NCBI GenBank assembly: GCA_963965975.1
Contig: OZ014412.1
Location: 5,892,501-5,956,500, forward strand
Direction: 5' to 3'
DNA length: 64,000 nt
Source: Xestospongia bergquistia
Taxonomy: Eukaryota; Porifera; Demospongiae; Haplosclerida; Petrosiidae
In this document: positions 1 to 64,000 of the stretch, one piece after another
Numbering within the stretch: the first letter of the stretch is position 1
Layout: each line of letters begins with the position of its first letter
The notes under the pieces: generated by a model
Database searches by the model: none
What the model saw: only the letters and a program-made list of their open reading frames with translations
Told to the model about the DNA's origin: nothing
Position numbers and translations under genes: made by a program

Positions 1-2135
1 ACATAGCTCACAGTAGTAGGTGTGGTCTAACCTTGATAAATGTTTTTTATCCAGATACCATAAGGATCTGTCTAACATGATTATGAAACCAATGCAATGA
101 CTCGTCATCTACTCTTGAGAAACAATAAGCAGTACATTCCTTGGTAACCTAGGTAATTAAAGATGGGTGTGGTCAATTACAGCAATAATAATATTCATAG
201 TTCTAAACCTCATTTTGTAAGTTCCAGACTCCATCTTTGTGTGTAAAATCTTCATACATTATACGACACTTTGGTAATATGCGTACTTCAAATCCTCCCA
301 TATTAAACAAGCTAGGATTATCTTTACTATGCATTGATACAAAACTGCTGTATTGTAGTAATGGAACATGGAATTGTAGTAATTAATATACGTACCTCAA
401 ATCCTCCCATATTAAACAAGTTAGGATTATCTTTACTATGTATTGATACAAAACTGCTGTATTGTAGTAATGGAACATGGAATTGTAGTAATTAATATAC
501 ATACTTCGAATCCTCCCATATTAAACAAGTTAGGATTATCTTTACTATGTATTGATACATAACTGCTATATCGTAGTAATGGAAGACAATTCTTGATCTC
601 CCCAAATATACCACAACCCCTAATATGAAGAGAAAAATATTTAATTAATACTTTATTAGATAGAGACATCCTCGTTGACTTACAAGTTGACATCATGTTT
701 CATTATCTTCTAATAATACCATAGGAGTTAGTATGATTCATATCCTAACAGAGGATATAATATAGTGGGTGGAGTTCTATTATATGCTGTACCTTGTAGT
801 AAATGACCACATTATTTTTAGGTGTCATATAGTCTGCAATATTGTGAACAACAATTAAATGAAGTAATTGATTCAATAATGTCCAATCAATCTTCTCATA
901 GAGTTTCTCAAACGATGACTCCATCATTACATTGCATTATCCTTTACCAGTATCCAAGACATCTTGAAGATTATTGATACCTGAGAGAAAAAGAGGTAAG
1001 AATAAACTTACTTTCTCCTCTCTTACCTTGACACTATTTGTAGACTAGTGGAGGAGGAGGTTCAGTGTCTAATGGTTTGATCTATGAAGGAAACAGTTGT
1101 CATTTGTCAGCCTTGTACCACAGATATTGATCAAGATAGGCATCAGTTATTTTCTCTAATGGTTCTACCTCATATACTGGTATCAGATGACCATAGAGAT
1201 CTATAAAGTATAAACTCTATACCAACCTAGAAATGGATGTAGTCAATTAATGAATAGGTGTGGCTAAAACTGACTTTTTTGAAAGCTCTTTGTATTAGAT
1301 GACATTTGATTCTTGATAGTGTCTCATGAGGATTATCATAAACTTGTTCAATGATACCAAGTTCTTCACGTTGAGATTGATTGAGACAACTCTTAACACT
1401 ATAACACACTCCCATACATTTAATGATACTACTACATGATCTAGTACCTGTACACTTTAAGTCTCTCTAGTGCTAAGATAAGAATTTTAGTGTCATGTTT
1501 GTATGACAAAGGAGGAAATGGAATAGGAGAGAAACATCTGCTCTCTGAGCAGTGGACAGTTGTTATATAAAAAGCTACAGCCTCTTCAGCAGTGATGTAG
1601 GGACTATCCTTCAAATAATTATGTTGTCTCTCTTGTTCTGCTTTGAGATAGAGACACGTTAGATGTCCCAAGTTCTCTTTACAAACTGTATTATCAGTAG
1701 TAGCTCCTCAATGTATACGCTCTCTGTTATAATGTGCTGTGTTAGTCTACCAATCAGCTTTAGACTTGACATAACGTAGGATCATGTTCTCTACTGGGAT
1801 AGGTAGACCAGTGACTTGTCTATTGTATGACTTACAGCTGCTCTTAGTTCAAGGTCAAATTGATTCTGAACTTGTTACTTAGTAACTGTTTTAACCACAC
1901 CCTTTGAGTGACGACACTTAAATTGACAAGAGAGGAGGTTCCAAACCATTGTTCTAATATAATGGAACAATTCCTCTCATAAAAGAAAATCCAAATACAC
2001 CAACCAGTCCAGGTCCCTTACTAATAGGACCCTATATAAAGGGAAGTTCCATCAATATATTACTTATTAAAGAGGTTATTAACTTACAGTATTAAAACTA
2101 ATAAATGACATGTTTAAGATCTTTACACATTCTAA
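1..2135 (-). pseudogene. Prp8 (U5 snRNP) pseudogene fragment 1
   Basis: Reading the minus strand from about 2130 down to base 1 gives, in the normal Prp8 order, many short stretches typical of this spliceosome core protein: RMCKDLKH (near 2130), [137 protein letters not shown] and RVDDESL. Frames shift between them and stops interrupt: PWIKP has TAG for its Trp near 1085, and a stop follows MVSG near base 45. Intron-like stretches are retained (for example after the IY near 2100), so this is a duplicated genomic copy and not a retrocopy. A stretch between HSKG..RAAV and GLPIPVEN (near 1820) that survives in the 33.4 kb copy is deleted. It runs off the left edge. Prp8 identity is very secure; function is not plausible. 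Confidence 0.93.
283..610. repeat. Three tandem 109-base units inside the Prp8 pseudogene
   Basis: Units start at about 283, 392 and 501, each beginning with a near-identical TACTTCAAATCCTCCCAT-like stretch. Read on the minus strand, each encodes the Prp8 [16 protein letters not shown] segment. The third unit continues into the upstream GEIKN.LP sequence. This is a local tandem expansion of one exon fragment after the gene lost function. Confidence 0.85.
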
Positions 2136-2880
2136 TCGATATAATTGACCATAGTGGCTTAATCGACACACATATATGTATACATCAATACTGTATTAAC
2201 ATAGTATTGATGTATACATATATGTGTTACTATGTCCATTAGAGCTGCAATGTTACATCAGTACACCTGGTGTAGGGATAATAACACAACTAGGGAAAGG
2301 TTACTGTAATAACATTGATCGTGCTTCATTAGGTTAACTATGATAACATATCATATTTAGTAAACCCTACTATTATATATAAATAATACATTATAATATT
2401 ATACAGTTATATTAGTACATGTATATGATATGTACTGTGTCTATAATATATGTTATATAGTATTAGTGATAATTTATATTAATTATATATGTGTGTTTAC
2501 ATGTGACCTAATAATGGAATAAACATTGATGATGTTGTGACATTATATTTTAACTAATTACTTAATTGTCAACAACATATCTTATATAAACAATATCCTT
2601 TTTTAAAGCAACAACATCTCTTTACTATTATATCAGTAGTATATATAATATTATGTCATATCATTATATAGTACCATGTAATATTAAGAGTAGACAATGT
2701 TATGGCAAAATTAAGTATTACTATTATTAAACCAAATATGAATTAAAAATACATAAAGAAGTAAAAAATATAAAAAATATTAAATTATAACTGTTACAAA
2801 ATAGATTTTGCTGTTTTTAATGCTTAAGGGTTTCTTTAAATTAAAATCAAAAATTAAATGTCTTTAAGTTTTTGCTCAAG
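2136..2880. other. AT-rich intergenic stretch, no gene seen
   Basis: No coding signal on either strand. It contains a perfect inverted repeat (2168-2227). Its last part, from about 2620, is the 3' flank of receptor A1 and is closely matched by 13320-13590 next to A2. Confidence 0.6.
2168..2227. repeat. Perfect 25-base inverted repeat with 10-base loop
   Basis: The left arm 2168-2192 (starts ACACATATATGTATACATC) is exactly complementary to the right arm 2203-2227. The loop is TGTATTAACATA-like. It could extrude as a cruciform or be a solo palindromic element; no flanking duplication was noted. Confidence 0.8.
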
Positions 2881-4713
2881 TCACTGAACTATAATATAAA
2901 AAAACAATACTTCATGGATATATATATAAAAACAAGTAGTACCTTTATTTTTATATCTGTATATACTTAGAGACAATATTGTTATAACAATTGTAGAAAT
3001 TAGAATAACAACAAAGAGAACAAAAGCAATGATACTAATTCCTATAATATATGGGGTATCACTGCACTCAGATATTTTTGGGCCAGGAGTACGTTCTGTC
3101 TAAATATGAAAATATAATATTATGATTTATTTTAATACCTATTATAGTAATAGTAGATGTTACAGTGCCACTTATTATTATTGTTCCAGATTTTGTAGGA
3201 ATAGCTAACACACAAAAAATGTGAGTTGAAATATTTCATAAAGAAGTCTTACTTAGATTGTCTTTTACTTGTGTTGCTCCAACAATGTTTGAAACATTAG
3301 CTTGAATTGTATAGTTGGCACCAGGAGTGACATCAAATTTCACTGTTAAACTTTGTTGTGTGCAGTTTGATTCATAAATTTTTGAAGGATCAGCTTTATT
3401 AGTTAGAGTTACCCAGCAAAACACCAGTGAAGGTTGTTTAATGTCTGCAGGCTATAATATTTCTTAAATTAGGACATGAAGGTTACATATTAACAAACCT
3501 TAATTATAACAAGAACATCAGCAAATGTCATATTGTCACCCGTTGTGTTTACTATCACATTGACTATTAGAGTAAAATTATACCCTAGTGAGTAATTATA
3601 ATTTACAATATATTAAATTTATGAGCTTACTTCCAAAATAGAATGTTTCAGACACTTTGTTAATTCTATTATTAGAAAAGTCGAAGCCAGCCACTGATAG
3701 TTGTAGTGTTTTACTAGTATTGGATTTGTATTTCATACTATTGGTTTGAAGATTATAATGTTGTCCATTAATGGTCACTCTATAACTAGATATACATTTA
3801 ACTTTAGACCAGTGTATATAGACTTGATCATTAGATATTGCATTGACATTCAAGAAAGTTATATTTATAGACTCTATGGGAGAAAACCATAGGCAATTAG
3901 TACAAATAGACTTGTGTGTAATTATAGATGTTTAGTTTGATACAACCAAATAAAGAAAACTTGTGCCTTTATAATCATTGAGTTCATGCAGTATAATTAA
4001 TTACTACTTTAACATATGCCATATATATAGTGGTTGAGGATCTTAACACAATTTGTTAATTATTAGTCATGTTAACCAGCCTAGCATGTTGGGTAGACTA
4101 TATACATAAATACGATAAAACATTGCTGTAATGATGTTTCAGTTTAAAGTCAAATTACAACAAGTATTTCTGAATGTTTTCTTAATTAAAGGTTTGTTGT
4201 TATGGTATGCTGCCTGGTTATCTGGTTAATACATTAATAGAATTGAGATGTTTTATTATTATCATTATTATTTTGTTATTATTATTACCCTTCATAGAGA
4301 ATGTAAAGTTCTTTTTGTCAGTGTTGGTACGAGAAAAGTCATTATCAGCACATTCTAATACAGTCCCATTGAGATTGCTGGTGACATTAATTGTAGCCAC
4401 AGAGATAAATTCACTTTCCCGAACACAGGTTAACTGAGTAGTAAATGGTCCTACTTTAGCAGCTGTATCACGGACTTGATTAGGATTGTAATAGTAACGC
4501 TCAGTAACATTATATCTCCATCCCAAAATGTTCGTACCATTAGTAATGCATGTCACTTTCGCTACACTGCCGAGACATACAGATGATGGGACATCGAGGG
4601 TAACTATGTAATAGAGGTGAAGTAATGATGACTTAGATAAAGATCAGACCTTTAGCAGAGCAGGAAACAATGCATAAAGTGAAAGAAATCACAGACACAA
4701 CAGACAAGAGCAT
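2881..4713 (-). CDS. Receptor A1: Ig-FN3-FN3-TM, very short tail (T4)
   Basis: A predicted cell-surface receptor, read on the minus strand. Exon 1 (4713-4650) is a signal peptide (starts MLLSVVSVISFTLC). Exon 2 (4603-4289) is one Ig domain with Cys (KVTCITNGT), core Trp (ILGWRY) and second Cys (TVLECADN). Exon 3 (3873-3631) is FN3-1 with YIHWSK and SSYRVTI. Exons 4 (3585-3499) and 5 (3451-3253) form FN3-2 with FCWVTLTNK and NYTIQANV. A small stalk exon follows near 3210-3145, then a TM exon (about 3100-2943) with a hydrophobic run from YIIGISIIAF and a basic stop-transfer IYRYKNK. The last exon adds only Val-Gln before a TGA at 2883-2881; A2 has CGA here and reads on. All introns are GT-AG and phase 1 at the Ig borders. 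There is no tyrosine motif and no charged residue inside the TM. It is divergently paired with B1. The ligand is unknown. Confidence 0.8.
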
Positions 4714-4735
4714 CTCCTCGACCGAATGTCTAACC

Positions 4736-4805
4736 TACCGACAACGGCAGTCACTTTTATCTTGCCGGCAGAAGGAATGAAAGGGTTAAATAAACCGTTA
4801 CTTAA
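4736..4805 (+). repeat. Left terminal inverted repeat of the transposon
   Basis: Imperfect repeat whose outer part is TACCGACAACGGCAGTCAC and inner part TTTTATCTTGCCGG, followed by GGGTTAAATAAACCGTTACT. It is only 22 bases upstream of the A1 start codon. Confidence 0.85.
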
Positions 4806-4881
4806 GCAACATAACAAATAGTGTTAAACTTAATTGGTTGTAAACATCAAATAATGTTAAATTTAACATAACAAAATAGTG

Positions 4882-7095
4882 TTACACACTAGCACAACAT
4901 TTTCTACAGAACCAGTTCTTAGACTTGGGTTTGGTTACTACACCAACACAACCATAATGAAACCACTCTAAACAAGATTCACATATAATATTATCTCCAT
5001 CAAGTTCATGTTGACACACATTACAAATCCATAAATCAAAATCCTTCTTTCTTTGAACAACATCTTCCACAACAAGCCAAGCATCATGTGAAAAGAAGTG
5101 CCTTACTAAATTAATGTCAACATTATCATCTAGTACAGCTGAAGATACTCTTTATGGTCGGCACTCAACAGATTCCTCTTCAATTAACTTCCCATCCATA
5201 GCCTTGTCTATGATATCTGACTCCACAAACCAAGAAAGAACAACTAAATAATTGGAATGATCACAATAAATTATTATCCATAACATCATACTTTTTTCTT
5301 TTTCGGTATAATGTTTTGAAATAAAAGAAGTGCACTTGGCTTTTTTCTTGTTCTTCTTAGAAGGAAGCCCACAAACTGTTAATGTGTGCACCTTTGGTCG
5401 TCCTCTCCTTTTCACAACTGGTGGCATGGTGAGGCCTACATGCATAACAATAATAATTGTTTGTGATGATGAGACTTACCCAATGAAATAGCTGTTTCAT
5501 CTGATTTATCTGCCAGACAAGGACGCTTTGCATCATTTGATGGCATAGTAGTAGTAGCAGTGCATGTAGGAGTAGAGTTAAAAGACATACTGGCAGTAGG
5601 AATGATATGGGTGTCTTCTGTAGTAGCACTGTGTGTAGTAGAAGCAGGAACAATAGTGACATCAGTTTTGGAAACAGAAGTAGTGTGAGTGCGTGAAGCA
5701 ATAGTTGCAAGCACTGTCACCAGTAACAAGATTAGGAATAACAGGTACTGTATAGGAGTTTCTACAAACAGAATATACAGTGACCACAGTACTACCAAAA
5801 GTTTTTGTGAATAAGAATACATAGACAATACTATACATGTAGTATTAATATACCTAGTGGATTTTTGGTTGGAATATTATCTTCTTCAACAGAATACTCA
5901 TCATCATTACTCTCGTCAGACACTAAAAAGATCAATAATAATTGAATGTAATTGTTAACAACATACTCTCATCCATTAGAGCTACTTCTTGGCCACACTT
6001 CCATGAGTCAATAAGCTCTCTAAGCAGCTTCATTTTATGATCAAAGTGATAACCAGAATATTCACTAACAAATGATGCAAATTCTGATGTCAAGTAAGTA
6101 GCTTTCTTGTACTTTTGATGATGGCTAATGGCACGGCTAGGAACTGCTTTGACTTATGTCACTTGCAAAGAAGTTGAGGATGTAGGAGCTATATCGAACA
6201 AGGCTGTCTGGGTTTCATAATAGTAGGCAGATGTCCAGGGAATATTACATAATTCAGGATAAAACAATGGCTCATTTAATGAACTACGAACAGCAAAAAT
6301 ATGTCGACAAGGCAACATCATAGACCTTCGAAAAGTACAGTCACAATCACTGACAGTAACTGTTTTAATGCCCTCTGTGGTTTGAACTGTGCAAGCATCA
6401 GCCTTTGACTCAGCACTGATGTTAGAAAGATCTTTTAATAATATAACATTTCCTGATTCTTCCATAAGTTTACTCTGGACCAGTTTTCTGTTTGAATTCA
6501 TTGCTAGCATTGTTGATGCTTGTGTTTTTAATGCTTCTGGCAACCTTCTTTGTCTTGGTAAGTGTTTATACAGATCCTTTAGAAAATAATAATTAGTTAA
6601 TATCACATATTATGTACACTGTATAGTCCACTCTTATATGTGTACACTTAGCAAATGTACACTTACTTGAGACACCGGATGATTGTGCTCTGAGTAAGTA
6701 CTTGTAACTACAAGATGGCATCCACTTTCATCAATACGAAGGTTAATATGCATTTTACAATCTTGCTTGAATGTCCTGCACTTGAGTAAAGGTAATGATT
6801 AATCTAGAATCATAACTCACATTGTATTCAGTCTTAGTCCCTTTCCATCAGTTTTAAAAGCCTTTCCTCCATGAATACAGCAATATTTCAGCTGATAGTA
6901 TTTGAGATCTGGTTTCAGGTACCTGTCAACTCTCTTGTTGGCAGAAGTAACTGTTCTAGCTTCTCTCTTCCAAAGTTGCACTGAGTTTGATTGCTCATAA
7001 GTCTTGATCTTTTCTTCAAGTTCTTTGTACGATTTGAAGGATTCTCCGACTCGAAAGTTAACTGGTGATGGCTCTTTACCACGAGTTGCCAGTAA
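4882..7095 (-). pseudogene. Transposon-encoded zinc-finger protein (FAR1/ZSWIM-like N-terminus, SWIM, PHD), broken
   Basis: Minus-strand exons inside the inverted repeats. From 7090 a stretch PVNFRVGESFKSYKELEEKI, then KYCCIHGGKAF, and after a short intron CRTFKQDCKMHINLR and TYSEHNHPVSQ. This is the DNA-binding-like N-terminal region of Mutator/FAR1/ZSWIM3-type proteins. The next exon (6583-6154) holds a SWIM finger, CDCTFRRSMMLPCRHI (C-x-C-x10-C-x-H pattern). Farther on is a PHD finger (5070-4882) with ICNVCQHELDG, ICESCLEWFHYGC and NWFCRKCC, that is, the Cys4-His-Cys3 layout. No DDE transposase core lies between the N-terminal exons and the SWIM exon, where it would be expected, and stretches at 5150-5830 have poor coding continuity. 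It is probably a non-autonomous, internally deleted element. The reading of each module is secure; the joined gene model is not. Confidence 0.7.
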
Positions 7096-7117
7096 TAATA
7101 ACTATTTATAATTGTTG

Positions 7118-7179
7118 TTATAGTAACAGTTTATTTAACCGGCAAGATAAAGGTTAACCAGTGACTGCCGTTGCCGGTA
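7118..7179 (-). repeat. Right terminal inverted repeat of the transposon
   Basis: Reverse complement of the left end with a short extra GGTTAACC-like insertion between the two conserved blocks. It ends 104 bases upstream of the B1 start codon. Confidence 0.85.
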
Positions 7180-7283
7180 CTTCCAAAATTAAAATGGGCG
7201 TTGAACTTAACTGGGATGTCCCCACCCTAACCAACACAGGGCTATATTATTAGTAAGTAATGTTAAGTCACTACTTCAAAATC
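7180..7283. promoter_or_regulatory. B1-side half of the shared A/B promoter
   Basis: Matches 15468-15547 upstream of B2 except for an extra 16 bases at 7243-7258 containing TATATTA. This TATA-like element is about 40 bases before the ATG of B1 and is missing in copy 2. The opposite half, on the A1 side, is only about 22 bases (4714-4735). The transposon now separates the two. Confidence 0.55.
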
Positions 7284-10200
7284 ATGATTCTCTTCATACT
7301 TCTGCCTTTCTTTTTGGTTAATATTGCTTTCTGTGAGTTTATTTCTTTTTTTTTTTTCGAAATTATAAACTTATAGGCCTAATAAGATTACATGTAGTTA
7401 TGACTAATATTAATTATTCTATAATGTCAGCTTTTTCTGCACTCAATCAAACATCTCCGTTTTATTCGCCTGTGTGTCTTGGAGATACTGTAGAATTCAC
7501 TTGTATTGCTAGTGATACTGGATCTACTTTTTGGAGAGTAAAAGGAGGAGTAGCACTTCGTTTACACAGTGGCAAACAGTCTGATTCCATTGAAAGTTTT
7601 ACATTAAACGTTATAGAGATAAATGGCACAACAGTAGTATCTACTGCTACTGTTCAAACTGTCACATTACAATTAAATGGAGCTAGTATTAGTTGTTCTG
7701 CTAATTTACAAGGTCCATACATTACACAGTCAATAAATATAGCAGGTAACTTTAGCTTAGTTATATTTAGTAACATATCATCTACTTACTTTACAGGTCC
7801 ACCAGATATAGTCAATAATGTCACTATTATACCTGTTAATAGTACATCAGCTATATTGAGTTGGTCTCCAGGGTATCACTGTGTAGTGAACTATACTGTC
7901 GCTGTACTCAGTAGCAGTACTTGTAATACAGATCAATATAATACAAGAGATAATACTACATCAATTATTATAAACCTTGTAACAGGAGTACAATATTTAT
8001 TTATTGCTACTGCTAGAGACAGCTATGGAAGAATAGGACCTCCTAGTCAGTTATTAAACTATACTTGGGATGGTAAGATAAAATAAACAAGTATGTGTTA
8101 AATAATTTTATCTTTTAAAGTACCATTACAAGTTATAAACATCACATGGTTTTCAATTTCAAATACTGATACTGAACTAATTTGGCTAGTAAGATAATTT
8201 TAAAATAATACTATCTTTCAATATCATTTTTAAATTCATAGCCACAAGAAGACATATCTCGTCCTTCTATTCTATATTATATTGTGACAAATCCATTGAC
8301 CAATACAGTTATTAATACTACTAATACCAGTGTTATTATTACTGGACTAACTCCTGGTCAATATTATAATATTAATATTACAGCTGTTAATATCATTGGA
8401 CCTGGTCCTGTACTTATGATAAATGGTAAGTTAATATAATATTGTAGAGATATTGGTTAATAAGATTTGTTACAGTTATAATACCGTCAATAGTGACAAG
8501 TTCTTCAAGTTAGTTTCAAATATGTATATATCATTTTATTTCACTTATGTCTAGCTACTGCATTGACATCTACTACACAAACATTATCAGTACCATTATC
8601 ATTAACTAGTATGTGAACTAAACAAATTGAGTATTTTATTAATATAGTTTTTACTATAGCAACATCAACATCTATAGTTATCTCTACAGATCCTTTTAGT
8701 CCAGTAATGACTACAATCTCATCATCCATAACAAAACAAAGTGATTTGATTGACTTGGAATTGATACATTTTTATATTATATTTAGATACTGTTAGTATC
8801 ACTCCATTGACTTTATATTCTTCTAATGTGAAAATGGAGACACTTAAGTTAGTTGGTCCAATTGCTGGTGTTATTGTTGGACTTATTGCTATTATCACTA
8901 TATCTGTTGTTTTATTTATGATTATAACAATAAGATTAAGAAGAAAAGCAAACAGTATGTCACTATTTTGACTTGATTCATAATAAGGGACCAGTACTGG
9001 CAAAACATTTGTGAACTGATTCATGGAAAAAGACCACTGTTAAAACATCTCAAAGAACAGTTGTGTATACATACAGTTACTATATATGCACAACTATTCA
9101 AGGTAACTGTATGTATACAAAACTTTTTTTGAGGTATTTTAACAGTGGTCCCTTTTCACAAATCTAGTCACAACTGTTTTGACAGGAGTGTTCCCTTATT
9201 ACAAATCAGGTCACATATACAAAACTGAGATGATATAGTACTTTCATTTTTATTGTTGCAGGGTACAAGCCATCAAATAGATCATTGGGAAGGTTAACAT
9301 AAGTTTGTAATTATATATACTAACAATTTAATGTCATTATAGGGACAATTCAAGTAATGAAAATAAGGTAAATACATTTTCGACTTACCATTTATTGAAG
9401 TGTTCCACTCACTTACTTCTATAGTCAATTAGAGAAACAATATTGACTTTTGAACATGAGGTAAAATACACATTTAAAATAAAATATACATGTAACTTAC
9501 CTTTATGACTGAATATGGATAGCTAATACTACTTATTAAATATTAAATTAATATTATTAATAATATATAATAATATTAATATTATTAATAATAATTTATT
9601 AAATTATATGAACAATTTGTCTTATATTATATAGCCACTAAGAGAACTTCCTGTCGAATAATATTACATTTAGATTAAATCTATCTATTTTCTTTCAGTT
9701 ATCTTCAGACCCTACCTATGCTGAAGTAAAGAAAAAACCACAACTTCTATCTTTACAGTATGATGAAGTCCGTCCTCCAGTGTCTCCATACTCACCTATT
9801 AATGACCATCCACCTCCTATAACTCTGTTCCATGGTGGAGATGAGCCTCTTGTACCACCATGTAATGGACTTATGACAGCTCAGTACTCTGAAGTTAAAA
9901 GAGAAAATATGGCACCACATTTACTACCACATATCAGTACAACTGCTAGAGATTATTGAGTATTAAAGAGAGATGATATATCTAATGTACCACTACATAA
10001 TGTGACAGTTGGAAAAGACTACTCTGTCATAAAGAGAAATGGTGTACCTTATAATTTAGCAGCTGAATGCAACTATTCTGTCTTAAAGAGAGAAGAGAGA
10101 GAGGTTAGTTAAACATAGGTAGACAATCATAGTCTAATTTACAATATTGTTATTATAGAGCAAAGGAAATAATTCTCAGTTACAACAGACTTCAACTCTA

Positions 10201-10632
10201 AACAATGAAGTATGGGATAATACAGTCCACTATATCATAATAACTTAAATTATATTAGATGAACAAACAAACTGGAGCTGGAGCTAAGCCAAAAGGAGCT
10301 GGAGGTATAATATATGCTGAACTTGGCAATGTTCCTAAGAACAGACCAATGGCACCTCCTATATTAATTACAGAGCAGTCTGTTATCTACTCTGACATCA
10401 AGGCATCAACTGATCCTAATAAGGTATCAAATGTCATATACATCAATGTTACTATAGTTACCATTCTCTTCATTGTCACAAGTAGAGGCTCTCTATAAGA
10501 GGCGCTATGATACAAGCTCATTTAGGAAACTTGGAGATCCCTCCACCATGTCCTCCTAAATCTGCTCCCAAACCTGGTTCCCATAGCAATGGAGGAAGAT
10601 CAATGACAGTCTCCTCTTTACATCACCTATAA
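7284..10632 (+). CDS. Receptor B1: Ig-FN3-FN3-TM with long tyrosine-motif tail (T1), tail truncated by a stop
   Basis: Exon 1 (7284-7332) is a signal peptide (MILFILLPFFLVNIAF). Exon 2 (7398-7745) is an alpha-class Ig with SPVCLGDTVEFTCIAS, STFWRV and ASISCSANL. Exon 3 (7797-8072) is FN3-1 (AILSWSPGYHCVVNYTV..). Exons 4 (8121-8188) and 5 (8241-8425) are FN3-2. Several small Ser/Thr-rich stalk exons follow, then a TM exon (8787-8954) with IAGVIVGLIAIITISVVLF and stop-transfer RLRRK. Small tail exons precede the main tail exon (9699-10103), which has YAEV, YDEV, YSPI and YSEV. At 9957-9959 a TGA replaces the TCA of B2, ending the protein at ..ARDY. Downstream exons (about 10160-10209, 10259-10423, 10486-10632) still carry IIYAEL, VIYSDI and a Pro-rich end (PPPCPPKSAPKPG) but would be untranslated. 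Ectodomain likely intact; signalling probably reduced. Confidence 0.8.
8969..9213. mobile_element. Palindromic MITE-like element, copy 1 (intron of B1)
   Basis: Terminal inverted repeats of the form TGAC(C/T)TGATTnnTAATAAGGGACC, then ACTGTTAAAACATCTCAAA and a central ATACAGTTACTA hairpin. It lies just after the TM exon of B1. The same insertion is in B2, so it predates the pair's duplication. Confidence 0.8.
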
Positions 10633-12346
10633 AATGTAAACAATGTGTGTTTTAATTCACTCCAGTCTTGTATAATGTTAAATATGTCACTTTTTAGTTC
10701 ATTTTTTTATTTTGTCATGTTTTATTATAAGTCATTGAGTTATTTAAATTGTTCATTATAAGATTAGTTTATTAATTTATCAATATAAGCTTCATATGAT
10801 CACACTGTATCATTATAGCAGCAGTCGATATTATCACTCAATAGTAAGTAATATTCCCTGTCAATATTATGCATCTCTATATTATTAATATAATGTAGAG
10901 ATGTTATTTTAGTTAATGAATATTTACTTAATAAATTAATATCATATTTTAATGTTGATATGAGCATCATCCTTTTATCAAAGATAAACTTACTTTTTTC
11001 TCATATACAAACACATGTAACAACGACATTATAATGATATAATAACATAACTACATATAATATAGATCAAATGACTATCTGAATATACAAGTCAATTTTA
11101 TGCTGCATAAGCACATGACTATGTACTTATATATAACCATGTATAATACTAATAACAAGACAATATTGAGTATATATTGCAATGTATACTAAAGACAATA
11201 CAAAGTATAAGATGCTATCCAATATAATATATCACTTGAAAAATAAAGTAATTAACATAAAGCCATGAGCTAGACTAGATGAAGTATATAATAAAAAATG
11301 CAATATTTTGGAACATTATATTACATTTACATGAGCACCTACTGAACATCATCTGGTCAACTATAATATATATCATCTCACATTTCATGTGGTCAGTTAT
11401 TTTATAAATCTGTGGTCTATTACACTATTCTTCTATTGATACGCAATATTATATCTTGTCTCTACTTAATATGATCAATGGTATGTAATATTAGTTACTT
11501 TGAAAATTATGAAACTGACTGATATTATGATTAGTGTGTGTCATTTAGATATTAAACTAGTAACACTTATTGTGACATGTTTCACATTCACTTCACATCA
11601 CTTTGTTTTGTGACAGTGTATAATATGTATGAGGAAGGAAGGTCAATAGTACATGTTAACACTATTAATTTTATTGCAAAATTAATGTCTCTATATAGCT
11701 CCATCTGCTAATATACATAGTATTGCACTTAAATAAATTATGGTACTATTATTCAAGTATGTTATGATTGCTTCTATATTGTAGTGAATAAATTACAATT
11801 AGTCAGGTCTAATTTTTAGCAATTAAAATTATTTTCAATATGTCATCATTATAATTGTTAATAATAGACTCATATCAGCTGTGTAGCTGACAACTGTATA
11901 TGTTATGAATAACATCAGTTATATTGATAACTACCATTGATTATAAATTATAATATTATAATTGTACATTACATTAAAATTACTTCCAAGGTATACTAAT
12001 GTAGTTAATAGTTATTATAAACAATTATTACAACTACCAACTATAAGAACTCTGTTGTTAATGTCTATAGTATATTACACTAGGTATTTAATATATTACA
12101 TATAATTACAATGTTATATGTTATGGTTCATTGTTTATCAATAACTATTGTCTTTCAATAGGAGGTATGGACTAAATACCAATACAGATGTACAAAGTGT
12201 TATTTGTATAATAAATTCATTAAAGTTTTGTCTTTTAATGTAAGATTAAATCTAAAATGAATAGCCAGCTCTTAAAGGTTACATTAATAATCTTTATTAA
12301 ATAGAAGATTATACAAACAGACATAAAATCAATAATCAAATTTATG

Positions 12347-12523
12347 TGACCTGATTTGTATTAAAGGACCACTACTGTCAAAACATTTGTGACCTGATGT
12401 TTGAAAAGAGACCACTGTTAAAACCGCTGTTAAAAATTGAAAAAAACAATTTTCCATGTATACAGTTACTACGAATACTTGTGTATATATAGTAACTGTA
12501 TATATATAAACATAAGTGGTCTC
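12347..12523. mobile_element. MITE-like element, copy 2, right side truncated
   Basis: Begins TGACCTGATTTGTATTAAAGGACC and contains the CATTTGTGACCTGATG and central ATACAGTTACTACGAATACTTGTGT hairpin parts. The right inverted repeat is lost. Duplicated at 21791-21965. Confidence 0.75.
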
Positions 12524-12783
12524 TAATTCTATTACAATGTAGTAGTATCATTACAACAGGTGTACAGTTGTTATATGTTAACTGTCTTACATGTAATGAT
12601 GTAACATTGAGGACAGCTATAATGGGTGTTATAGTACATATATGTTAATACTGTCAATACAGTATGTTTACATACATCAGTATTTGTCACAGTAACCTTA
12701 GTAGAATACAAACAAAAGTGTATATTACTATATGACAAGTAACAGCTGTAATAACTTAATGGTCCTGTGACTCCTGTCATATG

Positions 12784-12985
12784 TGACCTGATTTGCAATA
12801 AGGGACAACTTCTGTCAAAACATTTATGACCAAATGGATAACAGTTAAAACATCTCAAAAAAGAGTTTTGTATGCTATGCATACATAGTTGTCTATGTAT
12901 ACAGAACTGTTTTTTGAGATGTTTTAACTGTTATCCTTTTTCACAAATCAGGTCATATTATGTTTTGAAAGAAGTGGTCCCTATA
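12784..12985. mobile_element. MITE-like element, copy 3
   Basis: Left end TGACCTGATTTGCAATAAGG; right half contains TTTTTGAGATGTTTTAACTG, then CACAAATCAGGTCA and TTTTGAAAGAAGTGGTCCCT. Near-complete palindrome, with a shortened centre. Confidence 0.75.
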
Positions 12986-13593
12986 TGTGATTGTAATCCC
13001 TCCAAGGCTCCCATGCACAAAGTGGTTATTACAGCTATTACTTGTCAAATAGCAATGTACATTTTGTTTGTATTCTATTAAAGATTTTGTAACATATACT
13101 GATGTATGTATATATTGTTGGGAGGATGAGATGTCATCATTTCCCTTCATACCTTACATGAGTACATCCTTATAAAGACAACTATCAAAATTAATTAAAA
13201 TGACTCTACACAATGAGTCACATGATGTGTCAACTACAAATATCACAAACAAAACATGATGAACATTCGACAGCTAGTCATGCATCCTTCTTTCAACATA
13301 TAAATGGCAACATCTCTTTACTATTATATAACTAGTATAATATTATGTCATATCATTATATAGTACCTTGTAATATTAAGAGTAGACAATGTTATGGCAA
13401 AATTAAGTATTACTATTATTAAACCAAATAAATAAATTAAATATAATTAAATAAATTATAATAATTAATTTAATATACCAATTAAATATATATATATAAA
13501 AGTAAAAATATAAACAATATTAAATTATAACTGTTACAAAATAGATTTTGCTGTTTTTAATGCTTAAGAGTTTCTTTGAATTAAAATCAAAAA

Positions 13594-15449
13594 TTAAATG
13601 TCTTTAAGTTTTTGCTCAAGTCGCTGAACTATCTATAAAAAAACAATACTTCATGGTTATATATATAAAAACAAGTAGTACCTTTATTTTTATATCTGTA
13701 TATACTTACAGACAATATTATTATAACAATTGTAGAAATTAGAATAACAACAACGAGAACAGAAGCAATGCCTATAATATATGGGGTATCACTGCGCTCA
13801 GATATTTTTGGGCCAGGAGTACGTTCTGTCTAAATATGAAAATATAATATTATGATTTATTTTAATACTTATTATAGTAATAGTAGATGTTATAGTGCCA
13901 CTTATTATTATTTGTACTGGTTTCATAGGAATAGCTGAACAAAAAATGTGAGTTGAAATATTTCATAAAGAAGTCTTACGTATATTGTCTTTCATTTGTG
14001 TTGTTCCAACAATGTTTGAAACATTAGCTTGAACTGTATAGTTGGCACCAGGAGTGACATCAAATTTCACTGTTAAACTTTGTTGAGTGCAGTCTGATTC
14101 ATCAATTTTTGAAGGATCAGCTTTATTAGTTAGAGTTACCCAGCAAAACACCAGTGGAGGTTGTTTAATGTCTGCAGGCTATAATATTTCTTAAATCAGG
14201 ACACGAAGGTTACATATTAACAAACCTTAATTATAACAAGAACATCAGCAAATGTCATATTGTCACCCGTTGTGTTTACTATCACATTGACTATTAGAGT
14301 AAAATTATACCCTAGTGAGTAATTATAATTTACAATACATTAAATTTATGAGCTTACTTCCAAAATAGAATGTTTCAGACACTTTGTTAATTCTATTATT
14401 AGAAAAGTCAAAGCCAGCCACTGATAGTTGTAGTGTTTTACTAGTATTGGATTTGTATATCATACTATTGGTTTGAAGATTATAATGTTGTCCATTAATG
14501 ATCACTCTATAACTAGATATACATTTAACTTTAGACCAGTGTATATAGACTTGATCATTAGATATTGCATTGACATTCAAGAAAGTTATATTTGTAGACT
14601 CTATGGGAGAAAACCATAGGCAATTAGTACAAATAGACTTATGTGTAATTATAGATGTTTAGTTTGATACAACCAAATAAAGAAAACTTGTGCCTTTATA
14701 ATCATTGAGTTCATGCAGTATAATTAATTACTACTTTAACATATGCCATATATACAGTGGTTGAGGATCTTAACACAATTTGTTAATTATTAGTCAGCCT
14801 ACCACTATACACATGTTGGGTAGACTATATACATAAATATGATAAAACATTGCTGTAATGATGTTTCAGTTTAAAGTCAAATTACAACAAGTATTTCTGA
14901 ATGTTTTCCTAATTAAAGGTTTGTTGTTATGGTATGCTGCCTGGTTAATTTTGTTATCTGGTTAATACATTAATAGAATTGAGATGTTTTATTATTATCA
15001 TTATTATTTTGTTATTATTATTACCCTTCACAGAGAATGTAAAGTTCTTTTTGTCAGTGTTGGTATGAGAAAAGTCATTATCAGCACATTCTAATACAGT
15101 CCCATTGAGATTGCTGGTGACATTAATTGTAGCCACAGAGATAAATTCACTTTCCCGAACACAGGTTAACTGAGTAGTAAATGGTCCTACTTTAGCAGCT
15201 GTATCACGGACCTGATTAGGATTGTAATAGTAACGCTCAGTAACATTATATCTCCATCCCAAAATGTTCGTACCATTAGTAATGCATGTCACTTTCGCTA
15301 CACTGCCGAGACATACAGATGATGGGACATCGAGTATAACTATGTAATAAATGTGAAGTAATGATGACTTAGATAAAGATCAGACCTTTAGCAGAGCAGG
15401 AAACAATGCATAAAGTGAAAGAAATCACAGACACAATAGACAAGTGCAT
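13594..15449 (-). CDS. Receptor A2: Ig-FN3-FN3-TM, short tail (T4)
   Basis: Close tandem copy of A1. Exon 1 (15449-15386) is the signal peptide (starts MHLSIVSVISFTLC). Exon 2 (15339-15025) is the Ig domain (VTCITNGTN, ILGWRYN, TVLECADN) and is almost identical to A1. FN3-1 is at about 14600-14358 (YIHWSK, SSYRVII) and FN3-2 at about 14312-14226 plus 14178-13980 (FCWVTLTNK, NYTVQANV). A stalk exon follows, then the TM exon at about 13840-13681. The last exon reads Val-Gln-Arg-Leu-Glu-Gln-Lys-Leu-Lys-Asp-Ile and stops at 13594, about nine residues longer than A1. No tyrosine signalling motif. Its ATG is 98 bases from that of B2 on the opposite strand, so the two probably share a promoter. A receptor that signals through a partner, or a decoy, would fit, but no partner is identified. 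Confidence 0.82.
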
Positions 15450-15547
15450 CTCCTCGGACGAATGAAAATTAAAATGGGCGTTGAACTTAACTGGGATGTC
15501 CCCACCCTAACCAACACAGGGCAATGTTGAATCACTACTTCAACATC
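15450..15547. promoter_or_regulatory. 98-base divergent promoter between A2 and B2
   Basis: The whole space between two opposed start codons. It includes AAAATGGGCGTTGAACTTAA, GGGATGTCCCCACCC and CCAACACAGGGC, all conserved in copy 1 on the B1 side. AAAATGGGCGTTGAACT also survives upstream of A3 (29987-30003), where the rest diverges. The TATA-like bases present before B1 are deleted here. Function is inferred from position and conservation. Confidence 0.6.
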
Positions 15548-18500
15548 ATGATTCTCTTCATACTTCTGCCTTTCTTTTTGGTTGATATTGCTTTCCGTGA
15601 GTTTATTTTTTATTTTTTTACATGTAGTTATGACTAATATTAATTATTCTATAATGTCAGCTTTTTCTACACTCAATCAAACATCTCCATTTTATTCGCC
15701 TGTGTGTCTTGGAGATACTGTAGAATTCACTTGTATTGCTAGTGGTACTGGATCTACTTTTTGGAAAGTAAATGAAGGAGTAGCACTTCGTTTACACAGT
15801 GGCAAACAGTCTGATTCCATTGAAAGTTTTACATTAAACGTTATAGAGATAAATGGCACAACAGTAGTATCTACTGCTACTGTTCAAACTGTCACATTAC
15901 AATTAAATGGAGCTAGTATTAGTTGTTCTGCTAATTTACAAGGTCCATACATTACACAGTCAATAAATATAGCAGGTAACTTTAGCTTAGTTATATTTAG
16001 TAACATATCATCTACTTACTTTACAGGTCCACCAGATATAGTCAATAATGTCACTATTATATCTGTTAATAGTACATCAGCTATATTGAGTTGGTCTCCA
16101 GGATATTACTGTGTAGTGTACTATACTATCGCTGTACTCAGTAGCAGTACTTATAATACAGATCAATATAATACAAGTGATAATGCTACATCAATTATTA
16201 TAAACCTTGTAACAGGAGTACAATATTTATTTATTGCTACTGCTAGAGACAGCTATGGAAGAATAGGACCTCCTAGTCAGTTATTAAAGTATACTTGGGA
16301 TGGTAAGATAAAATAAACAAGTTTGTGTTAAATAATTTTATCTTTTAAAGTACCATTACAAGTTATAAACATCACATGGTTTTCAATTTCAAATACTGAT
16401 ACTGAACTAATTTGGATAGTAAGATAATTTTAAAATAATACTATCTTTCAATATCATTTTTAAATTCATAGCCACAAGAAGACATATCTCGTCCTTCTAT
16501 TCTATATTATATTGTGACAAATCCATTGACTAATACAGTTATTAATACTACTAATACCAGTGTTATTATTACTGGACTAACTCCTGGTCAATATTATAAT
16601 ATTAATATTACAGCTGTTAATATCATTGGACCTGGTCCTGTACTTATGATAAATGGTAAGTTAATATAATATTGTAGAGATATTGGTTAATAAGATTTGT
16701 TACAGTTATAATACCGTCAATAGTGACAAGTTCTTCAAGTTAGTTTCAAATATGTATATATCATTTTATTTCACTTATGTCTAGCTACTGCATTGACATC
16801 TACTACACAAACATTATCAGTACCATTATCATTAACTAGTATGTGAACTAAACAAATTGAGTATTTTATTAATATAGTTTTTACTATAGCAACATCAACA
16901 TCTATAGTTATCTCTACAGATCCTTTTAGTCCAGTAATGACTACAATCTCATCATCCATAACAAAACAAAGTGATTTGATTGACTTGGAATTGATACATT
17001 TTTATATTATATTTAGATACTGTTAGTATCACTCCATTGACTTTATATTCTTCTAATGTGAAAATGGAGACACTTAAGTTAGTTGGTCCAATTGCTGGTG
17101 TTATTGTTGGACTTATTGCTATTATCACTATATCTGTTGTTTTATTTATGATTATAACAATAAGATTAAGAAGAAAAGCAAACAGTATGTCACTATTTTG
17201 ACTTGATTCATAATAAGGGACCAGTACTGGCAAAACATTTGTGAACTGATTCATGGAAAAAGACCACTGTTAAAACATCTCAAAGAACAGTTGTGTATAC
17301 ATACAGTTACTATATATGCACAACTATTCAAGGTAACTGTATGTATACAAAACTTTTTTTGAGGTATTTTAACAGTGGTCCCTTTTCACAAATCTAGTCA
17401 CAACTGTTTTGACAGGAGTGTTCCCCTTATTACAAATCAGGTCACATATACAAAACTGAGATGATATAGTACTTTCATTTTTATTGTTGCAGGGTACAAG
17501 CCATCAAATAGATCATTGGGAAGGTTAACATAAGTTTGTAATTATATATACTAACAATTTAATGTCATTATAGGGACAATTCAAGTAATGAAAATAAGGT
17601 AAATACATTTTTGACTTACTATTTATTGAAGTGTCCCACTCACTTACTTCTATAGTCAATTAGAGAAACAATATTGACTTTTGAACATGAGGTAAAATAC
17701 ACATTTAAAATAAAATATACATGTAACTTACCTTTATGACTGAATATGGATAGCTAATACTACTTATTAAATATTAAATTAATATTATTAATAATATATA
17801 ATAATATTAATATTATTAATAATAATTTATTAAATTAAATGAACAATTTGTCTTATATTATATAGCCACTAAGAGAACTTCCTGTCGAATAATATTACAT
17901 TTAGATTAAATCTATCTATTTTCTTTCAGTTATCTTCAGACCCTACCTATGCTGAAGTAAAGAAAAAACCACAACTTCTATCTTTACAGTATGATGAAGT
18001 CCGTCCTCCAGTGTCTCCATACTCACCTATTAATGACCATCTACCTCCTATAACTCTGTTCCATGGTGGAGATGACCCTCTTGTACCACCATGTAATGGA
18101 CTTATGACAGCTCAGTACTCTGAAGTTAAAAGAGAAAATATGGCACCTCATTTACTACCACATATCAGTACAACAGCTAGAGATTATTCAGTATTAAAGA
18201 GAGATGATATATCTAATGTACCACTACATAATGTGACAGTTGGAAAAGACTACTCTGTCATAAAGAGAGATGGTGTACCTTATAATTTAGCAGCTGAATG
18301 CAATGATTCTGTCTTGAAGAGAGAAGACAGAGAGGTTAGTTAAACATAGGTAGACAATCATAGTCTAATTTACAATATTGTTATTATAGAGCAAAGGAAA
18401 TAATAATTCTCAGTTACAACAGACTTCAACTCTAAACAATGAAGTATGGGATAATACAGTCCACTATATCATAATAACTTAAATTATATTAGATGAACAA

Positions 18501-18866
18501 ACAAACTGGAGCTGGAGCTAAGCCAAAAGGAGCTGGAGGTATAATATATACTGAACTAGGCAATGTTCCTAAGAACAGACCAATGGCACCTCCTATATCA
18601 ATTACAGAGCAGTCTGTTATCTACTCTGACATCAAGGCATCAACTGATCCTAATAAGGTATCAAATGTCATATACATCAATGTTACTATAGTTACCATTC
18701 TCTCCATTGTCACAAGTAGAGGCTCTCTATAAGAGGCGCTATGATACAAGCTCATTTAGGAGACTTGGAGATCCCTCCACCACGTCCTCCTAAATCTGCT
18801 CCCAAACCTGGTTCCCATACCAATGGAGGAAGATCAATAACAGTCTCCTCTTTACATCACCTGTAA
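15548..18866 (+). CDS. Receptor B2: Ig-FN3-FN3-TM with intact long tyrosine-motif tail (T1)
   Basis: Exons: signal 15548-15596; alpha Ig 15628-15975 (SPVCLGDTVEFTCIAS, STFWKV, ASISCSANL); FN3-1 16027-16302; FN3-2 16351-16418 and 16472-16655; Ser/Thr stalk exons; TM 17017-17184 (IAGVIVGLIAIITISVVLF, then RLRRK); small tail exons; main tail 17930-18334; then about 18391-18444, 18493-18657 and 18720-18866. All junctions keep frame. The tail of about 230 residues contains YAEV, YDEV, YSPI, YSEV, YSVL, YSVI, YTEL and YSDI. Four of these (LQYDEV, SPYSPI, IIYTEL, VIYSDI) fit the strict ITIM form [S/I/V/L]xYxx[I/V/L]. A Pro-rich PPPRPPKSAPKPG near the end suits SH3 domains. One motif tyrosine present in the B1 DNA is Asp here (CNDSVL). 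Predicted to recruit SH2 phosphatases or adaptors after phosphorylation (family inference). Confidence 0.85.
17199..17444. mobile_element. MITE-like element, copy 4 (intron of B2)
   Basis: Same position and nearly the same sequence as the copy in B1 (8969-9213), inherited through duplication of the receptor pair. Confidence 0.8.
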
Positions 18867-20138
18867 AATGTAAACAATGTGTGTTTTAATTCACTCCAGT
18901 CTTGTATAATGTTAACTATGTCACTTTTTAGTTCATTATTTTATTTTGTCATGTTTTATTATAAGTCATTGAGTTATTTAATGTTCATTATAAGACTAGT
19001 TATTAATTTATCAATATGAGGATCTATATGATCACTTTGTAATTGTGTTATCATAATGTAGAGATGTTATTTTAGTTAATATATGTTTACTTAATAAATT
19101 AACATCATATTTTACATGAACATCATCCTTTTATCAAAGATAAACTTATTTTATCATCATATATAAACAAACACACATAGTACTATAGACCATACAAGTA
19201 CCTACAAACTACAATGTAATATAATATACCACATAATTGACATGAAGCCATAAACTATTGTAGACCATATAAATTACAGTCACTATGTAATATAATATAT
19301 CACATAATGAACATAGAGTAATAGATAAAGAACTAATACACCATGAAGTTACAAACACTATATGTTCAGTATACAAGTACTTTTAATGTACATGTTATAT
19401 AATGTAATACTTTAATATATATTAGCTACTTTGAAAACTAGTGTATGTATAAAACTGACTGATGATGTGGTTAGTTGAAGATATAATGTATTAATTACAG
19501 CTGGTAATTGACAGGATTATCTAGTTCAAGTAATGTTATTGATAATATGACATGAAACTGATAATGGTAAAGTTGATTATATTATAATTAGGTTTAACTT
19601 ACCACAATTTGAAGATAATATGAGATAATCAATCAATTAAAAAATACAACACAACAACAATATATCAAATAAAAAACTTTCATTATTTACAACGAAAGGA
19701 TTTAACAAAGAATGAACTAGTTACTTTTATAACAAGTGAGTTAATATGTCATTAGATTTTGCTATTTTTACCACAAAAACCAATCAGTAAATCATCCTTA
19801 ATACATGTACATGTATATAGTACTCAACAACACACACACACATACAGTAATTATAACATGTGGTCTGTTCAGTTTACATTAACTATCATAACATATGTAC
19901 TTCATTTCCTTTATAACCAACAAAATATAATATATAGTATATAAAACAAGGAAAGGTGACTATAAGTACATCTTGATGTGTGTGTGTCAGTTATATGTTA
20001 AACTAGTAACACTTATTGTGACATATTACAAGTTCATTTCACACCACTTTGTCTTGTGACAGTGTATACTGTATGAGAAAGGAAGGCCAATAGTACATGT
20101 TAACACTACTAATCACTATAATATGTTACTCTCTATAG

Positions 20139-20198
20139 AGTTCCCATGGCAATGAAGAACAATCAACTACAGTCAGTTCCTCCATCCATCATCTGTAA
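20139..20198 (+). pseudogene. Remnant of a B-type (T1) terminal exon
   Basis: After an AG, reads Ser-Ser-His-Gly-Asn-Glu-Glu..Val-Ser-Ser-Ser-Ile-His-His-Leu-stop, aligned with the C-terminus of B1 and B2. The following 3' flank is also homologous. It shows that a third T1-tailed copy once existed here, and it confirms the frame used for the last exon of B1/B2. Confidence 0.7.
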
Positions 20199-21790
20199 AA
20201 TGAAAACCATATGTTTTAATTCACTGCTGATTTGAATAATGTTATAATGTGTCACTTTTTAGTTCATTATTTTATTGTGTCATGTTTTATTATAAGTTAT
20301 TGAGTTATTTAGTGTTCATTATAAGACTAGTTATTAATTTATCAATATAAGCTTCATATGATCACATTGTATCATTATAGCAGCAGTCGATATTATCACT
20401 CAATAGTAAGTAATATTCCCTGTCAATATTATGCATCTCTATATTATTAATATAATGTAGAGATGTTATTTTAGTTAATGAATATTTACTTAATAAATTA
20501 ATATCATATTTTAATGTTCATATGAGCATCATCCTTTTATCAAAGATAAACTTACTTTTTTCTCATATACAAACACATATAACAACAACCATCTACAGAC
20601 TTTATAATGATATAATAACATAACTACATATAATATAGATCAAATGACTATCTGAATATACAAGTCAATTTTATGCTGCATAAGCACATGACTATGTACT
20701 TATATATAACCATGCATAATACTAATAACAAGACAATATTGAGTATATATTGCAATGTATACTAAAGACAATACAAAGTATAAGATGCTATCCAATATAA
20801 TATATCACTTGAAAAATAAAGTAATTAACATGAAGCCATGAGCTAGACTAGATGAAGTATATAATAAAAAATGCAACATTTTGGAACATTATATTACATT
20901 TACATGAGCACCTACTGAACTGGTCAACTATAATATATATCATCTCACATTTCATGCGGTCAGTTATAGTTATTTTATAAATCTGTGGTCTATTACACTA
21001 TTCTTCTATTGATACGCAATATTATATCTTGTCTCTACTTAATATGATCAATGGTATGTAATATTAGTTACTTTGAAAATTATGAAACTGACTGATATTA
21101 TGATTATTAGAAGATATAATGTATTAATTATAGCTGGTAATTGTCTGGGTTATCTAGTTCTAATAATGTTATTGATATTATAACATGAAACTGATAATGA
21201 TAAAGTTAATTTTTATTATAATTAGGTTTAACTTACCACTATTTGATGATAATATGAGATAAACTATCAATTGAAAAACACAGTAAAACACCAATATATC
21301 AAATATAAAACTTCCATTATTTACAGTGAAAGAACTGAACTTAAAAGGGACCAGTTACTTTTATAACGTCAAGTGGGTTACTTTGTCATCAGATTTTTGG
21401 AATTTTTACCACAAAAACCAATTAGTATATAATCCTCAATACATGTACATGTACATGTACATGTATATAGTATATACTTTATATTAACTATCATAACATA
21501 TGTACTTCATTTCCTTTATAACCAACAAAATATAATATATAGTATATAAAAGAAGTAAAGGTAACTTTATAATATTACTAGTACATCATTGATGTGTGTG
21601 TGTGTGTGTGTGTGTCATTTAGATATTATAGATGTACAAAGTGTTATTTGTATAATAAATTCATTAAAGTTTTGTCTTTTAATGGAAAATTAGACCTAAA
21701 ATGAATAGCCAGCCCTTAATGGTTACATTAATAATCTTTGTTAAATAGAAGATTATACAAACAGACATAAAATCAATAATCAAATTTATG

Positions 21791-21965
21791 TGACCTGATT
21801 TGTATTAAAGGACCACTGTCAAAACATTTGTGACTTGATGTTTGAAAAGGGACCACTGTTAAAACCCCTGTTAAAAACTGAAAAAAAACAATTTTCCATG
21901 TATACAGTTACTACGAATACTTGTGTATATATAGTAACTGTAACATATATACAATAAGTGATACT
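21791..21965. mobile_element. MITE-like element, copy 5, right side truncated
   Basis: Starts TGACCTGATTTGTATTAAAGG. It carries the same truncation as 12347-12523, so it was copied as part of the segmental duplication. Confidence 0.75.
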
Positions 21966-23339
21966 GTCATTAGTTATATATCACTTAAGCAGCTGCTATA
22001 AATACATAGTTTGTCATACATTAAAGTTATTATAGTTATAAAAGAACAACTCTTAATTAACTCCCACTCTAATGAACATTCTTTTTACCTTTTGACAGAA
22101 TGGGTGGAGTTCCAGATTTAGTAGTCATCAGAGGAAACATTGTTGAAGTTAGCCTCACATTCCTAAGAAAACCACATCATAGACATTCCAAAAGCCTACT
22201 CAATAGGATGATTTGAATGTGAGGCTGAAGCAGTGCTTTCACGTGAAAGAAGGTTTGTGTTTTGGATTTGCTTATATATGAATATGAAAATATCCTTGGC
22301 TCACTTCTAGGTTTAGTATATAATGTATGAACTGAGAATATGGCAATCAGGTCAGCAGTGCCAGCTGTGTTTCACTGCCAGAACTGAGTAAATGAAGGTA
22401 ACCTGAGACTCATATATCTATCCCTACACCTACAGGGGAGATGTTTGATTTAAATTAATAGATAACTTGTCTCTCGTGTCCAGATATGAGTGTCCAACTG
22501 CCAAATGATAGTTTCATTACCTCCTAATCAATTGTGATGAGTTTGAGCAATGCTTTTTGAGGATTGTAAGAACTTGAAATACATGCTAAATGCAGAGTGA
22601 GTATAGATATGGCTGACGTATACTATAACGAAGTAGTCATTGCCTCAAACCTTCACTGTGGCCTTGCTATATTATATGGACTACCTAGTGATAAGTATTG
22701 GAGGCATGGTAAGTATCATGATATAACAGTAGTTCATGGGATACACATATCTGGACACAGACAAATCAGTTTATTAGTTTGAACAGACCTTTCTACTAGA
22801 GTGGAAGTGGTCAGGCTATGCTAGACTAAGTGTACATGACCAATATCAAATATAATGAGAGATCAATGTTTTGTGGAAGTGCATAGTATTTATGTACTAG
22901 CTTTACATGACCAATTTATTGTTAAAAGTACTAAAGGAAGAAGTTTATAAGAAAAATACATGGTTCAACATTTTCCATTTTTAATTGAAGGAGACATAGT
23001 ACCTACGCTTGCAATGGTCTCAACTGTATTCTTGCATACAAAATATATGTGAATATAATTAATACAAACAATGTACTATATACCTTAATAGTCCAACAAA
23101 AATAGTTATTTTGACATTTTCTTTTTTTGCTGGGTGGAGACACCACACCTACTCTTGTAATGGTCTCCACTACATTTGTACTTACAAAACTCCAACAAGT
23201 ACCATATCTTATTACTTAGCTGGTAGGTCTTATAACCAGTTTGACTAAATGATTACTTATCTATTTCAGAGATTTATTTGAGTTCTTCGGTCATTTAAAC
23301 TAGTTTCATTTAGTCTCCTCTCTCCTCTTATACTACAAA

Positions 23340-24205
23340 GTCTATCACAATATATCAACTGTTAATAGTACTAGCTGAATATATCTACATTATAACAGTG
23401 GTACCAGTTAATATACTAGATGGATACCCTAATAAGACTATAGGTTATTTAAATATTATTATAAAGTGTGTTATGTTTACTTCTCATATAGTTATCATTC
23501 CTAAAGAACCAATAATCACTAGATTTGTAACAACATCATTTAATGAAAGTAATCAATGTATTATTTATCAGTAAATCTACTTACTACTTTTCCCTATTAT
23601 TGTAGTTATCACAACAAGTGCTTCGTTAGTAGTAAGTACAAATATCTATTAATGTATAATAGTTTATGATATCTATAGAAACTACAAGTTCAATGATCAC
23701 ACTGTCAATTCCAACAAGTACTATATCATTTAACTCAACTGGTAAGTCTTATACTATAGCCAGTTTGACTAAATGATTACTTATTTATTTCACAGACACA
23801 TATTTGAGTTCTCCAGTCATTCAAATACCTACAGTCACTGTAACTTCAACTATTTGTACATGTCCAAGTAATTTATAGTCAAAAGTATATATATGTAAGT
23901 GTACAATTATATTTCCATTATAGCTAATGAAACAAACATCATATTTATCAGGTAATAAACAAACATATTACATTACTGAATTGTTTACTTAACAGTGAGT
24001 ATACCAGTCAGTATGTTCTCTATTAACTACTGTTATTATTTATCTTATTATAAGGAGGAGGAGGTGCTACAATAAAGACACTCCACCCACTACTGCTACC
24101 CAATTAGGTCCAATATATTATGATTTCAAGTTACCAGAGATCTCAGAGAAAGAGATGATTTAATTACAAGGAAGTACTGCATATGGATATAACAGATAGG
24201 TTATA
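23340..24205 (+). pseudogene. T2-type receptor remnant (FN3-2 end, stalk, TM, tail)
   Basis: Homologous to the 3' half of genes F/H/J. It starts with a deleted FN3-2 exon (near 23335-23450), continues with the linker ATCATTCCTAAAGAACC and the stalk exons, and reaches a T2 TM/tail exon at 23998-24205. The TM exon has lost part of the hydrophobic stretch. In the tail, GAGATGATTTAATT introduces a stop where functional copies read EKEIIELQ. The final YGYIN is changed. Signal peptide, Ig and FN3-1 exons are absent. Confidence 0.8.
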
Positions 24206-24289
24206 TATAGTTACCATTCATTCGTTTTGAACTGATTTAAACTGTCAAAACTCAAGTATTACAAGACTGTAATATATATTCATAACTAC

Positions 24290-24560
24290 TGCTGCAGTAG
24301 TACCTTCAGTCCTTGCTACACCTATTGTAACAAGTCCCTATACAAATAGACCTAGTAATAACATTACTACTGTTGTTCACTATCTCTCTTATATCTAGTA
24401 TTAACTGATAGAGTTATTGCTGGTATTATTATTAGTATTGTTATCTTACTAGTATTAATAATAATTGTTATCTTAACTATTGTAGTAATCTTGATATGTA
24501 AAGGTCAATACTATATAGTAGTGAGTTGTACTATTAACACTTTATGTGAGTTCTACTGAA
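24290..24560 (+). pseudogene. T3-type stalk/TM fragment
   Basis: Contains the stalk piece (CTACACCTATTGTAACAAG) and the TM exon (GVIAGIIISIVILLV-like; here Asp-Arg-Val-Ile-Ala-Gly) followed by the KGQYYIV-coding intron border typical of genes E and G. The signalling exon does not follow. Fused directly behind a T2-type remnant. Confidence 0.7.
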
Positions 24561-25823
24561 AATGATTATCCTTAATTTGATAATAATGACCAATTTTTTC
24601 AAAATACAACAAAATAACAAAACAGTAAACAGCTTTTAACTATTTTTAACAAGTGGTTAAGGTGTGAACAAATTTGTTGCAATTTGTTTTTAAGTATGAA
24701 ACCAATTAGATCAACTTTCCAAATACATAGATATATGTGTGTGTTAGTGTGTAGCCAGATTTGCTATATATAAGGGACCACTTCTGGCAAAACATTTGTG
24801 ACCTGATTTATGAAAAGGGACCACTGTTAAAACATCTCAAAAAACAACTTTATATACATACAGTTACTATGAATACTTGTGTATATATACTAACTGTATG
24901 TATGTATACAAAATTCTTTTTATTGAGATGTTTTAACAGTGGTCCCTTTTCATAAATCAGGTCACAAATGTTTTGCCAGAAGTGGTCCCTTATTATCAGG
25001 TCACATGTATACATGTTCGACAACATCTACACATACAGTAATGTAAGTTCAGTTTAAATTAATTATAACATATGCAAGGAAAATATCTCTACAATATTAA
25101 TTGTATCATTTTTAAAAAAATTGCATAATAGGTTTGACAATGTCAAACAATGTGGAGACATGTGGCAACACATCAGCAATCCATATATAATATAATATGT
25201 ACCTTGTATGTTTAGTCTTTGACAGTTCTACATGTGCTTTTACTTTAAAAATTGATCTCCTAAATTGTTTTCAAGGTTTTTTTATTAGTCATATTATAAT
25301 AAATGAACAATTACTCTTAGCACATGTAACAACATGTTCTGCCGGATGTGTGCTATAGTTTTTCTTTTTACTATCATAGATAGTAGAGTGTTTTGTTAAT
25401 ACTTCTATATCCATGTTACTATTTTTACAACAATCTCCTATTGTGAGTGATTAGAAAGGAACTAGATGAGAGCTGTATGACATTGTGGGGATGTTTTGTA
25501 TATAGAGTCTATTCAAGTTATATATTGTGAAATGGTTTGGAACCATCTTTATTTATTTTTTTGGTTTATTACCTTTAGTATAGTGATAGTATAATAACTA
25601 CATATTAAGATATTTCCATTACAGTTCTTCACAAGTTTTTATTGCAAAGACACTTCATAGTACTGTTCTATTTAAAACAATAACTTAATAATTACTCATG
25701 ACTTGAATTATCAATATTAAGATATTTTATTGATGATGGATTATTATAACAACGTAAAATAGGCGGAACCAACTTTAGCCTATAAAGCTCAGATTTTATA
25801 CCTCAAATAAACTTTTTGTCAGC
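24561..25823. other. Intergenic; one MITE-like copy, otherwise nothing recognised
   Basis: AT-rich, with no coding continuity. The open frame around 24761-24955 is produced by the palindromic repeat. The stretch before gene C has no obvious conserved promoter shared with the other genes. Confidence 0.5.
24752..25003. mobile_element. MITE-like element, copy 6 (most complete)
   Basis: Nearly full palindrome. AAGGGACCACTTCTGGCAAA and ACCTGATTTATGAAAAGGG on the left are mirrored by CCCTTTTCATAAATCAGGT and TTTTGCCAGAAGTGGTCCCTT on the right, around the ATACAGTTACTATGAATACT centre. The best reference for the family in this window. Confidence 0.85.
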
Positions 25824-27607
25824 ATGGCTTTCAATTATTTTTTGCTACTATTCATGTTGAAATATGTTGGTAAGTTACCAAATGTTGGCTGTGCTTATTT
25901 TACTCATAATTGTAGTTTCATTTGTTTCACCCAATCCATCATACTCTCCTGTGTGTCCAGGAGATACAGTGGTATTTACTTGTATTGCTAGTGGTACTGG
26001 ATCTACTTTTTGGAGAGTAAAAGGAGGAGTAGCACATAGATTACACAGTGGAAATGAGTATGATGTTATTGACAGTTTTACATTAAACGTTATAGAGATA
26101 AATGGTACAACAGTAGTATCTACTGCTACTGTTCAAACTGTCACATTACAATTAAATGGAGCTAGTATTAGTTGTTCTGCTAATTTACAAGGTCCATACA
26201 TTACACAGTCAATAAATATTGCAGGTAACTTTAGCTTAGTTATAATTTGGTAACATATCATCTACTTACTTTTACAGGTCCACCAGATGTAGTCAATAAT
26301 GTCACTATTATACCTGTTAATAGTACATCAGCTATATTGAGTTGGTCTCCAGGATATTACTGTGTAGTGAACTACACTGTCGCTGTACTCAGTAGCAGTA
26401 CTTGTAATACAGATCAATATGATACAAGTGATAATACTACATCAATTATTATAAAACTTGTAACAGGAGTACAATATTTATTTACTGCTACTGCTAGAGA
26501 CAGCTATGGAAGAATAGGACCTCCTAGTCAGTTATTAAACTATACTTGGGATGGTAAGATAAAATAAACAAGTATGTGTTAAATAATTTTATCTTTTAAA
26601 GTACCATTACAAGTTATAAATATCACATGGTTTTCAATTTCAAATACTGATACTGAACTAATTTGGCTAGTAAGATAATTTTAAAATAATACTATCTTTC
26701 AATATCATTTTTAAATTCATAGCCACAAGAAGACATATCTCGTCCTTCTATTCTATATTATATTGTGACAAATCCATTGACCAATACAGTTATTAATACT
26801 ACTAATACCAGTGTTATTATTACTGGACTAACTCCTGGTCAATATTATAATATTAATATTACAGCTGTTAATATCATTGGAGCTGGTCCAATTTTTGGAA
26901 TAAATGGTGAGTTATACTGAATTAACAATTACACCAAACATGAATCTTTAATAGTCATGAAACCACGAATAGTGACACAGATTTCATCAGGTTAGTATAT
27001 ATAAAAATGTAGTGATTTGAATTTCATCTTTTTAGACATACCTACCACTTATGTGACACCTTATAGTATTTCTAAATTATTCCGTATGAATAGTGAGTAT
27101 TTGTAAATAAGAATAAAATTATATCAGTTGTTATTTGTTAATTAGTCAATTTGAGAAATACAGTTACTTATATTTGTATTTTAATTTAGGCATCTTGTTA
27201 TCACCAACAAGCACCACTTATACCACCAGTATTATTACATCAATAATGTACACACAAAGCACTATAACCTCATTAGTATATAGTACTGTTATGACAACAA
27301 TATCAACAACTGATCATGATAATTCTTGTGTGACTACATACGCAGGTATGTTATTATAATAAAGTAATATACAACAATTACTGTTTATTCATCAGTTTCT
27401 ATTCCAGTCAGTATGTTCCTTTCTTCTCTATTAACTGCTATTGTTATTACATTTATTGTCTATCTCATTATGAGAAGGAGGAGCTACAATAGAGACACTC
27501 CACCCACTACTACTACCCAATTTGATCCAATATATAATAATATTAATTTACAAGAGAAAGAGATCATTGAATTACAAGGAAACACTGCTTATGGATATAT
27601 AAATTAA
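25824..27607 (+). CDS. Receptor C: alpha Ig-FN3-FN3-TM with short T2 tail
   Basis: Signal exon 25824-25869 (MAFNYFLLLFMLKYV). Ig exon 25916-26224 (SPVCPGDTVVFTCIAS, STFWRV, ASISCSANL). FN3-1 26278-26553 (AILSWSPGYYCVVNYTV). FN3-2 26602-26669 and 26723-26906. Several Ser/Thr-rich stalk exons lie between 26950 and 27345. The last exon, 27396-27607, has the TM (MFLSSLLTAIVITFIVYLIM), the basic RRRSYNR, and a tail with PIYNNI and C-terminal TAYGYIN. The ectodomain is closest to B1/B2 but the TM and tail are those of F, H, J and K, so this gene is a recombinant. The terminal tyrosines could bind SH2 proteins (YxxI, and YxN of the Grb2 type). The Ig-FN3 intron is 53 bases here, so unlike in B1/B2 it cannot be read through in frame. 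Confidence 0.85.
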
Positions 27608-28089
27608 ATAATCTTGCAAATTGACTCAAATAAGTTTTTAAAGTAGTGATTGTTGTGATATGGTTCAATTATAGAAAACCGGAATAATCATTGTAAAATC
27701 ATTATTTTTAAGTGCATGCTGATGCTAAGTTTAGCTTGTGTATTGTAATCTTTTTATGTTTTTAATTAAAAAGTAGCATCAGGTCATTGATCATCACTTC
27801 AAACAGAACTTAGTTGGTAGAATTATAAAATAATTTGGATAATAAAAATGTATATACTGACTAGCTATAATTTAGAAAGATGAGTATATTCAAAATACAT
27901 GAAAAACTTTTTAATAACTATATCTTTATTAGTTACTCTATAGTTATGTGTTAAATAAACATTTATATTACCTTTATTCATGATCATGTCTGATTAACAA
28001 TATCCCTTCATAAAACTATAACATTTTACCATCTATGGCAAAATTAAGTGTTACTATCAAAGTTGTATAATAAAATTTGCTTTTACAAA
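27608..28089. other. Intergenic between convergent C and A3
   Basis: 3' flanks of two convergent genes; AT-rich, with nothing else recognised. Confidence 0.5.
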
Positions 28090-29970
28090 CTATATCTTGC
28101 CAGGTTTTTTTTTAAAGTTCTTCAATTCAACTTGAGATTTACAGTCTTTATGTTCTTGTTCATTTGCTGAAGTATATACAAAAGCTATACTTAAGTGTTA
28201 TATAATAACAAGTAGTACCTTTCTTTTTCTTTCTGCATATGATTAGTGACAATGTTATTATAATAATTGTAGAAATTAGAATAACAACAACGAGAACAGA
28301 AGCAATGGTACTAATTCCTATAATATATGGGGTATCATTACCAGCAGATATTGTTGGAACAGGAGTATGTTCTGTCTAAATATGAAAGACGCAAATTATA
28401 TAGGATTGATTTTAATACCTATTATAGTAATAGTAGATGTTACAGTGCCACTTATTATTATTTGTACTGGTTTCATAGGAATAGCTGAACAAAAAATGTG
28501 AGTTGAATTATTTTATAAAGAAGTCTTACTTAGATTGCCTTTTACTCGTGTTGTTCCAACAATGTTTGTAACATTAACTTGGAATGTATAGTTGGTACCA
28601 GGAGTGACATCAAATTTAACCATTAAGCTTTGTTGTGGGCAGTTTGATTCATAAATTTTTGAAGGATCAGCTTTATTAGTTAGAGTTACCCAGCAAAGCA
28701 GGCGTGGAGGTTGATCAATGTCTGCAGGCTGTAATATTTCTCTAATGCATATCAACAAATTTGCATATCAACAAACCTTAATTGTAACAAGAACATCGGC
28801 AAATGTCATGTTGTCACCTGTTATGTTCACTAGCACTTCGATTATGACAGTAAAATTATACCCTAGTGAGTAATTATAATTTGTAATACATCAAATTTAT
28901 GAACTTACTTCCAAAATAGTATACTTTATATACAGTATTAATATCATTGCCAAAAAAGTCCAAGCCAGTCACTGATAGTTGTAGTGTTTTACTAGTATTG
29001 GATTTGTATATCATACTATTGGTTTGAAGATTATGATGTTGTCCTTCAACAGTCAATCTATAACTAGCTACACATGGAGGTTTAGGCCAGGACAAACCAA
29101 TTTGATCTCTAGACATAGGATTGACATCCAAGGAAGATATATTTGCGTACTCTATGGGAGAAACAATAAGCAGTTAGTACAAGCAGACTTGTCTGTAATT
29201 ATAGATGTTTAGTTTGATACCAAATAAAGAAAACTTGTGCCTTTATAATCATTCAGTTCATGCAGTATAATTAATTACTACTTTAACATATGCCATATAT
29301 ATAGTGGTTGAGGATCTTAAGACAATTTGTTAATTATTAGTCATGTTAACCAGCCTAGCACTATACACATGTTGGGTAGACTATATACATAAATACGATA
29401 AAACATTGTTGTCATGGTTGTTTTTCTAAGTTAATTAAAGGTTTGTTGTTATGGTATGCTGCCTGGTTAATTTATTATCTGGTTAATTCATTAATAGAAT
29501 TGAGATGTTTTGATATTATCATTATTATTTTGTTATTATTATTACCCTCCACAGAGAGTGTATAGTTCTTTTTGTTAGCCTTGGTATGAGAAAAGTCATT
29601 ATCAGCACATTCTAACACAATCCCTTTGAGATTGTTTGTGACATTAATTGTAGCCACAGAGATAAATTCACTTCCCCGAACACAAGTTAACTGAGTAGTT
29701 ATTGGTCCTACTTTAACAACTGTATGACTGAGCTGACTAAAATTGTTATAATATCTCTCAGTAAGATTATATCTCCATCCCAAAATGTTCGTGCCATTAG
29801 TAATGCATGTCACCTTCGCTACACTGCCGAGACATACAGATGATGAGACATCGAGTGTAACTATGTAATAGAGATAAAGTAATAATGACTTAGATAAAGA
29901 TCAGACCTTTAGCAGAGCAGGAAACAATGCATAAAGTGAAAGAAAACACAGACACAATAGACAAGTGCAT
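28090..29970 (-). CDS. Receptor A3: Ig-FN3-FN3-TM, short basic tail (T4), no B partner
   Basis: Third, more diverged copy of A1/A2. Signal exon 29970-29907; Ig 29860-29546 (VTCITNGTN, ILGWRYN, IVLECADN). FN3-1 is at about 29155-28909 (IGLSWPKPPC, ASYRLTVEG). FN3-2 is at about 28863-28780 plus 28731-28530 (LLCWVTLTNK, NYTFQVNV). The stalk exon is near 28490 and the TM exon about 28380-28217. The last exon, ending 28090, gives a Lys-rich tail of about 25 residues (NEQEHKDCKSQ, FKKKPGKI) with no tyrosine. The conserved promoter motif survives to about 30003 and is then replaced by unrelated sequence, and no divergent B gene follows. So this copy is an orphan of the paired arrangement. Confidence 0.8.
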
Positions 29971-31050
29971 CTCGTAGAGACAAATGAAAAATGGGCGTTG
30001 AACTGTGGTGACCCAGGTATGTCTATTTTTCCATGTCACATGAGTTAGGCACCCCCCTGGCTTGAATCCTGGATACACCTCTGATGTGGGCAAGGACAAA
30101 GACCGCCCAGATGTTTTTCATGCTAATCCGTTGACCGGTTCGTCGAGAAATCCATCCAGATATATAGTTAGTAGTAGTAGTAATTAGTAAACAAAATCAA
30201 GCCAAAATGACTCATTAATCATATATATTATAAATGCAAGGAAAAGCCATAGATTTAAAATAGTAAAACAAAATTGGATACTATATAAACAAGATAAGGA
30301 GACATACTATGAATTAATTATGGATCATGATGAGATGGTCGGATTGATGTTATTGGTGTTTTAGTTTCAAAAGATAGCCTTAGAAGTTTATATTTTGAGT
30401 GGAAATAATGTATATGCTGCTAAACCAATAACTGCAGTTGAGTTAAGACCCACCTCAAAACAAATTTCTATGCTTGTCATTTTTTATTGATTGTAATGCA
30501 GCTAGTCTTGAACAAAGTTAATACATAAGAATATTGAAGTATTATTTCTTATAAAATGCCAAAAAGACATAACCAGAGTCAATAGTAAGTCAGACATCAA
30601 TAACTGAGGTAACATTTGAGAACCTATCAGTTATTTATTGCTTATTCAATAGTCACATCAGACTAAGAATTGGTGAAAATCATTTTGCAGGCAGGCAATT
30701 ATTGTCTAATTTTGTTGTTATTTGGTTAAATTTATTTATTTAGTATCTGTTTAAATTTATGACTTTTTACACTTATAGTTGACTTTATTTTGCCTATTAA
30801 ATTAATGATAATAACAATAATAATAACTAGATCTTGATAGACCATCAACAAATGGTCTTTTTTACTCCACCCTAACAAATAATAACCTAACAAAGAATAC
30901 AGAGAACTACACTATTGTTGTGATTTGGGAGTTGTATATTATTTATTTAGTAATATAGTTAGTCTACATATTACTAAATAGATATTAGACTAATACTATA
31001 TAAACTCAATCCATAAAGACACCACCTCCATAAATAAGTCTTTTCATTAG
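29971..31050. other. Intergenic; disrupted A-type promoter, no gene recognised
   Basis: The first 33 bases retain the A/B promoter sequence. From about 30004 a more GC-rich stretch (CCCCCCTGGCTTGAATCCTGG) looks like an unrelated repeat insertion. 30140-31050 has no coding signal that I can support. Confidence 0.5.
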
Positions 31051-32022
31051 AATGCAATATAATGACCATAATTGGGTAAGTGTGCTACAACATATTTGAT
31101 TTCTCTTCTCTTACTTATCATAAGTGAGTTAATATATTATAACACAATATTTGTAGTTTATTTCTTATAGTGAACATAGAAGCTTCAGTTACAAGTCTAG
31201 AATGTAGTCATGGAGTATGTCCACAGACACAAGGACCAGTCACTTGTACAATAACAGGCAGTGTAGCAACTTCATATTCTCCTCCATCAGATAGTACTCC
31301 CATTCCTATTATAAGTTCTGGACAAGTCAGTAATATTGATAATAATGGATTTATTGCTGCTCTTGTGAGCAACAATACTGGACTAAAAACTAATTTAAGT
31401 TTTATCACCACTACTGATAAGAATGGAACACAAGTCAGGTGTACTGATGGAATAAATATACAAACTCGAATACTTGTATTATTATAATATCAGGTATGTC
31501 ACTAACAGTATCATATATAATTAACATGTACTATCGTTATAAGGTCCTCCAAGTGATGCTCCTACAAGACTGGGTTTTACAGCTCTCACAAACACTTCAG
31601 TTACTCTCTACTGGTCACCTCCTACTCTTCATCCTAACTGTATAGTTAACTACACTATTGAGATCAGGACAACCAGTGATAATATATTGATCAGTAGTCT
31701 TAGTACTGGTAGTAATATCACCAGTATTAATGTATCTACTGGTCTCTCTCAGTCAGTAGAGTATCAGTATAGAGTAGTAGGGTCTGATATTATTAATAGA
31801 TTAGGACCTCATAGTCAATATACTATGTTCACTCTGTATGGTATGAATCAAATAGTTGTAACATCTTAAGTAATGCGCTTTACTAGTTCTACAAGCTGTA
31901 CCACTAATCATTTATACTATTACTAACAACACAGAGGACTATACTATTTTTATTGTTTGGGAGGTATAATATTATTAATAATCACTTGATATTATTCTAG
32001 TTTCATTTAGTCTCCTCTCTCC
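31051..32022 (+). pseudogene. Receptor D: broken Ig-FN3 gene of the J class
   Basis: The Ig exon (about 31171-31494) is homologous to J (CSHGVCPQTQGPVTCTI). The core Ig Trp is lost: Ser-Tyr-Ser-Pro where J has Trp-Tyr-Ser-Pro. A two-base insertion near 31462 shifts the frame to a TAA at 31485-31487, just before the splice site. FN3-1 (31544-31840; VTLYWSPP, CIVNYTI) and the first part of FN3-2 (about 31890-31967) follow. The next FN3-2 exon stops after CTCCTCTCTCCTC at about 32022, where unrelated DNA begins. I found no convincing signal peptide; the short exon at 31051-31075 reads MQYNDHNW, which is not hydrophobic. A T3 tail scrap 0.9 kb on (32935-33034) may be its old 3' end. Confidence 0.8.
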
Positions 32023-32095
32023 TCTTTGTAAAGTTCACAACTCAATAACAACAACAACTTTTTTTAAACAAAATGTACCAATATATATATATACA

Positions 32096-32590
32096 CTAAT
32101 CAAAATTATGAATATTATAATTCAAGTCCAAAGTGCAAAGTCCAGACATCTCCTCCCAGTTCTGGTGGACACTGTTCAACCAGACTCCATATTGGTCAGG
32201 TGGTTTTGACTGTCTCGAACTTCTCCTTAGTTGAGATGTATCACCAGAAGTACTAAACTGAGTAACGGGTGGTGTCTCATCTCTACTCGAGTGCTCATCT
32301 TGACTTAGAAGTCTGTTTGAGTCACGTCTATTTCTTCTGACAACTCCTGTTGATGTTCGAACTTGGTATGATCTTGGTCCTTGTTTATTTTCCACTTCTC
32401 CAGAAACTCCTTGATCAGATATCCATACTTCATCTCCAGGTTCTAAATTATATTGTTCGGATGTCTTATGTCTGTTATCATAATTTTCTTTCTGTTTAAT
32501 TTTCATCTCTTTATCTTTCTTCCTGAGCTCTTTACTGTTTGGCAATTTAGGTCGAAGCTGTTCTAGTGGGATGGGTATGGTGGTTCTCAA
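32096..32590 (-). pseudogene. Retroelement integrase C-terminal fragment (Ty3/gypsy-like)
   Basis: A continuous minus-strand reading of about 165 codons with PLEQLRPKLPNSKELRKK, QKENYDNRH, YNLEPGDEVWISDQ and GPRSYQVRTSTGVVRRNRRD, followed by a hydrophilic Ser/Arg tail (SSRQSKPPDQYG). The basic linker and LxPGDxVW strand are typical of the C-terminal end of LTR-retroelement integrases. There is no protease, reverse transcriptase or integrase core in the window and no LTR was found. At about 32590 it joins Prp8 pseudogene sequence directly. Confidence 0.75.
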
Positions 32591-33925
32591 TGCTATGTAT
32601 TGATACATAACTGCTATATCGTAGTAATGGAAGACAATTCTTGATCTCCCCAAATATACCACAACCCCTAATATGAAGAGAAAAATATTTAATTAATACT
32701 TTATTAGATAGAGACATCCTCGTTGACTTACAAGTTGACATCATGTTTCATTATCCTCTAATAATACCATAGGAGTTAGTATGGTTCATATCCTAACAGA
32801 GGATATAATATAGTGGGTGGAGTTCTATTATATGCTGTACCTTGTAGTAAATGACCACATTATTTTTAGGTGTCATATAGTCTGCAATATTGTGAACAAC
32901 AATTAAATGAAGTAATTGATTCAATAATGTCCAGTGATCAGTCATCAATTGAAGTAACAGAGAATGTAGCATATAGTACAATGGAACAACAACTATGACT
33001 TAATACTCCTCCAGTTTATGAGACAATAAATTAAGATAATATTTGACTACCAGTAATTGTGTTTTATTTTTTTATTAAATATATCAATTTTTGTGATATA
33101 AGAATCTTTTTGACAAAATTTAGATGAATTTAATTGCTATAAATTATTTTTTGATATGATACGAAGAAATGTTGTCTCTCTTGTTCTGCTTTGAGATAGA
33201 GATATATTAGATGTCCCAAGTTCTTTTTACAAACTGTATTATCAATAGTAGCTCCTCAATGTATACTCTCTCTGTTATAATGTGCTGTGTTAGTCTACCA
33301 ATCAGCTTTAGACTTGACATAACGTAGGATCATGTTCTCTACTGGGATAGGTAGACCAGTGACTTTCCAAGGAATGTTTACTTTCCAACATTGCCAGGCT
33401 TTGCTAAGATGTTGTAAAATAACACAAAACTTTGTTTTGTTTGATACCTTCTCAGTTCTGGCATCATGTCAGGAATATTAATGCATTACCTAATAATGGT
33501 ATAAGGGCTTTAAATAGAGTGAATTGTCTTTTGTATGACTTACAGCTGCTCTTAGTTCAAGGTCAAATTGATTCTGAACTTGTTACTTAGTAACTGTTTT
33601 AACCACACCCTTTGAGTGACAACACTTAAATTGATGAGAGAGGAGGTTCCAAACCATTGTTCTAATAATGGAACAATTCCTCTCGTAAAGAAAATCCAAA
33701 TACACCAACCAGGTCCCTTACCAACACGACCTTATATAAAGGGAAGTTCCATCATTATATTACTTATTAAAGAGGTTATTAACTTACAGTATTAAAACTA
33801 ATAAATGACATGTTTGAGATCTTTACACATTCTAATCTGTCGCATCAACTTATATTTACAACAATACATTCCAATAAGTTGTCCAATGTGAGAAAAGATA
33901 AGATGTAATCTGTCAGAAAGCTAGA
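32575..33925 (-). pseudogene. Prp8 pseudogene fragment 2, interrupted by receptor-tail sequence
   Basis: Minus strand, order preserved: LIFSHIGQL (near 33900), RMCKDLKH (33830), [20 protein letters not shown] (33560), a stretch with DMMPE and [15 protein letters not shown] (33360-33480, missing from fragment 1), [14 protein letters not shown], and [11 protein letters not shown] (33180). Then sequence from the T3 receptor tail intervenes (32935-33160), after which [19 protein letters not shown] and the EIKN.LP region (32590-32930) continue. Stops and frameshifts throughout. The 32590-32930 part is nearly identical to 550-890, so these are recent copies. Confidence 0.9.
32935..33034 (+). pseudogene. 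T3 receptor tail scrap fused into Prp8 pseudogene
   Basis: Encodes [20 protein letters not shown] then a TGA in place of the Ser codon of intact copies, then [11 protein letters not shown]-stop. The upstream join is at GTCCAGTGATCAGTC, where fragment 1 of Prp8 continues as GTCCAATCAATC. The 3' flank (33035-33165) matches that of the cadherin gene (39418-39550). Confidence 0.85.
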
Positions 33926-33951
33926 GAGAGAGAGAGAGAGAGAGAGAGAGC
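33921..33951. repeat. (GA)n simple repeat
   Basis: About 13-14 GA units directly beside the upstream end of Prp8 fragment 2. A shorter, interrupted GA run lies at the matching place beside fragment 3 (about 40413-40438). Confidence 0.9.
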
Positions 33952-34159
33952 TGTTTGATGCTTCAATGTATAATCAGCCATACTCATCAATGAGGTGCTT
34001 ATTGCCAACATTAATTAATTCATTCTCAACTTGGTTGAGGAGGCTAAAGGAATTAATATATTCCTCAACAAACTAATAATATAACTACTTACCTTTTAGT
34101 GAATTTAAAGAGTAGTCTGTAGGTCAACAGAGTAGGAAGATTTATAACGGATTCTGGGA

Positions 34160-35212
34160 TTATTTGTAATGTATAAACATACAATATTTGCTTACAAAAC
34201 ATCTACCAGACTTACATAAAATCTGTTTCCATAATCCAACATCTGTAATAACCTTGCAAGAGCTTGAGGAGTGATTTTGACTACAGTATGAGCATCCTTG
34301 GGTGACATCACCTGTCATCAGTACAGTAGCAGTAGAAGTATCTCTACCTTGTCTATGGGGTGGAGTCAGCACAGTTACAGCTCTCTCTCTCTTGTGTCAA
34401 TTTCCTCATCAATGACATTCATCAAGGAATCGAGGTCCCAATCACTGTCTGTGACTCTTCGACTCACTACAAGTCGAAATTTTGTGGAAGTTTACTCATC
34501 AATATGGAGGACAAGAGACTACCATACAATGATGGTGGTATTCCAAGAGACTTCAAGCCTCTAACATGAGTCTCCACCTTGTCAAAAAGGTGTTGGAGCC
34601 CTTGCGATTATGGGATGACACAGCCTCTAACTTCAGTAGAGTATCCATATGTTTATTCACGATCTGCTGTTTATTTCCGAATCTTTTCTTTAAAATGGAG
34701 ATCACTTCTTCATAATTAGCTGCTGTGAGTGTTAACCCAGATACAGCTTCAGCTGCTGTCCATTCTAGTAACGAGTGTAGGTAATTAAACTTATCAATAC
34801 TGGTTAGGTTCGGGTTATTATGTACCACGGACTCAAATGAATCCCAAAATATTTTGGAATATATTAATGTATTCCAAGTAGTCGGTTCACCATTGAACTT
34901 CTTTAAAATCAGTTTTGGCAGTTTCACCTTAGGACCATGAGTACCAGCTGTGCTGTAATTGTTTCTAGTGAAGGAGGAGGTGGGGTTCTACTGCCAATGT
35001 GAGGTGAGGTTCTTCTAGAGATCGACCAATAGTGAGTGTTTGCGTACCTTCACTAGCTAGAGCCGTCTCTAGATCGATCAGAGCGAGCTGTAATTTTTCC
35101 TGACATTCATCTGCTAGCTCTATTTCTTCAACAAAGTCATCTTCCTCCGTCATTAAGTCTAAAATCTTCCGTATCGCGTTGTCTATTTTCTCCTGCAAGG
35201 TCGTTTTCAGTT
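34160..35212 (-). pseudogene. BEL/Pao-type retroelement gag fragment, frame-broken
   Basis: On the minus strand: an N-terminal acidic helical stretch (35198-34965), then the conserved gag-like domain (34927-34553) with LPKLILKKFNGEPTTWNT, FWDSFESVVHNN, DKFNYLHSLLEW, AAEAVSGLTLTAANYEEVI and LKKRFGNKQQIVNKHM. It is followed in a shifted frame by LRGLKSLGIPPSLYGSLLSS (near 34560-34490) and a zinc-knuckle-like CSYCSQNHSSSSCKV with a later GRCF (34300-34200). These are hallmarks of BEL/Pao gag polyproteins. At least two frame breaks occur, and no protease, reverse transcriptase or LTRs were seen. Confidence 0.85.
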
Positions 35213-35464
35213 GTCATAGCTTCGAGAGAGGGGGGTCAGCAGCACTCGTAGCTCCATTGACCTGAGAGATAATTTTAGTAGCTGAAGATCTGTGACCAGC
35301 TCGTATTCTCTTTCATCTGTTCTCTATAAGACTAAAGAAGAAGAGAGCAGTGATAGAGAGCTAAAAGTAAGGAAGACAGTCTTGTTTAATATCTTTAACA
35401 GGTTTATAATGATTGTTATTGAATTGTTTTTGTTTGATAGATGCAAAAAAGAGACAAAAACAAA

Positions 35465-39417
<3,953 letters not shown>

Positions 39418-39539
39418 GATAATATTTGACTACCATTAATTGTGTTTTATTTTTTTATTAAATATATAAGTTTTTGTGATATAAAAATCTTTTTGACAAA
39501 ATTTAGATGAATTTAATTGCTATAAATTATTTTTTGATA

Positions 39540-41110
<1,571 letters not shown>

Positions 41111-41267
41111 ATTAAGGCATAACTAAATAAATGTTAGCTTGTATATATAACTTACATTAATTGGGTATTGATGTCTTTGGTTCTCTAAATATATAAAAAG
41201 TCAACGATAGTCTGTGTTATCTATATCAAATCTACAAGACCTATTTGTATAACAATAATATAACAAT

Positions 41268-41685
41268 ATCACTCAATATAATTATAACATTCAGATACTC
41301 TCATAAAATTACCTCATCTTTCTTCACCCATTGAAACATCCATATAAGGAAGTGAGATTAAACATCCATATAAGGAAATGACATTAAACATCCATATAAG
41401 GAAGTGATGTTATCATATACATCTTCCTATACAACAGAGTTGTCATCACTTACTAAAGCTCTATACAAATATAAGGATTGTTATTTAATATAGAATATTA
41501 CTAATGTAATATGAAGTAATATAACACAAGAGCAAAATTATCAGTATGGACACATAATACATTTTACTCTGACCCTATGACTCTGTCAGTAGACCAAAAA
41601 GAACAATTTAGACATTTGCTATAAATTAGATCAATTTTAACTGCTTTAAGAGATACATTGTAAATCCTAATATTGAGATGAGAAT
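41268..41685. repeat. Direct repeat, copy 1
   Basis: About 420 bases nearly identical to 42653-43070. Contains three tandem AAACATCCATATAAGGAAGT units of about 26 bases. Confidence 0.85.
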
Positions 41686-42652
41686 AGAACATACAAAAGT
41701 TGAACAATTACAAAACACTTCCTAACTATAACGTATGTGTTTTCATTTATAACCAGCCACTGCCATTTTGCAGGAGGTCAGAAATTCAGAAGACTTGAGC
41801 TCTATATCGATACTTTCAATGTTAATATATTGCTACAATTCACTTTATAATTGAAATGAATGCTCTTTTTTGTAACCTTAAAATTAGCAAGTAATTATGA
41901 TCAGAAATACTATGATAAGCTGGTTATCAGTCTCTACATAGTGCTACTTTAGTAGCAACATATGTCAGTACTAAAGCTTCCTCTGGTTTACTATAAAAAT
42001 AATTGATGATATAATAATATCAATATTGTATTAATATTTATAAGTTATTTTCTTACTTGTCTCTCTATTAAAGATAAAGATTGCCTCTTATTGACTTCTT
42101 TGATAACATCAAACTTTAAATTATTGTTTTATCTAATTTGATAAAATGAACAGGTAAAACTTAATATCAACTTGTTTAGAATATTTTAGTTAAGGAACTT
42201 ACCAAATAACTTTATGATGAATGGAAGGATGAGTGGATCAGTACATATGTGAAATGAAATGAACAAATTAATTAATTAATTAATTAATTATTATATTTCA
42301 GTTTGTATTGATCTTTATAACATATTTACAACATGTGATTGCTTGTTGTTGCCATGACAATTTAGAATAATATAGATAATAGAATATCATATATCTTCTA
42401 AGTCAATATTTATACATCATGATATAGTATATATTACTGAAGGATATTATCACTGTATATAATAGACTGTACTTTTATGATGGAAAATGGGCTTTGGGTC
42501 TATTCATAAAAGATGGTGCTATATCATAATAACTATTTCCTTTAATATAATACAATAGCCTTTGATGTCTTCTATTAATATAACAAATTAATTATTATAA
42601 ATGTTAAATTGTCATACTTCATAATAAATATCATATATTAATATAACAATAT

Positions 42653-43070
42653 CACTCAATATAATTATAACATTCAGATACTCTCATAAAATTACCTCAT
42701 CTCTCTTCAGCCATTGAAACATCCATATAAGGAAGTGACATTAAACATCCATATAAGGAAGTGACATTAAACATCCATATAGGGAAGTGATATTATCATA
42801 TACATCATTCCTATACAACAGAGTTGTCATCACTTACTAAAGCTCTATACAAATATAAGGATTGTTATTTAATATAGAATATTACTAATGTAATATGAAG
42901 TAATATAACACAAGAGCAAAATTATCAGTATGGACACATAATACATTTTACTCTGACCCTATGACTCTGTCAGTAGAGCAAAAAGAACAATTTAGTCATT
43001 TGCTATAAATTAGATCAATTTTAACTGCTTTAAGAGATACATTGTAAATCCTAATAATGAGATGAGAATC
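42653..43070. repeat. Direct repeat, copy 2
   Basis: Second copy, about 1385 bases downstream of the first, also with three ATCCATATA(A/G)GGAAGTGA units. The two copies could be ends of one element or a local duplication. I saw no TG..CA termini or flanking duplication. Confidence 0.85.
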
Positions 43071-43995
43071 TAATAAAAAAATCAAAGACATGATATTTAA
43101 GATACATCAGTATCATTATGATTGAAGTCATAATACCTGACTAGATTTTATTTTATTATTTTAGGAGCAACTAATATTTCATTATTTATATTTTTAATTG
43201 TCTAGGTAACCTGTAAACAAACACCATACTTTAATGTGAAATTAATAACATTGTTTTTCATGTTACTTTTTATTTATGAAATAAATACATTTACATGTAT
43301 TGCTGTTTATTTTTTGCTGGTCAAAATTTGAAAGAGATAATAAGAAAAAATTATAGATTTCATCTCTTGATACTATGATATTACAATGTCATATACTATA
43401 ATAAAAGACAATAGATATAAACATGTACATGTTTATATTTGTACATGTACATGTATTTAAGTAACAAGTCAAATAAGTTAAGGTTTTATCTCCAAAAACG
43501 TTCTATCTTACAAAAACATTCAATTATATAGAACCTGTAGATGTACCTTCATTGCACTGGTCATTATGCATTGATTAAGTTTTGTGTAGACAAATAATGT
43601 TGATAGTCTTGATATACCTTACATGTACTATTCCCAAAACTAAATACAATACTTGTGACAATTTCGTAATACTGAGTGTGACACTAAATAGTATAGTTAG
43701 TTGTCTGCTGAGTCTGTTTTATTGTGTTAATTTCATATTACTAATGTAAAATATCATTGTCTCTTTTCTTATGTTATAAGAAATAAAAATGCTTACCTAA
43801 AGACTCTATCAATCCACAACAGGTAACTTCTACTCACATGAGAGAATGCAGTAAAAATTTAAAAGGAGGAATTAAAGGATTTGGATAACCTCCTCCGGCT
43901 AATAGCTGTGAAGTTCAGATATGGTAGCCAATGTAGCCATCCGCTAAGGTCCAAATCCCGCCCACTATTAATATTTAATAGTTATTAGTCCAATT

Positions 43996-46197
43996 ATGTA
44001 TGTTCTGTTGACTCTACTTCTTTCTATTCAAGGTAATCTAACAAATAATAACTGATATTGTTTTCATTTTCATTGTTAAAAGTATTTTTAGTATGTTCTC
44101 AAGTTATATCTTATAACTGTCTTGATGAAGTGTGTCCATTAGAGAACACTGAGTTGACATGTCATGTCATGGGAAATGGTATGCGTTGGTATGCACCACC
44201 AGGCAATCAACTTGGAGCAATTTTTGCTTTGGTTCCATCTACACACACTTTTACACAGTCAGGATATACTGGCACTTTTATTAACTATACCAATGTATCT
44301 GGAATGTGGACTATGTTAAGTTTTACTGCTAATACTGATAAAAATGGAACAATAGTTCAATGTTGGGACATAAGTGTTGCAGGCTTACCATCAAATTGTA
44401 CATTACTAATATCAGGTACATATACTGAACTATTATATATTATAGTTATCAACTATATTATTTTAAGATCCTCCAAGTGATCCTCCTATAGGACTAGGTT
44501 TTACAGCTATCACAAACACTTCAGTCACTCTCTACTGGTCACCTCCTACTCTTCATCCTAACTGTATAGTTAACTACACTGTTGAGATCAGGACAACCAG
44601 TGATAATATATTGATCATTAGTCTTAGTACTGGTAGTAATATCACCAGTATTAATGTATCTACTGGTCTCTCTCAGTCAATAGAGTATCAGTACAGAGTA
44701 GTAGGGTCTGATGCTATCAATAGATTAGGACCCTATAGTCAATATACTGCATTCACTCTGGATGGTAAGAATCAAATAGTTTCAATATCTTAAGTAATGT
44801 GTTTTACTAGTTCTACAAGCTGTACCACTAATCACTTATACTATTACTAACAACACAGAGGACTATACTATTTTTATTGTTTGGAAGGTATAATATTATT
44901 AATAATCACTTGATATTATTCTAGTTTCATTTAGTCACCTCCTCTCTCCTCTCGTCCTCCTCTCTTGTACTATAAAGTCTATCACAACATATCAGGTTCA
45001 CTAACTGTTAATATAACTACTGTTACTAACATTACATTGACTGGAGTACTAGCTGGATATACCTACATTATAACAGTGGTACCAGTTAATATACTAGGAG
45101 ATGGATACCCTAATAATGTTATAGGTTAGATTATTTCAAACAAAACTATAATTTTTGAAATTCTTTAAGTAACTGTTCCTGGTATAAAACCAAGTATGTC
45201 ATCATCATATATAACCAGTCAACTAATTACAGGTAATCTATAATTGGTAAAACTTTAAACTCATCATACAATTAATTATAGGTACATTTATTACAACATT
45301 TATGTCTACATTGATCTCACATACACTTATTGTAGCAACAATCACATAGCAAATAAAATCGAGGCAAACTTTCATTTCAAGTAGTATTATAGTTCTTGAC
45401 ATTAATATTTAAATTATTACCCTAATAAGACTATAGGTTATTTAAATATTATAAAATGTGTTATGTTTAATTCTCATGTAGTTATCATCCCTGATGAGGA
45501 ACTAATAATTACTAGTACTAGTGTTATAGCAATATCACCAAATGAAAGTATTATTAATCTTTAAAAGTGTCTATTATTTTACAAATTTATATTTATTTAA
45601 TTCAGAAACTATAACTTCATTGATATTATCGTCAATTCCAACAAGTTATTTATCATTTCACTCAACTAGTATGTACTTTATAGCTTAAATGTTTAGTTAT
45701 CTATTTATATAGATACTGTCTTGACTTCTTCAATTATTCTTACACCTACTGTAACAAATCTCCCTACTGATAGACCTACTAGTGGTAAGTTATATATTAC
45801 TACTGTTGTTTAGTATATCTCTTATATCTTAGTATTAAGTGATGGAGTTATTGCTGGTATTATTAGTAGTATTATCTTACTAGTACTAATAATAATTGTT
45901 ATCTTAACTATTGTAGTAATCTTGTTATATAAAGGTCAGTATTATATAGTACAGTGAGTTGTACTATTACCACTGTATGTATGTATGTGTGTCCTACTAG
46001 TGTCCAGTACTAAACAGAGTAGAGGTGAGACTAGTCCAGTGATAAAAGAGTTCTTCTCAGAACAAAATGAAGCCTATGGTATAACTAAAGGATCAGATGA
46101 TCAGTCACCAATTGAAGTAACAGAGAATGTAGCATATAGTACAATGGAACAACAACTATCACTTAATACTCCTCCAGTTTATGAGACAATACAATAA
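43996..46197 (+). CDS. Receptor E: beta Ig-FN3-FN3-TM with T3 tail
   Basis: Signal exon 43996-44032 (MYVLLTLLLSIQ). Ig exon 44092-44415 (CLDEVCPLENTELTCHV, MRWYAPP, IVQCWDISV). FN3-1 44468-44764 (VTLYWSPP, CIVNYTVEI). FN3-2 44811-44887 and 44935-45124 (RPPLLYYKVYHNISGS, GYTYIITVVPVN). Stalk exons follow, with a second scrap of the FN3-2/linker sequence embedded near 45415-45500. A stalk exon lies at 45713-45785, the TM at about 45834-45934 (GVIAGIISSIILLVLIIIVIL) and the last exon at 46001-46197 with EAYGIT, NVAYSTM and VYETIQ-stop. YSTM fits the YxxM form bound by PI3-kinase p85, and YETI is a YxxI. The C-terminal part of the Ig (from IVQCW) differs sharply from F and H, while the rest is nearly identical. 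Confidence 0.82.
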
Positions 46198-46730
46198 GAT
46201 ATTATTTCATTACCATAAGATATTATTTCATTGTTTTTATTTAATGTATCAATTTTTGGTGGCATAAGAGTTTGTTTGACAAAATTCAGATGAATTTAAT
46301 CACTGTAAAATATTTTTTGATATAATACAAAGAAATGTTTGTAATCAGTATGTGTATAGTGTTAACAAATATGAGTTAAATGATAAATATGTTTAACATT
46401 CTATCATATTATAATCTATATGTACCAAACATTTAACAAAATTCAGTACTATAATGCCAATATCTTGAACACAAAGTATAAATGCTAATATTAGTATGGA
46501 TATTCTACCAAATTTATTCCATTAATCATCGTATATGATCATACCACTGTAATATATGGGTTATAATTATGTTGATCTATCCATTTCTAATTAAACTGTG
46601 TGCTAAAACAACTGAGGTCAGGGTATCTCCCTTAAATATATTGGTCAACAAAACCATTGTCTAATACTGCTAAGTATAGCATAGTTCAACTACCACACCT
46701 TTATTAGTGTTTGTAGTTAATAGTCCAATT
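46198..46730. other. 3' flank of E and 5' flank of F
   Basis: No gene. 46390-46730 is strongly similar to 52400-52735 in front of H, so F and H share an upstream region. Confidence 0.6.
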
Positions 46731-48613
46731 ATGTATATTTTGTTGACCCTTTTGACTCTACTTCTTTCTACTCAAGGTAATCTAACAAATAATAACTGAT
46801 AATGTTTTCATTTTCATTGTTAAAAGTATTTTTAGTATGTTCTCAAGTTATATCTTATAACTGTCTTGATGAAGTGTGTCCATTGGAGAACACTGAGTTG
46901 ACATGTCATGTCATGGGAAATACTATGCGTTGGTATGCACCACCAGACAATCAACTTGGAGCCATTTTTGCTTTGGTTCCATCTACACACACTTTTACAC
47001 AGTCAGGATACACTGGCACTTATATTAACTATACCAATGTATCTGGAATGTGGACTATGTTAAGTTTTACTGCTACTACTGATAAGAATGGAACACAAGT
47101 CAGGTGTTTTGATGGCATTAATGCAGCTTCAATGACTTGTACTATTATGATATCAGGTATGTCACTAACAGTATCATATATAACTAACATGTACTATCAT
47201 TATAAGGTCCTCCAAGTGATGTTCCTACAGGACTGGGTTTTACAGCTCTCACAAATACTTCAGTCACTCTTTACTGGTCACCTCCTACTCTTTATCCTAA
47301 CTGTATAGTTAACTATACTGTTGAGATCAGGACAACCAGTGATAATATATTGATCAGTAGTCTTATTACTGGTGGTAATATTACCAGTATTAATGTATCT
47401 ACTGGTCTCTCTCAGTCAATAGAGTATCAGTATAGAGTAGTAGGGTCTGATGCTGTTAATAGATTAGGACCCTATAGTCAATATACTGTGTTCACTCTGG
47501 ATGGTAAGAACTATACTATAAACATAATATTACTATTCTCAACAGTTCCTCAGGCAGTATCACTAGTTATTAATGATATTATAAATAATACTAATAACTT
47601 TACAATCTTCATTGCTTGGAAGGTATATATTATAAAATAACTTGTATTTTACTTTTTTCATTGTAGTCTCCTCCTCTTTCCTCTCGTCCTCCTCTCTTGT
47701 ACTACAAAGTCTATCACAACATATCAAGTTCACTAACTGTTAATATAACTACTGTTACTAACATTACATTGACTGGAGTACTAGGTGGATATACCTACAT
47801 TATAACAGTGATACCAGTTAATATACTAGGAGATGGATACCCTAATAAGACTATAGGTTATTTAAATATTATTATAAATTGTGTTATGTTTACTTCTCAT
47901 ACAGTTATCATTCCTAAAGAACCAATAATCACTAGTGTTGTAATAACATCATTTAATGGAAGTAATCAATGTGTTATTTATTAGTAAATGTACTTATTAC
48001 TTTTCCATATTATTGTAGTCATGACGACAAGTGCTTCGTTAAATATTAGTAAGTGTATAAATATTTATTATTGTATATAGTTTGTGATATCTATAGAAAC
48101 TACAAGTACATTGATGTTATTATCAACTCCAACAAGTACTATATCTTTTAACTTAACAGGTTGTTCCTATTATAGATAGTTTAACAAATGATTAATGACT
48201 TAGTTATTTCACAGATACTTACTTTAGTTCTTTAGTCATTCAAACTTCAACTGTTTGTTCATGTCCAAGTAATTTATAATTAAAACTGACTTTACAATTA
48301 TTTTTATTACAGCTAATGAAAAACAACAAACCTTATGTTTATCAGGTAATAAGCAAACATGTTTTATTACTAAATTGTTTACTTAACAGTGAGTATACCA
48401 GTCAGTATGTTCTTCTCTTCTCTATTAACTGCTGTTATTACTACATTTATTGTCTATCTCATTATGAGAAGAAGGAGCTACAATAAAGACACTCCACCCA
48501 CTATTACCACTCAATTAGGTCCGATATATGATGATGTTAAGTTACCAGAGACCTCAGAACAGAAAGAAATCATTGAATTACAAGGAAATACTGCATATGG
48601 ATATATTAATTAG
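46731..48613 (+). CDS. Receptor F: beta Ig-FN3-FN3-TM with T2 tail
   Basis: Signal exon 46731-46776 (MYILLTLLTLLLSTQ). Ig exon 46836-47156 (CLDEVCPLENTELTCHV, MRWYAPP, TQVRCFDGI). FN3-1 47207-47503 (VTLYWSPP, YPNCIVNYTVEI). FN3-2 47546-47622 and 47667-47856 (LLYYKVYHNISSS, GYTYIITVIPVN). Linker and tiny Ser/Thr-rich stalk exons run from 47900 to 48340. The last exon, about 48391-48613, has a TM (MFFSSLLTAVITTFIVYLIM), RRRSYNKD, PIYDDVKLPE and C-terminal TAYGYIN. All frames stay open across the predicted junctions. The ectodomain is the same as in E and H, but E has a T3 tail: a clear ectodomain/tail swap. Downstream neighbour G begins only about 240 bases later on the same strand. Confidence 0.87.
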
Positions 48614-48849
48614 AATTTCTTAGTTTGACACACTATTTGTCACATACAGTATTAATAACTTGTAATGTTTTAGTTATCATAACTACATTTAAAAATTATT
48701 ATGAATATACCTATAATAGGATACTGTCAGTATTAGATGGGTTGAGACTGGTCCACCTACCTTATAATAACATCTAATAACAAGACAATTATCAATGATT
48801 AATAGAAGCTCTATATCACTTAGATATATATCTTAGTGTCATTATAAGT

Positions 48850-51129
48850 ATGAACATCAATTGTTATTGTCTATTGCTCCTTTTGAAATGTGTTGTTATC
48901 ACATGTATGTAAGTTACCAATGTTAGTTTTCTATTTTAAATGATCATATTATTTTAGTATCATTTACAAGTCTTAATCAAACATCTCCATTATATTCTCC
49001 TGTGTGTCTTGGAGATACTGTAGTATTCACTTGTATTGCTAGTGGTACTGGATCTGTTGTATGGAGAGGAGATAAAGGAACACCACGAACATTTTTTAAT
49101 CTTGTACTATCACAGTTTGTTGATAGCTATATAGTAAATGTTATAGAGATAAATGGCACAACAGTAGTCTCTACTGCTACTGTAAATGTCACATCACAAT
49201 TGAATGGATCTAGTATTAGTTGTGACAATGGAAATGATCCATCAATAACTCAGTATATTCAAATTACAGGTTAGTGAGTTGGTATGGTAAAGAATTTAAC
49301 TAGATCAAATTTACAGGTCCACCAGATATAGTCAATAATGTCACTATTATACCTGTTAATAGTACATCAGCTATATTGAGTTGGTCTCCAGGATATTACT
49401 GTGTAGTGAACTATACTCTCACTGTACTCAGTAGTACTAACAATACAGATCAATATAATACAAGTGATAATACTACATCAATTGTTATAAACTTTATAAC
49501 AGGAGTACAATATTCATTTATTGTTATTGCAAGAGACAATGTTGGAAGAATAGGACCTCCTAGTCACTTATTAAACTATACTTGGGATGGTAAGATAATC
49601 AAGTATGTGTTATATAATGTTATAATTTATTAAAGTGCCATCATTACAAGTTACAAACGTCACTTTGTTTCCAATTTCATATAATGTTACTGAAGTAATT
49701 TGGATAGTAAGATAATTTTAAAATAATAGTACTAAATAAATATCTCATTCCTATTTACAGGCATTAATAGACATATCTCGTCCTCCTATTTTATATTATA
49801 TTGTGACAAATCCATTGACTAATACAGTTATTAATACTACTAATACCAGTGTTATTATTACTGAACTAACTCCTGGTCAATATTATAATATTAATATCAC
49901 AGCTGTTAATATTATTGGACATGGTCCTGTACTTATAATAAATAGTAAGTTAATATAATATTGTACTGATTAGGTTGATAAGTTTCTTATAGTTACAATA
50001 CCACTAATAGTGACAAGTTCTTCATCAAGTTAGTACACAATACTCTGTATTTCATTTAAATAGATATCCTCTGTTGATCTTATAACGCTAACACTTATTA
50101 TTTAATAATTAGTTAATATATTTGTATATATTATGTCAATTACTTGTAATTTAATAAATAACAATTAATTTTAACAAAATATAAAATTGAATACATAATT
50201 TTGTATTTATTTCAGGTACTACTACTAAATCATTATCAATATACAATAATGTTATATCTACATTATTAACAACTGATACTACTAGTGTGACTACCACATA
50301 TACAGGTATGTTAAATATAAGAGTAGAAAATATTATTAATGAACATGAAAGCACATTTTTCAATCCAATCATCATTATCTGGACACCCTTATATAGACAG
50401 TGCAACTCACTGGCTTATATGTTAATAATAAGAAAAATACCTATGTATTACTATAGTTATAAATTTAAAGTATCCATTAATACTTTAGTATCTACAATAT
50501 TAGTGTCTAATATTTTACGTTTTTTATGATAAATTCTAAAAACTTTAACTTTATTGATATCATCATTAATTCCAGCAAGTACTATATCATCTCACTCAGC
50601 TAGTATGTCCTTTATAGTTTAAATGTTTAGTTATTAATTTAACAGACATTGTCATGACTTTTCCAACTATTCTTACATCTACTGTAACAAGTCTCCCTAC
50701 TGATAGACCTAGTAATGGTAAGTTATATATTACTACTGTTGTTTACTATCTCTCTTATATCTTAGTATTAAGTGATGGAGTTATTGCTGGTATTATTATT
50801 AGTATTGTTATCTTACTAGTACTAATAATAATTGTTATGATAACTATTGTAGTAATCTTAATATATAAAGGTCAGTACTATATAGTATAGTGAGTTGTAC
50901 TATTACCACTATATGTGTGTGTGTCCTACTAGTGTCCAGTACTAAACAGAGTAGAGGTGAGACTAGTCCAGTGATAAAAGAGTTCTTCTCAGAGAAAAAT
51001 GAAGCCTATGGTATAAGTAAAGGATCAGATGATCAGTCACCAATTGAAGTAACAGAGAATGTAGCATATAGTACAATGGAACAACAACTATCACTTAATA
51101 CTCCTCCAGTTTATGAGACAATAAATTAA
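48850..51129 (+). CDS. Receptor G: alpha Ig-FN3-FN3-TM with T3 tail
   Basis: Signal exon 48850-48904 (MNINCYCLLLLKCVVIT) using a GTATGT donor. Ig exon 48958-49269 (SPVCLGDTVVFTCIAS, SVVWRGDKG, SSISCDNGN). FN3-1 49317-49589 (AILSWSPGYYCVVNYTL). FN3-2 about 49635-49710 and 49763-49945 (EVIWI, RPPILYYIVTNP). Stalk exons lie between 49990 and 50725, some weakly defined. The TM is at about 50768-50869 (GVIAGIIISIVILLVLIIIV) and the last exon at 50935-51129 with EAYGIS, NVAYSTM and VYETIN-stop. It pairs the B/C-type ectodomain with the tail of E and of the cadherin gene. The middle of the Ig (after WRGDKG) differs from L, whose flanking sequence is nearly the same. That is where variation concentrates in this class. 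Confidence 0.85.
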
Positions 51130-51659
51130 AATAATAATAAAACAACTAATATTGTCTGTTAATATATTTTTATGGTTAATTTACTGCATAAAGGATATTA
51201 ATTTCCATTTAACAAGAATATTTCTTGCTACAAGAGATGACACTTTTCACCTGGATAGGCTTTGTACAGTTAAAGCAATTGGTATTTCACTTATGATCCC
51301 TTTTCAAAGCATACTGGTTGTATATAACTATATTGCTATATTGTGATGACAAGAAGCCAAAAAATGATCTATTGTTCATGGGTTCAATTAAAGTCATGAG
51401 TATATACTATTTCAACTGAACTTATCCAATTAGTTTAATTAAAACAGTAACCATCATTTGTTCATGGTTTCAAATACAAAAATTACTTTTTGGCTTCTCA
51501 TTGTCTTTATACATATTAAGTTAGACTAGTTTTGGTTTTGTGGTAACTCACTATTGTACATACAACATATTAATGAAACTATGGTAACAAAGACCTCAGT
51601 TAAAATGACAAAATGCAATTTTTAATGTAATTTATAAAACAAACATGTTACATTACTGA

Positions 51660-51868
51660 ATTGTTTAATTACACCAGTCAGTATGTTTATCTCTTTTCTG
51701 TACTTATTTCTATATCATAAGAAGGAGGAGCCACAATGAAGACACTCCACCCACTACATTTACCTAATTAGATTCAATATATGATGATGTTAAGTTACCA
51801 GAGATCTCAGAACAGAAAGAGATCATTGAATTACATGGAAATACTGCTTATAGATATATTAATTAGAA
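51660..51868 (+). pseudogene. T2 TM/tail exon remnant
   Basis: Homologous to the last exon of F/H. The TM part is shortened and frameshifted (ATTTCTATATCATAAGAAGG) and TAG replaces the Gly codon in the TQLGPIYDDV region. It ends with codons for TAYRYIN, so the last motif is also altered. Copied again at 55575-55770. Confidence 0.85.
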
Positions 51869-52244
51869 TTTCTTATAGCCACATATAATATAGATTATAA
51901 TATATTATATATATATATATATTAATCATCATAACTGTATTCAATAGAAGTACATACACATTATAAATGTGTCAATAATTGATGACTGATTCATTTAAAA
52001 CGTTTACTTATGATAGTGTCTAAATTAACTGTCATATTAAAACAAGTACTAATGTCTGTTAATTTATTTTTACGTTTAATTTACCGCATAGAGGATATTA
52101 ATTCTCATTTAACAAGAATATTTCTTGCTACAAGAGATGACACTTTTCACCTGGATAGGCTTTGTACAGTTAAAGCAACTGTATTGCTATATTGTACAGT
52201 GAGTTATACTATTACCACTGTATATGTATGTGTTTCCTACTAGT

Positions 52245-52390
52245 GTCTAGTACTAAACAGAGTAGAGGTGAGACTAGTCCAGTGATAAAAGAATTCTTCT
52301 CAGAACAAAATGAAGCCTATGGTATAACTAAAGGATCAGATGATCAGTCACCAATTGAAGTAACAGAGAATGTAGCATATAGTACAATAT
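52245..52390 (+). pseudogene. T3 last-exon remnant, truncated
   Basis: Opens as an intact T3 exon (SSTKQSRGETSPVIKEFF, GITKGSDDQ, ENVAYST) but breaks off after AGTACAAT into the upstream flank of gene H. The YETI motif is lost, and there is no TM exon in front. Confidence 0.85.
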
Positions 52391-52734
52391 ATTTAAAAGT
52401 TCATCGTATTATAATCTATATATACCAAACATTTAACAAAATTCAGTACTATACTGCCAATATTTTTAAAACATGAGAAAAAATATATGCTAATATTAGT
52501 ATGCATATTCTACCAAATTTATTCCATTAATCATCATATATGATCATACCACTGTAATATATGAGTTATAATTATGTTGATCTATCCATTTCTAATTAAA
52601 TTGTGTGCTAAAACAACTGATGTCAGGGTATCTCCCCTAAATATATTGGTCAACATAAACATTGTCTAATAGACTAATACTGCCTAGTATAGTATAGTTC
52701 AACTACCACACCTTTATTAGTTAATAGTCCAGTT

Positions 52735-54595
52735 ATGTATGGTCTGTTGACTCTACTTCTTTCTACTCAAGGTAATCTAACAAATAATAACTGATAATGT
52801 TTTCATTTTCATTGTTAAAAGTATTTTTAGTATGTTCTCAAGTTATATCTTATAACTGTCTTGATGAAGTGTGTCCATTGGAGAACACTGAGTTGACATG
52901 TCATGTCATGGGAAATGGTATGCGTTGGTATGCACCACCAGGCAATCAACTTGGAGCAATTTTTGCTTTGGTTCCATCTACACACACTTTTACACAGTCA
53001 GGTTATACTGGCACTTTTATTAACTACACCAGTGTGTCTGGAATGTGGACTATGTTAAGTTTTACTGCTACTACTGATAAGAATGGTACACAAGTAAGGT
53101 GTTTTGATGCTATTAATGCAGCTTCAATGACTTGTACTATTTTGATATCAGGTATGTCACTAACAGTATCATATATAACTAACATGTAATATCATTATAA
53201 GGTCCTCCAAGTGATGCTCCTACAGGATTGGGTTTTATAGCTATCACAAACACTTCAGTCACTCTCTACTGGTCACCTCCTACTCTTTATCCTAACTGTA
53301 TAGTTAACTACACTGTTGAGATCATGACAACCAGTGATAATACATTGATCAGTAGTCTTAGTACTGGTAGTAATATCACCGGTATTAATGTATCTACTGG
53401 TCTCTCTCAGTCAGTAGAGTATCAGTACAGAGTAGTAGGGTCTGATGCTATTAATAGATTAGGACCCTATAGTCAATATACTGCATTCACTCTGGATGGT
53501 AAGAACTATATTATAAACATAATATTACTATTCTCACAGTTCCCCAGGCAGTATCACTAGTCATTAATGATAATTATTATAAATAATACTTATAACTTTA
53601 CTATCTTCATTGCTTGGGAGGTATATATTATAAAATAACTTGTATTTTAATTTTTTCATTGTAGTCTCCTCCTATTTCCTCTCATCCTCCTCTATTGTAC
53701 TACAAAGTCTATCACAACATATCAGGTTCACTAACTGTTAATATAACTACTGTTACTAACATTACATTGACTGGAGTACTAGCTGGATATACCTACATTA
53801 TAACAGTGGTACCAGTTAATATACTAGGAGATGGATACCCTAATAAGACTATAGGTTATTTAAATATTATTATAAATTGTGTTATGTTTACTTCTCATAT
53901 AGTTATCATTCCTAAAGAACCAATAATCACTAGTGTTGTAATAACATCATTTAATGGAAGTAATCAATGTATTATTTATCACTTATTTCTTTTCCATATT
54001 ATTGTAGTCATCACAACAAGTGCTTCATTAAATATTAGTAAGTCTATAAATATTTATTAATGTATATAGTTTATGATATCTATAGAAACTACAAGTACAT
54101 TGATGTTATTATCAACTCCAACAAGTACTACATCTTTAACAGGTTGTTCCTATATAGATAGTTTAACAAATGATTAATGACTTAGTTATTTCACAGATAC
54201 TTACTTTAGTTCTTTAGTCATTCAAACTTCAACTATTTGTTCATGTCCAAGTAATTTATAATTAAAAGTGACTTTACAATTATTTTCATTACAGCTAATG
54301 AAAAACAACAAACCTTATGTTTATCAGGTAATAAACAAACATGTTACATTACTGAATTGTTTACTTAACAGTGAGTATACCAGTCAGTATGTTCCTCTCT
54401 TCTCTATTAACTGCTGTTATTACTACACTTATTGTCTATCTCATTATGAAAAGGAGGAGCTACAATAAAGACACTCCACCCACTATTACTACTCAATTAG
54501 GTCCGATATATGATGATGTTAAGTTACCAGAGACCTCAGAACAGAGAGAAATCATTGAATTACAAGGAAATACTGCATATGGATATATTAATTAG
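52735..54595 (+). pseudogene. Receptor H: beta Ig-FN3-FN3-TM with T2 tail, frameshifted in FN3-2
   Basis: Signal exon 52735-52771 (MYGLLTLLLSTQ). Ig 52831-53151 (CLDEVCPLENTELTCHV, MRWYAPP, TQVRCFDAI). FN3-1 53202-53498. The first FN3-2 exon (53540-53621) carries a four-base insertion relative to F (GATAATTATTATAAATAAT against GATATTATAAATAAT), giving a TAA in frame at about 53585. The second FN3-2 exon (53665-53855) is intact, as are the stalk exons and the last exon (54373-54595; MFLSSLLTAVITTLIVYLIM, PIYDDVKLPE, TAYGYIN). So either the gene is dead or the damaged exon is skipped. That exon is 82 bases, so skipping would itself shift the frame unless another exon compensates. The rest shows no decay, so the lesion is recent or an assembly error. 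Confidence 0.75.
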
Positions 54596-54828
54596 AATTT
54601 CTTAGTTTGACACACATTTTGTTGCATACAGTATTAATAACTTATAATGTTTTAGTTATCATAACTACATTCAATGTTATGAATAGCTCATAATGGATTG
54701 ATGATTAAACTGTCAGTATTAGGTGGGTTGAGACACCTACCTTATAATAACATCTTATAACAAGATAATTATCAATGATTACTAGAAGCTCTATATCACT
54801 TAGATATATATCTTAGTGTCATTATAAG

Positions 54829-55036
54829 TATGAACATCAATTGTTATTGTCTATTCCTCCTTTTGAAATGTGATGTTGTCACATGTATGTAACTTACCAA
54901 TGTTAGTCAAACGTATGGTATAACTAGAGGATCAGATGATCAGTCATCAATTGAAGTAACAGAGAATGTAGCATATAGTACAATGGAACAACAACCATCA
55001 CTTAATACTCCTCCAGTTTATGAAACAATAAATTAA
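54829..55036 (+). pseudogene. Signal exon of G/L type fused to a T3 tail (internal deletion)
   Basis: ATGAACATCAATTGTTATTG at 54829 matches the signal exons of G and L, with a small change near its end (GTGATGTTGTCAC). About 70 bases later, in what should be the first intron, the sequence switches to the T3 last exon (GITRGSDDQSSIEV..VYETIN-stop). Ig, FN3, stalk and TM exons are missing. Confidence 0.8.
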
Positions 55037-55574
55037 GATAATAATAAAACAACTGATATTGTCTGTTAATATATTTTTATGGTTAATTTACTGCATAAAG
55101 GATATTAATTTCCATTTAACAAGAATATTTCTTGCTACAAGAGATGACACTTTTCACCTGGATAGGCTTTGTACAGTTAAAGCAATTGGTATTTTACTTA
55201 TAATCCCTTTTCAATGCATACTGGTTGTATATAACTATATTGCTATATTGTGAATATTAGAAGCCAAAATGTGATCAATTGTTCATGACATTAAAGTCAT
55301 GAGTATATACTATTTCAACTGAACTAATCCAATTAGTTTAATTAAAACAGTAACCATCACTTGTTCATGGTTTCAAATACAAAGATTACTTTTTGGCTTC
55401 TCATTGTCTTTATACATATTGAATTAGACTAGTTTTGGTTTTGTGGTAACTCACTATTGGGCAAACAACATATTAATGAAACTATGGTAACAAAGACCAC
55501 GGTTAAAATGACAAAATGTAATTTTTAATGTAATTTATAAAACAAACATGTTACATTACTGAATTGTTTAATTA

Positions 55575-55770
55575 CACCAGTCAGTATGTTTATCTCTTTT
55601 CTGTACTTATTTCTATATCATAAGAAGGAGGAGCCACAATGAAGACACTCCACCCACTACATTTACCTAATTAGATTCAATATATGATGATGTTAAGTTA
55701 CCAGAGATCTCAGAACAGAAATAGATCATCGAATTACATGGAAATACTGCTTATGGATATATTAATTAGA
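55575..55770 (+). pseudogene. T2 TM/tail exon remnant, second copy
   Basis: Near-duplicate of 51660-51868 with the same TM deletion and TAG, plus an extra stop (CAGAAATAGATC). It retains codons for TAYGYIN. Confidence 0.85.
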
Positions 55771-56111
55771 ATTTCTTATAGCCACATATAATATAAATTA
55801 TAATATATTTGATATATATATATTAATCATCATAACTGCATTCAATAGAAGTACATACACATTATAAATGTGTCAATAATTGATGACTGATTCATTTAAA
55901 ATGTTTACTTATGATAGTGTCTAAATGAACTGTCAATGTTATTGTTAGAATTTAATTTTGTTATTATAATAATGTAGGTAGAGCACCATCTTCAGCCAAC
56001 CTTCAAAGAAGCTCTAATAATTTAATTGAGTGTCATTGTCTATATACATGCACATTCATGTTAAAATGGTATAAAATCTATGAGGATTGTATGTATGTGT
56101 GTGTCCTACTA

Positions 56112-56310
56112 GAGTCCAGTACTAAACAGAGTAGAAGTGAGACTAGTCCAGTGATAAAAGAGTTCTCTGACAAAAATGAAGCCTATGGTATAACTAAAGG
56201 ATCAGATGATCAGTCACCAATTGAAGTAACAGAGAATTAATGTAGCGTATAGTACAATGGAACAACAACTATCACTTAATACTCCTCCAGTTTATGAGAC
56301 AATAAACTAA
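56112..56310 (+). pseudogene. T3 last-exon remnant with four-base insertion
   Basis: Reads SSTKQSRSETSPVIKEF, GITKGSDDQSPIEVTEN, then TTAA inserted after AGAGAA creates a stop before the YSTM motif. The downstream part ([16 protein letters not shown]) is preserved out of frame. No TM exon precedes it within 1 kb. Confidence 0.85.
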
Positions 56311-56604
56311 AACAATAATAAAATAATCACTAATGTCTATTAATTTAATTTTATGTTTGAAATATTAATTCACATTTAACAAGAGGAAAACTTTGCTACA
56401 AAATTACTACGTGTACCTGGGTGGTTTTATATAATTAAAACACTAAATATTCTATAAGATCTTTCCAATGAATACTTGTTGTATATAACTATACTGCTGT
56501 ACTATTAGAATACATATATATGTGTATACAAGTTGTATAGTTATATTTGAGCGATCTCTACAATAAGTTTACTAACTCAACCCACAAGTATTACACTCCT
56601 CAAG

Positions 56605-58512
56605 ATGGAGGAGTATATTGTAACATTAGTTTGTATTCTTGTCCTTGTTATAGGTGAGTTGATGTTATAATTACAATATTAAATGTAATCATTTGCTTCA
56701 TAGTCAAGTCAGAAGCTTCAGTTACAAGTCTAGACTGCAATCATGGAGTATGTCCACAGACACAAGGAGCAGTCACTTGTACAATAACAGGCAGTGTAGC
56801 AGCTTGGTATTCTCCTCCATCAGATAGTAGTCCAATTGCTACAGTAACAATCTCTGGACAAGTTAGTAATTTTGGTAATACTGGATTTACTGCTGTTTTT
56901 GTGAGCAACAATTCTGGACTAACAACTAATTTAATTTTTACTGCCACTACTGATAAGAATGGAACACAAGTCAGGTGTAATGATGTAATAGATACAAACT
57001 CAATGACTTGTATTATTATGATATCAGGTATGTCCCTAATTACAGTATAATATATAACTAACATGTTCTATCATTATAAGGTCCTCCAAGTGATGCTCCT
57101 ACAGGACTGGGTTTTATAGCTCTCACAAACACTTCAGTCACTCTCTACTGGTCACCACCTACTCTTCATCCTAACTGTATAGTTAACTACACTGTTGAGA
57201 TCAGAACAACCAGTGATAATATATTGATCATTAGTGTTAGTACTGGTAGTAATATCACCAGTATTAATGTATCTACTGGTCTCTCTCAGTCAATAGAGTA
57301 TCATTACAGAGTAGTAGGGTCTGATGCTGTTAATAGATTAGGACCCTATAGTCAATATACTGTGTTCACTCTTGATGGTAAGAAATAATGTTCTAACCTC
57401 TCAAGTAGTGCCAATTTTAGTTCTACAGGCTGTACCACTAATCCTTTATAATACCATAAAAAATACTGAGAACTATACTATCATTTTTAATTGGGAGGTA
57501 TATATTATTTTTCTAATATTGTTACTTTAGTTTTCTTTAGTCACCTCCTCTCTCCTCTCGTCCTCCTCTCTTGTACTATAAAGTCTATCACAACATATCA
57601 GGTTCACTAACTGTTAATATAACTACTGTTACTAACATTACATTGACTGGAGTACTAGCTGGATATACCTACATTATAACAGTGGTACCAGTTAATATAC
57701 TAGGAGATGGATACCCTAATATGACTATAGGTTATTTAAATATTATTATAAAATGTGTTATATTTACTTCTCTTATAGTTATCATTCCTAAAGAACCAAC
57801 AATCACTAGTAATGTAATAACATCATTTAATGGAAGTAATCAATGTATTATTTATCAGTAAATGTATTTATTACTTTTCCTAATTATTGCAGTTATCACA
57901 ACAAGTGTTTCATTAAATTTTAGTAAGTACAAATATCTATTATTGTAAGTATTTTATTATAAGTATAGAAACTATAAGTTCATATATATCATCGTCAACT
58001 CCAAGAAGTACTATATCTTTTTACTTTAATGGTAGATCATTATAGTCAGTTTGACTAAATGATTACTTATCTATTTCACAGACACTTATTTGAGTTCTTC
58101 AGTTATTCAAATTTCTACAGTCACTGTAACTTCAACTGTTTGTACATGTCCAAGTAATTTTATAGTCAATAGTATTTATAAGTGTACAATTATGTTTCCA
58201 TTATAGTTAATGAAAGACAACAAACATCATACTTAGTAGGTAATTTATATAACAAATATGTTATTTTACTTAATTATTTACTTAACAGTGAGTATACCAG
58301 TCAGTATTTTCATCACATTTCTATTAACTGCTGTTATTACTACACTTATTGTTTATCTCATTATGATAAGGAGGAGCTATAATAAAGACACTCCACCCAC
58401 TACCACTACCCAATTAGGTCCAATATATGATGATATTAAGTTACCAGAGACTTCAGAACAGAAAGAGACCATTGAATTACAAGGAAACACCGCTTATGGA
58501 TATATTAATTAA
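56605..58512 (+). CDS. Receptor J: Ig-FN3-FN3-TM with T2 tail
   Basis: Signal exon 56605-56653 (MEEYIVTLVCILVLVI). Ig exon 56704-57027 (CNHGVCPQTQGAVTCTI, AAWYSPPSD, TQVRCNDVI). FN3-1 57081-57377 (VTLYWSPP, CIVNYTVEI). FN3-2 57421-57497 and 57541-57730 (RPPLLYYKVYHNISGS, GYTYIITVVPVN). Linker and stalk exons run from 57776 to about 58225. The last exon, 58289-58512, has a TM (IFITFLLTAVITTLIVYLIM), RRSYNKD, PIYDDIKLPE and C-terminal TAYGYIN. It is the intact relative of the broken gene D. From FN3-1 onward it is nearly identical to F/H, and only the signal and Ig exons differ, so the Ig exon looks exchanged. Confidence 0.87.
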
Positions 58513-60538
58513 ACAAATTTAAAACATGGAGCAATGTATATTACCTCAACTAAATTTCACATAATATTATATAAAAACTAAAGTTATGTGGTGACATATG
58601 GTTTATAATTTTGTTATGAGAGTTGAAAATAGTCACTTTAAAAAAGTCATAAAAAACTGTTATATGTGTAGAAGTGATTGCTGCTCTATAGATATAGAAT
58701 AACAAGTGACTCAGAGAAATCAGTTGCTGTAATAGGAGGTAGGTTAGTTGGCTGTGTAAGGTTCCATATTGTGGCTTATATTTACTAATATAAACCACAT
58801 GTATTGTATTAGATTGTAGACACCTGACCATGTGGTCTATATGGCATATCATATTTGTATATTGCTGGCATATAGTACATATATTGGATTGTAGTTTACT
58901 ATACAATTTAGATAGTGTCAACATCAAGTTTTAATAAGCAATTATTAACAAACAAATATATCTACATTATAATAGAAATGCACCTGATGATGATGATAAT
59001 ACCAACAGCTGCTAAAATGATACAGCAAACTGATCATAATAACTTCATATTGTCTTATATAACTGCTAATATTTTATACTTGAATAATTGAATAATTCTA
59101 GTAACTTATAGTCATGGTGACAATTCAATAGCTTAAAAACATGCCATAATAATAAATTGTGATAAAGGTTATGTATTCTTTAATAATTATTAAGTACTTC
59201 ACATGATACTTAATCTGGCCTGGTCCAAAACCTGGCTCCCAAATGACAGTCACAGTAACCTTTCTTTCTATAAACCATCTGTCAAATGATAACACTGTGA
59301 TGTGAATAATGAATACTACTAGCTAATACTGATATGTGTCACTTCAGTAGTAATTGAATTTTATAATCGTTGACAAAATTTTACTATCTATAGTTTTTAG
59401 TAATTGTTGGAATTTCTAGCAGATGAATTATCTATTTTCTTTTGTTGTTTATTTTCAGGGCAATTATTATTGTAGTCATTATATAAAATTAGTACATGAC
59501 ATTTTAAGTCAGACAATAATAACAATGTTCATGAGACACTACAATTGAATTAATGCATTTAAACTACATACACTAATTCATATTTTGTCAGAAATAACCA
59601 CTTTTAGAACAAAACCAAAACACCTTCTCAAGTACATATAATATTATTTATACATATAACATATGTGTATATAAAATTCAACAACACCCACACATAGCTC
59701 AGTAATTAGAATATGTGGCTGTTCAGTTTACATAGACTACCATAACACAGTACAAGGAAATATCATATATATATTATATAGATATACGGATAATTCTTTA
59801 GCATTGTTACAATGTGGGGATTATTATATAAGTATCTTTTTAAAATGTAAGGAAAGTAATTTTGTGTCAGATCCATAGCAGGCTCACTTCAGCAATCAAT
59901 CTGTCCAAGTGGATGTATATGCCTAAAAGCGCCGCTTTGCTTGTTATTAACTTTATAAGGTTCTTCCTTTGCTTACAAGAGCATATACTGAGCACTGTCC
60001 AATGATTAGAGAGGAACTCGATAAGAAATACATGCACTATGATCTAGGGACATTATATAATCAGGCTAAGAAGTGCTTGTTTAGAATTATATCATCAAAG
60101 ATACTGTTCATATTGTTGATTAGCTACAATCACACAAGTGACTTCAATTTTATCTTTTAGAATATACACTCATGACTAGTGTCTACCGATAGAACAAACA
60201 TATATAGAGATAGTACACGACTTGTTTGTAGAAATTGATTCATTTTTAGTTTAATGATCATTGTCTTGATTATTTAAATGATAATGAATGATACATTTTC
60301 AATTCAATAAAGAATGCATTAGGAGAAAATGTATATCAAAAACCTTGAGATAATTCATATAAATCTAGCAGTACAACCATTCTATTAATATGACATTATT
60401 TCTTTAACAACTAATTTTGGCAGATTATTCATGGAACTACTGATTTTATAGTTAAAGCTGATATCAATAAAACAGAATGGACACACCCTCTGGAGGTTTG
60501 TTTATACTCTATAATAGTGACTGAGTTTAGCTTCAAAA
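58513..60538. other. Intergenic between J and K
   Basis: AT-rich, with no gene I can support. 59215-59290 weakly resembles the B-type last exon (codons for Lys-Pro-Gly-Ser-Gln, then ..INHLSN). A 63-codon open frame at 59969-60160 (begins MLTRAYTEHCPMIREELDKK) looks more protein-like than its surroundings but matches no family I know and has no splice partners, so I leave it uncalled. Confidence 0.5.
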
Positions 60539-62533
60539 ATGTTTTTTGGCCTTTTAGTGCTATCGTTTCTGAAATTTGCAAGCTCTCAAGGTTAGGACAA
60601 ATATAAAATATTACATTACCAAGTATTGACTTTTATTTGTTAATTCCAGTCATTTTACAGCAGACCCTTCCCTCTTATTCTTTTGTTTGTCCTGGAGATA
60701 ATGTAGTATTAACTTGTACTGTAACTGGTACTCTAATCCAATGGATAAATCCTGTAAATAATACAAATTCAGTAGCATATAGTGTAACATCAACTCCTGG
60801 TACTACTGGTACTGTTGGTAAATTTACTGTGGTCTTTGTGAGCAGTGTCTCAAATGTCATTAAATCTGAAGCAAGACTTTATAATGTATCATCTCATCAT
60901 AATGGTAGTAGTATTATTTGTAATAATGTTATTATGGATATAAGTAACCAGATTGAGGTTGTAGTGTCTGGTAAGTATTTGAATAATTATACAATTACAC
61001 GATATAATCTAAAAACATTATATATAGGTACTCCCTCAAGTCCACAAAATGTTACTTTCTTTCCTCTCAATTCATTATCTCTCATATTATACTGGTCAGT
61101 ACCATTGGAGAGTAGACACTGTATAGTTAACTACAGTGTTAAAGTAAACAATACTTGGCAACAACTAGTAACTACTAATACTTCAGTAGTAATAACTGAT
61201 CTATCTGTTGACTCAATATATGAGATTATAGTAACTGGAAGAGACAGTGAAGGAAGACAAGGAGTTAACAGCGACTTACTATCTATTACATGGGATGGTA
61301 AGTGATACACTAACATACTATTATGTTATCTGATATATCTAGTACCTCTACCAGTTATAATATTAAATGTTACTACTACTTATGAGGGATTATTAACAAC
61401 TACTAACATATTCTGGGAGGTATATTATGTATGTTTTATATATTTTATTAATAGATTAGGATGTTTAGTCAATATACTATGTTCAATCTGCAGATATGTT
61501 TAAAATATTAGAATCACAAGTGATATTTTCCTTATATTAATGATATGTTAATTCTTTGGATGACGTATATTATATTATCAGATGCTTCTGCAATTTTAGC
61601 CTCTTATCTCCTCTCATCCTCCTCTCTTGTACTACAAAGTCTATCACAACATATCAAGTTCACTAACTGTTAATATAACTACGGCTACTAACATTACATT
61701 GACTGGAGTACTAGCTGGATATACCTACATTATAACAGTGGTACCAGTTAATATACTAGGAGATGGATACCCTAATAAGACTATAGGTTATTTAAACATT
61801 ATTATAAATTGTGTTATGTTTACTTCTCATATAGTTATCATTCCTAAAGAACCAATAATCACTAGTGTTATAATAACATCATTTAATGAAAGTAATCAAT
61901 GCATTATTTATCTGTAAATGTACTTACAACTTTCCATATTATTGCAGTCATCACAACAAGTGATTATTTAAATATTAGTAAGTATAAATATCAGATTATT
62001 GTACATATTTTATGATAAAAATAGAAACTATAAGTTTATTGTCAACTCGAACAAGTACAATATCTTCTCTCTTAACTGGTATATGTTCTATGTAGCCTGT
62101 TTGATAAATTTCTAGTAATCACTCACAGAAAATATATTGACTTCTTTGATTATTCCTACAGTGATCATAACTTCAACTGTTTGTTCAAGTTAGTCAGTTA
62201 ACAGTAAAAACTAAATTTCCCATTATAGATAATGAAAAACAACAAATTTCATGTTTATCAGGTAACAAAGCAAACATGTTTTATTACTAAATTGTTTACA
62301 TAACAGTGAGTATACCAGTCAGTATGTTCCTCTCTTCTCTATTAACTGCTGTTATTGCTACACTTATATTCTATCTCATTATAAGAAGGAGGAGTTACAA
62401 TAAAGACACTCCACCTGCTACTACTACTACCCTATTAGTTCCAATATATGATGATGTTAAGTTACCAGAGACCTCAGAGCAGAAAGAGATCATTGAATTA
62501 CAAGAAAATACTGCTTATGGATATATAAATTAG
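60539..62533 (+). CDS. Receptor K: divergent Ig-FN3-FN3-TM with T2 tail
   Basis: Signal exon 60539-60590 (MFFGLLVLSFLKFASSQ). Ig exon 60650-60970 (YSFVCPGDNVVLTCTV, LIQWINPVN, SSIICNNVI), the most diverged Ig of the cluster. FN3-1 61028-61297 (LILYWSVP, HCIVNYSVKV, SIYEIIVTGRD). FN3-2: a short first exon 61355-61419 (ending IFWE) and a second exon 61600-61790 (LLYYKVYHNISSS), which is of the F/J type. Stalk exons run from 61835 to about 62265. The last exon, 62307-62533, has a TM (MFLSSLLTAVIATLIFYLII), RRRSYNKD, PIYDDVKLPE and TAYGYIN. The 5' half is unique while the 3' half is almost identical to F/H/J. The intron between Ig and FN3-1 is 57 bases, free of stops and a multiple of three, so retention would keep frame. 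Confidence 0.85.
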
Positions 62534-62737
62534 AATTTCTTAGTTTGACACACTATTTGTCACATACAGTATTAATAACTTGTAATGTTTTAGTTATCAT
62601 AATTCTGTTGAATATGTTTATACTGGGATACTGTCAGTATTAGGTGGGTTGAGACTGGTCCACCTACCTTATCACAGTTATCAATGATTACTAAAGCTCT
62701 ATATCACTTAGATATATATCTTAGTGTCATTGTAGGT

Positions 62738-64000
62738 ATGAACATCAATTCTTATTGTCTATTCCTCCTTTTGAAATGTGTTGTTATCACATGTATGTAA
62801 GTTACCAATGTTAGTTTTCTATTTTAAATGATCATTTTATTGTAGTATCATTTACAAGTCTTAATCAAACATCTCCATTATATTCTCCTGTGTGTCTTGG
62901 AGATACTGTAGTATTCACTTGTATTGCTAGTGGTACTGGATCTGCTGTATGGAGAGGAGATAAAGGAACAGTTCGTACTTTATACAGTGGCAAACAGTCT
63001 GATGTTGTTGATAGTTTTACAGTAAGTGTTATAGAGATAAATGGTACAACAGTAGTATCTACTGCTACTGTTCAAACTGTCACATTACAATTAAATGGAG
63101 CTAGTATTAGTTGTTCTGCTAATTTACAAGGTCCATATATTACACAGTCAATAAATATAGCAGGTAACTTTAGCTTAGCTGTATTTAGTAACATATCATG
63201 TACTTACTTTACAGATCAACCAGATATAGTCAATAATGTGACTATTATACCTGTTAATAGTACATCAGCTATATTGAGTTGGTCTCCAGGATATTACTGT
63301 GTAGTGAACTATACTGTCACTGTACTCAGTAGTACTAACAATACAGATCAATATAATACAAGTGATAATACTACATCAATTGTTATAAACTTTATAACAG
63401 GAGTACAATATTCATTTATTGTTATTGCAAGAGACAATGTTGGAAGAGTAGGACCTCCTAGTCAGTTACTGAACTACACTTGGGATGGTAAGAAGTAACA
63501 CATGTTTCTATGTTAAGATACTCTTTATCTAGTACCATTACAAGTTGTTGACATCAAGTTTCATATCATGATATTAAAATATTATGGACAGTAAGGTGTA
63601 TATAATATATACTATTTATTGTTATTGATTTCATAGGCTCAAATAGACATATCTCGTCCTCCTATTTTATATTATATTGTGACAAATCCATTAACCAATA
63701 CAGTTATTAACACTACTAATACCAGTGTTATTATTACTGGATTAACTCCTGGTCAATATTATAATATTAATATCACAGCTGTTAATATCATTGGACCTGG
63801 TCCTGTACTTGTAATAAATGGTATGTAATATAATATTGTACAGATATAAGATAAAATTCCTTATATAGTTACAATACCACTAATAGTGACAAGTTCTTTA
63901 TCAAGTTAGTTTTAAATATGATATACCACTTTATTTCACTTATGTCTATAGCTACTACATGGACATCTATTACATTACAACTACCAGTAACTAGTATGTG
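62738..64000 (+). CDS. Receptor L: alpha Ig-FN3-FN3 (cut by window end)
   Basis: Signal exon 62738-62792 (MNINSYCLFLLLKCVVIT). Ig exon 62846-63163 (SPVCLGDTVVFTCIAS, SAVWRGDKG, ASISCSANL). FN3-1 63215-63487 (AILSWSPGYYCVVNYTV). FN3-2 about 63534-63590 and 63638-63821 (RPPILYYIVTNP). Stalk exons from about 63870 run to the edge, so the TM and tail are outside the window. The first half of the Ig matches G and the second half (from VQTVTLQLNG) matches B/C, including an almost identical 51-base intron, suggesting gene conversion. Only about 200 bases separate it from K. Confidence 0.85.

Follow-up and report, generated by a model that had tools for sequence, protein, structure and literature searches.

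The window, a stretch of 64,000 nt of Xestospongia bergquistia contig OZ014412.1, sits close to one end of a receptor array of about 430 kb that extends to about 6.33 Mb on this contig; our exon inventory covers 263.5 contiguous kb. Gene models predict type I membrane receptors with a signal peptide, one Ig domain, two FN3 domains (FN3-1 and FN3-2), a Ser/Thr-rich stalk, a transmembrane segment (TM) and a short tail with tyrosine motifs. Splice sites were chosen manually, the reading frame guiding the choice, and eight spliced models (B2, C, E, F, G, J, K and the cadherin gene D) are open; D is represented by its last four exons, and the start of the first exon of K is not fixed. All 63 introns of these models have GT/AG borders. 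No Rfam match at the gathering threshold lies within the 64-kb window, which contains the following features.

4287–4598, minus strand: Ig exon from a paralogue family on the minus strand, with further copies at 15023–15334 and 29544–29855; no T1, T2 or T3 tail was found behind 4287–4598 at the E-value used
7284–10109, plus strand: B1, alpha Ig with TM1 and T1 (exon matches and translation); alpha Ig 7436–7744, FN3-1 7796–8071, FN3-2 8245–8427, TM1 8795–8956 and T1 9699–10109, the T1 exon with an in-frame TGA at 9957
15548–18334, plus strand: B2, alpha ectodomain (Ig at 15666) with TM1 and T1, 12 exons, open (spliced model)
23323–24505, plus strand: remnant with a broken beta-type FN3-2, a T2 with a stop and a T3 TM exon
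25824–27607, plus strand: C, alpha ectodomain (Ig at 25933) with T2, TM and tail in a single exon at 27396–27607 (model)
31179–33031, plus strand: broken copy with a gamma-type Ig (31179–31484), a beta-type FN3-1 (31546–31842), a retroelement-like stretch (32096–32692) and a T3 piece with a stop (32930–33031); no FN3-2 was found in it
37898–39417, plus strand: last exons of D, cadherin repeats (37898–38859, Pfam E 3.5e-25) with a phase-1 join to the T3 stalk, TM and tail (model)
43996–46197, plus strand: E, beta ectodomain (Ig at 44100) with T3 (model)
46731–48613, plus strand: F, beta ectodomain (Ig at 46844) with T2 (model)
48850–51129, plus strand: G, alpha ectodomain (Ig at 48966) with T3 (model)
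51627–51863, plus strand: decayed T2 relic behind the T3 of G, with a stop and an incomplete TM
52187–52437, plus strand: orphan T3 tail exon, with no TM exon detected beside it
52839–54592, plus strand: H, beta ectodomain (Ig at 52839) with T2 (exon matches)
54905–56307, plus strand: tail relics behind H, namely a T3 piece at 54905, a T2 with a stop at 55611 and a split T3 at 56115–56307
56605–58512, plus strand: J, gamma Ig (56712), beta-type FN3-1 and FN3-2, and T2 (model)
60573–62533, plus strand: K, kappa Ig (60664), its own FN3-1 (61030), beta-type FN3-2, and T2 (model)
62854–64000, plus strand: L, the fifth alpha ectodomain, with its T2 outside the window at cluster position 64472

Downstream of B2 (about 18485–18730) is a further open frame with YxxL and YxxI motifs, a putative exon with a counterpart in B1.

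The initial annotation described the ectodomains and tails of these genes as interchangeable cassettes, and the alpha and beta pairs that it listed are all present in the sequence: the alpha Ig/FN3 ectodomain is joined to T1 in B1 and B2, to T2 in C and to T3 in G, and the beta ectodomain to T3 in E and to T2 in F and H, H being a block duplicate of F (92.6%). J and K do have their own Ig exons on a T2 tail, but both FN3 domains of J and FN3-2 of K are of beta type; J and E are 92% identical in FN3-1 and 97% in FN3-2, such that only the Ig of J is its own, and FN3-2 of K matches the beta type at 89%. The T3 of cadherin gene D, the continuation of the array beyond the window and the presence of T3 on other contigs add to what the annotation, as given, lists. 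When each ectodomain is assigned to its nearest tail by position, all nine combinations of alpha, beta and gamma with T1, T2 and T3 occur, although gamma-T3 is represented by two broken copies (31179 in the window, and unit u1307 with its T3 frameshifted in a run of A) and beta-T1 by two places known by search match only, one with a stop in the T1 match. A delta-T3 gene (u1390) has a frameshift like that of u1307, and these A-run frameshifts could stem from assembly error.

Two-by-two identity contrasts carry the argument for swapping. Genes with alpha-T2 and alpha-T3 are 95–97% identical in the ectodomain and 23% in the tail, whereas alpha-T3 and beta-T3 genes are 18–43% identical in the ectodomain and 97% in the tail; C and B2, with T2 and T1, have ectodomains that are 94.6% identical in DNA. 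Among sampled cross-class pairs the T2 exons are 79–89% identical versus 21–46% for the Igs, and the mutual global identity of T1, T2 and T3 is only 16–30%. These contrasts rule out chance or simple divergence and, together with the ectodomain exon trees, support the cassette description. Conflict between exon trees, which was expected under shuffling, is seen in part: a same-tail clade is rejected on the alpha Ig tree for T2 (p-AU 8e-6) and on the gamma Ig tree for T1 (p-AU 0.001) and T2 (0.0004), but not on the alpha Ig tree for T3 (0.066), and on the T2 tail tree, which has 25 of 38 rows of a short exon, none of four ectodomain classes is rejected as a clade (p 0.069–0.20). The T2 tree groups genes by ectodomain class more than shuffled labels do (12 changes versus a shuffled mean of 18.5), as expected from tandem duplication, and the beta and gamma FN3-1 tree groups them by tail (5 changes versus a shuffled mean of 8.1). 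The T2-tree half of the tree evidence is thus weak, and the identity contrasts carry that point instead.

Homology between swap partners mostly ends at exon borders or close to them, and the exact end point varies: it falls 4, 8 or about 90 bp beyond the FN3-2 exon in some pairs, within the first stalk exon in others, and ahead of the second FN3-2 exon in others again. It ends in introns for the alpha, beta, delta and kappa pairs; for delta and kappa, this is around the phase-0 intron dividing FN3-2. In the gamma pairs homology ends within the first stalk exon (57779–57835). The proposal that exon borders share phase holds for the majority of introns in the eight models (53/63 in phase 1, 9/63 in phase 0 and 1/63 in phase 2), but not for the phase-0 split of FN3-2 or for the T1 introns beyond the TM, which are in phases 1, 2, 0 and 0. 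Predominance of phase 1, with breakpoints mostly in introns, is the pattern of class 1-1 module exon shuffling, to which gamma, delta and kappa are exceptions. As read from the sequence, recombination in or near introns has repeatedly joined one ectodomain class to several tails and one tail to several ectodomains.

The T3 stalk-TM-tail cassette recurs on other contigs of the genome, and T3 is also found behind cadherin repeats (a spliced model) and behind CBM96 and I-set Ig/FN3 ectodomains (both by exon order). An FN3 gene on C6 (L037), where the T3 TM is broken and the frame closes with a TM-like stretch belonging to the gene itself, was rejected as a T3 carrier. A somatomedin-B-like ectodomain with T3 is possible at two further loci (L034 and L035), with a Pfam value of 0.054, below the cut-off, in one of two L034 frames and no Pfam somatomedin-B match in three L035 repeats. 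The closest database proteins, P0001 and P0002 of the sponge Amphimedon queenslandica, both have an alpha-type ectodomain and are 38% identical to B2 over 38% and 19% of B2 respectively; they are annotated as FN3-containing or 'location of vulva defective 1-like', and no description of a cluster or tail swap was found for them. P0001 combines its alpha-like ectodomain with a T2-like tail (GPIYD...NTAYGQI), and its best-scoring match in this genome has 38% identity, the highest value being 49% over a short stretch. Neither a T3 TM-plus-tail query against a set of 5.8 billion proteins nor the beta-T2 protein F as a database query returned a match.

The three tails differ in their tyrosine motifs. 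T2 has an ITSM-like TxYxxI (in 18/22 tails) and YDDV, T3 has YSTM and YETI, and T1 has several YxxV/L/I motifs. The ITIM consensus occurs in 4/9 T1, 1/9 T3 and 5/22 T2 tails, two of the five T2 matches being inside the TM, and no ITAM was found in 40 tails (9 T1, 22 T2 and 9 T3, a set that leaves out minus-strand and orphan tails); a canonical ITIM tail opposed to an ITAM tail is absent from the T1, T2 and T3 tails themselves. A structure model of the gamma Ig (pLDDT 84.9) has a V-type fold with antibody VH domains and nanobodies as its top PDB matches (E 3e-5), and the alpha Ig model (pLDDT 95.7) gives weak fold matches (best E 1.6e-3). No Pfam Ig match exceeded the cut-off in the four exon frames tried, and a profile search of Ig exons against the PDB gave E-values of 0.011 or worse. 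Strong selection on specificity had been suggested for the locus and is supported in part: the gamma Ig has a dN/dS of 1.21 (dN exceeds dS in 80/105 pairs), in contrast to FN3 and T2 of the gamma genes, but the Ig exons of alpha (0.73) and beta (0.37) are below 1. T2 tails have a dN/dS of 0.36 (range across T2 exons 0.28–0.40).

These properties bear on whether the receptors are instead adhesion or tissue-patterning proteins without a role in immunity or self-recognition. The joining of T3 to cadherin repeats is what such proteins might show, but a local expansion with many broken copies, a fast-evolving gamma Ig and a V-type fold are commoner in recognition families, and we regard a purely adhesive or patterning role as rather unlikely, though a serious competitor.

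A less probable explanation is that the tails are alternative last exons of an ancestral multi-tail gene, with copies that still choose between them by splicing or have kept one. Eleven units have at least two successive tail matches (two frameshift splits set aside), and in seven of these the order fits the T1-T3-T2 of unit u1525; the Botryllus FcoR family is moreover reported to switch ITIM and hemITAM through splicing (PMC12065747). Against this, the order does not fit in G, H, u680 and u787, and the first tail passes our intactness rule in 10/11 units versus 3/18 of the downstream matches in those ten, one of the three being the T3 of u787, which on close inspection shows a frameshift in the TM and loss of donors. 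Transfer of T3 to cadherin and CBM96 ectodomains is required regardless. Alternative last exons are therefore disfavoured as the main explanation.

Decayed T2 relics follow the T3 of G, u898 and u1247 and the T1 of four gamma genes; the relic behind G is collinear with the T2 of the alpha gene L (72% in DNA). We suggest that a new stalk-TM-tail cassette was inserted between an ectodomain and its old tail, which would then have decayed, and that unequal crossing over between tandem copies, along with gene conversion, may account for most of the swapping.

It is very improbable that the mixed genes are assembly errors or largely pseudogenes. The array is repetitive, the T1 of B1 contains a stop, the first tail fails a loose intactness rule in 8 of the 51 units that combine a tail with an Ig or cadherin exon, and at least one unit that passes the rule (u1307) is frameshifted. 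However, swapped genes differ in sequence and their homology end points vary between pairs, T3 is present on other contigs, eight models are open, T2 exons have the low dN/dS noted above, and the alpha-T2 pairing is shared by Amphimedon P0001. Least credible of all is that the tails are old, fixed in each lineage and merely homogenised by gene conversion, with no ectodomain ever swapped, which would fit the high cross-class T2 identity but is contradicted by the near-identical ectodomains with unrelated tails (alpha-T2 and alpha-T3, C and B2), since conversion between homologous tails cannot yield these when T1, T2 and T3 are themselves unrelated.

We therefore consider it likely that the array is a germline family resembling paired receptors, which cassette recombination has diversified and in which shared recognition could be wired to different outputs. 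The Ig domain would bind a diverse ligand and, judging from their motifs, tyrosine-phosphorylated T1, T2 and T3 tails may recruit different SH2 proteins; the same recognition could then feed different outputs, in the manner of paired immune or allorecognition receptors. As in paired Ig receptors, tandem genes have closely related ectodomains, and the same ectodomain class is found on distinct TM and tail classes. Vertebrate KIR/LILR, Xenopus XFL and CEACAM1/CEACAM28 are described as having similar Ig ectodomains with different TM segments and tails, produced by recombination, conversion and domain shuffling, and XFL also has YxxL/I/V tails (PMC2413239, PMC2110893). The sponge array differs in having at least three tail types in place of an activating/inhibitory pair, an Ig-plus-FN3 ectodomain, no ITAM in the 40 tails inspected, and one tail common to cadherin and CBM96 ectodomains. 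The Hydractinia Alr family of the allorecognition complex, likened here by description, also consists of invertebrate IgSF receptors that are encoded in a cluster and share little sequence identity, and ITIM/ITAM-type motifs are reported for its locus (PMC12065747); in contrast, the sponge genes have modular unrelated tails and two FN3 domains. Botryllus FcoR is likewise reported to be a large family of linked genes in which Ig, TM and ITIM/hemITAM tails vary and the signal motif is swappable (PMC12065747), although it has Sushi and C2 Ig domains and swaps via splicing, whereas the sponge array does so via genomic recombination.

Among open-licence PMC papers we found neither a published description of this cluster, in agreement with the initial annotation, nor any sponge set of variable Ig receptors that carry phosphotyrosine tails; aggregation factors, cited in PMC12065747, are candidate molecules of sponge self/non-self recognition. 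We tentatively propose, at somewhat less than even probability, a sponge system of germline combinatorial recognition, with fast V-type Ig receptors, at least three phosphotyrosine tails, continuing recombination, and a T3 cassette portable across Ig, cadherin and carbohydrate-binding ectodomains genome-wide. The array provides concrete receptor genes that can be cloned, and the matrix of ectodomains by tails serves as a natural experiment on how recognition and signalling are recombined. If the proposal of combinatorial recognition is correct, the ability to rewire a shared recognition function to different outputs, for which vertebrate paired receptors are known, would also have arisen at the base of the animals, and the combinatorial system may serve allorecognition or symbiont control.

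Searches of the genome (146.5 Mb in 21 contigs) by tblastn with exon seeds recovered all of the ectodomain and tail pieces named in the initial annotation. Gene models were built for B2, C, E, F, G, J and K (start not fixed) and for the last four exons of the cadherin gene D; all eight lack internal stops and have AG/GT at 63 of 63 introns and, as splice sites were selected manually, guided by the open frame, they show compatibility rather than splicing. These introns comprise 53 of phase 1, nine of phase 0 and one of phase 2. The proposal that exon borders share phase holds for the Ig, FN3, stalk and TM junctions (phase 1 at signal peptide/Ig, Ig/FN3-1, FN3-1/FN3-2, FN3-2/stalk and stalk/TM), but does not extend to the interior of FN3-2, which is interrupted by a phase-0 intron, or of T1, which has additional introns of phases other than 1. 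There is an in-frame TGA at 9957 in the T1 exon of B1.

Genome-wide, 68 T2, 89 T3 and 19 T1 exon matches were found (E up to 0.01); those of T1 are confined to C2, the contig containing the window, those of T2 lie on C2 save for two on C1, and those of T3 are spread over nine contigs. Each Ig match used was paired with the closest tail on its own strand, up to 4 kb away, in the array at 5.89–6.33 Mb and in a second cluster at 2.8–2.9 Mb. Classes were set by identity cut-offs, and outside the 263.5-kb stretch that includes the window the pairing is by position alone.

Nearest tails of Ig matches, by ectodomain class
alpha (9): T1 2, T2 4, T3 3
beta (10): T1 2, T2 7, T3 1
gamma (28): T1 10, T2 14, T3 2, none 2
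other alpha-like (6): T2 2, T3 4

In most units of the 263.5-kb stretch (window plus L009–L028; unit names are the cl position, i.e. contig position minus 5892500, divided by 100), FN3 exons separate the Ig from the tail. Eight of the nine class–tail cells have at least one copy free of visible defect. Gamma-T3 has none: its copies are the broken gene of the window and u1307, in which a run of A ahead of the tail tyrosines carries a frameshift; beta-T1 occurs at two places by position alone, with a stop in one of their two T1 matches. The T3 exons of u1307 (cl 132840–133045) and u1390 (141160–141365) both shift frame in the same A run, upstream of the tyrosine motifs, reflecting either true decay or assembly error.

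Amino-acid identities among 13 chosen units (Ig, FN3-1, FN3-2 and tail, in that order) show the mosaic directly. The alpha-T2 unit u628 and alpha-T3 unit u1247 are 95, 96, 97 and 23% identical, whereas u1247 and the beta-T3 gene E are 18, 35, 43 and 97% identical; beta-T2 gene F compared to u628 gives 21, 38, 42 and 89%, and gamma-T2 gene J compared to u1307 gives 85, 90, 97 and 21%. Exchange of parts extends into the ectodomain itself: K and u649 are 41, 93, 41 and 20% identical, while FN3-2 of K is 89% identical to that of E. Similarly, the delta-type u1390 has an alpha-type FN3-2 (84%) with its frameshifted T3, and its relative u1340 (88% DNA identity over Ig and FN3-1) has a different FN3-2, and T2. 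Between alpha-T1 and gamma-T1 genes, shared DNA begins shortly upstream of the T1 exon and continues downstream; their TM exons gave no match.

Conflicting trees, anticipated if shuffling had occurred, were obtained for some parts and not for others. On Ig-exon trees, constraining same-tail genes together was rejected for alpha-T2 (p-AU 8e-6), gamma-T1 (0.001) and gamma-T2 (0.0004), but not for alpha-T3 (0.066), and on T2-exon trees a single clade per ectodomain class was rejected in none of four classes (p 0.069–0.20; 25 of 38 rows, after removal of remnants, orphan tails and diverged rows of the minus strand). With all 38 rows, the T2 tree requires 12 ectodomain-class changes, against a minimum of 5 and 18.5 with shuffled labels; being fewer than shuffled, these indicate that neighbours are related, as tandem duplicates should be. 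Tail-label changes (observed/shuffled mean) are 3/4.4, 4/4.4 and 4/4.4 on the alpha Ig, FN3-1 and FN3-2 trees, 5/6.2 on the gamma Ig tree, and 5/8.1 and 8/7.2 on the beta plus gamma FN3-1 and FN3-2 trees. The trees support more than one tail swap inside ectodomain classes, over a background of local duplication.

BLAST DNA homology between swap partners stops 4 bp beyond the FN3-2 exon for E and F, 8 bp beyond it for C and B2, within J's first stalk exon (57779–57835) for gamma pairs, ahead of the second FN3-2 exon for the delta pair and just past the first for the kappa pair. The alpha-T3 units G, u1247 and u1283 all end at the same position in the alpha-T2 gene L (63910, 90 bp past its FN3-2 exon), which suggests a single founding alpha-T3 fusion, later spread and re-recombined; u1247 is placed among alpha-T2 genes on the Ig tree. 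Behind T3 in G and u1247 is a decayed T2 collinear with that of L, and T2 remnants likewise follow T3 in u898, and T1 in u1459, u1525, u1603 and u1829. Two of 13 multi-tail units are a single tail split by a frameshift. A loose rule scores the first tail as intact in ten of the remaining 11, and three of the 18 downstream matches in those ten: the u787 T3, in which the TM is frameshifted and splice donors are gone, the u1525 T2, truncated by 16 positions at its start, and a T2 at cl 121621 with 43% identity. Most likely, a fresh stalk-TM-tail cassette was captured upstream of an old tail, which then decayed behind it. Loss of tails from an ancestral multi-tail gene keeps some plausibility as an alternative, tail order being compatible with it in seven of the 11 units.

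T3 also occurs outside the array, where its joins rest on exon order; the sole modelled join is that of the cadherin gene in the window. At the loci analysed there, it follows I-set Ig/FN3 receptors at L031, L032 and L033 (by Pfam on L031 and L033 exons, and on L032 through its FN3 exon), Ig/FN3 genes broadly like those of the array at L030 and L038, and possibly Cys-rich repeats at L034 and L035; L036 is a degenerate I-set/FN3-like copy, and L037 and L039 are relics. Homology of these T3 cassettes to that of E covers no more than about 460 bp, beginning within the last stalk exon and ending shortly beyond the stop codon. A separate tandem cluster of the I-set Ig/FN3 family lies near 0.28–0.40 Mb of C2, with many T3 matches. 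A Receptor L domain exon at L031:7504–8115 (minus; Pfam E 9e-14) is probably a separate receptor gene near this cluster, and retrotransposon pol-like frames, seen by eye, lie upstream of the degenerate copy (L036:1704–4598, minus).

Other features in the window, the adjoining stretch and L032
2612–4728, 13308–15464, 28080–30004, minus: three copies of a gene, 84–93% identical, with a distantly related Ig exon
8969–9213, 12343–12515, 17199–17444, 21787–21954, 24755–25009: MITE-like inverted-repeat family, ~160–250 bp
32096–32692, 34553–34987, minus: retroelement-like frames, by eye
6154–6609, minus: frame with a CxC...CxH motif
36002–36228: ~227-bp (TC)n array, 5' of the exons modelled for D
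cl 93410–105379 (L011–L013), minus: four genes with diverged T2 (31–36%) and Ig exons 23–33% like alpha or gamma
L032:6276–6998, minus: CBM96 domain ahead of T3 (Pfam E 1.2e-7)

No T1, T2 or T3 tail was detected behind the three minus-strand copies, the second of which is head-to-head with B2. Two MITE-like elements sit in the intron directly following the TM1 exon, in B1 and B2, and the retroelement-like frame at 32096–32692 separates FN3-1 from the T3 piece in the broken gamma-type gene. The CxC...CxH motif resembles a SWIM zinc finger, and its frame, which has no Pfam match above cut-off, is perhaps a transposase remnant. The four genes at cl 93410–105379 are perhaps an older branch of the receptor family; the tail of P0001, an Amphimedon queenslandica protein with an alpha-like ectodomain and T2-like tail, is 35–43% identical to their T2 copies. 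The two proteins found for B2 among 8000 scored candidates are both predicted proteins of this demosponge, at 38% identity, but P0001 is only 38% identical to the present genome at its best-scoring place, so that the source is probably a sponge other than A. queenslandica.

Mean dN/dS by a simple counting method, with pairs that are not independent, is 1.21 for the gamma Ig (15 genes; dN>dS in 80 of 105 pairs), and 0.55, 0.48 and 0.36 for gamma FN3-1, FN3-2 and T2; it is 0.73 for the alpha Ig and 0.37 for the beta Ig (four genes). The predicted gamma Ig model (38-sequence alignment; pLDDT 84.9) matched antibody VH domains and nanobodies (E 3e-5), and the alpha model (pLDDT 95.7) gave weak matches (E 1.6e-3); four Ig exon frames tried gave no Pfam match above cut-off. 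T2 tails have TxYxx[VI] in 18 of 22, with 18 YDDV motifs, the nine T3 tails have nine YSTM and nine YETI, and all nine T1 tails have Yxx[VLI], several per tail. We take these to be candidate motifs of ITIM, ITSM and PI3K (YxxM) type; no ITAM was found in 40 T1, T2 and T3 tails.

In agreement with the initial annotation, searches of open-licence PMC papers listed no account of a sponge locus of this kind. Among invertebrates, Hydractinia Alr and Botryllus FcoR are Ig receptors encoded in clusters and carrying tails of ITIM type (PMC11067881, PMC12065747). Xenopus XFL and dog CEACAM28 follow the same principle as the array, with similar ectodomains joined to different TM and tails through recombination or conversion (PMC2413239, PMC2110893). 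The ITIM/ITAM pairing that defines paired receptors was not found in the tails and we therefore do not call the array a member, but by analogy it may work like a paired-receptor family.
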